Part shown: one piece after another, positions 1-64,000 of the stretch | Numbering within the stretch: the stretch's first letter is position 1 | Layout: each line of letters opens with the position of its first letter | From: Duganella zoogloeoides | GTDB taxonomy: Bacteria; Pseudomonadota; Gammaproteobacteria; Burkholderiales; Burkholderiaceae_D | Direction: 5' to 3' | Length of the DNA stretch: 64,000 nucleotides | Assembly (NCBI RefSeq): GCF_034479515.1 | Contig: NZ_CP140152.1 | Location: forward strand, 3,720,001-3,784,000 | The notes under the pieces: model-generated | Database searches by the model: none | What the model saw: only the letters and a program-made list of their open reading frames with translations | What the model was told of the DNA's origin: nothing | Made by a program: the position numbers and the translations under genes

Positions 1-333
1 CTGCACTGGCCTTTGGCGCTGGCGCAGCTGGGCATGGGACTGGGGATGGGCTTGTGCGGTCCGCAGCTCTCGAACGCCACGCTGCAGGATGTGCCGATGT
101 CGGAAGCGGGCGTGGCCGCCGGCATGTTCACCGCCGTGCAGCAGATTGCCGCCGCTTTCGGCGTGGCGCTGGGCGGGCTGCTGTTCTTCCACGGCGTGCA
201 AATGGACACTGCCGACGCGCTGCGTTATGCCGGTGCGTACTTGCAAGTGCTGCCGCTGTTTTTGGGGCTGCTGGTGGTGGCGGTGATCGGAACGCTGCGG
301 CTGGCGACGGTGATGCCGATGCCGGCCCGATAA
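1..333 (+). CDS. MFS transporter, C-terminal fragment (cut by window start)
   Basis: The reading frame is open from the first base, so only the last 110 residues are seen. They form at least two hydrophobic helices: one around 'GMGLGMGLCGPQL' to the 'EAGVAAGMFTAVQQIAAAFGVALGG' stretch, and one near the C-terminus rich in Leu/Val. The pattern (small-residue helix followed by a glutamine-containing helix, 'TAVQQIA') is typical of the last helices of 14-TM drug:H+ antiporters of the EmrB/QacA type. Substrate cannot be judged from the fragment. The facing gene on the other strand ends 12 bases downstream, so the two are convergent. Confidence 0.75.
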   Translation: MHWPLALAQLGMGLGMGLCGPQLSNATLQDVPMSEAGVAAGMFTAVQQIAAAFGVALGGLLFFHGVQMDTADALRYAGAYLQVLPLFLGLLVVAVIGTLRLATVMPMPAR

Positions 334-345
334 CGGAGCATCGGT

Positions 346-744
346 TCAGGCTTCCTCCGCCACCCACACCAGGTTCCACAAATGGCCATCGAGGTCCTCG
401 AAACCCTGGTCGTACATGAAGCCATGGTCTTCCGGCGGGTGCGGCGTGCGGCCGCCGGCGGCAACGGCTTTGGCGATCAGGGTATCGACTTCTTCGCGGC
501 TGTCGCAGCTCAGGCAGATCACGACTTCGTTAGCCTGCTTCGCCTGTGCGACCGGCTTGCCGATCAACGATTCAAAAAATGGCTCGGTCGTCAGCATGGC
601 CTGGATGGTGTCACCGACGATGTTCATGAACACCGCGTTTTCGCCGCTGAAACGGTCACTGAAGATAAAACCGAGCGCAGCGAAGAACGCTTTGGACCGG
701 GCCAGGTCTTGCACCGGCAGGTTGAGGATGATCTGGTTTTTCAT
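346..744 (-). CDS. VOC-fold (glyoxalase/bleomycin-resistance-like) protein
   Basis: 132 residues. The N-terminus 'MKNQIILNLPVQDLARSKAF' is the opening strand-helix of a vicinal-oxygen-chelate fold, and the C-terminus has the closing motif 'YDQGFEDLDGHLWNLVW', with D-G-H and a tryptophan strand. This matches a small single-module VOC protein close to the 'glyoxalase/extradiol-like' group that includes PhnB-like proteins. The ATG at 744 was chosen over an upstream in-frame start because AGGGA lies about 6 bases before it and homology-like sequence begins there. Substrate is unknown. It is transcribed towards the MFS fragment. Confidence 0.85.
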   Translation of the reverse strand: MKNQIILNLPVQDLARSKAFFAALGFIFSDRFSGENAVFMNIVGDTIQAMLTTEPFFESLIGKPVAQAKQANEVVICLSCDSREEVDTLIAKAVAAGGRTPHPPEDHGFMYDQGFEDLDGHLWNLVWVAEEA

Positions 745-836
745 GGCGGATCCCTGGGCAAGGTGGAAGGGGAATTGGGTGCACCGTTCGACACAGCATA
801 GCATGTTCAAAATTGCCTGCTAATGCAGAAAAAGGC

Positions 837-932
837 CGCGATGTGGCCAAGGACGGGGTACCCGTCAACGCGGTCAACCCCGGCTTTACCAGAACCGGGG
901 TGACCGAAGACATGCTCAAGAACGCTCCTGTG
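837..932 (+). pseudogene. Relic of a short-chain dehydrogenase/reductase (SDR)
   Basis: About 30 codons read 'VAKDGVPVNAVNPGFTRTGV' followed by a Thr-Glu-Asp-Met-Leu-Lys-Asn tail. This is the segment after the catalytic Lys in classical SDR enzymes, with the Asn-Pro-Gly turn and T-x-T that precede the substrate loop. No Rossmann motif, no YxxxK and no C-terminal strand are present on either side, so this is a leftover piece and not a gene. It sits between two minus-strand genes. Confidence 0.6.
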
Positions 933-951
933 GACTTGCTTATTTTCCCTT

Positions 952-1428
952 TTATTTGGCGGGCATCCTGGAAAGTGCACTGTTCAGCGCTGCGGAAACA
1001 TATGCGGTTAAAACAGGTGCACTCATGCGCTGCATGCTGTCGCCCACGACTGCCTGCTTTTCGCTTAACTTGCCAAAATACCTGGAATTGCGCCCTTCCG
1101 ATGCAAGTGAATTCAGCTCTTCGGACGTAAAGTTTTGAGCATAAGCCTTGGCCAGGTTGTCGTTCCATTGCCCCTGGAATTGCGGCGCATGATAGTCCAG
1201 CTCTTTCGATACCAGCCTTTCAGCTCCCAGCATTCCCATGCCGCTGACAAGGATGGCGAAGGTCTGGGTTTTCCGTGCCGTCGCCAGTCCCAGCGTTTTC
1301 AAGTTGCTGCCGACGTTTTGGCGTAAAACGAACTCGGTTGCGGCTGCATTGGCTGGCTGTGCAATCGCCGCTGGCGACAGGCCCGAAACGACAATGAGGA
1401 ATATCGAGATCCTGAGTAGTGCTTGCAT
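952..1428 (-). CDS. Secreted hypothetical protein, DUF2059-like
   Basis: 158 residues with a clear Sec signal peptide (Met-Gln-Ala-Leu-Leu-Arg, then a hydrophobic core, ending near 'AAIAQPANA'). The mature part is helical and contains 'AYAQNFTSEELNSLASEG', resembling the Y-x-x-x-[FL]-[ST]-x-x-E-[LI] element of DUF2059 proteins, which also end in a helix following 'M..' repeats. I see no catalytic motif. The start at 1428 is chosen because the signal peptide begins there; the longer in-frame version would place 37 charged residues ahead of it. Function unknown. Confidence 0.7.
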   Translation of the reverse strand: MQALLRISIFLIVVSGLSPAAIAQPANAAATEFVLRQNVGSNLKTLGLATARKTQTFAILVSGMGMLGAERLVSKELDYHAPQFQGQWNDNLAKAYAQNFTSEELNSLASEGRNSRYFGKLSEKQAVVGDSMQRMSAPVLTAYVSAALNSALSRMPAK

Positions 1429-1560
1429 AGAGGTTCGTTGGAGATGTTGAACGAGAACGGATGGCCTTACAGGTCCAGTGTAAGGCTTTGTTACTCTAAA
1501 GACAAGGATATTGCGGATGCGCATCGTGCGCAGCTGCACCAGCCTGCCACTGTGAATCCG

Positions 1561-2535
1561 CTACACGTCAATAATATCCACGCACTTGCGCAACATTGCC
1601 ACCTTGTCCTGCCCCGCCGACGGCGTCCACTCATGGCTCACGAAACCGGTAAATCCCGCATCGGCGATCGTCGTCGCCAGGTGCCGGTAATTCAGCTCCT
1701 GGGTCTCGTCGATCTCGTGCCGGCCCGGCACACCGCCGGTGTGGAAGTGGCCGATCAGCGGCATGTGCTGGCGCAGGAAGTTGGTGAGGTTGCCGTCCAT
1801 GAGTTGGGCGTGGTACAGGTCCACCAGCAGCTTCACTGACGGCGAGCCCACCTGCGTTACCACGTCCAGCCCCCACGGCAGGTGGTCGAACATGCTGCCC
1901 GGCGGCGCGGGCGGGCCGCCGGTGTGGCCGGTGTTGATGTTCTCCATCACCAGCAGCACCTTGCGCGCTTCGGCGTGCGGCGCCACGCGGCGCAGGAAGC
2001 CAATCGCATTGCGCTTGCCCTCGTCGTAGCCGATGGCACCGCGTTCGCCGCAGGTGACGATGATGCTCGGGATGCCGTTGGCGGCCGCCGCGTCGATGCG
2101 TTCGCGCAGCGCTGCTTCGAAACCGCCGTCGCGGTCAGGCGTGCCGATGGCGTTCCAGCCGGTCGGGCCGGCCGGCGCACGGCCGGGGCGTGAGATGCCG
2201 CCGCCGTAATCGACGCGCAGCAGCGACACCATCAAGCCGTGCTGGCGTATCAACGGCCAGTCGGCCGGGTCGCTGGCGAAGTCGAGTCCCTCGATGCCCA
2301 GCGCGGCCGCCATGCGGCAGGTCTCGTCCATGGTGGCGCCGAACAGGTGCGGCGTAATGCCCTGCCGCAGCCGCCTGCGCGGCGTACCCGACGCTGCCAT
2401 CACCGGCATCCGTGCCTGCGCCTGACCCATGGCCGGGGCGCTGACCGCCGCCGTGGAAGCAGCCACAGCCGCCAGCGCTCCCACCGCGCCAAGCACGCGC
2501 CGGCGCATTGGTGAACCGAGTCGTCCGGACGTCAT
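1561..2535 (-). CDS. Sugar phosphate isomerase/epimerase-like TIM barrel with Tat-like leader
   Basis: 324 residues. An N-terminal 'MRRRVLGAVGAL' plus a long Ala-rich hydrophobic stretch ending in 'GQAQA' looks like a twin-arginine leader, so this family member is probably periplasmic. The barrel has the xylose-isomerase-like metal set: Glu in 'LLVMENINT', Asp and His in 'KLLVDLYHAQ', His in 'IGHFHTGG' and Glu in 'FVSHEWTP'. This resembles the hydroxypyruvate isomerase branch. Its ATG overlaps the stop of the upstream gene (ATGA), so translation is coupled. It is the last gene of the five-gene unit starting at 6519. Substrate is inferred from context to be an oxidised sugar. Confidence 0.85.
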   Translation of the reverse strand: MTSGRLGSPMRRRVLGAVGALAAVAASTAAVSAPAMGQAQARMPVMAASGTPRRRLRQGITPHLFGATMDETCRMAAALGIEGLDFASDPADWPLIRQHGLMVSLLRVDYGGGISRPGRAPAGPTGWNAIGTPDRDGGFEAALRERIDAAAANGIPSIIVTCGERGAIGYDEGKRNAIGFLRRVAPHAEARKVLLVMENINTGHTGGPPAPPGSMFDHLPWGLDVVTQVGSPSVKLLVDLYHAQLMDGNLTNFLRQHMPLIGHFHTGGVPGRHEIDETQELNYRHLATTIADAGFTGFVSHEWTPSAGQDKVAMLRKCVDIIDV

Positions 2536-3305
2536 GCCGCCAGCCCCAAAGTACGCCTGGTCAATGCCAGCGATTCCCCGGCGCCCACGGTCGGGAAGTA
2601 TTCAAGGCCGATCTCGCCCTGGTACCCCTTCGCCTTCAGCACCCGCATGACACTGGCCCAGTCGATACCGCCCGTACCCGGCTCGTGGCGGCCATCGGTG
2701 TCGGCCACCTGGACGTGGCCGATGTACGGCATGCGCTCGCCAATGGCCTGTTCCAGGTCTTCGCCCGTTTGCGCCGAGTGAAATACGTCCGCCAGCAGGC
2801 GCAACGCCGGGCTATCCACGGCAGCGACGATATCGAGGCCACGGCCGATGGTATCGACGAACATGCGCTGGCCGCCCACCACCATGTACACCGGCTCGAG
2901 CCACAGCATCGTGCCCGCCGCCTGCGCCATGGCTGCGGCGCGCTTGAGCACCGCCACCACGGCGTCGAACTGCTGCTGCACCGGCACGTCGGCGCGGGTA
3001 AAGCCGGAGGCCAGCACCATGGCGGCGCCGTTCAATTGACGCGCGACCGGAATCGCGTCGGCCACGGCTGCGAGCACCTGTTCGTGGTCGGCAGGATCGG
3101 CCAGGCTGCGGCGCGGCTCCACGCAGAAGCTGCGCACGCGCACGCCGGTGGCGTCGGCGGCGCGGGCGATGGCTTCGATCGGCTTTTCGCGCCACAGGTG
3201 GAATTCGACGCCGGTGACGCCGGCTTTGTGGGCGGCGTGGATGCGGGCCGGCAGGTCGTCGCCGGCTTCCGTGAACATCCATTCGATACAAGCTGCAAAT
3301 TTCAT
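2532..3305 (-). CDS. Hydroxypyruvate isomerase-family TIM barrel
   Basis: 257 residues, without leader. The sequence begins 'MKFAACIEWMFTE', as hydroxypyruvate isomerases do, and shows the expected metal/catalytic residues: Glu137 ('LWLEPVY'), Asp173 and His176 ('LLADVFHSAQ'), His197 ('YIGHVQVAD') and Glu235 ('IGLEYFP'). Proteins of this family include Hyi and OtnI (2-oxo-tetronate isomerase); the true substrate here is not known. The start at 3305 leaves one base after the stop of the MFS gene, and its own stop overlaps the next start, so it is tightly embedded in the operon 6519-1561. Confidence 0.87.
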   Translation of the reverse strand: MKFAACIEWMFTEAGDDLPARIHAAHKAGVTGVEFHLWREKPIEAIARAADATGVRVRSFCVEPRRSLADPADHEQVLAAVADAIPVARQLNGAAMVLASGFTRADVPVQQQFDAVVAVLKRAAAMAQAAGTMLWLEPVYMVVGGQRMFVDTIGRGLDIVAAVDSPALRLLADVFHSAQTGEDLEQAIGERMPYIGHVQVADTDGRHEPGTGGIDWASVMRVLKAKGYQGEIGLEYFPTVGAGESLALTRRTLGLAA

Positions 3306-3306
3306 C

Positions 3307-4545
3307 TCAATGATCCTTGGTATGGTTGAAGACCAGGACGACGGCAACGATCAGGCACAGGACGCCGATCACTGCCACGCTGGCCAGGAAACTGGGGGTG
3401 AACACACCGATCAGCGAGACCAGCGGCGGGCTGAGAAACTGCCCGAGGAAAAAGGCGCCGCCCCACAGGCCCATGCCGCGCCCGCGATGCTCGAAACCGT
3501 AATGCAGCAGCGCCCACGTCACCAGTGACGGCAGCAGCAAGCCGCCACCGACCTGTCCCAGCGCGTCGAGCGGCAACCCGAGCGCCAGGTTGGGCGCCAG
3601 CGCCACGCCGATATAGCTGACGCCATAAAACGCCAGGCAGGTAGCCAGCAGCATGCGCACCGACACCCCGGTCAGGCGCTTGAACAGGTAACCACCCAGC
3701 ACCGTGCCGAGGCTGGCCACCGTGGCCAGCACGCTGATACGCTCCGGCGACGCCACGCCCATGTCGTTGAAGATGCGGCCGTGCTGCACCGCCTGCACGA
3801 AGAACACCAGCGAGAACAGCACCGTCACGCCGCACACCAGCACGGTGGCGCGCCACGGGAACGGCGTGGCCGCCACGCCCGCTGCCGCCCGGGTATCGGC
3901 GGTGGAGCGCTGCGGCTCGCGGCAAAACGCCAGCGCCAGCGCGCACACCACGAAGCCGGCCAGGTACAGCAGGAACGGATAGCGCCAGTGCATGCCGGCC
4001 AAAAAGCCGCCCGACAGCAGGATGGCCGAACCGATCAAGGGAGCGAACATGTTCTGGTAGCCGAGCCACTTCTGCCGCTGCCCGCCCTCGAAGTAGTCGC
4101 CCATCAGCGCATTGCCCACGGTGAGGATGGCCGCTTCGGCCAGGCCCACCACCACCCGGCTGGCGACGATCAGCCACAGGTTGTCGAACAACATGGGGGC
4201 CAGGCCCAATAGCGAAAACGCCATCAACGCCACCAGCAGCAGCTTGCGCCGCCCCCAGCGGTCGGCAATCGCGCCGGCAAAGCCCGAGAACAGCGCCACG
4301 CACAGGGATGGCACCGTGATAATCATCGGCACCAGCAGTTCGAAATGCGGCACCGACGAGAACTGCCGGAACAGCTGCGGCAGGCCCGGCACCAGCGCGG
4401 CCAGCGCCAGGGTGGGCATGCTCATGACGGCCATCAGCGCGATACCTTGCGCGGCGCCGCCCGGGCGCGCGCGCGGTGCGCCGGTGAGGGCCGGATCGGT
4501 GGCAATGGAGGCGCCTGCGGGGCCTCCGGTCTGGATCGGATTCAC
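3307..4545 (-). CDS. MFS transporter of the catabolic island
   Basis: 412 residues with about twelve hydrophobic segments. The loop after TM2 reads 'GAIADRWGRRKLLL', the major-facilitator signature. There is a duplicated half-structure, and the N-terminus 'MNPIQTGGPAGAS' is cytoplasmic. It lies between two TIM-barrel isomerase-like genes with gaps of 18 and 1 bases, so it most likely brings the island's sugar or aglycone product across the inner membrane. Specificity cannot be read from sequence. Confidence 0.9.
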   Translation of the reverse strand: MNPIQTGGPAGASIATDPALTGAPRARPGGAAQGIALMAVMSMPTLALAALVPGLPQLFRQFSSVPHFELLVPMIITVPSLCVALFSGFAGAIADRWGRRKLLLVALMAFSLLGLAPMLFDNLWLIVASRVVVGLAEAAILTVGNALMGDYFEGGQRQKWLGYQNMFAPLIGSAILLSGGFLAGMHWRYPFLLYLAGFVVCALALAFCREPQRSTADTRAAAGVAATPFPWRATVLVCGVTVLFSLVFFVQAVQHGRIFNDMGVASPERISVLATVASLGTVLGGYLFKRLTGVSVRMLLATCLAFYGVSYIGVALAPNLALGLPLDALGQVGGGLLLPSLVTWALLHYGFEHRGRGMGLWGGAFFLGQFLSPPLVSLIGVFTPSFLASVAVIGVLCLIVAVVLVFNHTKDH

Positions 4546-4563
4546 GGTGCGTCCTTTCTGCGC

Positions 4564-5532
4564 TTAGCGCACGTGGCGATCCAGTACGTTCTGCTTGTAC
4601 CAGCTGTTGAGCATCATGCCGGTGGCGATCGGCTCCGGCCCCTTGTCGCTTTCGACGATGATCCAGCCGGCGTAACCGAGTTCGCCCATCGCCGCCAGCA
4701 GCGCCGGGAAGTCCACCAGACCGGTACCCATCTCGCCGAACCAGCGCGGGATTTCGCGTTCGCCGCCGGCCGCGATCAGCGCCCGCTCGGCGTTGGGCAA
4801 CTGGTACTCGCCCAGCGTGTCGATCGCCAGCGCATCCTTGAAGTGGAAGTGCAGCACCCGTAGGTGGAAGCGGCGGTACAGCGCCACCACGTCGTGGCCG
4901 GCGATGGTCAGTTCCGCCGTGTCGAACGCCAGTCCCACGGTGGCCGCATCGCACAGCGCCAGCAGCTGCTCGATTTCGTCGGCCGTGCGCAGTGCCGACA
5001 GCGCGTCGATGTGCAGCACGGTTTTCAGCCCCAGTGCCGCCGCCATGGCGCCGACCTGGTTCCAGCACTCGGCCGCTGCCGCCATTCGCTCGGCGTTCAA
5101 GGCGCCCTCCTTCCAGAACGACGGGAACGGCCGCACCACCAGCAATTCGCCGCCCAGTTGCGCCAGCATGGTGGCGTGGATTTTCGCCTGCGCGACGATG
5201 CGCGCATGGTCGGCGGGCTGGGTGCTCGACAGGCCGAAGTGCAGCTCCTCAAAGCTCATCAGGGTCGAATCGAAGAACGTGCTGACCACGCGCGTGATGC
5301 CCCAGTCGCGCAGCTTGAGGCGGAAGTGCTCGGGCGAGCCGAAGTTGATGTCGATGTTTTCCGGGCGCCCGATCGGGTCCCAGCGGCCGCTGCCGGCATT
5401 GAGTTCCACGGCCGAGAAGCCGCAGGCGGCGGTCACCTTCAGTGCGCGTTCGATTTCTTCCAGGCGCGCGAAGCTGGTGAAGCCGGCTTTCCACTGGTTG
5501 ACGGCGTAGCCCCATTTGATCTGTTGTGTCAT
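4564..5532 (-). CDS. Sugar phosphate isomerase/epimerase-like protein with altered metal site
   Basis: 322 residues, a TIM-barrel AP-endonuclease-2-type fold. It is a paralogue of the gene just upstream (5557-6519): both have 'GLVDFPALL'/'GGLVDFPAML' and 'YAGWIIVESDK'/'YEGWVGVEHDK'. Compared with that paralogue, the metal-site Glu is Asp176 ('TVLHIDALSA') and the Asp-x-x-x-His pair is 'FDTAELTIAG', with Leu208 in place of His. His228/His230 ('LHFHFKD') and the late Glu are kept. The change suggests a different or weakened metal centre. Second gene of the unit starting at 6519, 24 bases after the first. Confidence 0.85.
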   Translation of the reverse strand: MTQQIKWGYAVNQWKAGFTSFARLEEIERALKVTAACGFSAVELNAGSGRWDPIGRPENIDINFGSPEHFRLKLRDWGITRVVSTFFDSTLMSFEELHFGLSSTQPADHARIVAQAKIHATMLAQLGGELLVVRPFPSFWKEGALNAERMAAAAECWNQVGAMAAALGLKTVLHIDALSALRTADEIEQLLALCDAATVGLAFDTAELTIAGHDVVALYRRFHLRVLHFHFKDALAIDTLGEYQLPNAERALIAAGGEREIPRWFGEMGTGLVDFPALLAAMGELGYAGWIIVESDKGPEPIATGMMLNSWYKQNVLDRHVR

Positions 5533-5556
5533 GTTGTTCCTCGCTTAGCGGTAAAT

Positions 5557-6519
5557 TCAGGCGTAGATTTTTTTCAGGACGTGCTGGATGTACCACGCCG
5601 ACAGCGCCGTGCTTTCCGGGTAGTTGCCCCCTCCCACATCGGCCTTGTCGTGCTCCACGCCCACCCAGCCTTCGTAGCCGCACTCCTTCATGGCCTTGAG
5701 CATGGCCGGGAAGTCCACCAGGCCGCCCGGTACGCCCATCTCGTGGAACCAGCGCGGCGTGGTGGGCGCCATCACTTCGGCGTCGGGCTTGCGGCGGTAG
5801 TCGCCGGTCAGGTCCACGTCGAGCGTGTCCTTCATGTGGAAGCCGCCGCAGCGGTCGTGCAGTTTCAGGTACAGGTCCACCGGATCGACGCCGGCGATCA
5901 CGTGCTGCGCGGTGTCGCAGTAGAAGAACACATAGCGCGGGTCGGTGTATTCGTAGAACTTGCGCAGCTCCTCGGCGCTGCGGATACCGCAAAAGAACTC
6001 GTGGTGGCAGCAGGTTTTCACGCCGTATTCGAGCGTCATCTTGCCCACCCGGTTCCACAATTCGGCGCAGGCCTTGAGCTTGTCGTCGGTAACGGGTTCC
6101 ACGTCGTAGTACAGGCCTGCCGGCATGACGATGAAGTTTTCCACCCCCAGGCCCTGGCTCGAGCGCATGATGTGCTGGGCGTAGTTGAAGAGATGGTCGT
6201 GGGTGCTGCGGATGTGCGGCGCGCTCTGGCGCTCGTCGTACATCACCGCGTGGAACAGGCTCAGTACCTTGTCGATGCCGCGCTCCTGCATGAAGGAGCG
6301 GGCATTCTCCAGTGAGCCGAACAATTCGCGCAACGGTCCCAGGTGGAAGTCGAACGTCTCGATGGCCTCGTAGCCGATGGCCGAGATCTGCTTGAGGAAG
6401 GCGTCGAAGCGCTTGACCGACGTGTATTGCGAGAGCTGCCCTTGCGGGGTGTCGATGCGCCAGTGGTCCATATAGGCCCAGCGCAGTTTCGGAGCAGGTG
6501 CAGGTATAGATGAACTCAT
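5557..6519 (-). CDS. Sugar phosphate isomerase/epimerase-like protein, first gene of island unit C
   Basis: 320 residues. Xylose-isomerase-like barrel with a full predicted ligand set: Glu174 ('CHHEFFCGIR'), Asp202 and His206 ('YCDTAQHVIAG'), His228 ('GGFHMKDT') and Glu in 'WVGVEHDK'. Related proteins act as epimerases, isomerases or beta-eliminating lyases on keto-sugars. The ATG has AAGGA 7 bases upstream. A promoter with CATAAT and an adjoining AGAAT-type element precede it, so this is the head of a five-gene operon with a transporter and three further barrels. Confidence 0.86.
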   Translation of the reverse strand: MSSSIPAPAPKLRWAYMDHWRIDTPQGQLSQYTSVKRFDAFLKQISAIGYEAIETFDFHLGPLRELFGSLENARSFMQERGIDKVLSLFHAVMYDERQSAPHIRSTHDHLFNYAQHIMRSSQGLGVENFIVMPAGLYYDVEPVTDDKLKACAELWNRVGKMTLEYGVKTCCHHEFFCGIRSAEELRKFYEYTDPRYVFFYCDTAQHVIAGVDPVDLYLKLHDRCGGFHMKDTLDVDLTGDYRRKPDAEVMAPTTPRWFHEMGVPGGLVDFPAMLKAMKECGYEGWVGVEHDKADVGGGNYPESTALSAWYIQHVLKKIYA

Positions 6520-6534
6520 GCCGATTCCTTTTCT

Positions 6535-6555
6535 AGAATTAGAATGTTGATTATG
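6535..6555 (-). promoter_or_regulatory. Promoter -10 and putative operator of isomerase/MFS operon
   Basis: On the minus strand CATAAT (6550-6555) is followed after one base by the complement of AGAATTAGAATGTT (6535-6548). Similar 14-base elements follow the -10 of the other two island operons at 12036-12049 and 16266-16279 (10 of 14 positions shared with the last). No convincing -35 is visible. Placement just past the -10 is typical for a repressor; the TetR gene at 6618-7268 is the natural candidate. Confidence 0.4.
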
Positions 6556-6617
6556 TTTCAGGCGAATGCCCTGGATGCGCGACCTGGCACGCGGCGAACG
6601 CCGCGCACCACGCCCGG

Positions 6618-7268
6618 TCAGCGCTTGGGAGGCGTAAACAACAGGAATGCCAACATCATGTCACTGAGGTCGTCGAGCAGATCGTGCCAGTCGGCGTCCT
6701 CGCCCTTGCCGCCAAAGCTGTCCAGGCCCAGAAAACGCGCCTGGGTGGCATAAACCAGCAGCAGGCCCGAGTCGATGGCGCGGTCCGGCTGCGGGTGGCG
6801 GATCTCGTTGGCGCATGCCTTGAGCAGGCGGATGAATTTGGCGTGGTTCTCGTCGGCCGACTTTTTGCCGGCCGTGTTGATGGCCGCATCGGTGGGGCCG
6901 CGCAGCATGAACGAGCGCAGCACGCTGGCGTTCTCGCGCAGCAGGTTGCCCAGGCTTCGCACCACGGCCGGCACCACTTGCGCCAGCCCGGTGGCCTCGC
7001 GTTCGATGCGCGCCGCCTCGTCGGTGAATTGTTCGGCCAGGCGTTCGAGGAAGCGCACCTGCACCACGCGCAGCAGTTCGTCCTTGCCCGCCACCCGTCC
7101 GTACAGAGAACCGGTGGACACTTCCGAGCGCTCGCAGATGTCGGCCAGCGTGATCTGGTCGTATGCGCGCTCGCGCAGCAGGTCGATGGTGCCTTCGATG
7201 ATGCGCTCGAAAGACAGCCGGCTGCGGCCCTGTTTGGGCGCGCGGGCGTGGGCACTGAGTGGCGGCAT
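6618..7268 (-). CDS. TetR/AcrR-family regulator of the island
   Basis: 216 residues. The N-terminal helix-turn-helix is seen in 'TLADICERSEVSTGSLYGRV', preceded by 'IIEGTIDLLRERAYDQI' (helix 1) and followed by 'GKDELLRVV'. The C-terminal helical ligand domain is not assignable. The ATG at 7268 is preferred; the frame extends to a TTG at 7313 without a ribosome site. A TATAAT-like box lies upstream at about 7305. The gene sits between operons of the island and is transcribed with them, so it most likely senses an island substrate or intermediate. Confidence 0.85.
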   Translation of the reverse strand: MPPLSAHARAPKQGRSRLSFERIIEGTIDLLRERAYDQITLADICERSEVSTGSLYGRVAGKDELLRVVQVRFLERLAEQFTDEAARIEREATGLAQVVPAVVRSLGNLLRENASVLRSFMLRGPTDAAINTAGKKSADENHAKFIRLLKACANEIRHPQPDRAIDSGLLLVYATQARFLGLDSFGGKGEDADWHDLLDDLSDMMLAFLLFTPPKR

Positions 7269-7322
7269 GGGTGTCGTGGTCCGGATAAGAATGATGGGTC
7301 GGATTATAGCCAAAGGTCGCTG

Positions 7323-9026
7323 TTAGAGCCGCCCCGCTTTGAGCTCGGCCACCGCGAAGTGGACCGCCCGCACCGTCAGCGCCATATAGGTCAGCGACGG
7401 ATTGACGGTGCCGCTCGACGCCATGGCCGAACCGTCGGTGACGAACAGGTTGCGCACGCCGTGCACCTGGTTGTGGGCATTGAGCACCGAGGTGGCCGGG
7501 TCGTGGCCCATGCGCGCGCCGCCCATCTCGTGGATTGACGTGCCGGGCAGGCTGCGCACCGGCGCCAGCTGCACGCGCGCGGCGCCCGCCGCCTTGAGCA
7601 TGGCTTCCGCCTGCTTGCCGGCATCGACCGCCATGCGCTTTTCGTTGTCACCGTAAGCGACGTCGAAGCGCAGCTGCGGCAGGCCGAAGCCGCCCTTGTT
7701 GCTCTCGTCGAGCGTGACGCGGTTGTGCGCCTGCGGCAGCTGCTCGCCGAACGCGCCCAGGAACGCCACCCATTTGCCGGGACGGGCGATATTGTGTTTC
7801 ATCCCGGCGCCGAAATCGTCGGTGAGCGCAGCGGTATTGGTCCAGTCGTCGCGCATGGCGCCGCCCTGGAAGCCATAGCCGCGCGTGAAATCGGCGTCCG
7901 CATCCTGCCCGCCCACGTTACGGAAGCGCGGGATCAGGATGCCGGTGGCGCGGCGGCCCTTGTAGTTGCGGTCTTCGAATCCCGGCACCTCGCCGAATGC
8001 TGCCACGCCATGGTGATCGACCAGGTAGCGCCCCAGCACGTCGCTGTGGTTGCCGATGCCGTTCGGGTGCGCCGCGCTGCGCGACTGCAGCAGCACCTGC
8101 AGGCTGCCGTAGGTGGACGCGCACAGGAAAATTACCTTGGCCTTGAACGTGGTGCGCGCGCCGCTCTGCGCATCGATCACGCGCACGCCGGTGGCCTGCT
8201 TCGTGCGCGGATCGACATCGATCGCTTCGACCACGCTGTTGGTGCGGATGGTGAGGCGCCCGGTCTTTTGCGCAGCCGGCAAGGTGGAACTGAGCGAACT
8301 GAAATACGCGCCGAACGAGCAGCCCCGGTTGCAGATATTGCGGTTCTGGCACGGCCCGCGGCCGTCGTGCGGCACGGTGAGATTGGCCACGCGGCCGATG
8401 GTCACGCGGCGGTCCTGCCATTTCGCCTCGATGCGCTGCTTGAGCGCGCGCTCCAGCGCCGTCATTTCCATCGGCGGCAGGTAGTGCCCGTCCGGGAAGC
8501 TCTCCAGCCCTTCGGGCTGGCCGCTCACGCCGATGAATTTTTCCACGTGCGTGTACCACTTTTCCAGGTCGGCGTAGCGGATCGGCCAGTCGTTGCCATG
8601 GCCGTCGCGCGCATTGGCCTTGAAGTCGTCGTCGCCCCAGCGGTACGACTGCCGGCCCCAGGTCAGCGAACGCCCGCCCAGCACGTCGGTGCGGTGCCAG
8701 CGGAATGGCTTGGTTTCCTGGTACGGATTGTCGCGGTCGTTGATCCAGTAATGGCGGTTGGCCCAGCTGAAAGCGCCGCGCTCGATCTTGCTCTGCACCG
8801 GGTACTCGCGCGCAAACAGTTCGCGCTCGGGCAAGCCCTGGTTGGGCGCCTGCCATGGCGGCGTGAATTCGTGGATGTAGCCGGTTTGATGTTCGAGCGG
8901 CTTGCCGCGTTCGAGTATCAGCACCTTCAAACCCTTTTCGGTCAGTTCCTTGGCGGCCCAGCCGCCGGTGATGCCGGAGCCGATGACGATGGCGTCGAAT
9001 TGCGTGTTCTGCTGTTTCTGGTTCAT
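7323..9026 (-). CDS. GMC-family FAD oxidoreductase, putative glycoside/gluconate dehydrogenase large subunit
   Basis: 567 residues. The FAD-binding Rossmann motif is 'IVIGSGITGG' (about 14-23). A Cys cluster C226, C232, C236 ('CQNRNICNRGC') is in the place where the membrane-type FAD glucose and glucoside 3-dehydrogenases carry an iron-sulfur site. The GMC C-terminal signature has His499 ('SIHEMGGARMG') and Asn542 ('SSGTVNPSLTYMAL'), the expected catalytic pair. It has no leader; the partner encoded 16 bases upstream has a Tat leader and would carry it out of the cell. With isomerase-like barrels and a glucosidase nearby, oxidation of a sugar hydroxyl (possibly C3) is the likely reaction. Gluconate 2-dehydrogenase-like activity cannot be excluded. 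Confidence 0.88.
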   Translation of the reverse strand: MNQKQQNTQFDAIVIGSGITGGWAAKELTEKGLKVLILERGKPLEHQTGYIHEFTPPWQAPNQGLPERELFAREYPVQSKIERGAFSWANRHYWINDRDNPYQETKPFRWHRTDVLGGRSLTWGRQSYRWGDDDFKANARDGHGNDWPIRYADLEKWYTHVEKFIGVSGQPEGLESFPDGHYLPPMEMTALERALKQRIEAKWQDRRVTIGRVANLTVPHDGRGPCQNRNICNRGCSFGAYFSSLSSTLPAAQKTGRLTIRTNSVVEAIDVDPRTKQATGVRVIDAQSGARTTFKAKVIFLCASTYGSLQVLLQSRSAAHPNGIGNHSDVLGRYLVDHHGVAAFGEVPGFEDRNYKGRRATGILIPRFRNVGGQDADADFTRGYGFQGGAMRDDWTNTAALTDDFGAGMKHNIARPGKWVAFLGAFGEQLPQAHNRVTLDESNKGGFGLPQLRFDVAYGDNEKRMAVDAGKQAEAMLKAAGAARVQLAPVRSLPGTSIHEMGGARMGHDPATSVLNAHNQVHGVRNLFVTDGSAMASSGTVNPSLTYMALTVRAVHFAVAELKAGRL

Positions 9027-9042
9027 GTGCGGTCCCGTGCTT

Positions 9043-9708
9043 TCAGATGACGACCTGGTACGGCCAGGTCTTGATGTCCACATTCGATTCGAACTTGCCG
9101 GGCACCGGCATGTAGCGCAGTTCGCGGTTGCTGCCCACTTCGGACGTGAAGTAGCCGAGCACCACGAGGTCGCGCAGGCGCAGGTAGAACGGCGATTTGG
9201 GATCGAGGATGCGGTCGGTCAGCGAGAAGGTGCGCCCGCCATACGGACTGGCGGCGCGCAGCGCTTGCAGCACGTCGGCGCCCTGCTCCGCGCTGCACGC
9301 GGCAAAGGCGCGGCCGTGGCGCTGCTGCGCGCCGGCGTCGAGGTCCGCCAATCCCTTGCGGAAGAATGCCGCCTCGTCGGCCGTCATCCAGTTGGCCACC
9401 ATGGTGGCGACGAACTGCGGCACGCCGGCCTCGGTCGCACCCGGGGTGTCGGTGGCGGGGATGATCGTTTCGGCGGCCGCCGTGAGCGTGGCCAGCTCGG
9501 TGGCGGTCAAGGGCTGGGCGGTGCTGGCGGCGGCGGGTGCGCCAGCGGCTTTCAGGGCTTGCGCCGCCGCCGGCGCGGTCCACACGGCAGCGAGCGTGGT
9601 GGCTGCCAGCAGCGCGCCCAGCACGTCGCGCCGCGAAACGCCGCGCTCTTCATGCGCCGCGTGGTGCTGGCCGGCGTTACGGTCGAAATGCACTTTGGTG
9701 ATGTTCAT
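9043..9708 (-). CDS. Gluconate 2-dehydrogenase subunit 3-family protein (Tat-exported small subunit)
   Basis: 221 residues. The N-terminus has 'VSRRDVLGALLAATTLAA', a twin-arginine leader with cleavage expected after 'AAAQA'. The mature part contains the subunit-3 landmarks: 'ETIIPATDTPGATEAGVPQF' (the metal/FAD-proximal loop of the family) and a C-terminal 'LGYFTSEVG' then 'YMPVPGKFE'. In characterised two- or three-subunit dehydrogenases this subunit carries the flavoprotein through the Tat pathway. It lies between the TonB receptor (14-base gap) and the GMC gene (16-base gap) in one operon. No cytochrome subunit is in the operon; the nearest c-type cytochrome is at 16410. Confidence 0.87.
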   Translation of the reverse strand: MNITKVHFDRNAGQHHAAHEERGVSRRDVLGALLAATTLAAVWTAPAAAQALKAAGAPAAASTAQPLTATELATLTAAAETIIPATDTPGATEAGVPQFVATMVANWMTADEAAFFRKGLADLDAGAQQRHGRAFAACSAEQGADVLQALRAASPYGGRTFSLTDRILDPKSPFYLRLRDLVVLGYFTSEVGSNRELRYMPVPGKFESNVDIKTWPYQVVI

Positions 9709-9722
9709 GGTTCGCCTCTCTG

Positions 9723-11942
9723 CTAGAACTGGGTGCCGGCACGCAGGCCGATGGTGCGCGGTGCGCCGATGCCGAAGCCGCCCGGCACCAGGCTGTCGAT
9801 GGTGATGGTGTTTTCCAGGTTGCGGGCAAACGCCTGCACGTAAAACTTTTGCGCGGCCGCCGTGTAGGTCACGCTGATGTCGCTCTTGCGGTACGACGGC
9901 TGGCGGTAGCGCGAGGCGGACGCCGAATCGCTGAGGAAGTAGGCGCCGTTCAGGCGCGTGCCCACCTTGGCCACGACACTGGCGCCGCTGTCGAACATGA
10001 ACGTGTGGGCATAACCGAGGCTGGCGTTGTAGGCCGGCGCGCGGTCGATCTGCTGGCCCGACCAGTCGGCCACGCCATCGGGCGTGTACGACTTGAACTT
10101 GCCGTCGGCAGTAGCCAGCGAGAAGTTGATGCGGTCGTCCGCCGTGGCCTGCCAGGTGCCTTCCACTTCCACGCCGTCGATGGTGGCGTTGGAGGCGTTG
10201 GTGGTGAGCGCGCCGCAGGTGGCTGCCGTCGAACCGGTGCACACCACGGAGGTCAGCTGCATGTCCTTGTAGTCGTAGCGGAACACGGCTGCGCCCAGGC
10301 GCAGGCGGTTGTCGAGAAAGCGGCCCTTGACGCCCGCTTCCAGCGACGTGATGTTCTCGGGCAGGTAGGCCGAGCCGCTGGTGTCGTTGAAACCGCCCGC
10401 CTTGTAGCCAGTGGACAGGCTGGCATACACCATCACGGCCGGGCGCAGGTCGTAATCAAAGGCCAGCCGGTAGTTGGACTTGCTGCTTTCCACGTGGGCG
10501 GTGTAGCCGGGACCGGTGAGGCTGCCGCTGAGCGGATCGAAGCCCGATTTTTCATCGCGCGTGGTGCGCGCCCCGAACGTCACGCGCAGCCGCGGATCGA
10601 CGCGGTACGTCAGCTGGCCGAACGCCGCCTTCGAGCGGCTGTGGACCGTGGGCGTGAACGGCAGCACGATCAGCGGACCGGGCGTTTGCGTATTGAAGGT
10701 GGACGAGCGGAAGATGTCCTCGTCGTAGTGGTACAGCCCCGCTACCCACGACAGGCGCGGCGCGCCGGCGGAATTGAACCGCAGCTCGTGCGTGCGCTGG
10801 GTGGAATCGCCAAACATCGGGTTGTACATCGGGAAGCCGAAATAGGTGCCGTTGTTTAGTTCATCGAGTTTCGATTCCAGGCGGGCGAACTGCCAGGTCA
10901 CATCCACCGCGTCGCCCAGCGTGGTTTTCAGTTCCGAACGCAGCGACGTGGCCACGTCGTCCTTGTAGCTGCCGGTGTCCGTGTAGCGCGCGGCGGCAGT
11001 GCGCTGCGTGTCCGCGCCCCGGTCCACGTACACGGGATGGGCCAGGTTGTTGCCGCTGGCGATAGGCGTGCCGATAAAGAAATTCGTCAGCGGCACCGAG
11101 CTGGCGCCGTTGCCGCCAGCCTTGCTGCGTTCGGCCGTCAGCAGCCAGGTGGTCGTCGGCGAGAAGGTCAGCAGCGCGTGCACGCGGGCGGCGGTGTCAT
11201 CCTGGTCGGTCAGGCCCACGGTGTTGGGACCGGGTTTCAAATAGCTGTCGTGACGCACCTTGACGGCGGCCGCGCGCAGCGCCAGCGTGTCGTTGACGGG
11301 GATGTTGACCATGCCCTCGACGCGGCGGGCGCCGAAGTCGCCAATCTCGGTATCGATGCGGCCCTCGAGCTTTTTGCCCGGCTTGTTGGTGATCAGGTTG
11401 ATGGCGCCGGCGGTGGCGTTGCGGCCGTACAGCGTACCTTGCGGGCCGCGCAGCACTTCGATGCGTTCGAGATCGAGGAAGCTGCCCAGTTGCGCCTCGC
11501 TGCGGCCGATGTAGGCGCCATCGACGTTGAAGGCGGTGGACGAATCGCCCTTCTCGCTGGTGTCCAGGCTGACCACGCCGCGTATGGCGACCTGCAGTTT
11601 GCCGGAGTCGGTGGAGATCTGCACATTGGGCGCCAGCTCGGTCAGCGCCACGGCGTTGGTGGCGCCGCTCTGGCGCAATTCCTCGCCGCCCAGCACCGAC
11701 AAGGCCAATGGTGTCTTGGACGCCGGCTGCGCGGTTTTCTGCGCAGTGACGATCACTTCGATCAGCGGGTTGTCCTGGGACGGTTGCTGAGCGGCGGCGC
11801 TGCCGCAGGCGGCCAGCAGGATGGCGCCGAGGCTGGCGATGCCGACACGGTGGTGAACATGGTTGTGGGCATGGTGGTCAGCATGAGGCGGGCGCGCAGC
11901 AACAGCGCGCAAGCCGGGGCTTGCATCGATTTCAAGGGGCAC
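9723..11942 (-). CDS. TonB-dependent outer-membrane receptor of the island
   Basis: 739 residues from a GTG at 11942, which has CGGAGA 6-7 bases before it; an ATG at 11993 in the same frame has no ribosome site. After a His-rich start and a hydrophobic leader ('GIASLGAILLAACGSAAAQ') comes the TonB box region 'IEVIVTAQK', a plug domain ('VEVLRGPQGTLYGRNATAGA') and a beta barrel ending in 'GLRAGTQF' with the terminal Phe. The plug motifs are those of the nutrient-type receptors common in sphingomonads and Massilia, not siderophore receptors. First gene of the receptor-subunit3-GMC operon, so it probably imports the island's glycoside. Confidence 0.88.
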   Translation of the reverse strand: MPLEIDASPGLRAVAARPPHADHHAHNHVHHRVGIASLGAILLAACGSAAAQQPSQDNPLIEVIVTAQKTAQPASKTPLALSVLGGEELRQSGATNAVALTELAPNVQISTDSGKLQVAIRGVVSLDTSEKGDSSTAFNVDGAYIGRSEAQLGSFLDLERIEVLRGPQGTLYGRNATAGAINLITNKPGKKLEGRIDTEIGDFGARRVEGMVNIPVNDTLALRAAAVKVRHDSYLKPGPNTVGLTDQDDTAARVHALLTFSPTTTWLLTAERSKAGGNGASSVPLTNFFIGTPIASGNNLAHPVYVDRGADTQRTAAARYTDTGSYKDDVATSLRSELKTTLGDAVDVTWQFARLESKLDELNNGTYFGFPMYNPMFGDSTQRTHELRFNSAGAPRLSWVAGLYHYDEDIFRSSTFNTQTPGPLIVLPFTPTVHSRSKAAFGQLTYRVDPRLRVTFGARTTRDEKSGFDPLSGSLTGPGYTAHVESSKSNYRLAFDYDLRPAVMVYASLSTGYKAGGFNDTSGSAYLPENITSLEAGVKGRFLDNRLRLGAAVFRYDYKDMQLTSVVCTGSTAATCGALTTNASNATIDGVEVEGTWQATADDRINFSLATADGKFKSYTPDGVADWSGQQIDRAPAYNASLGYAHTFMFDSGASVVAKVGTRLNGAYFLSDSASASRYRQPSYRKSDISVTYTAAAQKFYVQAFARNLENTITIDSLVPGGFGIGAPRTIGLRAGTQF

Positions 11943-12035
11943 TTTTTGTCTCCGACGTTTGGACTTTTGCAGTCTCGTTCTGGGCCGCGCCATCGGGTGG
12001 CGCGTGTCACTTGCAAATCAGGATAGCACGAATTT

Positions 12036-12062
12036 AGAACCGTAATTCCAGTTTTTATTATG
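12036..12062 (-). promoter_or_regulatory. Promoter -10 and putative operator of the TonB receptor operon
   Basis: On the minus strand CATAAT (12057-12062) is followed after seven bases by an element whose plus-strand form is AGAACCGTAATTCC (12036-12049). It shares 10 of 14 ungapped positions with the palindromic element at 16266-16279. The -10 overlaps the stop codon of the FMN reductase gene. Confidence 0.4.
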
Positions 12063-12663
12063 CTGTTGTAACCGGGCTGCGCACACCCACCACCTGCTCT
12101 GCCAGCAGGCGCAAACTGCTGGTCACCTGCGGCTCCAGGCACTGGCCGTCACCATCGAACAGGCGCACGCCGGCGGTATTGAGGGTGACGCCCATCGGCG
12201 TGGGCCAGCCACGCAGCGCGTGCACGATCGAGCGCATCGCGCCCAGCGTGGTGTTGCAGCCCTGCCAGCCGGCAGCCGTGACGATGCAGCCCACCGGCAT
12301 GCCGTCGAGGTACACGCGCTCGTCGGCGCGCAGGTCTTCCAGCAGGTCGATGGCGTTTTTCACCAGGCCCGACACGCCGCCGTGGTAGCCGGGCGAGGCG
12401 AAGATCACGGCGTCGGCCCGGCGCACCGCCTCCACCAGCGCGCGCTGGCCTTCGGTGCGTTCCGGCTGCTCGGGGTTGTAGCCGGGCAGCGCGGCCAGCG
12501 CGGCGCCGCCGAACAACTCGGTGCGCGCGCCCAGTTCGGCCGCGTGGGCCAGCGCCACCCGCAGCGCGGTCTCGGTGCTGGAACCCGGGCGCGTGGTGCC
12601 GCCGATGCCGACGATGTAGGGGGTGCGGCCGTTGGCGCGGGCGTTGTTGGTGTAGTGGTTCAT
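12058..12663 (-). CDS. NAD(P)H-dependent FMN reductase
   Basis: 201 residues of flavodoxin-like fold. 'IVGIGGTTRPGSSTETALR' is the FMN-phosphate loop, and 'DAVIFASPGYHGGVSGLVKNA' is the flavin-contact motif of the SsuE/ArsH-type reductases. 'VTAAGWQGCNTTLGAMR' is the third conserved loop. It is the last gene of the unit that begins with a luciferase-like monooxygenase at 16198, with a gap of 24 bases from the glucosidase, so it most plausibly supplies FMNH2 to that oxygenase. Confidence 0.88.
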   Translation of the reverse strand: MNHYTNNARANGRTPYIVGIGGTTRPGSSTETALRVALAHAAELGARTELFGGAALAALPGYNPEQPERTEGQRALVEAVRRADAVIFASPGYHGGVSGLVKNAIDLLEDLRADERVYLDGMPVGCIVTAAGWQGCNTTLGAMRSIVHALRGWPTPMGVTLNTAGVRLFDGDGQCLEPQVTSSLRLLAEQVVGVRSPVTTA

Positions 12664-12687
12664 GGTGTTCGTCTCCGTTTATATTAT

Positions 12688-15060
12688 TTAGATGGTGATG
12701 GTGAATGGCAGGTCGATGCTGGAGCGCCCGACCAGCAGCCGCACCGGTCCGGCCACGCCGGTCCAGCCGCCATCCCACACCTGCATGCGGCGCGCGGCAA
12801 TCGCAATGCGCAGTTCCTGCTCCTCGCCGGCGGCCAGCGTGGCCTTGGCAAAGCCCACCAGGGTCAGCTCCGGCTGGTCGCGGTACACCTGCACCACTTC
12901 GGCGCCTGCGCGGAGGCTGGTGTTGCGCAGCTTGACGGTGACCTCCCAACCGTCCGCCATTTCGTGCAGCTGCGGTGCATCGAGTTCAAAGCTGGCGTAG
13001 CCGAAGCCGGCGCCAAAGGCCTGGCGCGGCGCCACACCGTTGGCGGCCAGGCCGCGATAGCCCACGCGCACGCCATCGCTGTAATGCAGGTCGCCGTTGG
13101 CGTCCGGCTGCAGGGAGAGCGCCGGGTAGTCGGCGTCGGCAGCGGCGATGGTGACCGGCAGGCGGCCGCCCGGTTCGCGGTCGCCTGCCAACACCTGCGC
13201 CAGCGCCGCGCCGAATTCCTGCCCCGGGTACCAGCAGTGCAGCACCGCCTGGGCCATTCCTTCCCAGCGAGTGTCGAACGCGTGGCCCACGTTGGTGACG
13301 ATGACGGTGTTCGGATTGGCGGCGCATACCTGCTCGATCAGCGCGATCTGTTCGCTCGGCAGGTGGGTGTCGGGACGGTCCTTGCTTTCCACGCTGGCGT
13401 CCGATGTTTCGCCCACCATCAGGATCACGGCGTCGGCCTGCTGCGCCGCTGCCACGGCCTGCGCCATCATCGACTGCGCGCTGCCCGGGCCGCGCACGCC
13501 GTACCACAGGCCCTGGCACCGCGCCGCCGCGTAGCGCAGCTCCGCCACCACGGCCACCGTTTGCCCGGCTGCCAGTTGTACGGTCACGCTGTCGGCATCA
13601 CCGCTTTTCAGGCGGCCCATCACGTCGCCGGGCGCCAGCTGCTCGTCGCGCCGGAAGACTTCCTGGCCATCGACCAGCAGCCGCAGCGCGCCGGTGCCGC
13701 CCACGTAGAACAGGTGGCCGCCGGTGTCGGAAGCCGTGTAGCTGCCGCTGGCGCGGGTGGCGGCGTCGCGCTGCAAGGCGCCCGCCTCGTGCACACCGTG
13801 GAACCAGGTGAGCGAGTTGGTGTCGCGCGTTTCGCTCACCAGCGGTGCGCCGTCGCAGTCCTGGTTGTCGAAGTAATCAATGGTCATGCCGCGCACGCAG
13901 CCGTCGCCGAGGTCGCGCGCCGGCCGCGCCGCCATGCGCGGCAGCTTCGGTTGCGGATCGACGCCGGGCGTGTAGCCGGTAATCGCTGCGCCGAAGCGCT
14001 GGCGCAGCGCCTCGATCGGCAGCACGGCATCGGGTTTCACTGCGATCTTGGCAAAGGTGCCGCCCTGGAAACACGGTGCGCTGGCGTTGGGGCCGATCAC
14101 GGCGATGCGCGGGCAGCGCGCCGGGTCCAGCGGCAAAATCCCGCCTTCGTTGCGCACCAGGGTAAAGCCGGCGGCGGCGGCTTGCACCAGCAGGTCGGCT
14201 GCCGCGCTGTCGTTCATCGGCGTGCCCTTGGCGCCGCCGAACCGGCGCGCGGTCTTCGCCACGCGGGCGGCAGCGTCGGCCAGCCGGGCCGCCGGTACCG
14301 CGCCCTGCTCCACCGCGGCGGCGCTGTGCGCGCCCAGGAAGCGCGCCGGTCCCGGCATTTCCAGGTCCAGGCCGCCCTGCAGCGAACCGACCGTGGAATG
14401 GGTGCCGAACCAGTCACTCATGAACACGCCGGGAAAGCCCCATTCGTTCTTGGCGATCGCCGTGACAACCGGCGCCGCTTCCGCGCACCAGCTGCCATTG
14501 ACCTTGTTGTAGGCGGTAAGCATGCCGGCGCAGCGGGCTTCAGCCGCCAGCTCGAACGGCAGCAAATACACTTCGCGCAGCGTGCGCTCATCGACCACGG
14601 CGTTCATCTGGTCGCGCGCGGTTTCGCTGTCGTTGCACACCAGGTGCTTGGCCACGGCGCCGGTGCCGGTGGACTGACAGCCGGCTATCCACGCCGCGCC
14701 CAGCTGGCCGCACAGCAGCGGGTCTTCGGAAAAATATTCAAAGGCGCGCCCGGCCAGCGGGCTGCGCGCCAGGTTCAGGTTGGGCGCCAGCATCAGATCG
14801 ACGCCCCGGCGGATCGCCTCGCCGCCCACCAGTTGCCCGACCTGCTGCACCAGCGCCGGGTCCCAGCTGGCGCCCAGCGCCATTGGCGCGGGCGTGAGCA
14901 GCGAGACGTCGCGCTCATCGACACGGGCGCCGGCCACGCCCATCGGGCCGTCCGCCATCGACAGCGACGCGATATCCGCCGCCGGCACTGCCGCCGTGGT
15001 CCACATCGTGGCGCCGGCGGTCAGCATGGCCATGTCGGCCACGCTCAAATGTTGTTCCAT
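12688..15060 (-). CDS. Glycoside hydrolase family 3 beta-glucosidase
   Basis: 790 residues. The GH3 N-domain shows 'NLNLARSPLAGRAFEYFSED' (catalytic-pocket Arg, Phe and acidic residues), 'AKHLVCNDSETARDQMNAV' and the nucleophile motif 'GFPGVFMSDWFG' (Asp). A PA14-like insert (about 'RGMTIDYFDNQDCDGAP' to 'SVTVQLAAGQ') splits the second domain, as in many bacterial GH3 enzymes; the fibronectin-III-like tail ends in 'RSSIDLPFTITI'. No signal peptide is visible, so it is probably cytoplasmic. The ATG at 15060 has GGAGGAGA 6 bases upstream. It should hydrolyse O-glycosides entering through the island transporter. Confidence 0.93.
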   Translation of the reverse strand: MEQHLSVADMAMLTAGATMWTTAAVPAADIASLSMADGPMGVAGARVDERDVSLLTPAPMALGASWDPALVQQVGQLVGGEAIRRGVDLMLAPNLNLARSPLAGRAFEYFSEDPLLCGQLGAAWIAGCQSTGTGAVAKHLVCNDSETARDQMNAVVDERTLREVYLLPFELAAEARCAGMLTAYNKVNGSWCAEAAPVVTAIAKNEWGFPGVFMSDWFGTHSTVGSLQGGLDLEMPGPARFLGAHSAAAVEQGAVPAARLADAAARVAKTARRFGGAKGTPMNDSAAADLLVQAAAAGFTLVRNEGGILPLDPARCPRIAVIGPNASAPCFQGGTFAKIAVKPDAVLPIEALRQRFGAAITGYTPGVDPQPKLPRMAARPARDLGDGCVRGMTIDYFDNQDCDGAPLVSETRDTNSLTWFHGVHEAGALQRDAATRASGSYTASDTGGHLFYVGGTGALRLLVDGQEVFRRDEQLAPGDVMGRLKSGDADSVTVQLAAGQTVAVVAELRYAAARCQGLWYGVRGPGSAQSMMAQAVAAAQQADAVILMVGETSDASVESKDRPDTHLPSEQIALIEQVCAANPNTVIVTNVGHAFDTRWEGMAQAVLHCWYPGQEFGAALAQVLAGDREPGGRLPVTIAAADADYPALSLQPDANGDLHYSDGVRVGYRGLAANGVAPRQAFGAGFGYASFELDAPQLHEMADGWEVTVKLRNTSLRAGAEVVQVYRDQPELTLVGFAKATLAAGEEQELRIAIAARRMQVWDGGWTGVAGPVRLLVGRSSIDLPFTITI

Positions 15061-15103
15061 GCTGGTCTCCTCCAGTGGGCGGCCCTGGTACGGGCGGCCA
15101 TCA

Positions 15104-16198
15104 TTATTTGAATGCGGGTACCACGTGCTTGGCCAGCAGTTCCAGGGTCTGGTTGGCATAGGCCAGGCGCTTGGCGGTCAGCGGTCCGGTCGTGGTGCCG
15201 CACAGGATGTTGCCGATGCCGATATCCTGGTACGCGCGCAGCTTGTTGATGACGGTTTCCGGACTGCCGTACAGGCACCAGGTGGCCATCCAGTCTTCGG
15301 TCAGCGCATGGCCGGTGCGGTCGGTCTTCTTGTTGGCGTCGTCGGCTTCGGCCTTGGCGTTGAAGGCTGCTTCGCGGTCGATCGCTTCCTGGTAGTCGGT
15401 GAGGATTTCCTGCACTTCGCGGTGCGCCTGCTCGTCGGTGGGCGCCAGGTGCACGCACTGGTAGCTATGCGTGGTCCACGACAGCGCGTCGGCCACCGTT
15501 GCGTCGCTGTGGCCGGCCGCCAGCAGCTGGCGGTGGTAATTGCCGAAGTGCTTGGTAACGTGGCTGAGCGGATCGGTACCGCCGATTTTCGGTGGCGTAA
15601 ATGCCGGGATGAAGGTGGGCCAGCCGTTGACGGCGGCGCGCGTGGCGCTGCTCTCTTTCAGGGCCACCGGCATCAGGCGCGCATGTTTCGGGCCATAGGA
15701 CGTGGGCGCGATCCGCTGCAGCACGCGGCCCTGGTGGAAGCCGGTCAGCTCCACCGGCGCGTCGTCGATCTGCTTGGCCCACAGCGCTTCGGCCGCTTCC
15801 AGGTTTTCTTCGGCGATGCGGCCGGCGTCCTTGTAGTTGACGCCAAAGCCGATCATCTCCTCCGGCGTGGTGCCCGAGCCGATGCCGACCAGCAGCTTGC
15901 CACGGGTGAGATGGTCGAGGATGTTGATGCGCTCGACAAAGCGCACTGGGTGATGCAGCGGCACCGACGTCACCGAGAAGCCAAAGTGCATGTCCGGCAG
16001 CTTGGCGGCCAGGTACGACGCGAACATATAGCTGTCGCTGGCCACCGGCATGTAGCCGTTGAAGTGGTGGTCGGGCATGAAGATGGCGTCGAAGCCGAGT
16101 TTGCCGGCCAGCAGTGCGTGCTGCTCCAGGTCCACGATCAGCTGTTTGTCGGCGTCCGCGCTCATGGTGCGGGCATTGAGGAAGACGGAGAAGCGCAT
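15104..16198 (-). CDS. LLM-class flavin-dependent oxidoreductase (luciferase-like monooxygenase)
   Basis: 364 residues. Bacterial luciferase-type barrel: 'MRFSVFLNARTM' start, 'FDAIFMPDHHFNGYMP', 'SVPLHHPVRFVERINILDHL', 'GKLLVGIGSGTTPEEMIGFG' and, near the end, 'GSPETVINKLRAYQDIGIGN'. These are the standard F420/FMN-dependent LLM motifs. First gene of the unit LLM-GH3-FMN reductase, led by a good promoter (16284-16312). A flavin reductase in the same unit indicates an FMNH2-using monooxygenase, perhaps acting on a released aglycone. Confidence 0.9.
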   Translation of the reverse strand: MRFSVFLNARTMSADADKQLIVDLEQHALLAGKLGFDAIFMPDHHFNGYMPVASDSYMFASYLAAKLPDMHFGFSVTSVPLHHPVRFVERINILDHLTRGKLLVGIGSGTTPEEMIGFGVNYKDAGRIAEENLEAAEALWAKQIDDAPVELTGFHQGRVLQRIAPTSYGPKHARLMPVALKESSATRAAVNGWPTFIPAFTPPKIGGTDPLSHVTKHFGNYHRQLLAAGHSDATVADALSWTTHSYQCVHLAPTDEQAHREVQEILTDYQEAIDREAAFNAKAEADDANKKTDRTGHALTEDWMATWCLYGSPETVINKLRAYQDIGIGNILCGTTTGPLTAKRLAYANQTLELLAKHVVPAFK

Positions 16199-16265
16199 GG
16201 GGAAATCCAGTCATATGGTTACGGGTCACGGATTCGGCCGCCTTGCAGCGCGCCACCCTTAAATC

Positions 16266-16312
16266 AGAATCCGAATTCTAATTATAGTATTTGAGGTGAT
16301 TTTGGAAGTCAA
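16266..16312 (-). promoter_or_regulatory. Promoter and palindromic operator of the LLM-GH3-FMN reductase operon
   Basis: On the minus strand TTGACT (16307-16312) is followed at 17 bases by TACTAT (16284-16289); a TATAAT overlaps three bases later. Right after it lies AGAAT-CCGA-ATTCT (16266-16279), an inverted repeat with 5-base arms. Two related elements lie in the same position relative to the other island promoters. Confidence 0.5.
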
Positions 16313-16409
16313 TGCCGATTTGTCACGCGGATGGCAGCTATCCAAACTACGGATGCCGGGCGCGTGGGGGCGCCACTACAATGGTCGCTTTTAAACCAAG
16401 GAGACTGCT

Positions 16410-16730
16410 GTGAAGTACTCGACTACCATGAGATCGATGGCGCTGGCCGCCACGGCCACGTTAATGGCCGCGCCAGCGCATGCCAACCCCGACCTGGCCA
16501 AGGCAAAGAACTGCATGGCCTGTCACGCCGCCGCCACCAGGCTGGTGGGGCCGTCGTTCAAGGATATCGCCGCCAGATACAAGGGCCAGAAGGACGCCGA
16601 AGCACTGCTGGCGACCAAGGTACTCAAGGGCGGCGCCGGCGTGTGGGCACCGATTCCGATGCCGGCCAATCCGCAGGTGTCGGATGCCGAGGCGAAAACC
16701 CTGGTCAAGTGGATACTGGCGCAAAAATAG
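16410..16730 (+). CDS. Small class I cytochrome c (c-551/c-552 type)
   Basis: 106 residues from a GTG start that has AAGGAGA eight bases before it. A Sec signal peptide ends at 'APAHA'. The heme site is C35-M-A-C38-H39, and the distal Met ligand is in 'WAPIPMPANPQ'. The C-terminal helix is 'EAKTLVKWILAQK'. It is a periplasmic electron carrier of the c-551 family. It is divergent from the catabolic island operon; it could accept electrons from the exported GMC dehydrogenase, which lacks its own cytochrome subunit, but that is only an inference from position. A TACAAT box lies at 16377-16382. Confidence 0.92.
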   Translation: MKYSTTMRSMALAATATLMAAPAHANPDLAKAKNCMACHAAATRLVGPSFKDIAARYKGQKDAEALLATKVLKGGAGVWAPIPMPANPQVSDAEAKTLVKWILAQK

Positions 16731-16785
16731 ACGACCCGGGAAGCGAAGCAAAGTATGCCTGCCCCGCTGCGTCGCACCAGCCGCA

Positions 16786-18786
16786 TCACGCCAGCGTTGC
16801 CACCAGCGCCACCAGGCTGGCCGGGTCGATCGGCTTGACGAAGTGGTGGTCGAAGCCGGCGGTGGTGGCTTGTTGCTTGGCTTGCTCGTCGCCGTAGCCG
16901 GTGACCGCGATCAGTACCACGCCGTCCAGGCCCGGCGTGGCGCGCAGGCGGCGGGCCAGTTCGTAGCCGTCCATGCCGGGCAGGCCGATGTCGAGCAGGC
17001 ATACGTGCGGCTTGAATGCCAGCGCGCGTTCCACCACGCGCGCCGGATCTTCTTCGGTCAGCACCTGGTGGCCGTGGATTTCGAGGAACATGGCCAGCAT
17101 GTCGGCAGCGTCCTCGTTGTCGTCCACCACCATGGCGCGCAGCGCGGCGCTGGTGGTTAGTACCGGCGCGGGCGAGGCGGCAACGTCGCCGCCTACCGCA
17201 ACGGGCGCCGGTTGTTCGACGATTTGTGGCAGCGTGATGGTGAAGCGGCTGCCCTGCCCCAGTCCCGGGCTCTGCGCGGACACCGTGCCGCCGTGCAGTT
17301 CCACCAGGCTTTTCACCAGCGCCAGGCCAATCCCGAGGCCACCTTGCGAACGGTCGGTTTCGCGCTCGGCCTGCACGAACAGGTCGAACGCGTGAGCCAG
17401 CACGTCGGCCGTCATGCCGATGCCGTTGTCGATCACGGCCAGCCTGACCTGGCCGCCGCCGGTGTCGAGCCGCAGCATGATGTCGCCGCCGCCCGGCGTG
17501 TATTTGACCGAGTTGCTCAGCAGGTTGGCCAGCACCTGCACCAGGCGCTTGGCGTCGCCCATCACCAGCGCCGGCGCCGGCGGCGTGCTGACGGTGAGGC
17601 GGTGGCCGTGACTGTCGATCAGCGGGCGCACCTGCTCGATGGCGTCGGCCACCACGCGCCGCACGTCGGTGGTGCTGGCATTCAAGGGGATCATGCCGCG
17701 CGTAACGCGCGACACATCGAGCAGGTCGTCGATCAGGCCCGTGATGTGGCGCACCTGGCGCCCGATCACGGCGCTGGCGTTCTGCACGCGCGCCGCATCG
17801 GCGCCCGGCATCTGCAGCAGTTCGGCGGCGGCCGAGATGGGCGCCAGCGGGTTGCGCAGCTCGTGCGCCAGCATGGCCAGGAATTCGTCCTTGCGGCGGT
17901 CGGCGGTGCGCAGCGCCTGCTCGCTGCGGGTGCGGTCGGTAACGTCGCGGAACATCAACGCGACCATCAGGTCTTCTTTCGAGCCCACCGGCGTGGCGTA
18001 CACCTCGAACCAGCGGTTCATCGGCTCCGAGCCCTCCAGGAAGCGCACCGATTCGCCGGTGAGCGCCACCTTGCCGTAGATCTGGAACCAGCGCTCCTCG
18101 AGGTCGGGCACCAGCTGGCGCGCGGTCTTGCCGACCACGTCCACCAGGCCGGTCTGCCGCTCGAACGACGGGTTCACTTCGAGGAAACGGTAGTCGGCGG
18201 GACGGCCGGCGTCGTCGAGGATAATGCGGATCACGGCCAGGCCTTCGTCCATCGACTCGACCACCGTCACGTACGACTGCTTGAGCAGTTGCCGCGTGCG
18301 CATGTCTTCGGTGACGTCGGCACACACCACCAGTACCCCGCGCACGCGCTCCTCGTCCTGGATCGGGCTGTAGCCGTAGGTCCAGTACATGTCCTCGCGC
18401 TTGCCATTGCGGGTGAGCTGGACCAGCGCATTCTCGTGCCAGGTGGCGCCCTGGCCTGTCATTACGTGGTCGATTTCCGGACCGACCTTGTGCCAGACCT
18501 CGGCCCAGCAGTCGCGGCAGCGCTGGCCCAGCGCGACCGGGTGACGGTCGGCGCCCATGGTGCGGCGATAGGCGTCGTTGTAGAACTGGTAAAGCTCGTC
18601 GCCCCACCAGATCAGCATCGGGTGGTTGCTGGTGAGGATCAGGCGCAAGGTGGACTTGAGCAGCAACGGCCAGCCAGCCGGTGGACCAAGCGGATGGCCG
18701 CTCCAGTCGTGATCGCGCGTGAGCACGCCCATTTCGCCGCCGCCATCGAGAAACGCCGGCAACCCGTGCGCGCTGTTGGATACCAT
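16786..18786 (-). CDS. Hybrid sensor histidine kinase (PAS-PAS-HisKA-HATPase-REC)
   Basis: 666 residues, no transmembrane helix. An N-terminal PAS-like region ('MLIWWGDELYQFYNDAYRRT') is followed by a second PAS ('GLAVIRI' to 'NPSFERQTGLVDVVG') and then a further PAS-like segment. Next come the HisKA phosphoacceptor '[20 protein letters not shown]', the ATPase N box 'NLLSNSVKYTPGGG' and G boxes 'DNGIGM' and 'GGLGIGLALV'. The C-terminal receiver has 'VVDDNEDAADM', phosphoacceptor Asp in 'VCLLDIGLPGMDG' and Lys in 'HFVKPID'. The ATG has GGAG 7 bases upstream. It is divergent from another PAS kinase at 18922, with 135 bases between them. Confidence 0.92.
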   Translation of the reverse strand: MVSNSAHGLPAFLDGGGEMGVLTRDHDWSGHPLGPPAGWPLLLKSTLRLILTSNHPMLIWWGDELYQFYNDAYRRTMGADRHPVALGQRCRDCWAEVWHKVGPEIDHVMTGQGATWHENALVQLTRNGKREDMYWTYGYSPIQDEERVRGVLVVCADVTEDMRTRQLLKQSYVTVVESMDEGLAVIRIILDDAGRPADYRFLEVNPSFERQTGLVDVVGKTARQLVPDLEERWFQIYGKVALTGESVRFLEGSEPMNRWFEVYATPVGSKEDLMVALMFRDVTDRTRSEQALRTADRRKDEFLAMLAHELRNPLAPISAAAELLQMPGADAARVQNASAVIGRQVRHITGLIDDLLDVSRVTRGMIPLNASTTDVRRVVADAIEQVRPLIDSHGHRLTVSTPPAPALVMGDAKRLVQVLANLLSNSVKYTPGGGDIMLRLDTGGGQVRLAVIDNGIGMTADVLAHAFDLFVQAERETDRSQGGLGIGLALVKSLVELHGGTVSAQSPGLGQGSRFTITLPQIVEQPAPVAVGGDVAASPAPVLTTSAALRAMVVDDNEDAADMLAMFLEIHGHQVLTEEDPARVVERALAFKPHVCLLDIGLPGMDGYELARRLRATPGLDGVVLIAVTGYGDEQAKQQATTAGFDHHFVKPIDPASLVALVATLA

Positions 18787-18921
18787 TACCAAACTCCACG
18801 TGAATAGTCCGGGCGATATTACCATGGGCGCTGGCGGCGATATCGCGTACATGCTACGGGGCGCGGCCGATGGCAGCGTAAAATATCCGCAGCACCGCTC
18901 TCCGCACATAACCGCCAGCCC

Positions 18922-20961
18922 ATGACACCGAAACTGCCCGCCTCTGCCCTCGAAGACATCGGCTTCGACACCCTGTTCGACGCCGCGCCCGCACCCTGCC
19001 TGGTGCTGTCGCCGCAACTGAGCATCCTGGCGGCCAACGCCGCCTACCTGGCTGTTGCAGGCCGCGACCGCGCCAGCATCGTCGGCCTGAACATCTTCGA
19101 GGCGTTTCCCGACAACCCGGACGATCCGCATGCCGATGGCGTGGCCAGTCTGCGCGCGTCGCTGCAGCGGGTGCTGGCCACCGGCCGGCCCGACAAGATG
19201 GCCGCCATGCGCTACGACGTGGCGCCGGAACCCGGCGGCATCAACTTCCTGCCGCGCTACTGGCGGTCGGTCAACACGCCGGTGCTGGATGACAACGGCG
19301 CGGTGCGCTGCATCATCCAGTCGGTGGAAGAAGTGACCTCGGCCTTCCTCACGCGTGGGCGCGGCATGCGCGAGGTGCTCTCCAACCTGACCGACGTGCT
19401 GCGCGACCTGAAGACGCCGGAGGACATCGGCTACCAGGCCGCCGCCATTCTCGGCGACGCGCTTGGTACCAGCCGGGTGGGCTTCGGCACCATCGACACG
19501 GTGCGCGACACCCTGCACGTGGTGCGCGACTGGTGCGCGGACGGTGTCGAAACACTGGCGGGGAAAACCGAATTGCGCCACTACGGCCACTTCATTGACG
19601 ACCTCAAACTGGGCAAGCTGATCGTCATCGGCGACGTTGATCACGATAGCCGCACCGCGCATGCGGCAGCAGCTTTGCGCGGGCGCAGCGCCGGCGCTTT
19701 TGTCAATGTGCCGGTGGTCGAACATGGCGCCCTGGTCGCCGTGCTGTTCGTCAACAACGCCGCTGCGCGCGACTGGTCGGTGGAGGAACTGCTGCTGATC
19801 AAGGAGGTGGCCGCCCGTATCCGCACGGCCGGCGAGCGCCTGCGCGTGACCGCCGCGCTGCGCGAGAGCGAGGCGCGCTTTCGCATCATCACCGAGGCCA
19901 TGCCGCAGATGGTGTGGTCCAACCGGCCCGACGGCTACAACGACTACCACAACGAACAGTGGCACGGCTTTACCGGCGCGCCGCGTAACGCCACCGACGG
20001 CCACCGCTGGAGCGAGATGTTCCACCCGGACGACCGCGCGCGGGCGTGGGAATTGTGGCAGCACTGCCTGCGCACCGGCGAGACCTATGAAATCGAGTAC
20101 CGGCTGCGCCACCACAGCGGCGCCTACCGCTGGGTGCTGGGCCGCGCGCTGCCGCTGCGCGACGACGACGGCCGCATCACGCGCTGGCTCGGCACCTGCA
20201 CCGACATCGACAACCAGAAGCGCGCCGAGGAAACCCTGCGCGAAGCCAACGGCCGCAAGGACGAATTCCTGGCCATGCTGGCGCATGAATTGCGCAACCC
20301 GCTCGCCCCCATCAGCAGTGCCGCCCAGATCCTGCTGCTCGCCCGCACCGATCCGGACAGCGTGCAACGGGCGGGAGAAGTCATCCTGCGCCAGGTGCGG
20401 CACCTGACCGGCCTGGTGGACGATTTGCTCGACGTTTCGCGCGTCACCCACGGCATGATCGGCATCGACCGCCAGCGGCTCGACCTGCGCGACGTGCTGC
20501 ACCACGCCGTGGAACAGGCGCAGCCGACCATCGACGCCCGCCAGCACCGGCTGGTGCTCGACCTGGCGCCCGGCGCCACGCTGGTGCTGGGCGACCGGCT
20601 GCGGCTGGTGCAGGTGGTGGTCAACCTGCTCAACAACGCCGCCAAGTACACGCCGCCCGGCGGCGCCGTCACCCTGGCGCTGGCGGCGGCGGACGGCCAG
20701 GCGCGCATCGAAGTTACCGACACCGGCTGCGGCATCGAGCCCGCGCTGCTGCCGCACGTGTTCGACCTGTTCATCCAGGCCAAGCGCACGCCTGACCGCC
20801 AGCAGGGCGGCCTGGGACTGGGCCTGGCGCTGGTGCAGCGCATCGCCGCCCTGCACGACGGCAGCGTGCGCGCGTTCAGCGACGGCGCCGGACTGGGCAG
20901 CCGGTTCGTGATCACCTTGCCGGTGTTGTCAGTGTTGCCGGGGGCCGACACCGCTGGTTGA
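18922..20961 (+). CDS. PAS-GAF-PAS sensor histidine kinase
   Basis: 679 residues, soluble. Order: PAS (about 15-130, '[20 protein letters not shown]'), GAF-like domain (about 150-310, '[12 protein letters not shown]'), PAS (about 320-435, '[19 protein letters not shown]' with '[16 protein letters not shown]' as PAC), HisKA ('[20 protein letters not shown]'), and HATPase ('[14 protein letters not shown]', 'DTGCGIEP', '[10 protein letters not shown]'). No receiver follows. Its catalytic half is very close to that of the divergent hybrid kinase, pointing to an old duplication. No cognate regulator is adjacent. Confidence 0.92.
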
Positions 20962-21074
20962 AACAAGCGCGCGCCGATTCTGGTATTGTCGATGTGGGAA
21001 TGCAAACATTGTCCCGTATCCGGTGCCGCAACCGCGCACCGGTTTCATTATTTCGACCTGAACGGAGAATTACG

Positions 21075-21707
21075 ATGGCTTACGAATTACCGCCTTTGCC
21101 GTACGCGTACGACGCCCTCGAGCCGCATTTCGATGCGCGCACGATGGAAATCCACCACACCAAGCACCACCAGACCTATGTCACCAGCCTTAATAACGCG
21201 GTGAACGACGCCGGCATCGAGCCAGTGGCGGTCGAAGAACTGATCAAGGACATCGGCGCCCTGCCACAAGCGGCGCAAACCGCCGTGCGCAACCACGGCG
21301 GCGGCCACGCCAACCATGCACTGTTCTGGACCGTGCTGAGCCCCAAGGGCGGCGGCGCGCCGACCGGCAAACTGGCAGACGCCATCAATAACGACCTGGG
21401 CGGCTTCGAGCGGTTCAAGGAGCAATTCATCAAGGCGGCGCAAACCCGCTTCGGTAGCGGCTGGGCCTGGCTCACCGTGGGCAAGGACGGTAAGTTGCTG
21501 GTGGAAAACAGCGCCAACCAGGACAGCCCGTTGATGGGTGACTTCGTCGGGCTGTCGGGCGGTACGCCCATCCTCGGCCTCGACGTGTGGGAACACGCGT
21601 ACTACCTGAATTACCAGAACCGCCGTCCAGACTATATTTCGGCCTTCTTCAACATCATCAATTGGGAAGACGTCGCGCGCCGCTACGAGCAAGCTGTTAC
21701 TTCCTGA
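21075..21707 (+). CDS. sodA: Superoxide dismutase, Mn type
   Basis: 210 residues, the usual length for a dimeric Fe/Mn SOD. Metal ligands lie in '[10 protein letters not shown]', '[11 protein letters not shown]' and 'DVWEHAYY'. The Gln that tunes the metal is in '[10 protein letters not shown]' (C-terminal half) and the N-terminal half has GGGHANH, the combination seen in Mn enzymes; Fe enzymes carry Gln in the N-terminal half instead. Cytoplasmic, no leader. The ATG at 21075 has GGAGAAT upstream. Confidence 0.93.
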
Positions 21708-21813
21708 TCAACGGTTCCATGTAACTTTCGAGGGCAAGCCAACGAGGAACTGCCGTGTTCGCTCCTAGCCGCCCTTTATTATCGCCTGGCAGTCATACGC
21801 GCGCGACCGTCAC

Positions 21814-21841
21814 TTGCATCACACTATATAATGGACATAAT
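21814..21841 (+). promoter_or_regulatory. Likely promoter of the RsbQ-like/PAS-kinase operon
   Basis: TTGCAT (21814-21819) and CATAAT (21836-21841) are 16 bases apart, about 47 bases before the ATG at 21888; a TATAAT at 21827-21832 is an alternative -10. The surrounding 60 bases are clearly AT-richer than the flanks. Confidence 0.4.
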
Positions 21842-21887
21842 TTTAACAGTCCAGCAGGCGCTGCTTGTCGCACCGGCCTGATCCCTC

Positions 21888-22700
21888 ATGAATTTAACCG
21901 TACGAAACAATGTCAAGATTCATGGCGGCGATGGACTGCCCACCATGATCATGGCCCATGGCTTTGGCTGCGACCAGAGCATGTGGCGGCACCTGGCACC
22001 CGAATTCGCCAGCCGCTACCGCGTCGTGCTGTTCGACCTGGTGGGCAGCGGCAACTCCGACCTGGCCGCGTACGACCGGCAAAAATACGGCTCGCTGCAA
22101 GGCTATGCCGACGACCTGCTCGAACTGATCGACGCGTTTGCCACCGGCCCGGTGATTTTCGTGGGTCACTCCGTCAGCGCGACCATCGGCGTGCTGGCGT
22201 CGAACCTGGCGCCGGAAAAATTCGCGTCGCAAATCATGGTCGGTCCGTCGCCGCGCTATATCGACGATGACCCGTACCGCGGTGGTTTTTCCGAAGAAGA
22301 CATCGCCGACCTGCTCGACACCATGGAAGCGAACTATCTCGGCTGGTCAAGCACCATGGCGCCCGCCATCATGGGTGCGCCCGACCAGCCGCAGCTGGGC
22401 GAAGAACTGACCAACAGCTTCTGCCGTACCGATCCCGCGATTGCCAAGCATTTCGCCCGCGTGACGTTCCTGTCCGATCACCGTGCCGACTTTTCCCGGT
22501 CGCGCACCCCGGCACTGATCCTGCAATGCAGCGACGACCTGATCGCGCCGGTGGAAGTAGGCGAATTCATGCACCACGCCATGCCCGACAGCACGCTGGT
22601 GATGATTGCCAACCACGGCCACTGCCCGCACCTGAGCGCCCCCGACGCCAGCATCGCCGCCATGCAGGCGTTTCTTTCACCGCCACCGCCCACAGCATGA
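21888..22700 (+). CDS. RsbQ/D14-like alpha/beta hydrolase
   Basis: 270 residues. It starts 'MNLTVRNNVKIHG' without leader. Catalytic triad by position: Ser95 ('FVGHSVSATIG'), Asp217 ('CSDDLIAP') and His248 ('GHCPHLSAP'), almost the same spacing as in Bacillus RsbQ. The sequence 'MIMAHGFGCDQSMWRHLAPEF' is the family's oxyanion region. RsbQ and the plant receptors D14/KAI2 are hydrolase-fold small-molecule sensors. The stop overlaps the ATG of a PAS histidine kinase (ATGA), as RsbQ is coupled to the PAS phosphatase RsbP, so this pair is probably a ligand-sensing module. Confidence 0.9.
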   Translation: MNLTVRNNVKIHGGDGLPTMIMAHGFGCDQSMWRHLAPEFASRYRVVLFDLVGSGNSDLAAYDRQKYGSLQGYADDLLELIDAFATGPVIFVGHSVSATIGVLASNLAPEKFASQIMVGPSPRYIDDDPYRGGFSEEDIADLLDTMEANYLGWSSTMAPAIMGAPDQPQLGEELTNSFCRTDPAIAKHFARVTFLSDHRADFSRSRTPALILQCSDDLIAPVEVGEFMHHAMPDSTLVMIANHGHCPHLSAPDASIAAMQAFLSPPPPTA

Positions 22701-23869
22701 CCGCCGCAGCGGCGGCAGCGCCGGACAGGTGGGACGATACCCCGTGCGGCCTGCTGGTCGTCGGTGTCGACGGCGTCATCGTGCGCGCCAACCTGACCGT
22801 ATGCCGCTGGCTCGGCTATGAGCAGGCCGAACTGGTCGGCATTAAACGGTTTTCCGAGCTGATGCCGATGGGCGCCCGGGTATTTCTGCACACCCACTGG
22901 ACGCCGCTGCTGCAAATCCAGGGCTCGGTCTCGGAAGTGCAGCTGGACCTGTTCGACAAGGACCGGCGCCGCCTGCCAATGATGCTCAGCGCCATCCGGC
23001 GCCAGCACGACGGCGTGATCCACGACGAGATCGCCCTGCTGGTGGCCACCGACCGCAAACTGTACGAGCGCGAATTGCGCGCCCAGCGCGAACGCGCCGA
23101 AGCAGCTACCGCCGAGCTGGCCATGGCACAGGCCCAGCTCAGCGCTGCCAACGCCGCGCTGTCGCTGCAGCACCGCCACAAGGACGAGTTCCTGACCACG
23201 CTGGCGCATGAATTGCGCAACCCGCTTGCGGCCATGCACAACGTGATCGAGATACTGCGGCTGCGGGCGCACGCGGCGAACGGCAGCGACCGCCCCACCG
23301 AGATCCTGGGCCGGCAGATCGCGCAGATCACGCGCCTGGTGGACGACTTGCTCAACGTCTCGCAGATCGGCCAGGGCAAGGTATCGCTGGCAATGGCGGC
23401 AACCGATATCGTCCCTACCCTGCGCCACGCGGCCGACGAGGCGCTGCCGGCCATGCTGGCGGCCGGCCAGCACCTGACGGTGGAGCTGCCGGCGCAGCCG
23501 CTGCAAGCAATGGTGGACCCTGCACGCCTGACGCAAATCCTCGCCAACCTGCTCAACAATGCCAGAAAATACAGCCCCGCCGGCGCCGCCATCGCGCTGC
23601 GGGCCGGCACCCGCGAGGACCGGCTCTGGATCGAGGTCAGCGATACCGGCATTGGCATCGCACCGGAACAACTGGCGCTGGTTTTCGACAAATTTCTGCA
23701 GCTTGCGCCCGGCCTCGACCGGGCCCAGGGAGGACTCGGCATCGGCCTGTCGCTGGTCAAGGGGCTGGTGGAGCTGCACGGGGGCGACGTCTCCGCTCAT
23801 AGCGACGGCGCCGGTGCCGGCAGCCGTTTCACGGTCTGGCTGCCGCTGCTGGACAACCGCACCAGTTGA
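22697..23869 (+). CDS. PAS sensor histidine kinase coupled to RsbQ-like hydrolase
   Basis: 390 residues, soluble. A single N-terminal PAS domain ('CGLLVVGVDGVIVRANLTVC', 'WLGYEQAELVG') is followed by a coiled-coil linker ('ERELRAQRERAEAATAEL'), HisKA ('[20 protein letters not shown]') and HATPase ('NLLNNARKYSPAG', 'DTGIGIAPEQ', 'GGLGIGLSLV'). Its ATG at 22697 shares four bases with the stop of the hydrolase gene. The PAS domain is the expected partner of an RsbQ-type protein; the output regulator is not encoded nearby. Confidence 0.92.
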   Translation: MTAAAAAAPDRWDDTPCGLLVVGVDGVIVRANLTVCRWLGYEQAELVGIKRFSELMPMGARVFLHTHWTPLLQIQGSVSEVQLDLFDKDRRRLPMMLSAIRRQHDGVIHDEIALLVATDRKLYERELRAQRERAEAATAELAMAQAQLSAANAALSLQHRHKDEFLTTLAHELRNPLAAMHNVIEILRLRAHAANGSDRPTEILGRQIAQITRLVDDLLNVSQIGQGKVSLAMAATDIVPTLRHAADEALPAMLAAGQHLTVELPAQPLQAMVDPARLTQILANLLNNARKYSPAGAAIALRAGTREDRLWIEVSDTGIGIAPEQLALVFDKFLQLAPGLDRAQGGLGIGLSLVKGLVELHGGDVSAHSDGAGAGSRFTVWLPLLDNRTS

Positions 23870-23931
23870 GACGTGGCTAGACCACCACAGCGCCGACACT
23901 TTCCACTCGGAAATACGTTAGAATGACGCAA

Positions 23932-23954
23932 CGCCGCAATTGCGGCGCTTTTCT
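23932..23954 (+). terminator. Possible intrinsic terminator after PAS kinase
   Basis: CGCCGCAATTGCGGCG (23932-23947) is a perfect inverted repeat followed by CTTTTCT. It lies 63 bases after the kinase stop and before the next plus-strand gene. The T run is short, so strength is uncertain. Confidence 0.45.
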
Positions 23955-24094
23955 GCGGCCCCACCCCCGCCGCCTTTAGCGTTCCCAGCAAGTATCCCAA
24001 TCCATGCCGCCCCGGTTTCATCGGTGCGCGGCGGCAGGCCGCCTGCCGATCAGGCAACGGGGAACGCACTTAACCTGTCTACAAAGGTGGTCCT

Positions 24095-25666
24095 GTGAAA
24101 CTCGGCAACTTGAAAATCGGTGTCCGGCTCGGCTTGTTGTCCGCGCTGTTCTTTATCGCCCTGTTGATCGTGGGCGTCGTCGGCTGGCGCGCAGTTGACG
24201 AGGGCAATACCCGCGCCAGCGCAGCCATGGCGCGCCTGGTGGCAATGGCCGAGGCCAGCGACACCGCGCGCAGCGCCCAGGTGGCATTCAAGATCCAGGT
24301 GCAGGAATGGAAAAACATCCTGGTGCGCGGCGACGACCAGGACACACTCGACAAGTACCGCAACGCCTTCATCAAGGGCGGCAATACGACCCGCGCTGAA
24401 CTGGCCAGCCTCGACGCCATGCTCGACAAGCTCGCCATCGCCACGCCAATGGTGGACGACGCCCTGCGCACCCAGGACGCGCTGACCAAGCGCTATCTGA
24501 CCGCGCTGGAGCAATTCGACCCGGCCCAGGCCACGTCGGCCGACAAGGTCGATGCGCTGGTCCAGGGCGCCGACCGCGAACCGACACGCAAGATCGACGA
24601 GATCGTGGACTACATCGGCAAGCAGGCCCAGGAACTGACGAAACGCATCGAGGCCGACAATGCGGCGGCCCACCAGCGCGCCACGCTGACCATCGCCCTT
24701 GCACTGGCGCTGGTGCTGGCGATCGGCTCGATCACGGTATTGTGGCTGATCCGCAGCATCACGCTGCCGTTGTACGCGGCGGTCGCCGTCGCGCAAACGG
24801 TGGCGGCCGGCGACCTGCGCACCGAGGTGCGCGCCGACACCACCGACGAAATCGGCGACCTGCTGCAAGCGCTGCGCCAGATGCAGGACAACCTGTCCGG
24901 CATCGTGGGCCGGGTGCGCGACGGCACGGTCGCCATCCACGCCGCCTCCACCGAAATCGCCACCGGCAACCTGGACCTGTCCTCGCGCACCGAGCAGCAG
25001 GCCGGCGCGCTGGAAGAAACCGCCGCCTCGATGGTGGAACTGACCAGCACCGTCAAGCAGAACAACGACAACGCCAGCGCCGCCGGCGAACTGGCCGACA
25101 GCGCCTCGGCCATCGCCGTCAAGGGCGGCCAGGCGGTGGAACAGATGGTCGCCACCATGACCGCGATCAGCGCCTCGTCCAACAAGATCGTCGACATCAT
25201 CAGCACCATCGACGGCATCGCCTTCCAGACCAATATCCTGGCGCTCAACGCTGCGGTGGAAGCGGCGCGCGCCGGCGAACAGGGGCGCGGCTTTGCCGTG
25301 GTGGCTACCGAGGTGCGCAACCTGGCGCAGCGCTCGGCCACGGCGGCGCAGGAAATCAAGACGCTGATCAACGACTCGGTGGGACGCATCGCCTCGGGCA
25401 ACGACCAGGCAGCGGTGGCCGGCGCCACCATGGGCGACGTGGTGGCCAGCGTACAGCGGGTGACGGCGGTGATCGCCGAGATCACGGTGGCGGGCCAGGA
25501 GCAGACCGAGGGCATCGCCCAGATCAGCTCGGCCATCAGTCACATGGACGGCGTTACGCAGCAGAACGCCGCGCTGGTCGAAGAAGCGGCAGCGGCGGCC
25601 GACGCGCTGCAACAGCAGGCAGCGGCGCTGACCGAGGCGGTGGCCGTGTTCAAGCTGCGGGCATAG
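24095..25666 (+). CDS. Methyl-accepting chemotaxis protein
   Basis: 523 residues from a GTG preceded by AAAGGTGG. TM1 lies at about 10-32 and the periplasmic four-helix-type sensor at about 33-190. TM2 is at about 191-212 ('[20 protein letters not shown]'), followed by HAMP and a signalling domain. The hairpin tip is present ('[20 protein letters not shown]', '[18 protein letters not shown]'), and '[18 protein letters not shown]' is a methylation helix. No C-terminal CheR-tether pentapeptide is seen. It overlaps the convergent kinase gene by 17 bases. Ligand unknown. Confidence 0.95.
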
Positions 25667-27005
25667 CTGCCCCGTGCACGGCGGGGAACGCCACCACCAC
25701 CCGTAAGCCGGTCGGCGCCAGCGGCGCCGTATCGAAGCTGACCGTGGCGCCGGCCTTGTCGGCCACCGCCTTCACGATCGCCAGGCCCAGGCCCGAGCCG
25801 GTGGCTTCGCCGCTGCCCAGGATGCGGTAAAAGGCGTGGAACACCCGCTCGCGCTCGGGCTTGGGGATGCCCGGGCCGCTGTCATCGACAATCAGGTCCA
25901 CGCCAGCGGCGTGGCGGCGGAACGCTACATCGACGCGGCCGCCAGGCGGCGTGTAGCGCAGCGCGTTGTCAACCAGGTTTTTCACCAGCATGTGCAGGTC
26001 GAGCGGCGCGGCGGCCACTTGCGCGTCGTCGGTGCTGAGCACGCCGAGGTCGATGCCGCGCTGCTCGGCCAGCGGGTACAAGTCTTCGATCACCGCGCGC
26101 ACCACCTGCTGCAACGATACCGGCGCTGGCGCGGTGAGGTCCGGCGCGCCCTGCTGCGAGCGGGCCAGCGCCAGCAACTGGTCGAGCATCACGCGCGTGC
26201 GCTGCAGGCCGGCGGCCAGCGTCTGCATGCGCCGGCGGGCTTCGTCCGGCATATCGGCGGCCGCCAACCGTTCCGTTTGCAGCGACATGGCCGTCAACGG
26301 CGAGCGCAGTTCGTGGGCGGCGTCGGCCACGAAGCGGCGCTGGGTTTGCATTGCCACGTCCACCCGCGTGAGCAGGCGGTTGATTTCAGCCACCAGCGGC
26401 TGCACTTCGTCGGGCAGGCCGGCAGCGTCGAGCTGGCGCAGGTCGTAGTGGGAACGGCGGCCCGCCTCGTCGGCTACCGCACGCAGGGGCCCGAACAGTT
26501 TGCGGATCAGCCAGTGCACCAGCAGCGGCAGCAGCACCGCCAGCAATCCGAACGGCACCAATGCCCGCCAGGCGTTATTGATCGCCACCGCATTGCGCAC
26601 GCGGGTTTGCTGGGCCACGGCCAGGCGTACCCCGCTGTTATCGGTGCGCACGAACACGCGCCACGAATCGCGTTCCATGTCCACCGTTTGCAGGCCATCG
26701 ACCAGCGGCGTGGAAAACACGGGCAGGCCGTCGGCGGCTTCGGGTTCGCCCGGGGTGGGATTGAGAAAGCGCACCACGATGCGTTCGTCGAGCGTGATGC
26801 CGCTGATCTTCTGGCGCGCGGCCAGCGTAACGGGCCCCGTTTGCAGGCGGCCGATCAGGTGGGCGATCTGGCGCAGCTGCTTGTCCTGGGCGATGTGGGC
26901 GTCGTTCCACGATGCAATCAAGGTGAACATGGCGGCGCTGCCGGCCATGAGCACCACGGCCAGCGCGATGGTGGCGGACAGCCGGTACTGGAGCGAGGTG
27001 CTCAT
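25650..27005 (-). CDS. Two-component sensor histidine kinase, QseC/PmrB-like
   Basis: 451 residues. TM1 at about 10-30 and TM2 at about 150-170 ('[19 protein letters not shown]') flank a periplasmic sensor of about 120 residues. HAMP follows, then the phosphoacceptor motif '[20 protein letters not shown]', characteristic of the QseC/PmrB/TctE group. HATPase boxes are '[16 protein letters not shown]', '[12 protein letters not shown]' and '[12 protein letters not shown]'. The start overlaps the stop of the response regulator gene (ATGA), so the pair is co-translated. Confidence 0.93.
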
Positions 27006-27664
27006 GGCGTCTTGGAGACCATCCAGCCCACGCCGCGCACGTTCTTGATGGCGTCGGCGCCGAGTTTTTTGCGCAGTGCGTGGATCAGGAATTCGACCGC
27101 GTTGCTTTCCACTTCCTCGTTCCAGCCGTAGATGCGGTTTTCGAGCTCGCTGCGCGAGAGGATGGCGCCGGGGCGCACCATCAGCGCTTGCAACAGCGCG
27201 AACTCGCGGCCGGTCAGGCGCACTTGCCGCCCTTCGCGGCAGGCTTCGTGGGTGGCCGGATCGAGCGTGATCACGCCGTTGCCCAGGTTGGGACCGACGG
27301 CGGCCGCCTGGCGCCGGGTGACGGCGCGCATGCGCGCCAGCAGTTCCGACAGCGCGAACGGTTTGACCAGGTAGTCGTCGGCGCCGCCGTCCAGGCCCGC
27401 CACGCGGTCCTCGGTGGCGTCGCGCGCGGTGAGCACCAGTACCGGCACGCCACGGCCGGCGGCGCGCAGCGTGTGCAGCACCGACATGCCGTCGCGGCGG
27501 GGCAGGCCCAGGTCGAGCAGCACCATCTGGTATGGATTGCAGGCCAGCGAATCGAGCGCGGCGTCGCCATCGACCACCCAGTCCACGCCATAGCTGGCCT
27601 CGCGCAGCGCCTGCTGGATCGCATTGCCGATCATGTCATCGTCTTCCACCAACAGCACCCGCAT
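27002..27664 (-). CDS. OmpR-family response regulator, QseB/PmrA-like
   Basis: 220 residues. The receiver has 'RVLLVEDDDMIGNAIQ', Asp phosphorylation site in 'MVLLDLGLPRRDG' and Lys in 'DDYLVKPF'. The winged-helix output has 'LTGREFALLQALMVRPG' and 'VEFLIHALRKKLGADAIKNV'. The ATG at 27664 is chosen because AAGGGATG lies just before it. It is divergent from the pbpG-like gene. The interval carries a direct repeat with 11-base period (27737-27755), the kind of site this family binds, so autoregulation and control of the peptidase gene are plausible. Confidence 0.93.
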   Translation of the reverse strand: MRVLLVEDDDMIGNAIQQALREASYGVDWVVDGDAALDSLACNPYQMVLLDLGLPRRDGMSVLHTLRAAGRGVPVLVLTARDATEDRVAGLDGGADDYLVKPFALSELLARMRAVTRRQAAAVGPNLGNGVITLDPATHEACREGRQVRLTGREFALLQALMVRPGAILSRSELENRIYGWNEEVESNAVEFLIHALRKKLGADAIKNVRGVGWMVSKTP

Positions 27665-27736
27665 CGCATCCCTTCGATTTCCGCGCCGACTGGCGGCACA
27701 AGACGGTATTTTAACGGCTTCGTTCATCGAACGTCC

Positions 27737-27755
27737 GCTAAGTGACTGCTAAGTG
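27737..27755. promoter_or_regulatory. Direct repeat, putative QseB/PmrA-type box
   Basis: GCTAAGTG occurs at 27737-27744 and again at 27748-27755, an 11-base period. The complementary reading CTTAG-N6-CTTAG resembles the CTTAA-N5/6-CTTAA boxes of PmrA/QseB regulators. It lies between the divergent response regulator (start 27664) and endopeptidase (start 27804). Confidence 0.5.
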
Positions 27756-27803
27756 TGCGTGCCTACCATGCGGACGTTGTTATTCCAGCCTGGGCCCCGC
27801 TGC

Positions 27804-28847
27804 ATGAAAAGCATGAAACTACTGAAGCCATTGATTTTTTCGTTGATTTGCCTGGTGGGCCTGCAAGCGCCCGTCGATTCGTATGGCGCCGAGTCGCGCC
27901 ACAAACAGAATTCCGGCAAGACCAGCAAGGGGAAGGCCACCAAGGCCACCAAGGCCGTGAAGGCCAGCAAGGCCAAGCCGGTCAAAGCCAGGCGGGTCAA
28001 AGCCGTCAAGCCACTGCGCCAGCGCAAGATGGCGCAGGCGGTGGCCGTCTCGCAAGCCCCCAACGCGGCGCACCTGGCAGCGCTGCGTTCGAGCGCGGTG
28101 GTAATCATCGATCCGAAGACGCAGGACGTGCTGTACCAGAAGAACCAGAACACGGTAATGCCGATCGCCTCGCTCACCAAGCTGATGACGGCGCTGGTGG
28201 TGCTCGACGCTAACCAGAGCATGACCCAGCAACTGACGGTGACCAGCGCCGACGTCGATCGCCTCAAGTATTCGACCTCGCGCCTGCAAGTGGGCACGAC
28301 GCTGTCGCGCACGTCGATGCTGCACCTGGCGTTGATGAGTTCGGAAAACCGGGCCGCGTCCGCGCTGGGCCGCAACTATCCCGGCGGCACGCGCGCCTTT
28401 GTCGCCGCGATGAACCGCAAGGCCCGCGCGCTGGGCATGCGCAATACGCGCTACGTGGAACCGACCGGCCTGTCGAGCGCCAACGTGTCCACGCCGAGCG
28501 ACCTAGCAAAACTGGTGATCGCCGCCGAAAAGAGCGCCCTGATCCGGCGCTACTCGACCGACCACCAGTTCAGCATCCGCCAGGGCCGCAGCACCAGCGT
28601 GTACCACAATACCAACCGCCTGACGGCGAGCAGCAACTGGCGCATCCGCCTGCAAAAGACCGGCTACATCTCGGAAGCCGGTCGCTGCATGGTGCTCTAC
28701 ACCATGGTCAACAACCGCCCGACGGTGATGGTATTCCTCAACTCCCAAGGCAAATACTCGCACGCAGCCGATGCCAACCGGGCGCGGTCGTGGCTGGCGG
28801 GGTATCGGGGAGCCAAGGTGCAGCGAGCGGTGAAGCGGCGGCAGTAA
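27804..28847 (+). CDS. pbpG: D-alanyl-D-alanine endopeptidase, PBP7 type
   Basis: 347 residues. A signal peptide (Met-Lys-Ser-Met-Lys-Leu-Leu, core 'LIFSLICLVGL') is followed by an unusually Lys/Ala/Val-rich spacer of about 45 residues ('KASKAKPVKARRVKAVKP'). The penicillin-binding core then has SxxK in 'IASLTKLMTALVVL', SxN in 'LMSSENRAASALG' and KTG in 'RLQKTGYI'. These are the three motifs of low-molecular-mass PBPs, in the PBP7/S11 arrangement. It cuts D-Ala-mDAP cross-links in the periplasm. The basic spacer may bind peptidoglycan or the membrane surface. The start at 27804 gives a proper leader. Confidence 0.92.
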   Translation: MKSMKLLKPLIFSLICLVGLQAPVDSYGAESRHKQNSGKTSKGKATKATKAVKASKAKPVKARRVKAVKPLRQRKMAQAVAVSQAPNAAHLAALRSSAVVIIDPKTQDVLYQKNQNTVMPIASLTKLMTALVVLDANQSMTQQLTVTSADVDRLKYSTSRLQVGTTLSRTSMLHLALMSSENRAASALGRNYPGGTRAFVAAMNRKARALGMRNTRYVEPTGLSSANVSTPSDLAKLVIAAEKSALIRRYSTDHQFSIRQGRSTSVYHNTNRLTASSNWRIRLQKTGYISEAGRCMVLYTMVNNRPTVMVFLNSQGKYSHAADANRARSWLAGYRGAKVQRAVKRRQ

Positions 28848-28855
28848 CGCCGCTT
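28833..28855. terminator. Hairpin between convergent pbpG and porin genes
   Basis: AAGCGGCG (28833-28840) and CGCCGCTT (28848-28855) form an 8-base stem spanning the pbpG stop codon. There is no T run, so this is at best a weak bidirectional terminator. Confidence 0.3.
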
Positions 28856-28859
28856 CCCC

Positions 28860-30083
28860 CTAGAAGTAATACCCCGCCTGCAAATTGATGCGGCGGCTGT
28901 AGCCCGGATGCTCGGCCGAGGTAGCGCCAAGGCCGCCGAAGTCGGGCGAGATGTACGGGTGGTGCTTGCCCAGCATGAAGTCGGCCGAGAAGGCCCATTT
29001 GCCCGCGGAGAAGCTCAGGCCCGTGACGTTTTGCGCCGAGTCCTTGTAGCCGCCCACGCGCTTGTGCAGCATGCTGTAGTCGTTATAGACCTTGAAGCCG
29101 GAAAACGGCCCCACCTTGCCGCCGATGTCGTAGCTGGCGTTGGCGATATAGATGTCGCCTTTCGATGCCACCGGGTACGGGTAGCCGAAGCCGCCGATCA
29201 TCACGAAGCTGTTGGCGTCCAGGCCGCCATAGGTCTGGGTTGCTTCGTGGCTGGTGTGGTAGTCGTAGCGCATCGCTTGCAGCATGACGTTGACCGGTCC
29301 CGACTTGCCCTTGAAGTGCACCGCGAACGCGTTGCGGCGGGTGTTGACGGCGCCGTTGGCGCGCGCTTCGTTGCGGATTTCGCCGGTCAGCGCGGAGACG
29401 CCCACCTCGTGCTGGCCCTGGTCGCCCACCTTGAAGGCCACGCGGCCGATCAGTGTGTTGCGCTCGGTGTCGCGCTGGCCGGTGCCGAAGCCTTGCGCGT
29501 CGTCGTCGGCAACGATGTTGTACGAGTAGCGGTTGGCCGAGGGCGCAGTGTTGCTGCCGCCGCCATACGAGCCGCCGTCGCGCGGATAAAAGCCCAGCTG
29601 CCATTCGACCGGTCCCGGCTTGCTGAGGTAGGTCACACCGAGGTCGTACTTGTCTTCGAAGCCGGCGTAAAACGCGATCGACTCGTAGAAATTGTTCGAT
29701 GCATACGGTTGCAAGCCGAACAGGTTCTTGTCCACGCCGATGTGCAGCTCGCTCTTGTCGGCAAAGCGCCGGCCGATCCAGCCGTGGTGCAGGAAGTGCT
29801 GCCAGTAGCCGCCCTGGCCTTTCGGGAAATTATTGTAGCGATACTGGGCCGAACCGAGGTTGGTGCCGTCGTCGTAGTTGACGTCGAGCCGCGCCGTGTC
29901 GAGGCCGAAGAAGCCGTTGCGATACTCGTCCTGCCAGCTCTTGTACACGTAATTGAAGCGGATGGCGCCGCCCACGGTGAGGGGCGAAGCGCCCGCGTCG
30001 GCGGCCATGGCGACAGCGCCGGGCAATAGCAGGGTAGCGGCCGCTGCGCATGCGCACCAGCCTTTGACATTTTTCGACAACAT
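28860..30083 (-). CDS. Porin-like outer-membrane beta-barrel protein
   Basis: 407 residues. A signal peptide ends near 'AVAMAADAG'. The mature protein is built of alternating amphipathic strands rich in Tyr and Gly ('GGAIRFNYVYKSW', 'ARLDVNYDDGTNLG', 'FLHHGWIGRRFAD', 'VGVSALTGEIRNEAR') and ends in 'INLQAGYYF', with the C-terminal Phe used by the Bam machinery. It fits a general or carbohydrate-selective porin; no closer family is recognised. The ATG has AAAGGAAAT upstream. Confidence 0.82.
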   Translation of the reverse strand: MLSKNVKGWCACAAAATLLLPGAVAMAADAGASPLTVGGAIRFNYVYKSWQDEYRNGFFGLDTARLDVNYDDGTNLGSAQYRYNNFPKGQGGYWQHFLHHGWIGRRFADKSELHIGVDKNLFGLQPYASNNFYESIAFYAGFEDKYDLGVTYLSKPGPVEWQLGFYPRDGGSYGGGSNTAPSANRYSYNIVADDDAQGFGTGQRDTERNTLIGRVAFKVGDQGQHEVGVSALTGEIRNEARANGAVNTRRNAFAVHFKGKSGPVNVMLQAMRYDYHTSHEATQTYGGLDANSFVMIGGFGYPYPVASKGDIYIANASYDIGGKVGPFSGFKVYNDYSMLHKRVGGYKDSAQNVTGLSFSAGKWAFSADFMLGKHHPYISPDFGGLGATSAEHPGYSRRINLQAGYYF

Positions 30084-30472
30084 ATTATTTCCTTTAAAAC
30101 GGTGGCGGCGCTTCCTGCGCATCGATCTGCCATTGGCCCGAACAGGTGCGCAACTTGGCTGCGCGCCGGGACCGGAAGCTGTTGCGGGTGGCTTCAACAG
30201 CCTGCACCCGCTCCGCCTGGAACGAAATCCCTGCCGTGCGCTGGATAGACCGGGTGTAAACGCCAGTCGCGCGGGTCAGTCACTGCACCGTGACCGGTGC
30301 AGGCATGGTGAACAAGGCCTGCCGCGAGCGAAACGAGCGCCCGGATCGCAGCATGACTACTGACAGAAGTTGGCAGGAGGGGCCGATATAGTACCACCGG
30401 TCGCGACCATTACCGCGTCCGGTTGACCGGCAGATACCGGCCCGGAAAACTCATCACCAAGGAGAGTCTTGC
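30084..30472. other. Gene-free interval upstream of the porin-like gene
   Basis: 389 bases with no supported gene on either strand. It should hold the porin promoter, which I cannot place confidently. A hairpin-forming palindrome CTGCACCG-tgac-CGGTGCAG (30283-30302) is the only clear structure; it could be an operator. Confidence 0.5.
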
Positions 30473-30625
30473 ATGTCCATCAAGTCCGTAGCCCATGTCA
30501 ACCTGTGCGGCACCGCCCGCCAGGCAAGGCGGTCGCCGGTGTAAGGCATGCTCAAGGGCCGCTTCGGCGTGGCCTGGATCCTCAACGTCGCTATTGCGCC
30601 AGCCGGGCAAGTTGACTACAATTGA
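30473..30625 (+). pseudogene. Broken VOC-family gene with internal deletion
   Basis: A strong ribosome site (AAGGAGAG) precedes an ATG opening with 'MSIKSVAHVNLCGTARQA', the start of a PhnB/VOC-like protein. After 23 codons the frame meets TAA; two codons later, still in the same frame, it resumes as 'MLKGRFGVAWILNVA', the C-terminal strand of the same family (usually '..D+FGV.W..N'). About 90-100 codons of the middle are missing. The simplest reading is a large internal deletion leaving head and tail joined. Confidence 0.6.
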
Positions 30626-30649
30626 GAATGATTCTTGTTCTGCTTTATA
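30622..30649 (+). promoter_or_regulatory. Fur box and promoter of hybrid sigma/FecR gene
   Basis: TGAGAAT-G-ATTCTTG (30623-30637) matches the 7-1-7 Fur consensus (TGATAATnATTATCA) with a perfect AGAAT-G-ATTCT core. It overlaps TTGAGA (30622-30627), which is 16 bases from TTTATA (30644-30649). The ATG is at 30653, so the transcript leader is very short or the promoter lies further up. Iron repression is expected. Confidence 0.65.
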
Positions 30650-30652
30650 GGC

Positions 30653-31996
30653 ATGCCAGCAACCAACCACCTGCCCCAGCCGGACATCGGCGCCCTGTAC
30701 AGCGACCACCACGGCTGGTTGCAGGGCTGGTTGCGCCGCAAGCTGGGCAATGCCGGCGATGCCGCCGACCTGGCGCAGGACACCTTCATGCGGGTGCTGA
30801 GCAAGCACGAAGCGCCCGACGTGCTGGCGCCACGGGCCTACCTGAGCACCATCGCGCGCGGCCTGGTGGCCGATTTTTTCCGCCGCCAGGACCTCGAACG
30901 CACCTATCTCGATACGCTCGCCGCGCTGCCCGAGCAGCACACGCCCTCGCCCGAGGCGCGCGCCCTGATTCTCGAAGCCTTGAGCGCCATCGACGCCATC
31001 CTCGACGGCATGAAGCCGGCCATGCGCCAGGCGTTTCTGCTCTCGCAACTGGAAGGCCTGACCTACCCGGCGATCGCCGAACGGCTCGGCGTGTCGCTGC
31101 GCACGGTGAATACCTATATGGCAGACGCCATCGCCCATTGCCACCGGGTGGCGCCCGGCATGGACTCGGTGCGCGGCATGATGCAGGCGATCCCGCCGCA
31201 CATCGGCGCGCCGGTGCTGCAGGCGCCGCTCAAGGGCCGGCGCCAGGCGCTGCGCGGGCTGGCGTTGCTGGCCTCCGGCGGCGCTGTCGGCTACGCGGTG
31301 TACGGCAGCGCCGAAGACGCCGCGCCGTGGCGGGCGGCGCTGGCCGAATACCGCACCGGCGTCGGCGAACAGCGCAGCGTTCGCCTGGCCGACGGTTCGC
31401 TGCTGATCCTCAACACCGACAGCGCGGTCGATGTGCGCTTCGACGCCGGCCAGCGCACGGTGCTGCTGCGCAGCGGCGAGATCGTGATCGAAACCGCGCA
31501 CCGGCAGCACGCAGGCGCGCCGCCCGATACGCGGCCGTTCGTGGTGCAGACCGCGCACGGCGCCATGCGGGCGCTCGGTACGCGCTTCACGGTGCGCCAC
31601 GCGCCGGAGTCCACCACGCTGGTGGTGCTCGAACACGCGGTGGCCGTGCGCCCTGCCCGCGCGTCGCTGCAAACGCCGCCGGTACTGGTGCGCGCGGGCC
31701 AGCAACTGGTGTTCAACGCGGCCGGCGCCGCGCCGCTGCAAACCGGCGACGACCTGGCCGACGCCTGGCGCCACGGCAGCATCGTGGTGGACAACTGGCC
31801 GTTGAGCCGGCTGGTGGCGGAACTGGGCCGCTACCGCACCGGCCACCTGGCCTGCGACGGCGCTGTAGCCAACCTGCGCGTATCGGGCGCGTTCCCGGTG
31901 GCCGATACCGCCCAGGCGCTGGCGGTGCTGGCGCGGTCGTTGCCGGTGCGGGTACGGCGCCTGACCCGGTACTGGGTAACGGTAGGCGCCGCATAA
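30653..31996 (+). CDS. Hybrid ECF sigma factor - FecR-like anti-sigma protein (IutY-like)
   Basis: 447 residues in one frame. Residues 1-165 are an iron-starvation ECF sigma factor: region 2 'AADLAQDTFMRVLSKHE', 'YLSTIARGLVADFFRRQ'; region 4 'LEGLTYPAIAERLGVSLRTV'. After a linker a hydrophobic helix follows (about 198-218, 'LRGLALLASGGAVGYAVYGS'), then a periplasmic FecR domain (about 225-350, 'RSVRLADGSLLILNTDSAVD', 'ALGTRFTVRHAPE') and a C-terminal STN-like segment. The cytoplasmic anti-sigma domain (DUF4880) normally found before the membrane helix is absent. Gly309-Thr310 is the pair at which FecR-type proteins self-cleave. A similar fusion, IutY, is known from Pseudomonas putida. It precedes its likely receptor gene. 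Confidence 0.9.
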   Translation: MPATNHLPQPDIGALYSDHHGWLQGWLRRKLGNAGDAADLAQDTFMRVLSKHEAPDVLAPRAYLSTIARGLVADFFRRQDLERTYLDTLAALPEQHTPSPEARALILEALSAIDAILDGMKPAMRQAFLLSQLEGLTYPAIAERLGVSLRTVNTYMADAIAHCHRVAPGMDSVRGMMQAIPPHIGAPVLQAPLKGRRQALRGLALLASGGAVGYAVYGSAEDAAPWRAALAEYRTGVGEQRSVRLADGSLLILNTDSAVDVRFDAGQRTVLLRSGEIVIETAHRQHAGAPPDTRPFVVQTAHGAMRALGTRFTVRHAPESTTLVVLEHAVAVRPARASLQTPPVLVRAGQQLVFNAAGAAPLQTGDDLADAWRHGSIVVDNWPLSRLVAELGRYRTGHLACDGAVANLRVSGAFPVADTAQALAVLARSLPVRVRRLTRYWVTVGAA

Positions 31997-32092
31997 ATAT
32001 TTTTCAAAAACTTCTGCATGATTTTCGATCTGGTACGGCCTACAGGGAGCAAATGATCCAAATGCTCCGACCAACCATCGATTGAAGAAGCC

Positions 32093-34591
32093 ATGTCCCT
32101 GCAAAAATCGTCCCACCCGACCGCCCGCCCTGCGCTGGCCCCCGTTGCCCTGGCGCTGCTGGCCGCGCTGCCGCTGTTGTCGCTCGTGCCGTTAGCTCCG
32201 GCCCATGCCCAGACCGCACCACTCGCCGCCCAGGCTGGCACTGCGCGCAAGACTTACCAGATCCCGGCCGGCCCGCTGGCCGGCGCCCTGGCCCGTTTTG
32301 CCGCTGCCGCCGGCGTGGCGCTGTCGTTCGACCCGGCCCTGGCCGAAGGCCGGCAGTCAAGCGGTTTGCAGGGCGACCATGGCGTGGCCTCGGGCTTCGC
32401 CGCCCTGCTGGCGGGATCGAGCCTGGAAGCGGTGAGCAGCAGCGACGGCGGCTACGTGCTGCGCCAGTCGTTATTGGCCGACGCGCCAGTGAGCACGCTG
32501 CGCGAGGTGAAGGTGCAAGCGCAGGACCTGGGCAACCTCAGTGACGGCAGCGGCGCCTACACCATAGCCGCGACCAGCACCGCCACCAAGCTGTCGCTGG
32601 CGCTGCGCGATACGCCGCAGAGCATCAGCGTGATCACGCGCCAGCGCATGGACGACCAGAACCTGAACACCATGGCCAGCGTGCTGGAACAGACGCCGGG
32701 CATCAATATCCAGCACATCGACAGCGAGCGCTTTTCGATTTTCTCGCGCGGTTACGGCATCGACAGCTACCAGTTCGACGGTGTGCCCACCACGCTGGTG
32801 ATCACCACCACCGCCACCCCGCAAAGCACCGGTGACATGGCGCTGTACGACCATATCGAGGTGCTGCGCGGCGCCGCCGGCCTGATGACGGGCGCGGGCG
32901 AACCGTCGGGCACCATCAACCTGGTGCGCAAGCGCCCCACCGCCACCTTGCAGGGGAGCGCCGGCGCGGCGCTGGGTACGTGGGACATGCGGCGCGCCGA
33001 AGTGGATGTATCGGGCCCGCTCAATACCACCGGCACCGTGCGCGGGCGCGTGGTGGCGGCGCACCAGCAGAGCGACAGTTTCATCGATTACTACTCGCAA
33101 AAGAAGCAGGTGCTGTACGGGATCGTGGAGGCGGACCTGGCGCCGGGCACCCTGGTGTCGGCCGGCATCGACTACACCCGGTCCGATCCGCGCGGCGTGT
33201 CGTTCGCCAGTTTCCCGCTGTTCTACAGCGACGGCGGCCAGACCGATTTTCCGCGCTCGGTCAACCCCGCTTCGCGCTGGAGCAGCCGCAAGCAAAATAC
33301 CTTGAACGCGTTTGCCACGCTCGAACACAAGTTGCCGTCCGACTGGAGTGTCAAGCTGGCGCTCAACCACATGTACAGCAAGCGCACCAGCAAGCAGGCC
33401 TCGGCCAGTTGGGGTTTCCCCGACCGCGCAACCGGCGAGAACATGATGCTGTTCGGCGGCGTCGGCATCGGCTGGCAAAAGCAGGATGGCGTGGACGTGC
33501 AGGTGCAGGGCCCGTTCGAACTGTTCGGCCGCAAGCACGAGGTGGTGGCGGGCTTCAACTACGCCAAATTCGACGACCGCAGTTCGCCCGATGTCACCGA
33601 TGTCGAAGGCCGCCCGGTCAACTTCTATACGTGGAACGGCTACACGGCCGAACCGTCGCCGGCACCGGTGCTGCTCAACAACGACACCAAGATCCGCCAG
33701 AACGGCGCCTACCTGGCCACGCGCCTGAAACCGACCGACGACCTGGCCGTGATTGTGGGCGCGCGCACCAGCAGCTACCGCTACCATTACACCTTCGACT
33801 ACCTGCAGCCGGGCTACACCGACCAACTGACCGAGTACCGGGCCTCCGGCGAGGTCACGCCGTATGCGGGCGTGGTGTACACGGTGACACCGGACCACAC
33901 CCTGTACGCCAGCTTTACCAGCATCTTCAAGCCGCAAAGCGTGCGCGATCGCAACGGCGTGGGACTGGACCCGCGCGAAGGCAAAAGCTACGAAGCCGGC
34001 TGGAAAAGCGCGTGGCTGAACCGGCGCGTGGATGCGGCCGTGGCCCTGTTCGAAACACGCCAGGACAACCTGGCCGAGCGCGACCCGGGCCAGGTCGTCC
34101 CCGGCAGCCTGAACCAGCCGGCCTACCTGGCCGTGGCCGGCGCCAGAACGCGCGGCATCGACCTCGAAGTGACAGGCCAACTGGCGCCGGGCTGGAACCT
34201 CAGCACCAGCTTCAGCCACAGCACCACCGAGGACAGCAAGGGTGTGCGCATCGCCACGGCCGCGCCGGTGAACCTGTTCAAGCTGTGGACCACGTACCGC
34301 CTGGGCGGCGCCTGGCAGGGCCTGACCATCGGCGGCGGCGCCAACCGCCAGAGCAGCATGCACTTCACGGCCACGCCGTGGCAGCTGGGCAAGGCTGTCA
34401 CGGCGCGCCAGCAAGGCTACACCATCGCCAACCTGATGGCGCGCTACCAGTTCAACCCGCGCGTGGCGCTGACGGTCAACGTCAACAACCTGTTCGACAA
34501 AACCTACCTGAGCTCGCTCGATACGACGTTCTACGGCGGCTACTTCGGCGATCCGCGCAATGTGGCGGCGAGTTTGAAGTACCAGTTCTGA
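32093..34591 (+). CDS. TonB-dependent siderophore receptor with N-terminal signalling domain
   Basis: 832 residues. A signal peptide ends at 'PAHAQ'. An STN signalling domain occupies about 55-125 ('YQIPAGPLAGALARFAAAAG', 'YVLRQSLL'). The plug has 'DTPQSISVITRQRMDDQNL', 'LEQTPGINIQ' and 'IEVLRGAAGLMTGAGEPSGT', typical of ferri-siderophore receptors such as FpvA and FoxA. The barrel ends 'DPRNVAASLKYQF'. The STN domain would contact the FecR part of the hybrid protein encoded 96 bases upstream, forming a cell-surface signalling pair. Siderophore not identifiable. Confidence 0.94.
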   Translation: MSLQKSSHPTARPALAPVALALLAALPLLSLVPLAPAHAQTAPLAAQAGTARKTYQIPAGPLAGALARFAAAAGVALSFDPALAEGRQSSGLQGDHGVASGFAALLAGSSLEAVSSSDGGYVLRQSLLADAPVSTLREVKVQAQDLGNLSDGSGAYTIAATSTATKLSLALRDTPQSISVITRQRMDDQNLNTMASVLEQTPGINIQHIDSERFSIFSRGYGIDSYQFDGVPTTLVITTTATPQSTGDMALYDHIEVLRGAAGLMTGAGEPSGTINLVRKRPTATLQGSAGAALGTWDMRRAEVDVSGPLNTTGTVRGRVVAAHQQSDSFIDYYSQKKQVLYGIVEADLAPGTLVSAGIDYTRSDPRGVSFASFPLFYSDGGQTDFPRSVNPASRWSSRKQNTLNAFATLEHKLPSDWSVKLALNHMYSKRTSKQASASWGFPDRATGENMMLFGGVGIGWQKQDGVDVQVQGPFELFGRKHEVVAGFNYAKFDDRSSPDVTDVEGRPVNFYTWNGYTAEPSPAPVLLNNDTKIRQNGAYLATRLKPTDDLAVIVGARTSSYRYHYTFDYLQPGYTDQLTEYRASGEVTPYAGVVYTVTPDHTLYASFTSIFKPQSVRDRNGVGLDPREGKSYEAGWKSAWLNRRVDAAVALFETRQDNLAERDPGQVVPGSLNQPAYLAVAGARTRGIDLEVTGQLAPGWNLSTSFSHSTTEDSKGVRIATAAPVNLFKLWTTYRLGGAWQGLTIGGGANRQSSMHFTATPWQLGKAVTARQQGYTIANLMARYQFNPRVALTVNVNNLFDKTYLSSLDTTFYGGYFGDPRNVAASLKYQF

Positions 34592-34672
34592 TCGAACTCT
34601 GTCTTCAGCAGGCTGGCAGGCATGGGGGACGGCCGCTAGAATCAGGTTTTCATCGATACGGAGACCGTCGTC

Positions 34673-35122
34673 ATGCGCCGTTTGCTCATCCCGGTTTTGC
34701 TTGCCGCCGCCGTCACCAGCGGTTGCGCCACCCCGCACCAGGTTGATGCGGCCCAGGCCAACCGCGAGGTGGTACTGAAGTTTTACGAGGCCGGCCTCAA
34801 TCGCAAGGATGCCGACGCCGCCTTGCAATACGTGGGGCCGCGCTACGTTCAGCACAATCCGAACGCCGCCGATGGTCCCGAAGGCTTCCGCCAGTTCATC
34901 GCCTTCTTGCGCGACAAGTACCCGGACTCGCACAGCACCATCGTCAAAAGTTTTGTCGATGGCGACTTCGTCATCCTGCACGTCCACGCCGTACGTGAGC
35001 CTGGCACGCGTGGCAACGCCATCGTCGATATTTTCAAACTGGAAAACGGCAAAGTCGTCGAACACTGGGATGTGAACCAGGCCGTGCCGGAGCGCACTGC
35101 CAGCGGCAACCCGATGTTCTAG
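34673..35122 (+). CDS. SnoaL/NTF2-fold lipoprotein
   Basis: 149 residues. Lipobox 'AAVTSGCA' with Cys20 as the expected lipidation site. The mature domain is a SnoaL-like NTF2 fold: 'REVVLKFYEAGLNRKDADAA', 'YVQHNPNAADGPEGFRQFI', 'VHAVREPGTRGNAIVDIFKL' and 'VVEHWDVNQAVP'. SnoaL-like proteins of this pattern have His/Asp pockets, but many are of unknown role. Ribosome site CGGAGAC is nine bases before the ATG. Confidence 0.85.
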   Translation: MRRLLIPVLLAAAVTSGCATPHQVDAAQANREVVLKFYEAGLNRKDADAALQYVGPRYVQHNPNAADGPEGFRQFIAFLRDKYPDSHSTIVKSFVDGDFVILHVHAVREPGTRGNAIVDIFKLENGKVVEHWDVNQAVPERTASGNPMF

Positions 35123-35214
35123 TCAGCGAGGCGGGGATTTCTTTGCCGGTTTTTGCTCAAGCATTTATTAGGAGACCTAATACCGCGCCGCCATCGGTGG
35201 TAAAGTCTGACGCC

Positions 35215-36249
35215 ATGGCACAAAACAATCTCAATGACATCCTCGCCTTCATCGCGGTCGCGCGCGAAGGCAGTTTTACCAAGGCGGCGGCCAGGCTCGG
35301 TGTGTCGCAATCGGCGCTGAGCCAGACCGTGCGGGCGCTGGAGCAGCGCCTTGCCCTGCCGCTGCTGGTGCGCACCACGCGCAGCGTCTCGCCCACCGAG
35401 GCCGGGCTGCAGATCATGGCCAACATCGCCCCGCATTTCGAGGAAATCGAGGCGCAACTGGCGTTGCTGGGCGAACGCCGCCTGAAGCCGGCCGGCACCA
35501 TCCGCGTCAGTGCAGGCGAGCACTCGGCGCTGACCATTTTGCAGCCGGCGCTGAACAAGCTGCTGCCCGACTACCCCGACATCCGCCTGGAAATCCACTC
35601 GGAAAACCGCCTGACCGACATCGTCGCCGAACGCTACGACGCCGGCGTGCGCATGGGCGACCAGGTGGACAAGGACATGATCGCCGTACGCATCAGCGCC
35701 GACCTGCGCTGGGCCGTGGTGGGGTCGCCCGGTTATTTCGCGCGGCGCCCGGCGCCGCAGGTGCCGAGCGACCTGACCGAGCACAACTGCATCAATATGC
35801 GCCTGCCCACCCACGGCGCGATCTATACCTGGGAATTCGCCAAGGATGGCCGCGAGGTCAAGGTCAAGGTGGACGGGCAACTGGTGTTCAACAACCTGGC
35901 GCTGCGCATCCAGTCCGCGCTCGACGGCCTGGGCCTGGCTTACATTCCCGAAGACCAGGTGCAGCCGCACATCGACGCCGGCCGGCTGGTGCGGGTGCTG
36001 GACGACTGGTGCCCCGCCTGCCCCGGCTACCGCCTGCCCCGGCTACCGCCTGTATTACCCGAGCCGGCGCCACCCGTCGGCCGCGTTTACCCTGTTCCTC
36101 GACGCGGTGCGCTACCAGCCCTAGCGGGACGCTTGCGACCGATAAAGGCCAGCACCAGCAGCAAGGCCATGGCCAGCAAGCTGGCGGAACAGGCCAGCTG
36201 GGTTAATGTGAAGCACCGGAGCTGGCGGCGTCATCGGCGCACCGTTTGA
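35215..36249 (+). CDS. LysR-family regulator with C-terminal frameshift
   Basis: The N-terminal winged helix ('ILAFIAVAREGSFTKAAARL', 'GVSQSALSQTVRALEQRL') and the substrate-binding domain are normal to about residue 266 ('VRVLDDWCPACPGY'). Then a 16-base tandem duplication (36017-36048) shifts the frame, replacing the usual end by a Pro/Arg-rich tail of about 75 residues. In the +1 frame the expected ending 'YRLYYPSRRHPSAAFTLFLD' is intact and stops at 36124. So the original gene was 35215-36124 minus one repeat. The present product may still bind DNA. The tail overlaps the antisense gene at 36203. Whether the duplication is real or a sequencing error is open. Confidence 0.85.
   Translation: MAQNNLNDILAFIAVAREGSFTKAAARLGVSQSALSQTVRALEQRLALPLLVRTTRSVSPTEAGLQIMANIAPHFEEIEAQLALLGERRLKPAGTIRVSAGEHSALTILQPALNKLLPDYPDIRLEIHSENRLTDIVAERYDAGVRMGDQVDKDMIAVRISADLRWAVVGSPGYFARRPAPQVPSDLTEHNCINMRLPTHGAIYTWEFAKDGREVKVKVDGQLVFNNLALRIQSALDGLGLAYIPEDQVQPHIDAGRLVRVLDDWCPACPGYRLPRLPPVLPEPAPPVGRVYPVPRRGALPALAGRLRPIKASTSSKAMASKLAEQASWVNVKHRSWRRHRRTV
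36017..36048. repeat. 16-bp perfect tandem duplication inside LysR gene
   Basis: CCTGCCCCGGCTACCG is present at 36017-36032 and again at 36033-36048, followed by a further partial CCTG. Sixteen is not a multiple of three, so the second copy causes the frameshift. Confidence 0.95.
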
Positions 36250-36607
36250 TCAGCTCCTTGTACAACTGGGGTTCGCTGGCTTCGAGCTGCTTGAGAGCAT
36301 CGACCGCCGTGTGCAGCACGGTGTTTGCTTGGGTCTTCTTGATTTCGTTGATGTCCTCTACCGCCTTTTTCACCTTCTTGAGTACATCGGCATCGACCGC
36401 CTGCTGTTCCGCCAGCTTGATGACCAGCTCGTTGAGCCAGCCTATCTGCTTGCCATAACTGGCCACCTCCGACACCACCCGCTTCTCGATCCCGGCATCG
36501 CCGGCGAAATTGAAGGTGGGAGAAAACCACGGCAAACTGATGCGCTGCATAACGTCGCCCGACAGCGGCAGCTTGAACAGCCAGAACGGATCGAATTCGG
36601 TAGCCAT
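36203..36607 (-). CDS. Small hypothetical protein, phasin-like helical profile
   Basis: 134 residues, no leader. The N-terminus is aromatic ('MATEFDPFWLFKLPLSGDVM'); the rest is predicted helical, with regular charged heptads ('LAEQQAVDADVLKKVKKAVE', 'INEIKKTQANTVLHTAVDAL'). The overall profile recalls short phasin or granule-associated proteins but no diagnostic motif is seen. The ATG at 36607 has GGAGGAATC directly upstream, which decides against a longer start at 36661. It is tandem with, and 58 bases from, the dehydratase gene. Confidence 0.75.
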   Translation of the reverse strand: MATEFDPFWLFKLPLSGDVMQRISLPWFSPTFNFAGDAGIEKRVVSEVASYGKQIGWLNELVIKLAEQQAVDADVLKKVKKAVEDINEIKKTQANTVLHTAVDALKQLEASEPQLYKELIKRCADDAASSGASH

Positions 36608-36664
36608 GATTCCTCCACGGGTAGAGGACGCCGGGCGGCGCCTTCCGTCCAGTGTAGCCATCGG

Positions 36665-37831
36665 TCATACCGCCAATTTGACCATTTCGCGATACAGGTC
36701 GGCCTTGCCCTCGAAACCGATGCCGGGCAATTCCGGCAGCACGATGTGGCCGTTATCGACGGTCACGCCGTCGGGGAAGCCGCCATAGGGCTGGAACAGG
36801 TCGGGATACGACTCGTTGCCGCCCAGCCCCAGGCCGGCCGCGATGTTGAGCGACATCTGGTGGCCGCCGTGCGGGATGCAGCGCTTGGGCGACCAGCCGT
36901 GTTCGCGCAGCATGTCGAGCGTGCGCAGGTACTCGACCAGGCCGTAACTGAGCGCGCAGTCGAATTGCAGCCAGTCGCGGTCGGCGCGCATGCCGCCATA
37001 GCGGATCAGGTTGCGCGCATCCTGCATCGAAAACAGGTCTTCGCCGGTGGCCATCGGGTTCTTGTAGTAATTGCGCAGCGTGGCCTGCAGTTCGAAGTCG
37101 AGCGGATCGCCTGGCTCTTCGTACCAGAACAGGTCGTACTGCGACAGCGCCTTGGCGTACTTCACCGCCGTGTCGAGGTCGAAGCGGCCGTTGGCGTCCA
37201 CCGCCAGTTTCTGGCCGTCCTGCAGCACGCTCAGCACCGAGTCGATGCGGCGCAGGTCTTCGTCGAGATCGGCGCCGCCGATTTTCTTTTTCACCACCGT
37301 GTAGCCGCGGTCAATGTAGCTGCGCATCTCGTCCTTGAGCTTGCCGTGATCCTGGCCCGGGTAGTAATAGCCGCCGGCCGCATACACGAAAATCTTGCGG
37401 TCAGCCTGGCCGTTGCCGTAGCGGTCGGCCAGCAGCTGGAACAGCGGCTTGCCTTCGATCTTGGCCACCGCATCCCACACCGCCATGTCGATGGTGCCGA
37501 TCGCCACCGAGCGCTCGCCGTGGCCGCCCGGCTTTTCGTTGGTGAACATGCAGTTCCAGATTTTATGGGGATCGAGATTGGTGCCGGCATCGTCCACCAG
37601 GCTGGCCGGGTCGGCTTCCAGGATGCGCGGAATGAAGCGTTCGCGCATCAGGGTGCCCTGGCCGTAGCGGCCGTTGGAATTGAAACCGTAGCCGATCACC
37701 GGCTTGCCGTCGCGGATGACGTCGGTCACCACGGCCACCAGGCTCAGGGTCATCTTGCTGAAGTCGATGTAGGCGTTGCGGATCGGGGAGCTGATCGGAA
37801 CGGTTTTTTCGCGGATTTCTACGATTTTCAT
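36665..37831 (-). CDS. tarD: Enolase-superfamily sugar-acid dehydratase, D-tartrate dehydratase-like
   Basis: 388 residues. Opens 'ISSPIRNAYIDFSKMT', and the barrel has the KxK acid/base pair at K181-K183 ('VVKKKIGGADL'). Metal ligands lie in 'LAVDANGRFD' (Asp), 'FWYEEPGDPLD' (Glu) and 'MATGEDLFS' (Glu), and the second-face His is in 'CIPHGGHQMSLN'. The whole pattern is that of the D-tartrate dehydratase TarD (Bradyrhizobium type), which converts D-tartrate to oxaloacetate with Mg2+. A divergent LysR gene 85 bases away is the likely regulator. Symbol given on family resemblance only. Confidence 0.85.
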   Translation of the reverse strand: MKIVEIREKTVPISSPIRNAYIDFSKMTLSLVAVVTDVIRDGKPVIGYGFNSNGRYGQGTLMRERFIPRILEADPASLVDDAGTNLDPHKIWNCMFTNEKPGGHGERSVAIGTIDMAVWDAVAKIEGKPLFQLLADRYGNGQADRKIFVYAAGGYYYPGQDHGKLKDEMRSYIDRGYTVVKKKIGGADLDEDLRRIDSVLSVLQDGQKLAVDANGRFDLDTAVKYAKALSQYDLFWYEEPGDPLDFELQATLRNYYKNPMATGEDLFSMQDARNLIRYGGMRADRDWLQFDCALSYGLVEYLRTLDMLREHGWSPKRCIPHGGHQMSLNIAAGLGLGGNESYPDLFQPYGGFPDGVTVDNGHIVLPELPGIGFEGKADLYREMVKLAV

Positions 37832-37916
37832 GCGGTTCTCCTGTCAAAGTGCGATCAGTCTACTCTTGACTTACACTGGTAAAATTCACCTGAATTGAAA
37901 CCTTTATTCACTTTAA

Positions 37917-38825
37917 ATGAAAACCGACACCGCCCCCGACCTGACCTTTTTCGTGCTGCTGGCCAAGCTGGGCAGCATGAGCGCCACCGCCCGCGAGCTG
38001 GGCGTGACGCCCCCTGCCGTCACCAAGCGTTTGAGCCTGATGGAGCAGCGCCTCGGGGTGCGCCTGGTCAACCGCACCACCCGCCGCATCAGCCTGACCA
38101 ACGAGGGTGAGTCGTACCTGGCGCAGGCCTCGCACATCCTGCACCAGATCCGCGAGATGGAGGAGTCGGTCGCCAGCGGGCGCGCCGCGCCCAAGGGTCT
38201 GCTGCGGGTAAACGCCACGCCGGGCTTCGGCCGCACGCGCATCGCGCCCATCGTCTCGCGCTTTGCCCATGCCTACCCGGAAGTGGAAGTGGAGCTGCAC
38301 CTGACCGACCGTCCCATCAGCCTGGTGGAAGAAGCGTACGACCTGGCGATCCGCTTCGGCGAGCTGCCCGACACGCGCCTCACCGCCCGCAAGCTGATGG
38401 CCAACCGGCGCTTTCTATGCGCGTCGCCCGGCTACATCAAAAAAGCGGGCGAGCCGCACACGCCGGCCGAACTGCACCGCCACCGCTGCATCCTGCATCG
38501 CCAGAACGACGACGTGTACGGCACCTGGCGCCTGCAAAAGGGCAAGGTGGAAGAACTGGTGAAGGTGCGCGGCGCCGTCTCCAGCAACGACGGCGACATC
38601 GTCATGCTGTGGGCGCTGGCCGGCCACGGCATCGTTCAGCGCTCCGAGTGGGATGCCGCCAGGTACCTGGCCAGCGGGCGCCTGCGGCAGGTAATGCGCG
38701 ACTACACCCTGCCCGACGCCGACCTGTACCTGTATTACCTCAGCCGCCAGAACCAGCCGGCCAAGGTGCGCGCATTCATCGACTTCATCGCCGGCGAATT
38801 CGAGCAGGCATCAAACTTCGCCTGA
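37917..38825 (+). CDS. LysR-family regulator, likely controls tarD
   Basis: 302 residues. DNA-binding domain: 'LTFFVLLAKLGSMSATAREL', 'GVTPPAVTKRLSLMEQRLG'. Substrate-binding domain: 'GLLRVNATPGFGRTRIAPIV' and 'AHAYPEVEVELHLTDRPISL'. It is of the CrgA/DhcR-like group. Divergent orientation from the tartrate dehydratase gene with an AT-rich 85-base spacer is the classic LysR-target arrangement. Its end overlaps the convergent MarR gene by 15 bases. Confidence 0.9.
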   Translation: MKTDTAPDLTFFVLLAKLGSMSATARELGVTPPAVTKRLSLMEQRLGVRLVNRTTRRISLTNEGESYLAQASHILHQIREMEESVASGRAAPKGLLRVNATPGFGRTRIAPIVSRFAHAYPEVEVELHLTDRPISLVEEAYDLAIRFGELPDTRLTARKLMANRRFLCASPGYIKKAGEPHTPAELHRHRCILHRQNDDVYGTWRLQKGKVEELVKVRGAVSSNDGDIVMLWALAGHGIVQRSEWDAARYLASGRLRQVMRDYTLPDADLYLYYLSRQNQPAKVRAFIDFIAGEFEQASNFA

Positions 38826-39254
38826 TGCCTCGAGCTGCGCAACGTGAGCCAGCCAGCGGGCCACGGTGTCCAGTTCGGCTGCGGAGAAGCCGTCCGCCAG
38901 CCGCACATTGAGTTCCTTGAGCACGGCGCCGGCCTGCACGCTGGCTTGCGCGCCGGCGGCAGTCAGTTGCAGGCGCGTGAGCCGGCCATCGCGCGCATCG
39001 CTCACGCGCTCCACCAGCAAAGCCGCTTCCATGCGCTTGGACAGGTTGGTCACTGCCGCCGGCGCCACGGCCAGCGCGGTCGCAATCTCGCCCACCGTGG
39101 CCTGGTTGCGCGAGGCCAGGAAGAACAGCAAGCCCGCCTGCGCCGAACTGGCACCGTCCCACGCCTGCGGCCGTGTCTCGACCCAACGCTGCAAGGCGCG
39201 CTGCGCGCGGTTGAGCAGGAACACCAGGCGCGGCCTGGCGCGCTGCGCGCTCAT
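38811..39254 (-). CDS. MarR-family regulator
   Basis: 147 residues. Winged helix 'ATVGEIATALAVAPAAVTNL' with the recognition helix 'SKRMEAALLVERVSDARDGR', which includes the D-x-R-D-x-R wing. The start overlaps the stop of the upstream hydrolase (ATGA), so both are expressed from the promoter before 40123. That promoter carries a triple GTTAAC array, probably the operator of this protein. Confidence 0.9.
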   Translation of the reverse strand: MSAQRARPRLVFLLNRAQRALQRWVETRPQAWDGASSAQAGLLFFLASRNQATVGEIATALAVAPAAVTNLSKRMEAALLVERVSDARDGRLTRLQLTAAGAQASVQAGAVLKELNVRLADGFSAAELDTVARWLAHVAQLEASGEV

Positions 39255-40123
39255 GACGCTTCCTTCGGCGCGGTCGCCTTGTCGCGCAGCCAGTCCACGA
39301 CCCGTGGCCACAGCAGCGCGCCGACGCGCTGGCGGAAAAACCCCATGTGACCGATGGCGGCCAGGCCGGCATCGCGTGGCGCGATCTGGCGCCGCGCCAC
39401 GCTGGCATTGACCAGCGGCGCCACCAGCATGCCGATGGCATGCGGATTGGCCCACGGATCGTCCGCAAAGCCCAGCACCAGCAGCGGAGTGCGCACGCGC
39501 GCCATGCGCGCCTGCGCATCCATTGCCGGGTCGTCGAAAAAATAGCGGGGCAGCGCAGTCCAGCGGCTCCATTGGCGCATCACGCCGGCGGGCAGATCCT
39601 CGCCCAGTCCCAGTTTGCGCGCGGGCATATAACCGTAAATGGTGGTGAGCAGAGGCGTAAGCACCCGCATCACGAGCCCGATGCGCAACCGCTCGGCCAG
39701 CCCGGTCACGGTGGCCGTCACGCCCGCGTGGGAGGCCACCAGCACCGCGCCGTGCAGCAGGTTTGTCGTGCTGTTCAGGGCCAGCGCGTGGCCGCCCAGG
39801 CTGTGGCCCACAGCCAGCAGCGGCAGTTCAGCAAACCGCGCGGCGGCCCAGCGCGTGACGGCGCCCACGTCATCCTCGAGCCAGTCGGCCATGGTGATGT
39901 CCATGCCCCGCAGACTGGCCGGGCGCGAACGGCCGATGCCGCGATAGTCGTAGGTCACCACGTGAAAGCCGGCTGCGGCCAGGTGGCGCGCGAACGGCTC
40001 GTAATAGCGCTGGGCGATGCCGGTGCCGGGGTGAATCAGCACCACGGCGACAGGCGCGGTGCTGGTCCACACGCTGGCGGCGATGGTTTGCCGGTTGGGC
40101 AGGACGATGATGACGGATTCCAT
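39251..40123 (-). CDS. Alpha/beta hydrolase
   Basis: 290 residues, cytoplasmic. 'VLIHPGTGIAQRYYEPFARH' is the oxyanion loop, with His-Pro in place of the usual His-Gly. 'VVTYDYRGIGRSRP' follows, and the nucleophile elbow 'AVGHSLGGHAL' gives the Ser. Asp is expected in 'LGFADDPWAN' and His in 'IGHMGFFRQR'. Similar proteins are annotated as YheT/esterase-like with unknown substrate. First gene of a two-gene operon with a MarR regulator. Confidence 0.88.
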   Translation of the reverse strand: MESVIIVLPNRQTIAASVWTSTAPVAVVLIHPGTGIAQRYYEPFARHLAAAGFHVVTYDYRGIGRSRPASLRGMDITMADWLEDDVGAVTRWAAARFAELPLLAVGHSLGGHALALNSTTNLLHGAVLVASHAGVTATVTGLAERLRIGLVMRVLTPLLTTIYGYMPARKLGLGEDLPAGVMRQWSRWTALPRYFFDDPAMDAQARMARVRTPLLVLGFADDPWANPHAIGMLVAPLVNASVARRQIAPRDAGLAAIGHMGFFRQRVGALLWPRVVDWLRDKATAPKEAS

Positions 40124-40137
40124 GAAATTCCATTTTC

Positions 40138-40168
40138 GTTAACGTGTTAACGTGTTAACGACTTTATA
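40138..40168 (-). promoter_or_regulatory. Triple GTTAAC operator and -10 of hydrolase/marR operon
   Basis: Three GTTAAC hexamers lie at 40138-40143, 40146-40151 and 40154-40159, each separated by GT (8-base period). On the minus strand a TATAAA (40163-40168) precedes them, so they occupy the initial transcribed region. Self-palindromic repeats of this sort fit a MarR dimer, possibly binding cooperatively. Confidence 0.55.
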
Positions 40169-40230
40169 GCATGGTTTGACCGACTTGCTGAAATTGCCAT
40201 GAGCACCGGCACCCGGTATCATGGCGCAGT

Positions 40231-40443
40231 TTTGGTGCTCGCGGTCGTCATCGGCCGCAGTTAAACGGGAAACACGCGTCGGGAGGCCGGCGGTAAACGT
40301 GTGCTGTCCCCGCAACGGTAAAACAGGCGCCAGCGCGTTGTCACGATGCGCCGGCAGGTCAGCTCAATAGTCCACTGTGCAGCGAGGTTACCCTCGGCAT
40401 GGGAAGGCGGGGTGATTTGTCCTGTTAGCCCGGATACCGGCCA
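40231..40443 (+). ncRNA. Cobalamin riboswitch
   Basis: The conserved core CTGTCCCCGCAACGGTA lies at 40304-40320 and the B12 box AGCCCGGATACCGGCC at 40427-40442. The upstream arm begins around TTTGGTGCTCGCGG and includes ACGGGAAACACG. Order and spacing match the class with a 5' P1-P3 arm. The receptor ATG is about 175 bases further on; the GC-rich stretch between can form the expression hairpin. It should reduce synthesis of the TonB receptor when adenosylcobalamin is plentiful. Confidence 0.88.
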
Positions 40444-40618
40444 GGACGGATGGAAGCAAGCGGCCGGGACCTGTCGTATTGGCGGAGCATGCCATGCCGG
40501 CGCGGTAAAACGCGCCGGGCGCTCGCATCGCCCGCCCTGGCTGCATTGCTTCTTTTTATTCGGCCCACTGAGGATGGGTCGAAGAAAAGACCGCAATCCG
40601 GTCACCACCCGCTAGCCA

Positions 40619-42718
40619 ATGAAAACCACACCACGCATCCCCCACCCACTGCGGCTGCTGCCGGCTATGCTGTTGGCCGCCCTGCCCGCGCTAGCCCATG
40701 CCATCGCCGACGACAACCAGCCCGTCCAGCCAGTGCAGCAAATTGAAGTCTCGGCCAGCCTGATCCCGCTCGGCGTGGCCGATTCCGCCAACCAGGGCAC
40801 GGTCACCGCCAAGCAGCTGGAAAATCGCCCGCTGCTGCGCACCGGCGAACTGCTCGAAGCGGTGCCGGGCCTGATCGTCACCCAGCATGCCGGCGACGGC
40901 AAGGCCAACCAGTATTTTGCGCGCGGCTTCAATCTCGATCACGGCACCGACTTCCGCACCACTGTGATGGGCATGCCGGTCAACCTGCCCACCAACGCCC
41001 ACGGCCAGGGCTACTCGGACCTGAACTTCGTGATCCCGGAACTGATCAGCACCATCCAGTACAAAAAGGGCACTTATTATGCCGAGGAAGGCGATTTTTC
41101 CGCCGCCGGCGCCGCCGCTTTCGACTACGTTAAACAGCTCGATCAAGGCTTGCTGAGCGTGGAAGCGGGCCAGCACCGTTTTCACCGCGCACTGGTGGCC
41201 AACTCCACGCCGCTGGCCGGCGGCGCCCTGCTCTACGCGCTCGAGCGCGCCGGCCAGGACGGCCCGTGGGATACGCCCGAAGATTACCAGCGCACCAACG
41301 GCGTGCTGTCATATAGCTGGTCGCGCGGCGACGACGATGTGCGCGTGACCGCCATGGGCATGCACTCGTCGTGGAACTCCACCGACCAGGTGCCGCAGCG
41401 TGCGCTGGACGCCGGCCTGATCGGCCGCTACGGCGCGCTCGACCCCAGCGACGGCGGCGAGACCTCGCGTTACAGCCTGTCGGGCGACTGGACCCGCCAG
41501 TACGCCGACGGCCATGGCCATGTCGGCGCCTACTTCATCAAGTCGCGCCTGGACCTGTACAGCAATTTCACATATGTGCTGGACGACCCCGAACACGGCG
41601 ACCAGTACCAACAGGCCGAGAGCCGGCAAATCCTGGGCCTGAACGCCGAGCGCACCTGGCAGCACAAGCTGGGACCTTTCGCGTCGGAGACCGCCATCGG
41701 CGTGCAGCTGCGCCAGGACCGCCTGTCTCCGGTGGGCCTGTACCTGAGCGAGCAAAAGCGCCGCCTGTCCACCGTGCGCGAGGATGAAGTAAAAGAGCGC
41801 AGCGGCGCGCTGTACGCGTCCAACAGCACCACGTGGGCGCCATGGCTGCGCACCGTGGCCGGCGTGCGCGCCGACCGCTACAGCTTTGACGTGGACAGCG
41901 ATAACGCTGCCAACTCGGGCAAGGTCGACGCCAGCATCAACAGCCCGAAATTCACCGCCATTTTCACACCGGGCAAACACGCCGAGGTGTACCTGAACTG
42001 GGGCCGTGGCTTCCACAGCAACGACGCGCGCGGCATCACCGGCACCGTCGATCCCAGGACCGGCCTGGCGGTGGACGCCGACGGCGCCGCCATCGAACGC
42101 GCCACGCCGCTGGTCAAGGCCACCGGCAAGGAAGCGGGCCTGCGCCTGGTGGGCCTGGTACCAGGCCTGCAAACCACCCTCGCCGCGTGGCAGCTCGACC
42201 TCGATTCGGAACTGATCTTCATCGGCGACGCCGGTACCACCGAAGCGGGCCGTCCCAGCCGCCGCCACGGCGTGGAGCTGACCAATTTCTACTCGCCGGC
42301 CAAGGACTGGATCATCGACGCCAACCTGGCCTGGTCGCACGCGCGCTTCCGCGATCACGATCCGGCCGGCGACTTCATCCCCGGCTCGATCAGCCGCACC
42401 GCATCCGTCGGCGTATCGGGCGAAGCGGGTCCATGGTCGGGCGGCATGCGGCTGCGCTACTTCGGCCCGCGCGCGCTGGTGGAGGACGACTCGGTGCGTT
42501 CGCCGTCGTCCACGCTGGTTAACATGAAGCTCGGCTACCAGCTGGCGGCCAACCTGAAGCTGACGGTGGAGGTACTCAACCTGCTGAACCGGCGCGTGAG
42601 CGACATCGATTACTACTACGAATCGCAACTGCCGGGCGAGGCGGCGCCGGTCGCAGATATTCATACCCATCCGGGCGAGATGCGCACGCTGCGGGCAGGA
42701 CTGGCATGGCGGTTTTAG
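40619..42718 (+). CDS. TonB-dependent receptor under cobalamin riboswitch control
   Basis: 699 residues. A leader ends at 'LAHAIA'. The TonB box region is 'QIEVSASLIPLG', and the plug has 'GELLEAVPGLIVTQHAGDGK', 'YFARGFNLDHGTDF' and 'ISTIQYKKGTYYAEEGDFSA'. The barrel ends 'TLRAGLAWRF'. The plug lacks the usual V-L-R-G-P motif and instead has the FNLDHGTDF pattern of a receptor group that differs from classical BtuB. Riboswitch control suggests uptake of a cobalamin, cobinamide or cobalt chelate. No Shine-Dalgarno is evident before the ATG. Confidence 0.9.
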   Translation: MKTTPRIPHPLRLLPAMLLAALPALAHAIADDNQPVQPVQQIEVSASLIPLGVADSANQGTVTAKQLENRPLLRTGELLEAVPGLIVTQHAGDGKANQYFARGFNLDHGTDFRTTVMGMPVNLPTNAHGQGYSDLNFVIPELISTIQYKKGTYYAEEGDFSAAGAAAFDYVKQLDQGLLSVEAGQHRFHRALVANSTPLAGGALLYALERAGQDGPWDTPEDYQRTNGVLSYSWSRGDDDVRVTAMGMHSSWNSTDQVPQRALDAGLIGRYGALDPSDGGETSRYSLSGDWTRQYADGHGHVGAYFIKSRLDLYSNFTYVLDDPEHGDQYQQAESRQILGLNAERTWQHKLGPFASETAIGVQLRQDRLSPVGLYLSEQKRRLSTVREDEVKERSGALYASNSTTWAPWLRTVAGVRADRYSFDVDSDNAANSGKVDASINSPKFTAIFTPGKHAEVYLNWGRGFHSNDARGITGTVDPRTGLAVDADGAAIERATPLVKATGKEAGLRLVGLVPGLQTTLAAWQLDLDSELIFIGDAGTTEAGRPSRRHGVELTNFYSPAKDWIIDANLAWSHARFRDHDPAGDFIPGSISRTASVGVSGEAGPWSGGMRLRYFGPRALVEDDSVRSPSSTLVNMKLGYQLAANLKLTVEVLNLLNRRVSDIDYYYESQLPGEAAPVADIHTHPGEMRTLRAGLAWRF

Positions 42719-42731
42719 CAACCAGCCATAA

Positions 42732-42771
42732 AAAAGCCCCAACCAGCCAGTGAAGGCGGGTTGGGGCTTTT
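42732..42771. terminator. Bidirectional intrinsic terminator
   Basis: AAAAGCCCCAACC (42732-42744) and GGTTGGGGCTTTT (42759-42771) form a perfect 13-base stem with a 14-base loop. It serves both the receptor gene and the convergent acnB gene. Confidence 0.9.
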
Positions 42772-42792
42772 AGCTGATACGGAAACCGGGGC

Positions 42793-45381
42793 TTAAGCCA
42801 CCTTCACCGTATCGGCCACCGCGCTGAATTCCTCGATCTTGTCGAAGTTCATGTAGCGGTAGATGTCGGCCGAATTCGCGTCGAGCACGCCGGTGTGCAG
42901 CATGTACTCTTCGCGGGTCGGGATGCGGCCCAGCAGCGAACACACCGAGGCCAGTTCGGCCGAACCGAGGTACACATTGGTTTCGATACCGAGGCGGTTC
43001 GGGAAGTTGCGCGTCGACGTCGACATCACGGTGGCGCCCTTGCGGATCTGCGCCTGGTTACCCATGCACAGCGAGCAGCCCGGCATTTCCATGCGCGCGC
43101 CGGTGCGGCCCAGGGTGCCGTAGTGGCCTTCGGTGGTCAGCACCTGCTGGTCCATCTTGGTCGGCGGCGCGATCCACAGGCGTACCGGGATGTCCGATTT
43201 GCCTTCCAGGACTTTCGAGGCGGCGCGGAAGTGGCCGATGTTGGTCATGCACGAACCGACGAACACGTCGTCGATCTTGGCACCGGCCACGTCCGACAGC
43301 GTCTTCACGTCGTCGGGGTCGTTCGGGCAGGCCACGATCGGCTCATGGATGTCGGCCAGGTCGATCTCGATGACGGCAGCGTATTCGGCGTCGGCGTCCG
43401 GCGCCAGCAGTTCCGGCTTGTCCAGCCAGGCTTGCATAGCCTTGATGCGGCGCTCCAGCGTGCGCTGGTCGAGGTAGCCGTTGGCGATCATCCACTTCAT
43501 CAAGGTGATGTTCGAGGTCATGTACTCGATGATCGGCTCTTTATCGAGGTGTACGGTGCAGCCGGCAGCGGAGCGCTCGGCCGACGCGTCGGACAGCTCG
43601 AACGCCTGTTCCACTTTGAGCTGCGGCAGGCCTTCGATTTCCAGGATACGGCCCGAGAAGATGTTCTTCTTGCCCTTCTTGTCCACCGTGAGCATGCCCT
43701 GGCGGATCGCGTACAGCGGAATCGCGTTGACCAGGTCGCGCAGCGTCACGCCCGGCTGCATGGTGCCCTTGAAGCGCACCAGCACCGATTCCGGCATATC
43801 GAGCGGCATCACGCCGGTCGCTGCGGCAAACGCCACCAGGCCCGAGCCGGCCGGGAACGAGATACCGATCGGGAAGCGGGTGTGCGAGTCGCCGCCGGTG
43901 CCGACGGTGTCGGGCATCAGGAGGCGGTTGAGCCACGAGTGGATCACGCCGTCGCCCGGACGCAGGGCCACGCCGCCACGGTTTTCGATAAAGGTCGGCA
44001 GTTCGCGGTGCATCTTGACGTCCACCACTTTCGGATAGGCGGCGGTGTGGCAGAACGACTGCATCACCAGGTCGGCCGAGAAGCCCAGGCAGGCCAGGTC
44101 TTTCAGCTCGTCGCGGGTCATCGGACCGGTGGTGTCTTGCGAGCCCACGGTGGTCATCTTCGGTTCGCAGTAAGTGCCAGGACGAATGCCCTCGCCTTCG
44201 GGCAGACCGCAGGCGCGGCCGACCATTTTTTGCGCCAGCGAGAAGCCACGGCCGCTGTCGACCGGATTTTGCGGCAGGCGGAACAGGGTCGATGCGGGCA
44301 GACCCAGCGCTTCGCGTGCCTTGGTGGTCAGACCACGGCCGATGATCAGCGGGATACGGCCACCGGCGCGCACTTCGTCGAACAGCACCGGCGACTTGAC
44401 GGTGAACTCGGAGATCACGACGCCATCCTTGAGTGCCTTGCCGTCGTATGGACGCAGTTCGACCACGTCGCCCATTTCCATTTGGGTGACATCGAGTTCG
44501 ATCGGCAGCGCGCCGGCGTCTTCCATGGTGTTGTAGAAGATCGGGGCGATCTTGGTGCCCAGGCACACGCCGCCGAAGCGCTTGTTCGGGATGAACGGAA
44601 TGTCTTCGCCGGTGAACCACAGCACCGAGTTGGTGGCGGACTTGCGCGACGAACCGGTACCGACCACGTCACCGACGTAGGCGACCAGGTGGCCCTTGGC
44701 TTTCAAGGCTTCGAGCTGTTTCAATGGCCCGATCTTGCCCGGTTCTTCCGGGTTGATGCCCGGACGCGGGTTCTTCAGCATCGCCAGCGCGTGCAGCGGA
44801 ATGTCTGGACGGGTGGTGGCGTCCGGCGCCGGCGACAGGTCGTCGGTATTGGTTTCGCCGGTGACCTTGAACACGGTGATGGTCAGGCTTTGCGGTACTT
44901 CCGGACGCGAGGTGAACCACTCGGCGTCGGCCCACGATTGCAGCACTTCCTTGGCGCGCGCACTGCCCTGGTCGGCCAGCTCCTTGACGTCGTGGAAGTA
45001 ATCGAACATCAGCAAGGTCTTTTTCAGGCCTTCGGCAGCGATGGCGCCGACGACCGGATCGTCGAGCAGGTCGATCATCGGCTTGATGTTGAAGCCGCCG
45101 AGCATGGTGCCAAGGAGCTTGGTGGCCAGCTCGCGCGAGACCAGCGGCGAGGTTTCCGCACCCTTGGCCACGCTGGCCAGGAACGCGCACTTGACCTTGG
45201 CGGCATCGTCGACGCCAGCCGGTACGCGGTTGGTGATCAGGTCGACCAGGAACTGTTCTTCGCCGGCTGGCGGATGCTTCAGGAGTTCGACCAGGTCCGA
45301 CGTTTGAGCGGCGGACAAAGGCAACGCAGGGATCCCGAGGGATGCACGTTCAGCGACGTGCTGGCGGTAGGCAGCTAGCAT
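42793..45381 (-). CDS. acnB: Aconitate hydratase B
   Basis: 862 residues, normal for AcnB. The N-terminal HEAT-like domain starts '[20 protein letters not shown]', and the swivel domain follows ('[20 protein letters not shown]'). The 4Fe-4S cysteines are in '[13 protein letters not shown]' and '[11 protein letters not shown]'. The substrate residues '[19 protein letters not shown]' are also present. It catalyses citrate to isocitrate in the TCA cycle and also serves in propionate-linked reactions. Expression is likely controlled through the palindrome at 45461. Confidence 0.97.
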
Positions 45382-45460
45382 GAAAAACTCTCATTGAGGG
45401 TGGATAGCGGAAGGAATCAGGCCGGATACACCTGCTCCGGCCGCTATTGTACCTCAATGA

Positions 45461-45474
45461 GTCTTATATAAGAC
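45461..45474 (-). promoter_or_regulatory. Perfect palindrome in acnB promoter
   Basis: GTCTTATATAAGAC is a perfect 14-base palindrome between a weak -35 and a TACAAT -10 (minus strand, about 45446-45451) of acnB. Such sites are typical of GntR-family or similar dimeric repressors. No regulator gene is adjacent. Confidence 0.5.
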
Positions 45475-45617
45475 ATATAACAGGAGACTACGCCGAATTG
45501 CATCTTTGGCGCAACATTTTCCAGGCTGCGTCAGATTGACGCTATGTTTGAAGTTCGCTGCATGCGGGTGTACACTGGTTCGATCATCAAGTGCCATGCT
45601 GGCTAGAGAGGTAGATC

Positions 45618-45947
45618 ATGAATGCACCGGAAAGCAGCGACCGCATTACCAACCGCATTCCGCAATCCATCACCTTAAAAATTCAGGAAGCGGCGGAACT
45701 AACTGGATCGACCGTGAATCAATTCATGGTCCAGGCATCGCTTGAAAAAGCCGAGAAGATTATCGACCGGGAAAAATTCATCCAGTTCTCGGAAAATGAC
45801 GCTGCAGTGATCATCAACCTGCTTGATAACCGTTCCAAACCCAATGCTGCCCTGGTGCGAGCGTTTGAAAGATTTCAGCAAAGGGAAATTGAAAATGGCA
45901 ACCAGAGTGGTCCCGCTGGAGAGCTCCCACCAGGCCAAAAAGTTTGA
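45618..45947 (+). CDS. DUF1778/TacA-type antitoxin
   Basis: 109 residues. Ribbon-helix-helix N-terminus ('RITNRIPQSITLKIQEAAEL', 'GSTVNQFMVQASLEKAEKII'), and the C-terminal toxin-neutralising tail ('FSENDAAVIINLLDNRSKPN') is the TacA/DUF1778 signature. It would bind a GNAT toxin and its own promoter. Base composition is visibly less GC-rich than the neighbours. It overlaps the remnant toxin gene by 53 bases, the usual arrangement for this type II module. Confidence 0.85.
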   Translation: MNAPESSDRITNRIPQSITLKIQEAAELTGSTVNQFMVQASLEKAEKIIDREKFIQFSENDAAVIINLLDNRSKPNAALVRAFERFQQREIENGNQSGPAGELPPGQKV

Positions 45948-46089
45948 TTGTGAAAACGCGGACCTGAACTTTTTCTTGCAGGCCACAGCCGCACAGCATC
46001 AACGAAAGTTTCTCTCCAAAACTTATGTTCTGCCATTCCCCGATGATCCACTGACACTGTTGATGCCATTTGCAGAGATACCTCGGTAG
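45895..46089 (+). pseudogene. Truncated GNAT toxin (TacT-like)
   Basis: 64 codons from the ATG at 45895: 'VVPLESSHQAKKFDCENADL' and 'NFFLQATAAQHQRKFLSKTY' are the N-terminal third of DUF1778-linked GNAT toxins, which are normally near 160-170 residues. The acetyl-CoA loop (R/Q-x-x-G-x-G/A) is missing. Right after the stop, another frame reads 'SVAQLADRRYRR', reminiscent of the beta4 'LGRLAVD+.Y.G' segment, which suggests an internal deletion plus frameshift. The toxin should be inactive. Confidence 0.75.
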
Positions 46090-46126
46090 CGCAACTGGCA
46101 GACCGGCGCTATCGAAGATGCTTCCA

Positions 46127-47593
46127 TCAACGCCGCGCCAGGGCGGCAACTGCGCCATCATTCTGCGCTGGCTGCCAGCCGCCGCCAAGCGCCTTGAACG
46201 CCGCCACCGCCGCGCGCGCCGCCTCGGCCTGCGCCTGCACCCGCATATCGGACGCCTGCAGCAGCTTGTCGTCCGCTTGCAGCACCTCGATCAGGCTCAC
46301 CACGCCCTTCTGGTACGCGGCAAACGACGCCTGGCGCGCCTGCTGCCACGCCTGCACGCCCTGCTCGAGCGTGGCGGCCTGGCGGTGGCGCTGCTGCATG
46401 TCGGTCAACGCATTTTCCACGTCGGCCGTGGCGCGCAGCGCGGACTGGCGGTAGGCCGCCAGCGCTTCGGCTTCCTGCCCGCGCGCCTGGTCGATCTGGG
46501 CGTTGATGCGGCCGAAGTCGAACAGGCGCCAGCGCAGGCCCAGCATGGCCGACGCCTGGCTGGCGTCATTGGTAAACAGGTTGCCGCCCGAGATGGCGGT
46601 GGCGCTGCCAATCATGCCGCTGAGCGAAAACTTCGGATAGAACTCGGCAATCGCCACGCCGATGCGCGCATGCGATGCGGCCAGCCGGCGCTCGGCCACG
46701 ATCAGGTCGGGGCGGCGGCGCAGCAGGTCGCCGGGGGTGCCAGTGGCCGTGATGGCCGGCGCGACCGGAATGGCGGATGCTGCTAGCAGTTGCGCGCGAT
46801 GCGTACCGGGCGCGCTGCCCAGCATCACGTCGAGCGCATTCATGGCGGTGTCCTGCGCCGCTTCCAGCACCGGCACCGACGAGCGCACCTGCGCCAGCGC
46901 GCCCTCCACCTGGCGCACTTGCAGTTCCGGCACCAGGCCCTTGCCCAGCAACAGATTGAGGGTGGCCAGCAAGCCCTCCTGTGTGCGCACCTGCTTGCGG
47001 GCGACTTCGAGGCGCGCCTGCAGGCCGCGCAAGGTGATATACGTGTCGGCCGTCTGCGCAGCCACCGCCAGCCGGGTGGCGGCCGCGCCGGCGGCGGACG
47101 CCTGGTACTCGGCCAGCGCTGCCTCGCGCCCGCGCCGCAATCCGCCGAACAGGTCGATTTCCCAGCCGGCGCCGATGTTCGCCTCGTAGGCGCTGCCGTA
47201 ACGGTCGAAACCCGGCTGCGCATTGGCCACCTGGCCCAGCGGCGTTTCCACCGACTGGTACGCGCGCGCCGCCTGGGCATTCACGTTCGCCGACGGCAGC
47301 AGCGCCGCCTGGGCGGCGCCGAGGCCCGCGCGCGCCTGCGCCACGCGGGCAGACGCCTGCGCCAGGTCGAGATTTTGCGCCAGCGCCAGCGTGACCAGCT
47401 GATCGAGTTGCCGATCGTCGAAGCCGCGCCACCATGCGGACAGGTCGCCCACCGGCTCGGCGGACTGTGCCAGGTAGCGCTGCGGCAGTTGCAGGTCGGG
47501 GCGCGCATAGTCGGGCCCCACGGCCGGAGCGGTGGCGCAGCCTGTCACAATGCAGGCTGCCGCCAGCGCGATCAATGGTCGGGTCGGGATCAT
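46127..47593 (-). CDS. RND efflux outer-membrane factor, NodT/OprM family lipoprotein
   Basis: 488 residues. Lipobox 'CIVTGCATAP'. Two outer-membrane-efflux repeats have the motifs 'WWRGFDDRQLDQLVTLALAQ', 'NLDLAQASARVAQARAGLGA' and 'RRPDLIVAERRLAASHARIG'; the second coiled-coil half ends 'QAEAARAAVAAFKALGGGW'. It is the TolC-like channel for the pump encoded at 48388-52739. Divergent from tetR, with an operator in between. Confidence 0.93.
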   Translation of the reverse strand: MIPTRPLIALAAACIVTGCATAPAVGPDYARPDLQLPQRYLAQSAEPVGDLSAWWRGFDDRQLDQLVTLALAQNLDLAQASARVAQARAGLGAAQAALLPSANVNAQAARAYQSVETPLGQVANAQPGFDRYGSAYEANIGAGWEIDLFGGLRRGREAALAEYQASAAGAAATRLAVAAQTADTYITLRGLQARLEVARKQVRTQEGLLATLNLLLGKGLVPELQVRQVEGALAQVRSSVPVLEAAQDTAMNALDVMLGSAPGTHRAQLLAASAIPVAPAITATGTPGDLLRRRPDLIVAERRLAASHARIGVAIAEFYPKFSLSGMIGSATAISGGNLFTNDASQASAMLGLRWRLFDFGRINAQIDQARGQEAEALAAYRQSALRATADVENALTDMQQRHRQAATLEQGVQAWQQARQASFAAYQKGVVSLIEVLQADDKLLQASDMRVQAQAEAARAAVAAFKALGGGWQPAQNDGAVAALARR

Positions 47594-47621
47594 GGAATTC
47601 CACTAAAGAAGAAAAGATATG

Positions 47622-47647
47622 AGTGACTATATCACTATTTAGTCACT
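47622..47647. promoter_or_regulatory. TetR operator 1 (between OMF and tetR genes)
   Basis: AGTGACTA (47622-47629) and TAGTCACT (47640-47647) are perfect inverted arms with a 10-base spacer; AGTGAC to GTCACT spans 26 bases. The site at 48317-48346 has the same core and span. Confidence 0.65.
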
Positions 47648-47685
47648 TATTGTGCAAATCGGGGATGGGGGTTAAGCTGTCGTCC

Positions 47686-48303
47686 ATGACTATTGCAACC
47701 ATCAACCATGGCCCGGCCCGGGGCCCCGCCGACCACGACGTGCGCGACCAGATCGTCACCGCCGCCACCGCCCACTTCCGCCTGTATGGCTACGAGAAGA
47801 CCACGGTTTCCGACCTGGCCAAGGCGATCGGCTTTTCCAAGGCCTATATCTACAAGTTCTTCGAATCGAAGCAGGCCATCGGCGAACAGATTTGCGCCAC
47901 CTGCCTGCTCGAGATCGAGACCGATGTGCGCGCTGCCGTGGACAGCGCCGACGGCGCGCCCGAGAAGCTGCGCCGCCTGTTCAAGACCATCGTGGCCTCG
48001 AGCATGCGGCTGTTCTTCGAAGACCGCAAGCTGTTCGACATCGCCTCCTCGGCCGCCTCGGAGCGCTGGGATTCCGCGCGGCGCTACGAGCTGCGCATCC
48101 AGGGCCTGCTGACCGACATCCTGCGCCTGGGCCGCGAGAACGAAGACTTCGAGCGCAAGACGCCGCTGGACGAAACCGCCAGCGCCATCTATCTGGTGCT
48201 GCGGCCATACCTGAACCCGCTGCTGCTGCAATACAGCTTCGACTCGGTCGACCATGCCCCCGCCCAGTTAGCGAGCCTGGTCCTGCGCAGCTTATCAAGA
48301 TAA
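47686..48303 (+). CDS. TetR-family regulator of the RND efflux system
   Basis: 205 residues. Helix-turn-helix 'TVSDLAKAIGFSKAYIYKFF' after 'IVTAATAHFRLYGYEKT'. The ATG at 47686 is chosen because the DNA-binding domain starts soon after; an upstream in-frame start would put the operator inside the coding region. C-terminal effector domain unassigned. Two matching operators, at 47622 and 48317, flank the gene, so it probably represses the OMF gene, itself and the pump genes. Confidence 0.9.
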   Translation: MTIATINHGPARGPADHDVRDQIVTAATAHFRLYGYEKTTVSDLAKAIGFSKAYIYKFFESKQAIGEQICATCLLEIETDVRAAVDSADGAPEKLRRLFKTIVASSMRLFFEDRKLFDIASSAASERWDSARRYELRIQGLLTDILRLGRENEDFERKTPLDETASAIYLVLRPYLNPLLLQYSFDSVDHAPAQLASLVLRSLSR

Positions 48304-48316
48304 CCATCTTAAATCG

Positions 48317-48355
48317 CTAGTGACCGTTGACATAATTGGTCACTAGTCTCAAAAT
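48317..48355 (+). promoter_or_regulatory. TetR operator 2 and promoter of the RND pump genes
   Basis: CTAGTGACC (48317-48325) and GGTCACTAG (48338-48346) are perfect 9-base arms. TTGACA (48327-48332) lies inside the operator and CAAAAT (48350-48355) follows at 17 bases, so a bound dimer would cover the -35. Confidence 0.75.
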
Positions 48356-48387
48356 GAAATCCTGTTTTGTTCACTCACGGGATTTCC

Positions 48388-49668
48388 ATGCCTCGCCGCC
48401 TCGTCGCCTCCACTGCCCTCTCCGCAGCCTTCCTTGCTGTCTGCCTGCCCGTTTTGCTGCTGGCCGGCTGCGGCAAACCTCCTCCCTCCGATCCGCGTAC
48501 CGAAGCGCCGCTGGTGCGCACCACCATGCTCACTGAAGCGGCGCGCGGCGCGCGCGCGTTCACTGGCACCGTCGCCGCCCGCGTGCAGAGCGAACCGGGG
48601 TTCCGGGTGGCCGGCAAGGTCCTCGAACGGCTGGTCGATACTGGCCAGCAGGTCAAGCGCGGCCAGGTCCTGATGCGGATCGATCCGATCGACCTGAAAC
48701 TGGCTGCCACCGCCCAGCTGGAAGCGGTCGCCGCAGCCCGCGCACGCGCCCAGCAAACCGCGCAAGACGAGGCGCGCTACCGCGACCTGCGCGGCACCGG
48801 CGCCATTTCCGCCGCCGCCTACGACCAGGTGGCCGCGGCGGCAGACGCCGCGACAGCGCAATTGAAGGCAGCCGAGGCCCAGGCCGAAGTGGCGCGCAAC
48901 GCCAGCCGCTACGCCGAACTGGTGGCCGACGCCGACGGCATCGTCATGGACACCCTGGCCGAACCGGGCCAGGTGGTGGCCGCCGGCCAGCCGGTGCTGC
49001 GCCTGGCGCGCGCCGGCAGCCGCGAAGCCGTGATCGCGCTGCCCGAAACCTTGCGTCCGCGACTCGGTTCGACCGGGCTGGCCACGCTGTTCGGCCAGAG
49101 CGCTCAAGCTGTACCCGCGCGCCTGCGCCAGCTGTCCGACACCGCCGACCGCGCCACCCGCACCTACGAAGCACGATATGTTCTCGAAGGCGCGCTCGCT
49201 GCCGCGCCGCTGGGCGCGACGGTGACCATCGAGCTTGCCGATGCGGCGTCGGCCACCGCGACACCAACAGCCGCAGCCTATACCACGGCCGACGCGAAAT
49301 CCGCCACGCCCGCGGACGCCCGTGCCGACACCCAAACCGTTCGCGCCTGGTCGGTGCCGATGGGCGCCCTGCACGATGCCGGCAAGGGCCCGGGCGTGTG
49401 GCTGATCCAGGGCCAGCCGGCCAAGGTCACGTGGCGGCCGGTGGCCGTGCAGCGCCTCGGTGACGACGTCGCCTTTGTGACCGGCCCGTTCAAGTCCGGC
49501 GAGCGTATCGTGGCGCTGGGCGCGCACCTGCTGCGGGAGGGCGAAACAGTCAGGCTGGCGGCAGAACCAGCGCCGGCCAGGGCGGCAGCGGCAGCAGCTA
49601 CACCGGCAGCGACGGCCGGTGCGCCGGCATCGGCAGCAGCAGCCACCACCACCGGAGCCAGCCAATGA
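48388..49668 (+). CDS. RND efflux periplasmic adaptor lipoprotein
   Basis: 426 residues. Lipobox 'LLLAGCGK'. Barrel-sandwich halves: 'FRVAGKVLERLVDTGQQVKR' and 'ADADGIVMDTLAEPGQVVAA'. These flank a coiled-coil hairpin ('QLEAVAAARARAQQTAQDEA'). The C-terminus is an Ala/Thr-rich tail of about 50 residues ('AAAATPAATAGAPASAAAAT'), which is low-complexity and unusual. The gene overlaps the transporter start by four bases. It connects the inner-membrane RND protein to the outer-membrane factor. Confidence 0.93.
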   Translation: MPRRLVASTALSAAFLAVCLPVLLLAGCGKPPPSDPRTEAPLVRTTMLTEAARGARAFTGTVAARVQSEPGFRVAGKVLERLVDTGQQVKRGQVLMRIDPIDLKLAATAQLEAVAAARARAQQTAQDEARYRDLRGTGAISAAAYDQVAAAADAATAQLKAAEAQAEVARNASRYAELVADADGIVMDTLAEPGQVVAAGQPVLRLARAGSREAVIALPETLRPRLGSTGLATLFGQSAQAVPARLRQLSDTADRATRTYEARYVLEGALAAAPLGATVTIELADAASATATPTAAAYTTADAKSATPADARADTQTVRAWSVPMGALHDAGKGPGVWLIQGQPAKVTWRPVAVQRLGDDVAFVTGPFKSGERIVALGAHLLREGETVRLAAEPAPARAAAAAATPAATAGAPASAAAATTTGASQ

Positions 49669-52600
49669 GCGCGGGCCGCTTCAACCTCTCCGCGCTGGCC
49701 GTGCGCGAGCGCGCGATCACGCTGTTCCTGATCTTCCTGATCTCGGTCGCGGGCGTGGTCTCGTTCTTCAAGCTCGGTCGTGCGGAAGACCCGGCCTTCA
49801 CCATCAAGGTCATGACCGTGATCACCGCCTGGCCCGGCGCCACCGCGCAGGAAATGCAGGACCAGGTGGCCGAAAAGCTCGAGAAGCGTTTGCAGGAACT
49901 GCGCTGGTACGAACGCAGCGAAACCTACACCCGTCCCGGCCTCGCCTTCACCACCCTGACGCTGCAGGACAGCACGCCGCCGGCCGAGGTGCAGGAGCAG
50001 TTCTACCAGGCCCGCAAAAAGGTGGGCGACGAGGCGGGCAACCTGCCGCAGGGCGTGATCGGTCCGATGGTCAACGACGAATACGCGGACGTCACGTTCG
50101 CGCTGTTCGCCTTGAAGGCCAAGGGCGAGCCGCAACGCCTGCTGGTGCGCGATGCCGAGACGCTGCGCCAGCGCCTGCTGCATGTGCCAGGCGTCAAAAA
50201 GGTCAACATCATCGGCGAGCAGCCGGAGCGCATCTACGTGGAATTCTCGCACGAGCGCCTGGCCACGCTGGGCGTGGCGCCGCAGCAGGTGTTCGCGGCG
50301 CTCAACAACCAGAACGTGCTGACGCCTGCCGGTTCGGTCGATACCAGCGGCCCGCAGGTGTTCATCCGCCTGGACGGCGCCTTCGACCAGCTGCAAAAAA
50401 TCCGCGACACGCCGATCGTCGTGCAGGGGCGCACCCTCAAGCTGTCCGACATCGCCACCGTCAAGCGCGGCTACGAGGACCCATCGAGCTTCATCCTGCG
50501 CAATGGCGGCGAACCGGCCCTGTTGCTGGGTGTGGTGATGCGCGACGGCTGGAATGGCCTGGACCTGGGCAAATCGCTGGACACGGAAGTCGGCGCCATC
50601 AACGCCGAACTGCCGCTGGGCATGGGCCTGTCCAAGGTCACCGACCAGGCGGTCAATATCAGTTCGGCCGTCGATGAATTCATGGTCAAGTTCTTCGTGG
50701 CGCTGCTGGTGGTCATGCTGGTCTGCTTCGTCAGCATGGGCTGGCGCGTGGGCATCGTGGTTGCTGCCGCCGTGCCATTGACGCTGGCGGTGGTGTTCAT
50801 CGTGATGGCCGCCACCGGCAAGAACTTCGACCGCATCACGCTCGGCTCCCTGATCCTCGGACTGGGCCTGCTGGTGGACGACGCCATCATCGCCATCGAA
50901 ATGATGGTGGTCAAGATGGAAGAAGGCTACGACCGCATCACCGCTTCGGCCTATGCCTGGAGCCACACGGCCGCGCCGATGCTGGCCGGGACCCTGGTCA
51001 CGGCCGTGGGCTTCATGCCCAATGGCTTTGCACGATCATCGGCCGGCGAGTACACCAGCAATATGTTCTGGATCGTCGGTATCGCGCTGATCGCGTCGTG
51101 GGTGGTGGCGGTGGTGTTCACCCCGTACCTGGGCGTCAAGATGCTGCCGCAGCTAAAGCCGGTCGAAGGCGGCCACGCAGCGTTGTACGACACACCGCGC
51201 TACCAGCGCTTCCGCCATGTGCTGGGCCGCGTGATCGCCCGCAAATGGGTCGTCGCCGGCGCCGTGGTGGGCCTGTTCGCGCTGGCTATCGGCGGCATGG
51301 CCGTGGTCAAGAAGCAGTTCTTCCCGGTCTCCGACCGGCCGGAAGTGCTGGTGGAGGTGCAGATGCCGTTCGGCACCGCGATCGGCCAGACCAGCGCCGC
51401 CAGCGCCAAGGTCGAGGCATGGCTGGCCAAACAGCCGGAAGCGAAAATCGTCACCGCCTATATCGGCCAGGGCGCGCCGCGCTTTTATCTCGCCATGGGG
51501 CCGGAGATGCCCGATCCGTCGTTTGCCAAGATCGTCATCCGCACCGACAGCCAGGACCAGCGCGACGCGTTGAAAGCGCGCCTGCGCGAAGTGGTCGCCG
51601 CTGGCCTGGCGCCCGAGGCGCGGCTGCGCGTGACGCAGCTGGTGTTCGGCCCCTACTCGCCCTATCCGGTTGCCTACCGCGTGAGCGGCCCCGACCCGGT
51701 CAAATTGCGCGACATCGCGGCCGACGTGCAGCACGTGCTCGAAGCGAGCCCGATGATGCGCACCGTTAACAACGACTGGGGCGTGCGCACGCCGTCGCTG
51801 CACTTCACCTTGCAGCAGGACCGCCTGCAGGCGGTGGGCCTCACTTCCACCTCGGTGGCGCAGCAGCTGCAGTTCCTGCTCAACGGCGTGCCATTGACGG
51901 CCGTGCGCGAAGACATCCGCACCGTGCAGGTGATGGCGCGCTCCGCCGGCAACAACCGGCTCGACCCGGCCCGCATCGCCGACTTCACGCTGTCGGGCGC
52001 CGACGGCCAGCGCATTCCGCTCTCGCAGGTGGGCACGGTGGAAGTGCGCTCTGAAGAACCGCTGGTGCGCCGCCGCGACCGCGTGCCGACGATCAACGTG
52101 CGCGGCGATATCGCTGACGGCTTGCAGCCGCCCGATGTCTCCGGCGCCATCACGGCCCAGCTGCAACCGCTGGTCGCGAAGCTGCCCAGCGGCTACCACA
52201 TCGTTGAAGCGGGTTCGATCGAGGAATCGGGCAAGGCCACCACGGCCATGCTGCCGCTGTTCCCGATCATGCTGGCGATCACGCTGTTGATCATCATCTT
52301 CCAGGTGCGCTCGATCGCGGCAATGGTGATGGTGTTTTTGACTAGCCCCCTGGGCCTGATCGGCGTGGTGCCGACCCTGATCCTGTTCGGCCAGCCGTTC
52401 GGCATCAATGCGCTGGTGGGCTTGATCGCGCTGTCGGGCATCCTGATGCGCAACACGCTGATCCTGATCGGCCAGATCGACGACAACCAGAAGGCAGGTC
52501 TCGATCCGTTCCGCGCGGTGGTGGAGGCAACGGTGCAGCGCTCGCGGCCTGTGATCCTCACCGCGCTCGCTGCCGTGCTGGCGTTCATCCCGCTCACCCA

Positions 52601-52739
52601 CTCGGTATTCTGGGGCACGCTCGCTTACACGCTGATCGGCGGCACCATTGCAGGCACCGTGCTGACGCTGGTGTTCCTGCCGGCCATGTATGCGATCTGG
52701 TTCAAGATCGCGCCGCCGGACGGGCCAAAGCCCGCCTGA
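49665..52739 (+). CDS. RND efflux transporter, inner-membrane proton antiporter
   Basis: 1024 residues with the twelve-helix, two-large-loop RND layout. 'GVKKVNIIGEQPERIYVEF' is the first porter loop; 'LGLGLLVDDAIIAIEMMVVK' contains the paired Asp of the proton relay in TM4. 'RPVILTALAAVLAFIPLTHS' and 'LTLVFLPAMYAIWFKI' are the late helices. It resembles the VexF/AcrB-related HAE1-like branch with short loops seen in many betaproteobacteria. Forms a tripartite pump with 48388 and 46127. Confidence 0.95.
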   Translation: MSAGRFNLSALAVRERAITLFLIFLISVAGVVSFFKLGRAEDPAFTIKVMTVITAWPGATAQEMQDQVAEKLEKRLQELRWYERSETYTRPGLAFTTLTLQDSTPPAEVQEQFYQARKKVGDEAGNLPQGVIGPMVNDEYADVTFALFALKAKGEPQRLLVRDAETLRQRLLHVPGVKKVNIIGEQPERIYVEFSHERLATLGVAPQQVFAALNNQNVLTPAGSVDTSGPQVFIRLDGAFDQLQKIRDTPIVVQGRTLKLSDIATVKRGYEDPSSFILRNGGEPALLLGVVMRDGWNGLDLGKSLDTEVGAINAELPLGMGLSKVTDQAVNISSAVDEFMVKFFVALLVVMLVCFVSMGWRVGIVVAAAVPLTLAVVFIVMAATGKNFDRITLGSLILGLGLLVDDAIIAIEMMVVKMEEGYDRITASAYAWSHTAAPMLAGTLVTAVGFMPNGFARSSAGEYTSNMFWIVGIALIASWVVAVVFTPYLGVKMLPQLKPVEGGHAALYDTPRYQRFRHVLGRVIARKWVVAGAVVGLFALAIGGMAVVKKQFFPVSDRPEVLVEVQMPFGTAIGQTSAASAKVEAWLAKQPEAKIVTAYIGQGAPRFYLAMGPEMPDPSFAKIVIRTDSQDQRDALKARLREVVAAGLAPEARLRVTQLVFGPYSPYPVAYRVSGPDPVKLRDIAADVQHVLEASPMMRTVNNDWGVRTPSLHFTLQQDRLQAVGLTSTSVAQQLQFLLNGVPLTAVREDIRTVQVMARSAGNNRLDPARIADFTLSGADGQRIPLSQVGTVEVRSEEPLVRRRDRVPTINVRGDIADGLQPPDVSGAITAQLQPLVAKLPSGYHIVEAGSIEESGKATTAMLPLFPIMLAITLLIIIFQVRSIAAMVMVFLTSPLGLIGVVPTLILFGQPFGINALVGLIALSGILMRNTLILIGQIDDNQKAGLDPFRAVVEATVQRSRPVILTALAAVLAFIPLTHSVFWGTLAYTLIGGTIAGTVLTLVFLPAMYAIWFKIAPPDGPKPA

Positions 52740-53120
52740 TCAGGCGATGGGTTCAGGCGTGGGCCGGGAGCGACGCATCTCGGCCCACTCGATCAGCGCC
52801 TGCATCGACGGTCCCAGTGCAAAGCCCATGTCGGTGAGCGCGTATTCCACCCGGGGCGGCACCTGCGCGTACACCGTGCGCAGCACGATGCCGTCCTGCT
52901 CCAGCTGTTTGAGCTGCTGGATCAGCATCTTCTGATTGACGCCGTCGATCAGCCGCTCCAGGTCCGAGAACCGCAGCGGCGCCTTGGCCGCGAACAGCTG
53001 GCACAGGATGATGATCTTCCATTTCCCTTCCAGCACGCGCAGCGTTTCGGTGGTGCTGGCCGCCCATTCGCGGCGTTTTTCGGGATCGCTGCAGTTCCAT
53101 ACGCGTTCTGTCTCGGTCAT
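52740..53120 (-). CDS. HxlR-family regulator
   Basis: 126 residues. 'TLRVLEGKWKIIILCQLFAA' and 'LRFSDLERLIDGVNQKMLIQ' are the classic HxlR (MarR-like) winged helix, followed by 'YALTDMGFALGPSMQALIEW'. The ATG at 53120 is used; a GTG lies 9 bases further up. The stop is directly adjacent to the convergent RND stop. It is divergent from the oxidoreductase gene at 53225, which it probably regulates. The interval contains AT-rich TTACTTACTTTTTAGTCGG. Confidence 0.9.
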   Translation of the reverse strand: MTETERVWNCSDPEKRREWAASTTETLRVLEGKWKIIILCQLFAAKAPLRFSDLERLIDGVNQKMLIQQLKQLEQDGIVLRTVYAQVPPRVEYALTDMGFALGPSMQALIEWAEMRRSRPTPEPIA

Positions 53121-53224
53121 CGTGATCACACTTCGGTTGGTTACTTACTTTTTAGTCGGTACTTCCCATTATCACATGGACTCCCTAAACTGCCTGCCTG
53201 ACGTATTCACACAGGAGAATTCAT

Positions 53225-53980
53225 ATGCGCATCGGAATTATCGGCACCGGCAATATCGGCGGCACCCTCGCCCGCAAACTGGTCGCGGCAGGCCATGACG
53301 TCCGCATCGCCAACACCCGGGGCGCCGCAGGCGCGCGCGAACTGGCCGACGCGATCAAGGCCACGGCAGCGAGCGTGCAGGACGTGGTACAAGGCGTGGA
53401 AGCGGTCATCCTGGCGATACCGCTGCCGGCCATGCGTGGCCTGCCCGCCGGCCTGTTCGACGCGGTGGCACCCACGGTCACCGTGATCGACACCAGCAAT
53501 TACTACCCCGGCCTGCGCGATGAACGCATCGCGGAGATCGACGCGGGTACGGCGGAAAGCATCTGGGTGGTGCAGCAGATCGGCCGCCCGGTGGTAAAGG
53601 CGTTCAACAACATCCTGGCCTACAGCCTGGCCGAGCTGGGACGTCCGGCCGGGGCGGCGGACCGCCTGGCGGTCGCGGTGGCAGCCGACGACGAGGCAAG
53701 CAGGAAGACGGCCATGACGCTGGTCGACGATGTGGGCTTCGATGCGGTCGATGCGGGCTCGCTGGAGGAATCGTGGCGCCAGCAGCCATCGACGCCAGCC
53801 TACTGCTGCGACGATGACGCAGAGACCATGCGCACGGCGCTGGCCGCCGCCGTCAAGGGCGAGGCGGCCGCCAGGCGCGACCGCTTGCCGGCGCTGTTTG
53901 CGGAACTGGGGCCGGCGCCCAGCCACGCCGATGTCGTGGCCATGAACCGCCGGGTGAATCGGCAGGTGGGCGCCAGCTGA
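53225..53980 (+). CDS. NADP/F420-type oxidoreductase (NAD(P)-binding protein)
   Basis: 251 residues. 'MRIGIIGTGNIGGTLARKLV' is the dinucleotide-binding loop of the NADPH-dependent F420 reductase-like family, and 'AVILAIPLPAM', 'VIDTSNYYPG' and 'VVKAFNNILAYSL' are its conserved steps. Proteins of this group in non-F420 organisms are NADPH reductases of unknown substrate. Ribosome site ACAGGAGAA. HxlR-regulated genes often handle reactive aldehydes or quinones, which would fit. Confidence 0.87.
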   Translation: MRIGIIGTGNIGGTLARKLVAAGHDVRIANTRGAAGARELADAIKATAASVQDVVQGVEAVILAIPLPAMRGLPAGLFDAVAPTVTVIDTSNYYPGLRDERIAEIDAGTAESIWVVQQIGRPVVKAFNNILAYSLAELGRPAGAADRLAVAVAADDEASRKTAMTLVDDVGFDAVDAGSLEESWRQQPSTPAYCCDDDAETMRTALAAAVKGEAAARRDRLPALFAELGPAPSHADVVAMNRRVNRQVGAS

Positions 53981-53987
53981 CCGCTGC

Positions 53988-56186
53988 CTAGCGCGCAGCC
54001 GCCCTGGCGCGCGCCGCGTGCAGCTTCTTGTAGCTGTCGATCAGGCGTGCGTGGCGCTCCAGACCTTCGAGCTGCATGCTGGTTGGCGCGAGGCCGTGGA
54101 AACGCACCGTGCCCGCGACGGAGCCGAGCACCGCGTCCATGCGCACATCGCCAAACATGCGGCGGAAGTTGACTTCGTAGTCTGCCAGGTCCATGTCGTC
54201 GTCGAGTTCCACTTCGAGCACCACGTTGAGCGCCTGGTAGAACAGGCGGCGCTCGACCGTGTTGTCGTTGTACTGGAGGAAGGACTCGACCAGTTCCTTG
54301 GCCTCGTCGAAGTTTTTCAGCGCCAGGTTGATCAGGAGTTTCAGTTCCAGCGTGGTGAGCTGGCCCCACTCGGTGTTCTCGTCGAACTCGATGCCGATCA
54401 GGGTGGCGATGTCGCCGTATTCATCGAGCTCATTATCGTCCAGGCGTTCGAGCAGCGCTTCGAGCGCGGCGTCGTCCAGGCGGTGAAGATTGAGCACGTC
54501 TTCGCGGAACAGCAGCGCCTTGTTGGTGTTATCCCAGACCAGGTCTTCCACCGGGTAGACTTCCGAGTAGCCGGGCACCAGGATGCGGCAGGCCACCGCA
54601 CCGAGGTCGTCGTACACGGCCGTGTAGACTTCCTTGCCCATGTCCTTGAGGATGCCGAACAGCGTGGCCGCCTCCTCGGCGTTGGAGTTCTCGCCCTTGC
54701 CCGAAAAGTCCCAGTCGACGAAATCGTAATCGGCCTTCGCGCTGAAGAAACGCCACGAAACGATGCCGCTCGAATCGATGAAGTGTTCGACGAAGTTGTT
54801 CGGCTCCGTCACCGCTTCGCTGGCAAACGTCGGCTGCGGCAGGTCGTTGAGGCCTTCGAAGCTGCGGCCTTGCAGCAGTTCGGTGAGGCTGCGTTCGAGC
54901 GCCACTTCCAGGCTCGGATGGGCGCCGAACGAGGCGAACACGCCGCCGGTGCGCGGGTTCATGAGCGTGACGCACATGACCGGGTAAACGCCGCCGAGCG
55001 AGGCATCCTTGACCAGCACCGGGAAGCCCTGCTCTTCCAGTCCCTTGATGCCGGCCACGATGCCGGGGTATCGGGCCAGCACGTCCTGCGGCACGTCCGG
55101 CAGCGCCATTTCGCCTTCGATGATTTCGCGCTTGACGGCGCGCTCGAAGATCTCGGACAGGCACTGCACCTGCGCTTCGACCAGCGTGTTACCGGCGCTC
55201 ATGCCGTTGCTGACATACAGATTTTCGACCAGGTTGGACGGGAAGTACACGGTGGCGCCATCGGACCGGCGCGTGTACGGCAGCGCGCAGATGCCGCGCT
55301 CGATATTGCCGGAGTTGGTGTCGATCAGGTGCGACCCGCGCAGTTCGCCGTCGGCGTCGTAGATGGCGCGCGTGTAGTCGTCGAGGATCTCGGCGGGCAG
55401 CTTGTCGCGGCGGGCCGGCTTGAACCAGCGCTCGTTCGGGTAGTGGACGAAATCGGCGTTGGCGATATCCTGCCCCCAGTAGCTGCCGGCGTAGAAGTGG
55501 TTGTTGTTCAGGCGTTCGATGTACTCGCCCAGGGCCGAGGCCAGCGCGCTTTCCTTGGTGGCGCCTTTGCCGTTGGTAAAGCACATCGGCGAATGGGCGT
55601 CGCGGATGTGCAGCGACCACACATTGGGCACGATGTTGCGCCACGAAGCGATTTCGATCTTGATGCCCAGGTTGGCCAGCACACCCGACATATTGGCAAT
55701 AGTCTGCTCGAGCGGCAGGTCCTTGCCGGGGATGAAGGTGCGGGCGGCGGCGTCCGGGTTAAGCGTGAGCAGCGCCTGCGCGTCGGCATCGAGGTTGGCC
55801 ACTTCTTCGATCACGAAGTCGGGGCCTTCCTGCACCACTTTTTTGACCGTGCAGCGGTCGATCGAACGCAGGATGCCCTGGCGGTCCTTGTCGGAGATAT
55901 CGGCCGGCAGCTCCACCTGGATCTTGAAGATCTGTTTATACCGATTTTCCGGATCGACGATGTTGTTCTGCGAGAGGCGGATATTCTCGGTCGGGATATT
56001 GCGCGTATTGCAATACAACTTCACGAAATACGCTGCGCACAGGGCCGACGACGCCAAAAAATAGTCGAACGGGCCGGGGGCCGAGCCGTCGCCCTTGTAG
56101 CGGATGGGCTGGTCGGCGATGACCGTAAAATCGTCGAACTTGGCTTCGAGCCGCAGCTTGTCGAGAAAGTTGACCTTGATTTCCAT
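53988..56186 (-). CDS. ycaO: OsmC-YcaO fusion protein
   Basis: 732 residues. Residues 1-140 are an OsmC-like domain ('APGPFDYFLASSALCAAYFV', with the reactive Cys in SALCAAYF, and 'SIDRCTVKKVV' with the second Cys). Residues about 160-580 form the YcaO core: 'KGATKESALASALGEYIERL' and 'NTLVEAQVQCLSEIFERAVK' carry the Glu residues that bind ATP/Mg. A C-terminal TPR-like region follows. The E. coli homologue is linked to RimO-dependent ribosomal S12 modification. YcaO proteins activate amides with ATP; no azole-peptide partner genes are nearby, so a housekeeping role is more likely than a natural product. Confidence 0.9.
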   Translation of the reverse strand: MEIKVNFLDKLRLEAKFDDFTVIADQPIRYKGDGSAPGPFDYFLASSALCAAYFVKLYCNTRNIPTENIRLSQNNIVDPENRYKQIFKIQVELPADISDKDRQGILRSIDRCTVKKVVQEGPDFVIEEVANLDADAQALLTLNPDAAARTFIPGKDLPLEQTIANMSGVLANLGIKIEIASWRNIVPNVWSLHIRDAHSPMCFTNGKGATKESALASALGEYIERLNNNHFYAGSYWGQDIANADFVHYPNERWFKPARRDKLPAEILDDYTRAIYDADGELRGSHLIDTNSGNIERGICALPYTRRSDGATVYFPSNLVENLYVSNGMSAGNTLVEAQVQCLSEIFERAVKREIIEGEMALPDVPQDVLARYPGIVAGIKGLEEQGFPVLVKDASLGGVYPVMCVTLMNPRTGGVFASFGAHPSLEVALERSLTELLQGRSFEGLNDLPQPTFASEAVTEPNNFVEHFIDSSGIVSWRFFSAKADYDFVDWDFSGKGENSNAEEAATLFGILKDMGKEVYTAVYDDLGAVACRILVPGYSEVYPVEDLVWDNTNKALLFREDVLNLHRLDDAALEALLERLDDNELDEYGDIATLIGIEFDENTEWGQLTTLELKLLINLALKNFDEAKELVESFLQYNDNTVERRLFYQALNVVLEVELDDDMDLADYEVNFRRMFGDVRMDAVLGSVAGTVRFHGLAPTSMQLEGLERHARLIDSYKKLHAARARAAAR

Positions 56187-56235
56187 GGGAGGCTTCCAAT
56201 TCTGGTGCTAAAAATGAGATAGCCAGCATTATCGG

Positions 56236-57162
56236 TCAAATCGGGCCACTGCGGTCGGTCGGTGTGGTTGTTGGTGCGGCTGTCGCCATGTTGATAAAGG
56301 CGCGCAGCTTGGGCTGGCTCTGGGTTTTGGCGGCGAAGTACAGGAACAGCCCGGACGTACGCGGCACGAAAGGCTGCAGCACGCGCTCGAGCTGCCCCGC
56401 CGCCAGGTCGGCAGCGATCTCGATGACGGGCAGGTAGGCCAGTCCAAGGCCGGAGCGCACGAAGTCGGCGATCAAACCGGTGTCGTTGACGACCAGGTGC
56501 TGGCCGGTCTCCACCTGGAAGCGGTCGCCGTCGCGCACGAAACTCCACGGCGCCAGCGCCCTGGAGCGGTGGAACCGATAACGCACGGTGGCGTGGCGCA
56601 CCAGGTCTTCGGGGATGCGCGGGCGCCCGGCGCGCGCCAGGTACGCCGGCGCGCCCACCACGGACCAGGCCAGATCGTCGGTGAGGCGCACCGCCACCAT
56701 GCCTTGGGCCACCTGCTGTCCCAGGCGGATGCCGGCATCGAAGCCCTGTTCGAGCAGATCGACCTCGCCATCGTCGAGCGAGATATCGAGCGCCACATCG
56801 GGATATGCGCGCTGGAAGCGCGGCGCCAGATCCTTGAGCACCAGGGCGCCCAGCGCACGCGGCACGGTGAGCCGCAGGGTGCCCGCCGGCCGGTCGCGGT
56901 AGCGCGTGAGCGCGAGAAAAGCCTCGTCGATCTGGGTGGTTGCGGCCAGCAGGCTGGCATACAGGGCGGTGCCCGCTTCGGTCAGCGCCACCCGGCGCGT
57001 ATTGCGCACCAGGACGATCACGCCATGCTGCGCTTCGAGCAGCTTGACGGCCTTGCTGGCGGCAGCCGGCGTGACGCCCAGCCGGATCGCCGCCGCCGTG
57101 AAACTGCGCGCTTCGGCCACGGCCAGGAAGATGCGGATCGCTTCCATCGAATAGGGTTTCAT
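56236..57162 (-). CDS. LysR-family regulator
   Basis: 308 residues. HTH: 'IRIFLAVAEARSFTAAAIRL', 'GVTPAAASKAVKLLEAQHG'. Effector domain: 'GTLRLTVPRALGALVLKDLA'. The C-terminus has a short Thr/Pro/Asp tail. It is divergent from the small NTF2-like gene at 57275, with 112 bases containing T-N11-A style elements around ATTAACTTTGGGTTGATAG. Confidence 0.9.
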   Translation of the reverse strand: MKPYSMEAIRIFLAVAEARSFTAAAIRLGVTPAAASKAVKLLEAQHGVIVLVRNTRRVALTEAGTALYASLLAATTQIDEAFLALTRYRDRPAGTLRLTVPRALGALVLKDLAPRFQRAYPDVALDISLDDGEVDLLEQGFDAGIRLGQQVAQGMVAVRLTDDLAWSVVGAPAYLARAGRPRIPEDLVRHATVRYRFHRSRALAPWSFVRDGDRFQVETGQHLVVNDTGLIADFVRSGLGLAYLPVIEIAADLAAGQLERVLQPFVPRTSGLFLYFAAKTQSQPKLRAFINMATAAPTTTPTDRSGPI

Positions 57163-57274
57163 CGGATCGACTATTAACTTTGGGTTGATAGTTTATACCG
57201 CAAACCAGCGTATCGCGTCCGAAACGTCGCACCTATGATCAGTACTCACCTTACTCACCTCACAGGAGCATGAC

Positions 57275-57601
57275 ATGACGATCGAACTGCCAGCCGTGGT
57301 TGCAGCTTACTTCAATGCCGAAAATGCGCACGATGCCGATGGCGTGGCCGCGTGCTTTGGCGCAGACGGCGAAGTGCGCGACGAGCGCGAACGCCACCAG
57401 GGCCCCGACGCCATCCGCGCCTGGAAACAGGCATCGAGCGCAAAATACGCGGCCACCGTCGCGCTGCTCGACTGCACGCCGAGGGCACACGGTTGCGTGG
57501 TCGAGGGTGAGGTGTCGGGCAATTTCCCGGGCAGTCCGGTGGTGCTGGGGTTTGATTTTCAGATCGAGGGAGAGAAGATCGCGGTTTTGGAGATCAAATA
57601 G
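57275..57601 (+). CDS. SnoaL/NTF2-like protein
   Basis: 108 residues, no leader. 'VAAYFNAENAHDADGVAACF' is the first helix pair of SnoaL-like folds, and 'IRAWKQASSAKYAATVALLD' follows; the C-terminus is 'GFDFQIEGEKIAVLEIK'. Ribosome site ACAGGAGC. It is probably the target of the divergent LysR regulator. Reaction unknown. Confidence 0.85.
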   Translation: MTIELPAVVAAYFNAENAHDADGVAACFGADGEVRDERERHQGPDAIRAWKQASSAKYAATVALLDCTPRAHGCVVEGEVSGNFPGSPVVLGFDFQIEGEKIAVLEIK

Positions 57602-57671
57602 CGACTTGAATCGGGCGGTGATTTATCGCCCACCCGGCATAATGGACAGCTGGATATGGGAGGATTACTTG

Positions 57672-57899
57672 ATGACCAAATTTCATTCCAACACCACATC
57701 GGAACGCCTATCGCGGCAGGCCGACATCATGAACCAGGCACGGGAGCTGTTCGGTGACGAAGAAACAGCCATGGTCTGGCTGCATACGCCCAATCTTGCC
57801 TTTCAAAATGCTGCGCCGGTAGACTATCTCGACACGGACCAACGAGCCCTCGCCGTGCGTCAGGCCTTGAACGCGATCGCTGCTGGGGGCATGGCGTGA
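57672..57899 (+). CDS. Orphan DUF2384 (MbcA/ParS/Xre-type) antitoxin fragment or small protein
   Basis: 75 residues. 'ARELFGDEETAMVWLHTPNL' and 'APVDYLDTDQRALAVRQALN' match the toxin-binding domain of DUF2384 antitoxins (G-D-x-x-x-A-x-x-W-L-x-x-P). The N-terminal Xre-like part of full antitoxins is missing; only about 20 residues precede the domain. GGGAGG lies before the ATG, so translation is likely. No RES-domain toxin gene follows, so it is an orphan or a decayed module. Confidence 0.75.
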   Translation: MTKFHSNTTSERLSRQADIMNQARELFGDEETAMVWLHTPNLAFQNAAPVDYLDTDQRALAVRQALNAIAAGGMA

Positions 57900-57932
57900 A
57901 TAGCGCTGAATAGTTGACACCCCGCAAAACAA

Positions 57933-57970
57933 CGATTAACCTATTAACAAATTCGTTAATAGGTTAATCG
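57933..57970. promoter_or_regulatory. 38-bp palindromic operator before arsR-like gene
   Basis: CGATTAACCTATTAAC (57933-57948) and GTTAATAGGTTAATCG (57955-57970) are perfect 16-base arms with the spacer AAATTC. It ends five bases before the ATG at 57975. TTGACA (57914-57919) is 17 bases upstream of TAACCT within the left arm, so the operator covers the -10. Confidence 0.8.
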
Positions 57971-57974
57971 CATC

Positions 57975-58289
57975 ATGGCCCTCGATCTTGTTTTTGAAGC
58001 GCTGGCGTCCAGCCCGCGTCGGCAAATCCTCGCTTACCTGTCGGAGGCTCGGTTGTCGACGTCCGACCTGGCCCAGCGTTTTTCAATGAGCGCACCCGCC
58101 ATCTCGCGCCACTTGTCTGTCCTGGAAAACGCCGGCTTGGTCACGCGCGAGCGCGAGGGGCAATTTGTGTACTACCAGCTCAATCGCGACCACTTGGTCA
58201 ACACCCTCACCGGCTATGCGTTCGAAGTGTGCCCGGTCGCCGGGCCGCTCAAGCGCGAGTCGCGCGCATTGAAAAAATCCAGTACCTGA
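57975..58289 (+). CDS. ArsR/SmtB-family regulator
   Basis: 104 residues. Winged helix 'RRQILAYLSEARLSTSDLAQ', 'RFSMSAPAISRHLSVLENAG'. The usual metal-binding Cys of ArsR (ELCVCDL) is absent; one Cys lies near the C-terminus ('FEVCPVAG'), so it is likely non-metal-sensing, of the SdpR-like 'S-A-P-A-I-S-R-H' group. It sits behind a long palindrome and leads an operon with a desaturase-like protein and an ABC transporter. Confidence 0.9.
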   Translation: MALDLVFEALASSPRRQILAYLSEARLSTSDLAQRFSMSAPAISRHLSVLENAGLVTREREGQFVYYQLNRDHLVNTLTGYAFEVCPVAGPLKRESRALKKSST

Positions 58290-58320
58290 CCAGCAGTTTA
58301 ACTCTTACCAGGGGATGATC

Positions 58321-59295
58321 ATGACCGAACGGGCGGCAAGTCTGCTGCAACACCGGGTGCGCTGCGCGGACGATGCCTGCATGATCGATGGCGACGTGCG
58401 CTACGCACCCGTCAAATCGCTGTGGTTGATCGCCATGGCGGGAGCGGGAATCATCGGCGGCACGATCCATTTCAGCATGGGCGCGTTTGCCGTCTTCGTG
58501 GTATCCACGGCAGTGGTACTGCTGTTCGGCCATTCGCTCGGCAGCCATCGAAAACTGATCCATAACAGCTACCAATGCCCCAAGTGGCTCGAGTACGTGC
58601 TGGTCTATCTCGGCGTGCAGGTCGGTCTGGCGGGTCCGCTCGGACTGCTGCGCCAGCACGAACTGCGCGACTACGCCCAGCGACTGCCGGTATGCCACGA
58701 CTATCTGCGCCATGGCCGCAGCATGTGGACCGATGCGTGGTGGCAGCTGCATTGCGACCTGCACCTGGCGTCGCCGCCGCACATCGAGCTCGAAGCACGA
58801 GTGGCCGGCGACCGTTTCTACCGATCCCTCGAACGCACCTGGATGCTGCAACAGCTGCCGCCGGCGCTGCTGCTGTACGGGTGGGGCGGCTGGGGTTTCG
58901 TGTTCTGGGGCGTTTGCGCGCGCGTGACGGCCGGCGTGATCGGGCACTGGCTGATCGGCTATTTCGCCCACAACCATGGCGCCATGCGCTACGAAGTGGC
59001 CGGCGCAGCGGTGCAAGGCCGGAACATCCACCTCACATCGCTCTTGACAATGGGCGAGTGCTGGCACAACAATCACCACGCCTATCCGGGGTCAGCCCGC
59101 CTTGGCCTTGCCGAAGGCGAATGGGATCCGGGATGGTGGGTACTGCGCGGCATGCAGTGTGCCGGACTGGCATGGGATTTCAGGCTGCCGCGCGACCTGC
59201 CGGCGCGGCCAGAGCTGCGCGAGACAGGCGCTCGCTCCACGCCTGCCGATGCGGCAGCAGCCCTGCCCGCGCCGATTGCGCCGAAAGGAACTTGA
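58321..59295 (+). CDS. Fatty-acid/acyl-CoA desaturase-like membrane protein
   Basis: 324 residues. Histidine boxes: 'FGHSLGSHRKLIH' (first), 'LLRQHELRDYAQ' (second; it keeps one His and lacks the usual His-x-His-His) and 'CWHNNHHAYPG' (third). Two paired hydrophobic regions surround them. This is the membrane di-iron desaturase pattern, with a divergent second box. AGGGG lies six bases before the ATG at 58321, which is preferred to the ATG at 58315. Co-transcribed with the ArsR-like gene; it probably alters membrane lipids. Confidence 0.8.
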   Translation: MTERAASLLQHRVRCADDACMIDGDVRYAPVKSLWLIAMAGAGIIGGTIHFSMGAFAVFVVSTAVVLLFGHSLGSHRKLIHNSYQCPKWLEYVLVYLGVQVGLAGPLGLLRQHELRDYAQRLPVCHDYLRHGRSMWTDAWWQLHCDLHLASPPHIELEARVAGDRFYRSLERTWMLQQLPPALLLYGWGGWGFVFWGVCARVTAGVIGHWLIGYFAHNHGAMRYEVAGAAVQGRNIHLTSLLTMGECWHNNHHAYPGSARLGLAEGEWDPGWWVLRGMQCAGLAWDFRLPRDLPARPELRETGARSTPADAAAALPAPIAPKGT

Positions 59296-60551
59296 AACTG
59301 ACGGCGCGACGGTGCCACGACCTGGAGCGCACCATCTTCGCCCTACCCCTGCTCACCCACCGCCTGCGCTGGTACGCCACCACCACTGCACGCCTGCTGC
59401 TGCGGCGCTGGCAGGCGGCCGTGCTGTTCTTCGGTTTGAGCGCCGCCTTGGGCAGTTCGCTGCTCAGCAATATCGCCACGCTGGCCTATCCCCTGCTCTC
59501 CTTGCTGGCGCCGCACCATGATGTGGTCCAGCGCAGTCTGCACCTGGCGGCGCTGCTGGCGTTCGCGGGCCTGTGGGCCGGCATGCAGCGCGCACAGATC
59601 GAGGGTGGGCCGTTTATGGCGTTCCTGAAATCGCTGCCGTTCACGGCGCGCCAGTTGCGCCATGTCGATGTGCTGGTACTCGTGCTGGCTAACGGACCGT
59701 TGCTGCTGCTGGCACTTGGCGCGATGGCGGTCACCATCGGCCACCAGCGCCCGCTCGCGCACACGCTGCTGCTGGGCGATGTGCTGGTGCTGGCCCTGGT
59801 GGTGCAGGTGGCCGTGCTGGAGCAACGGCTGGCCAGCCTGCAAACGCTGGTGCTGGTGGCGGCGTGCGTGCTGCTCGCGGCCAGTTTCGGCACGCGCGCT
59901 GCACTGGCCATCGAAGTGCTGGTCGGCGCCTGCGCGTTGGTGGTGCTGTGGCGCGGTCCCCCGCCTGCCGACCCGACCGCGCGCAACAGGATACAGGTGC
60001 CGCGCATCGGTCGCACCGGCACACGCACCGGTGCAGTCGCGCGGTTCGCTCCTTTGCACCTGTCACTGGCGCTGCTCTGGCGCGAACGCCGCAACGAATT
60101 GACCGGCAAGGCGCTGACGGCGCTGGCCATCGCGGCAGGCGCCTGGAGCCTGGCCCGCATATTCGAGGGCGACGCGCGCAGCTTCCCCACCATCGTGATC
60201 GCGCAAGGCGTGGTAGTGCTGATCATGAGCGGCATGCTGCGCTTCCTGCACCTCACGCATGTCGATAGCGCCAGCTATTTCGGCGCGCTGCCGCTGGCGC
60301 CGCGCTGGTGGCGGCCATTCGACCTGGCGGTGGTGGCCGCGTGCTGCCTGCCGTTGCTGGCGGCGCTGTCAATCGCGGCCTGGGACATGGGCGCGACCAC
60401 GCCGTGGCATGCGACAGCGTCGGTTGCGTCATACCTGCTGCTGCTGGCGGCGTTGTCGTTACCGCACCTGGTCACCGACCGCCACGCCGTGGTGATCGGC
60501 ACCATCGTGACCGGCTTGTGGATTGCCGTCACCTTCGTTTGCCTGACTTGA
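59292..60551 (+). CDS. Multi-pass membrane protein, likely ABC transporter permease
   Basis: 419 residues from a TTG that overlaps the previous stop (TTGA); a CTG at 59298, better spaced from AAAGGA, is an alternative start. About nine to ten hydrophobic helices ('LRHVDVLVLVLANGPLLLLA', 'LLLGDVLVLALVVQVAVLEQ', 'AVVIGTIVTGLWIAVTFVCL') are separated by basic loops. No permease signature is decisive, but the next gene, 9 bases on, is an ABC ATPase without its own membrane domain, so this is its expected partner. Substrate unknown. Confidence 0.75.
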   Translation: MKLTARRCHDLERTIFALPLLTHRLRWYATTTARLLLRRWQAAVLFFGLSAALGSSLLSNIATLAYPLLSLLAPHHDVVQRSLHLAALLAFAGLWAGMQRAQIEGGPFMAFLKSLPFTARQLRHVDVLVLVLANGPLLLLALGAMAVTIGHQRPLAHTLLLGDVLVLALVVQVAVLEQRLASLQTLVLVAACVLLAASFGTRAALAIEVLVGACALVVLWRGPPPADPTARNRIQVPRIGRTGTRTGAVARFAPLHLSLALLWRERRNELTGKALTALAIAAGAWSLARIFEGDARSFPTIVIAQGVVVLIMSGMLRFLHLTHVDSASYFGALPLAPRWWRPFDLAVVAACCLPLLAALSIAAWDMGATTPWHATASVASYLLLLAALSLPHLVTDRHAVVIGTIVTGLWIAVTFVCLT

Positions 60552-60560
60552 GGAATTCCC

Positions 60561-61193
60561 ATGCTGCGTGTTGAACAAGTGTGTAAATCGTATGGCGCGC
60601 GGAAGGTGCTGCGCTCGATCAGTCTGACCTGCCAGCGCGGCGCCTACATGCTGCGCGGTCCCAATGGCGTGGGCAAATCGACGCTGCTGCGGGTGCTGGC
60701 CGGCGTCACGCCACCGGACAGCGGCGCCGTGTGGATAGACGGTCATGCGCTGCATCAGGAGCCAATCAGGGCCAAGCTGCGGCTCGCGTACGCGCCCGAT
60801 GAATGTCCGATCTACCCGTTCATCACCGGCAGCGAATTGCTGGCGTTCGTCGCACAGGCCAAGCGCTGCTCGCTGACGCCGCAGGTGCATGCGGTAGTCG
60901 AACGCTTCGGCCTGGACCGCCACCTGGGCACGCGCTGCGGCGACATGTCGCTTGGTACGCAAAAGAAGCTGATGCTGGCGGCAGCGTGGATCGGCGAGCC
61001 GTCCGTGCTGCTGCTCGATGAACCGTCGAACGGTCTCGATGTCGCTGCGCACGCGGTGCTGGTCGATCTGCTGCGCGAAAAGAGCGCCAAGGCCGTGGTA
61101 TTCGTGTCGAGCCATGACCAGGCGTTTGCCCGGGCGGTGGGCGCGCAGGTACTGACATTCGACAGTTTGTCTGGACCGGCTGCCGAACTGTAG
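60561..61193 (+). CDS. ABC transporter ATP-binding protein
   Basis: 210 residues. Walker A 'GPNGVGKST' (about 34-42), a Q-loop region, signature 'MSLGTQKKLMLA' (LSGGQ degenerated to SLGTQ), Walker B 'VLLLDEPSNGLD' and H-loop 'VFVSSHDQAF'. It resembles the short ABC proteins of the CcmA/NatA-type exporters. It ends the ArsR-desaturase-permease operon. Confidence 0.93.
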   Translation: MLRVEQVCKSYGARKVLRSISLTCQRGAYMLRGPNGVGKSTLLRVLAGVTPPDSGAVWIDGHALHQEPIRAKLRLAYAPDECPIYPFITGSELLAFVAQAKRCSLTPQVHAVVERFGLDRHLGTRCGDMSLGTQKKLMLAAAWIGEPSVLLLDEPSNGLDVAAHAVLVDLLREKSAKAVVFVSSHDQAFARAVGAQVLTFDSLSGPAAEL

Positions 61194-61210
61194 CCGCCGG
61201 TGCGCCGCTC

Positions 61211-61579
61211 CTACCGCGTGGCCCCGATCAGCGACTCCAGCGACGCCGGCTTGGCCAGGTGGCCGTCGAAGCCGACTGCGGCCATGGTGGCGCGGGAGGC
61301 GGCGTCGTTCATCGCGGTGAGCGCCACGATGCGGGCGGTGCTGCCGCTGGCGCGCTGGCGCAGTGCGGTGGCGGCCTGGTAGCCATCCATGCCGGGCATG
61401 TTAATGTCGAGGAAAATGACGTCGGGCTTGAAATCGTCGGCGATCGACAGCGCCTGCTGTCCGCCGTAGGCCACCATGATGGCGCAGCCGCAGGCCTCGA
61501 GCAGCGCGCCGACCATGTCGGCGGCATCGCAATTGTCGTCGACGATCAAGACCCGGCGTGGCGTGAGTAGTTTTCCCAT
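61211..61579 (-). CDS. Stand-alone response-regulator receiver
   Basis: 122 residues, one REC domain only. 'RVLIVDDNCDAADMVGALLE' has the acidic pair, phosphoacceptor Asp is in 'DVIFLDINMPGMDG' and Lys in 'GHLAKPASL'. No output domain. It may serve as a phosphotransfer or CheY-like partner for the orphan PAS kinases of this window, whose receiver domains are similar. It is convergent with the ABC ATPase gene. Confidence 0.9.
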   Translation of the reverse strand: MGKLLTPRRVLIVDDNCDAADMVGALLEACGCAIMVAYGGQQALSIADDFKPDVIFLDINMPGMDGYQAATALRQRASGSTARIVALTAMNDAASRATMAAVGFDGHLAKPASLESLIGATR

Positions 61580-61788
61580 ATTGCGGTCCTGCTGTAAGCG
61601 GCTGTGTAACTGATGGTCCAGGAAGCGGTAACGCAGGGCTGACGCTGGCGGAGTAGATCCGTGAGGATTTCCTTAAAGGCATCATAGCACCCCGGGCACG
61701 ATCGAGCCCCTGCCTACTTCCTACAGAACACGCCACGTATCGCTCACATGCCTGATCGTGCGCCATCCGCGCAGCCCCACCGCCTGCC

Positions 61789-62721
61789 TCAGCCGACCAG
61801 TGTCGCCACTGTTTTGCCCGGCGTGGACCCGGTGCGCTGGCGCTCGATCGCCGCCGGCAGGTCGTCGAAGCGCACTACCGCAGCTACTTTCGATTGCAAG
61901 CGCCCGTGCACAACATCGTCGGCGACCGCCTGCAGGCGCGCGGTGTCGGGCGTGTTCTGGAACCACAGGCCGCGCCGCCCGGCAGGCGTGCTGGCCACGA
62001 TGTCGGGCGTGGCGGCGCTGACGATGGCGCCATGCCCGGCCAGCACCGCCCACGAGCGGGCCACCACGTCGCCGCCCGCATAGTCGAGCACCAGGTCGAT
62101 GTCGCGTACTTCGTCCTCGAAGCGCTGCCTGTCATACGCGATCACGTGGTCGGCGCCCAGGCTGCGCACGTAGTCCATGTGGCTGCTGCGCGCGGTGGCG
62201 TAGATCACGGCGCCGGCCTGGCGCGCGTACTGCACCGCGAAGCCACCGAGGCCGCCGGCCGCGCCGTGGATCAATATTCGCTGGCCGCCATGAACCGGGC
62301 CGGCCAGGTGCAGGCTGCTCCATGCCGCCACCGCTGCCAGCGGCAGGGAGGCGGCGGCGGTCATGGACATCGAGGGCGGCACCAGCGCCAGGTTGGCCTC
62401 TTTGACGGCCACCAGTTCGGCGTAGGCGCCCAGGCCGCCCAGTGGCCCCATTACGCGGTCGCCCACGCGCAGCCGGGTCACGTCCGCGCCTGCCGCTGCG
62501 ACCACGCCGGCCAGTTCGATGCCGAGCACCGCCGGCAGCTGCAGCGGGAATGCCTGGCGCACGTAGCCCTCGCGCAGCTTCCAGTCCAGCGCATTGAGGC
62601 CGGCCGCGTGCACCCGCACCACCACCTGTCCCGGGCCGGGCACCGGCGCGGCCACCGCTGCAAGCTTGAGGGCGTGGGCGCCGCCGTATTCAGTCAATAC
62701 CAATGCTCGATTGCTGTTCAT
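61789..62721 (-). CDS. NADP-dependent quinone-oxidoreductase-like zinc-less MDR enzyme
   Basis: 310 residues. 'VVRVHAAGLNALDWKLREGY' and 'LGIELAGVVAAAGADVTRLR' are the medium-chain GroES-like half, and 'RILIHGAAGGLGGFAVQYAR' is the nucleotide loop of quinone-oxidoreductases. No zinc-ligand Cys/His set is present. It is divergent from a LysR-family gene at 62821, 99 bases away. Confidence 0.9.
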   Translation of the reverse strand: MNSNRALVLTEYGGAHALKLAAVAAPVPGPGQVVVRVHAAGLNALDWKLREGYVRQAFPLQLPAVLGIELAGVVAAAGADVTRLRVGDRVMGPLGGLGAYAELVAVKEANLALVPPSMSMTAAASLPLAAVAAWSSLHLAGPVHGGQRILIHGAAGGLGGFAVQYARQAGAVIYATARSSHMDYVRSLGADHVIAYDRQRFEDEVRDIDLVLDYAGGDVVARSWAVLAGHGAIVSAATPDIVASTPAGRRGLWFQNTPDTARLQAVADDVVHGRLQSKVAAVVRFDDLPAAIERQRTGSTPGKTVATLVG

Positions 62722-62820
62722 GTGAGACCTCCTTGATTGGGTAAGGCTGCACGATAAATTGTTTCATTTGTCCTGCGAAGCCTCTAAAATCGAGACTCTG
62801 CGTATCATTATTGGAACAGC

Positions 62821-63699
62821 ATTGATTACAACGCACTCGGTGATTTTCAGCTGGTGGCCGCGCATGGCGGCTTCGGCAAGGCCAGCCGCGCCAGCGGACG
62901 GTCGAAGGCCACGCTGTCGCGGCGGGTGGCGGAGCTGGAGGAGGCGCTGGGCATCCGCCTGATCGAACGCGGCGCCCGGTCGCTCGAGCTGACCGAGGCC
63001 GGACAACTGCTGCGGGGCCGCACCGCGGGGCCGATGCACGAGGTGGCCGAAGCCGTGGCGGCGGCGCGCGACAGCGTGGCCACGCCGCGCGGCAGCTTGC
63101 GGGTGGCCGCGCCGCTGCTGTTTTCGCAGGTGGCGCTGGGCGGCATTGCGGCGCGCTTCCTGGCCCTCTACCCCGAGGTACAGATCGACGCCGTGGCCGA
63201 GGACCGGCTGGTGAATATCGTCGACGAACACTTCGACGTCTCGATCCGCATCAACCCTGCAAAGGAGAGCGCGCTGGTGGGTCGCTGCTTTGCCAGGGAC
63301 AGGATGGTGCTGGCCGCAGCACCTTCAGTGGCCAGGCCAGCGGCCGGTGGGCCCGTGCCGGCCGTGGTCACGCCCGGCTACCGCGACGGCGATACCTGGA
63401 CGGTCGCCGGCGGTTACGCCGTCGCGCCGCAGCCGGTGTTGCGGGTGTCGTCGCTGCTGATGGTGCGCGATGCGATCGCCGCCGGCGCCGGCGCGGCACT
63501 GGTGCCGCGCTCGATCATCGGCGCGCTGCTCGATGCGGGCCAGCTGGTCTCGTGGGGCATGGCCGGCGAGGAAGTGGAACTGTGGGTGCTGCACACGTCG
63601 CGCCGGCTGCAAAGCCCCAAGGTGCGCGCGTTCGTGGACTTCATGTGCGCGCAATATCCTGGGGGCGAGTTCCATGTTCCGCTTCCAGCCGCTGCTTGA
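62821..63699 (+). CDS. LysR-family regulator with unusual start
   Basis: 292 residues if read from 62821. The DNA-binding domain should begin 'I/MDYNALGDFQLVAAHGGFGK', and that position has ATT in place of ATG; the first standard start in frame is a GTG at 62854, which would remove 11 residues of the winged-helix domain. HTH helices 'GKASRASGRSKATLSRRVAE' and the effector domain ('GSLRVAAPLLFSQVALGGIA') are intact. So either an ATT start is used or the gene suffered a start-codon mutation. Divergent from the oxidoreductase gene. Confidence 0.82.
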   Translation: MDYNALGDFQLVAAHGGFGKASRASGRSKATLSRRVAELEEALGIRLIERGARSLELTEAGQLLRGRTAGPMHEVAEAVAAARDSVATPRGSLRVAAPLLFSQVALGGIAARFLALYPEVQIDAVAEDRLVNIVDEHFDVSIRINPAKESALVGRCFARDRMVLAAAPSVARPAAGGPVPAVVTPGYRDGDTWTVAGGYAVAPQPVLRVSSLLMVRDAIAAGAGAALVPRSIIGALLDAGQLVSWGMAGEEVELWVLHTSRRLQSPKVRAFVDFMCAQYPGGEFHVPLPAAA

Positions 63700-64000
63700 T
63701 GAATTCGATGAAGCGCTGGGTCTTGGCCGGCAGCAGGCGCGTCTCGGTCACCGCGTACACCGGTACCGGCTTGCCGTGCCATGCCGGCAGCACCTGGCGC
63801 AGCCGGCCCGCCGCCGCGTCGTCGGCCACGATGGCCGGCGGCATCAGGATGATGCCCTGGTCGAGTGTGGCCAGGCGCCGTAGCATTCCCACGCTGTTGA
63901 GCGCATAGCGGCAGCCCACCGCAACTTGTGTCACCACGTCCCCGCCGTGCAAGGCCCATAACCCGTTTTTGTTCATGTTGAAGCACTGGTGGCCCGCCAG
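63641..64000 (-). CDS. LysR-family regulator, C-terminal fragment (cut by window end)
   Basis: The last 119 residues only. 'VGMLRRLATLDQGIILMPPA' and 'LRQVLPAWHGKPVPVYAVTE' belong to the second half of a LysR substrate-binding domain, and 'LLPAKTQRFIEFIKQRL' is the closing helix. The frame is open to the window edge. It overlaps the convergent LysR gene by 59 bases, which is long for a real overlap but both reading frames carry family motifs. Confidence 0.8.
   Translation of the reverse strand: MAGHQCFNMNKNGLWALHGGDVVTQVAVGCRYALNSVGMLRRLATLDQGIILMPPAIVADDAAAGRLRQVLPAWHGKPVPVYAVTETRLLPAKTQRFIEFIKQRLEAEHGTRPQDIART

Follow-up and report, generated by a model that had tools for sequence, protein, structure and literature searches.

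The 64,000-nucleotide stretch of Duganella zoogloeoides DNA analysed here (the window) contains the right-hand half of a ~31-kb locus, which its left edge cuts and which probably serves the catabolism of aryl C-glucosides, most likely of the flavonoid type, by the route proposed below. The preliminary description, made from the window alone, missed the remainder, which continues ~14.6 kb leftward in the same genome. These left-flank genes encode an MFS transporter, the beta and alpha subunits of a C-glycoside deglycosidase (CGD), a hydratase, a Gfo reductase, a second TonB receptor (50% identical to that in the window), and an aromatic set consisting of a DHPON-hydrolase-like hydrolase, an extradiol-type VOC protein, a cyclase and FAH. 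An opposite-strand MFS-LysR-LacI block separates the two halves. It had been proposed that the island degrades a plant glycoside by C3 oxidation followed by elimination, and this idea is well supported because CGD, hydratase and Gfo adjoin the island and both order and co-occurrence are conserved. A plant glycoside still fits as the target, although gene content points to C-glycosides as the likely substrates rather than glycosides in general.

Our gene calls and profile searches gave 12 tightly packed minus-strand genes at positions 1561–16198 (Table 1), rather than the thirteen counted earlier, and agreed with the coordinates and gene families previously assigned. With the gene starts chosen here, some of which are uncertain, all intergenic gaps are <100 bp (the largest, between TetR and barrel 1, is 98 bp), and the three operons described before are therefore not visible. 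A promoter and terminator scan returned 4 promoter-like sites compared to 2.3 expected, 2 of the 4 lying upstream of LLM; we gave these sites no weight. A cytochrome c at 16410–16730, considered as electron acceptor for the GMC pair, was not counted in the locus because the query matched the Duganella genome alone (1 of 11 loci). We also dropped a role for the LysR protein as a NodD-type flavonoid sensor; its best NCBIfam match was BsrA, at 182.6 bits with a cut-off of 480.

Table 1. Genes of the island and adjoining block within the window (feature, coordinates, strand, basis of assignment).
LLM, luciferase-like protein, first gene of the run	15104..16198	-	profile search
GH3 glycosidase with PA14 insert	12688..15060	-	PF00933/PF01915/PF07691; RBS-like stretch at start 15060
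NADPH-dependent FMN reductase	12058..12663	-	PF03358, 90.2 bits
TonB-dependent receptor	9723..11993	-	PF00593, PF07715
Gluconate_2-dh3 subunit with Tat leader	9043..9708	-	PF13618, 122.2 bits; Tat motif in translation
GMC flavoprotein	7323..9083	-	PF05199/PF00732
TetR regulator	6618..7313	-	PF00440, 32.8 bits
Barrel 1, IolE-like TIM barrel	5557..6519	-	family PF01261
Barrel 2, IolE-like TIM barrel	4564..5532	-	PF01261, 82.2 bits
MFS transporter	3307..4545	-	PF07690, 124.6 bits
Barrel 3, hydroxypyruvate-isomerase-like	2532..3305	-	PF01261, 136 bits
Barrel 4, isomerase-like barrel with Tat-like leader	1561..2535	-	PF01261, 75.2 bits; RR leaders in several orthologues
EmrB-type MFS gene, 3' part; gene start left of window	1..333	+	opposite-strand block

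The route that we infer, in each reaction, its compartment and the substrate class, would begin with glycoside uptake through the TonB receptors and periplasmic C3 oxidation of the glucose by the Tat-exported GMC/subunit-3 enzyme, after which MFS carriers would import the 3-keto-glycoside. CGD alpha-beta would then break the carbon–carbon linkage through metal-assisted beta-elimination. Next, the AtHYD-like barrel would hydrate 2-hydroxy-3-keto-glucal to 3-keto-glucose, and the Gfo enzyme would reduce 3-keto-glucose to glucose. The GH3 enzyme, likely an O-glucosidase, would remove O-linked glucose, LLM with the FMN reductase would oxygenate the aglycone, and the extradiol-type VOC protein, DHPON-hydrolase-like hydrolase, cyclase and FAH would break down the oxygenated product.

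The putative oxidation enzyme combines a GMC catalytic chain with a Gluconate_2-dh3 chain bearing a Tat leader (VSRRDVLGALLA in our translation), which we take to be the defining architecture of the glycoside 3-dehydrogenase family. A script found SRRDVL in subunit 3 at 8 of 10 other loci; the motif is visible in G007 and was not seen for G022. This organization suggests that subunit 3 carries the GMC subunit out via its leader and that the pair is a glycoside 3-dehydrogenase. The C3 regiochemistry rests on context, because the solved relatives of the GMC chain are fructose dehydrogenase and FAD glucose dehydrogenase. A GMC protein with 59% identity lies, together with its subunit 3, inside one CGD-hydratase-GMC-Gfo run of relative G001, in keeping with oxidation followed by elimination, and one 56% relative (P0116) bears the source name glucoside 3-dehydrogenase. 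According to the available text of PMC10628242, the GlycDH/TAT pair oxidizes puerarin, nothofagin, orientin, vitexin and isovitexin at C3.

CGD is most likely the eliminase of the locus, and not the four window barrels to which this step had been assigned. The beta subunit scored 117.5 bits against PF19906 (cut-off 27.6) and 78 bits against the DUF6379 chain 8umc, and the alpha subunit scored 403 bits against PDB 8qvc. The metal site (E143, D175, H259, K261 and E295), base His (H145) and partner Glu (E297) are present in CGD alpha when the start Met is left out of the numbering. They correspond to E147, D179, H269, K271, E305, H149 and E307 of AgCGD2 when mapped by constant spacing (−4, then −10) rather than by direct alignment. 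All 60 rows carry each of these residues, save at position 259, which is H in 51 and Q in 9. The pair is predicted to cleave 3-keto C-glucosides. The left-flank hydratase matched the solved AtHYD (8ro4) at 548.5 bits (E 7.6e-164; query 23–370, nearly full length), a close sequence relation that makes it a putative 2-hydroxy-3-keto-glucal hydratase.

We sought the same gene set in 120 genomes of relatives and in 249 sphingomonad-family genomes. Among the relatives, LLM occurred in 11 genomes, CGDB in 12 and barrel 1 in 11, with all 11 LLM genomes holding both others. The order LLM, GH3, FMN reductase, subunit 3, GMC, barrels 1 and 2, MFS and barrel 3 was recovered in 11/11 LLM-bearing relatives, so the island is not a chance arrangement; TetR was present at all 11 loci, displaced in G044 to behind barrel 3. 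The distance between CGD and LLM was 14–32 kb in each. In the sphingomonad-family sample, LLM was found in 8 genomes, all of them among the 15 with CGDB, and the two genes lay within about 17 kb of each other in 7 of the 8. Fisher tests of LLM and CGDB co-occurrence gave 1e-14 for the relatives and 2e-11 for the sphingomonad family, values that are descriptive only, with related genomes treated as independent. The LLM match of G540 is partial, in two pieces. For 70 LLM loci outside Oxalobacteraceae, the DNA covered held CGD in 51 and CGD, hydratase or Gfo in 60; four with full flanks (L046, L066, L073 and L075) had none of the three. These loci overlap the genome samples (e.g. L005/G059 and L036/G607) and are therefore not separate evidence. 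Hydratase and Gfo were absent beside CGD at 4 of 11 loci, with a 67–69% hydratase match elsewhere in those genomes.

These distributions bear on three other readings of the locus. That its halves are unrelated catabolic clusters, neighbours by chance, is highly improbable: the block between them (EmrB in 10/11, LysR in 10/11 and LacI in 7/11 locus maps) and the additional genes that G024 and G030 carry there would fit such a reading, but it is largely excluded by joint presence and linkage in 11/11 relatives and by the close spacing of LLM and CGDB in the sphingomonad family. It is also unlikely that the locus is a broad pathway degrading plant O-glucosides by 3-oxidation and elimination, in which barrel 1, 2 or 4 would serve as lyase and CGD would act on O-glycosides. 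The CGD pair is kept in 11/11 loci, and 5 of the 11 genomes have a separate hydratase-GMC pair, away from the sole CGDB match, that might serve O-glycosides instead.

The same low likelihood attaches to elimination by at least two of the four window barrels, the exact version first put forward, for which one can cite the membership of all four in PF01261, a barrel 1 fold common to known lyases and the hydratase, and 90–96% identity of barrel 1 across ten other genomes. Barrels 1 and 2, 32% identical to each other, scored 65.6 and 81.9 bits against IolE TIGR04379 (equivalog cut-off 290), barrel 3 scored 137.4 bits against hydroxypyruvate isomerase TIGR03234 (cut-off 353.45), and barrel 4 scored 91.5 bits against 2-oxo-tetronate isomerase NF043033 (cut-off 325), all below threshold. 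The closest fold to barrel 1 was IolE, in a search that does not discriminate among 3-keto-glucopyranoside-1,2-lyases such as AL1/BT1, hydratase and IolE; AtOGE (8BVK) was not among its best 50 matches, an absence that carries no weight. Nasseri et al. reportedly describe 3-keto glycan breakdown. With CGD as the preferred eliminase, barrel 1 may be of the keto-sugar lyase/dehydratase type, and the four barrels would most likely perform other keto-sugar conversions or O-glycoside cleavage. The Tat-like leader noted earlier on one barrel recurs, as an RR leader on barrel 4, in several relatives and suggests that this protein is exported.

LLM is probably an FMNH2-dependent two-component monooxygenase with the FMN reductase as its likely partner; an FMN reductase is the first labelled same-strand gene <400 bp downstream of LLM in 49/80 LLM loci. 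Its closest fold is RslO1, presumably an aromatic-polyketide enzyme, tied with luciferase, and RslO1-type luciferase-like monooxygenases are a close known system. In the VOC protein, H154, H213 and E264 occupy type-I extradiol-like places, which would be the ligand positions under the rule for such enzymes; its match to BphC is weak, and the left-flank hydrolase scored 76.9 bits against 2jbw. By gene type, the dioxygenase-hydrolase combination resembles that of the fde (Herbaspirillum, naringenin; PMC11303751) and ifc (Variovorax, isoflavone; PMC11069340) clusters, and in relatives such a glyoxalase-type dioxygenase and DHPON-hydrolase-like hydrolase are accompanied by an FAD monooxygenase and, in most cases, a cupin. 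Unlike fde and ifc, the Duganella locus had no match to the FAD monooxygenase (FdeE/IfcA), nor to the one G015 cupin query at E 1e-8, and carries LLM and the FMN reductase. The hydrolase appears in only 4/11 locus maps of LLM-bearing relatives; in the ifc cluster, per the available text, daidzein was still degraded after disruption of the gene for the DHPON-like hydrolase (PMC11069340).

Comparative evidence partly favours the earlier suggestion that LLM works on the aglycone. At 16 of 24 alphaproteobacterial hydrolase-bearing loci, LLM lies on the same strand as VOC and hydrolase, and the DNA covered contains no fde/ifc-type FAD monooxygenase. G434 holds LLM, FMN reductase and GH3, with LLM beside the aromatic set and neither CGDB nor that FAD monooxygenase; LLM is thus not strictly tied to C-glycosides. 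Against it stand the loci where both oxygenases are nearby (7/24 alphaproteobacterial loci and 2/20 hydrolase loci in relatives) and an FdeE-like FAD monooxygenase elsewhere in the Duganella genome, with a Rieske protein (78% to the relatives' enzyme; G000:C1:3140486). These observations weaken a clean swap of LLM for the FAD monooxygenase; in a Fisher test of these maps, likewise descriptive only, the grouping 'LLM or CGD in cluster' was picked after the maps had been viewed. Action on a sugar-derived product, as by sulfoquinovose monooxygenase, is a less likely alternative, though not a negligible one: among the 70 loci above, CGD (51) is commoner than the aromatic hydrolase (24), but the shared strand, G434 and the RslO1 fold argue against it. 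The aglycone is thus the probable substrate of LLM and its FMN reductase. The fuller proposal, of a new luciferase-family aglycone oxygenase in the place of the fde/ifc FAD monooxygenase, within one beta- and alphaproteobacterial locus that would span uptake to ring cleavage, is tentative, and we judge it slightly short of an even chance.

A pathway of C3 oxidation and CGD cleavage is already known, and LLM is the novel part. The gut dgp/dfg C-deglycosylation operons use CGD alpha-beta as here, judged by PDB matches; in the available text on them their hosts are gut bacteria and the first step falls to DgpA, a Gfo/Idh/MocA enzyme. To our knowledge, they lack LLM and the GMC pair. The CarABC/PurABC/AgCGD systems of soil actinobacteria likewise proceed by C3 oxidation and CGD alpha-beta cleavage with homologous CGD subunits, and the available text of these reports already records PurABC homologues in Pseudomonadota (PMC8563793, PMC12724307). 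Their first enzyme is an oxygen-requiring FAD oxidase (PurA; CarA is similar) in contrast to the Tat-leader GMC/subunit-3 pair, and, unlike them, the present locus unites TonB uptake, hydratase, Gfo and an aglycone set. The Agrobacterium GlycDH-TAT/AtOGE/AtHYD/Gfo operon, in the available part of its description, shares an oxidoreductase with a TAT-pathway protein, the hydratase, Gfo and a common oxidation-elimination-hydration-reduction logic; its eliminase is AtOGE, to which CGD is there called sequence-unrelated (PMC10628242). Compared to that operon, aromatic genes and LLM are added here.

Plants commonly contain C-glycosyl flavonoids, compounds that withstand ordinary glycosidases. The literature matches listed cover actinobacterial, Agrobacterium and gut C-glycoside systems; among them, the consumption of these compounds, aglycone included, by aerobic Gram-negative soil or plant bacteria is little described, and none announces, in its title or abstract start, CGD joined to LLM. 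A conserved locus that would span the whole pathway puts the question within reach of single-gene deletions, and it offers a candidate new oxygenase type, a putative exported C3-dehydrogenase for C-glycosides and several candidate barrels. Terms for both CGD and LLM occur together in the available text of one paper, a review on salt-adapted microbes (PMC12387818).

By Pfam and NCBIfam, positions 1561-16198 of the window hold 12 minus-strand genes, not the 13 of the island drawn in the preliminary description, and these searches bore out the gene families that it had named. Intergenic gaps in this run are all <100 bp given the chosen start codons, and their sizes depend on which candidate starts are picked. 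The source genome is a single 6.32-Mb contig, of which the window spans bases 3720001-3784000, and the locus extends to the left on the same minus strand to a total of ~31 kb, about half of it inside the window. A Pfam scan of the genome placed two further PF01261-family barrels ~5-7 kb left of the window.

Features left of the window and between the two halves of the locus. Contig positions equal positions in the fetched left-flank stretch (L001) plus 3702000; gene starts are chosen.
Feature	Contig position	Strand	Place
MFS	3715458-3716768	-	left flank
CGD alpha	3714439-3715428	-	left flank
CGD beta	3714042-3714419	-	left flank
Hydratase-like barrel	3712966-3714033	-	left flank
Gfo/Idh/MocA	3711787-3712950	-	left flank
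Second TonB receptor	3709335-3711584	-	left flank
Alpha/beta hydrolase	3708166-3709326	-	left flank
VOC protein	3707197-3708150	-	left flank
Cyclase PF04199	3706377-3707195	-	left flank
FAH	about 3705400-3706386	-	left flank
LacI	3716864-3717913	+	between locus halves
LysR	3717929-3718843	+	between locus halves
EmrB-type MFS	crosses into window	+	between locus halves

The beta subunit of the C-glycoside deglycosidase (CGD) matched PF19906 (117.5 bits), the family named 'C-glycoside deglycosidase beta subunit'. CGD alpha best matched PDB entry 8qvc (403 bits), followed by DgpC1, PuCGD, EuCGD, and AgCGD2 entries (118-140 bits). Passages of PMC8563793 show the metal-binding residues of CGD and name the catalytic base; with these as reference, our CGD alpha carries counterparts of the metal-site residues and base at constant spacing, all of them invariant over 60 aligned rows but for a single His (His in 51, Gln in 9). 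The barrel after CGD beta matched a solved '2-hydroxy-3-keto-glucal hydratase' (8ro4, 548.5 bits). Among solved structures, the hydrolase scored best against DHPON hydrolase (2jbw, 76.9 bits), ahead of an Ayg1-like chain (57.9 bits) and AntI (32.1 bits). The VOC protein matched 3b59 (57.2 bits) and BphC (36.9 bits) weakly, and carries His, His, and Glu at positions that resemble those expected for extradiol enzymes from their ligand rule.

Because the nearest solved relatives of the GMC protein are fructose and glucose dehydrogenases, its sequence alone would not indicate C3 specificity, and we infer C3 oxidation by the GMC/subunit-3 pair from gene context in relatives. In G001, one of the sampled relatives, subunit 3 and a 59% GMC match lie between hydratase and Gfo within the CGD run. 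Five others (G022, G003, G044, G020, and G058) have a hydratase copy (65-69%) and, 5-7 kb away from it, a 53% GMC match; the extra hydratases of G030 and G034 had no adjoining GMC match. We take GlycDH of Rhizobium and its TAT-pathway protein to be such a GMC/subunit-3 pair. According to passages of PMC10628242, GlycDH co-expressed with this protein C3-oxidises flavonoid C-glucosides and uses ferricyanide at least 100-fold better than oxygen. By contrast, the soil Car and Pur systems employ an oxygen-dependent oxidase, and PurABC homologues in Pseudomonadota are already reported (both from parts of PMC12724307). The G001 stretch (L112, G001:C33:325000-344999) has CGD alpha, CGD beta, hydratase, subunit 3, GMC, and Gfo in an uninterrupted same-strand block; it also holds a second, divergent CGD alpha and an FAH, and lacks the luciferase-like monooxygenase (LLM).

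Among 120 relatives, own genome included (Duganella/Pseudoduganella/Massilia group), LLM occurred in 11 genomes (E <= 1e-80), CGD beta in 12, and barrel 1 in 11 (E <= 1e-60). All 11 LLM genomes have CGD beta and barrel 1, the twelfth CGD beta genome being G001; in each of the 11, LLM and CGD beta share a contig, with their starts separated by 14-32 kb (co-occurrence, Fisher 1e-14, uncorrected for kinship). We mapped the 11 LLM loci, G001, and a second locus in G007. The genome search for the same gene set proposed in the preliminary description found the core recurring in 11/11 LLM loci: LLM, GH3, FMN reductase, subunit 3, GMC, TetR, barrels 1, 2, and 3, both minus-strand MFS genes, both CGD subunits, and the second TonB receptor. 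Less constant were barrel 4 (10/11; in reverse orientation in G003 and at a different place in G058), EmrB and LysR (10/11 each), the first TonB receptor (8/11), LacI, hydratase, Gfo, and VOC (7/11 each), and hydrolase (4/11). The four hydratase-less loci have a 67-69% hydratase copy elsewhere in the same genome, and the hydrolase occurs somewhere in 12/12 CGD beta genomes and G434, compared to 2/15 other relatives searched.

The linkage recurred in 249 genomes from the family of G247, which we take to be sphingomonads because matches coincide in position with named loci (e.g., G607 with L036, Sphingomonas prati). Here LLM occurred in 8 genomes and CGD beta in 15, including 8/8 LLM genomes (Fisher 2e-11, uncorrected for kinship), and in 7/8 the two lie within about 17 kb on the same contig. 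In the eighth, G540, the distance is ~39 kb provided that the genome's one contig is circular, and the LLM match is partial. This match (L118, G540:C1:3330000-3349999) is in two pieces, possibly a broken gene, near FMN reductase, TonB, GH3, Gfo, hydratase, GMC, VOC, hydrolase, and FAH. A phylum-wide sample (n = 398) contained LLM in 3 genomes, including our own.

Scanning genome contigs with an LLM alignment yielded 133 confirmed relatives, and the 80 best were analysed; some of these named loci and the sampled genomes are the same organisms. Ten were from Oxalobacteraceae and 70 from others, mainly sphingomonads but also Azospirillum, Nitrospirillum, Niveispirillum, a Hyphomonadaceae MAG, and Pseudooceanicola. 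GH3 was present in 62 of these 70 loci, an FMN reductase in 54, at least one CGD subunit in 51, GMC in 28, and hydrolase in 24; 60 had CGD, hydratase, or Gfo, and of the remaining 10, six end at contig ends and four (L046, L066, L073, and L075) do not. CGD was found in 0/10 Oxalobacteraceae loci within 10-kb flanks, which are too short, since the longer locus maps show it. In a tree of 87 LLM sequences rooted on G434, the Oxalobacteraceae sequences group as a single clade (support 1.0) embedded within the alphaproteobacterial LLMs, suggesting, if that root is correct, a single transfer.

CGD, GMC dehydrogenases, and hydratases have been described before, as have CGD homologues from Pseudomonadota. 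New are the whole-pathway locus in two proteobacterial classes, the coupling of CGD to LLM, and a Tat-leader GMC pair that probably performs the first step of the locus. The open-licence literature matches listed announced no CGD-LLM link, which is not proof of absence.

Other arrangements were also seen. In Sphingomonas mali (L078), relatives of barrels 1 and 2 (47% and 41%) adjoin LLM, FMN reductase, GH3, VOC, and hydrolase. An additional LLM copy, accompanied by FMN reductase, occurs in G007 (L113/L131, G007:C2 near 3.78 Mb), close to hydrolase, VOC, Rieske, cyclase, FAH, and relatives of GH3 and the left-flank MFS; the FAD monooxygenase query had no match there. Elsewhere in our own genome (L134, G000:C1:3140486), an FdeE-like FAD monooxygenase accompanies a Rieske protein, with VOC and hydrolase unmatched within the surrounding 20 kb. 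Divergent from LLM, a small mono-haem cytochrome c (CMACH; window 16410-16730, +) had no match in the other 10 locus maps. Window 21888-23869 (+) presumably encodes an alpha/beta hydrolase of the RsbQ/KAI2 type, whose gene overlaps that of a PAS-type histidine kinase.
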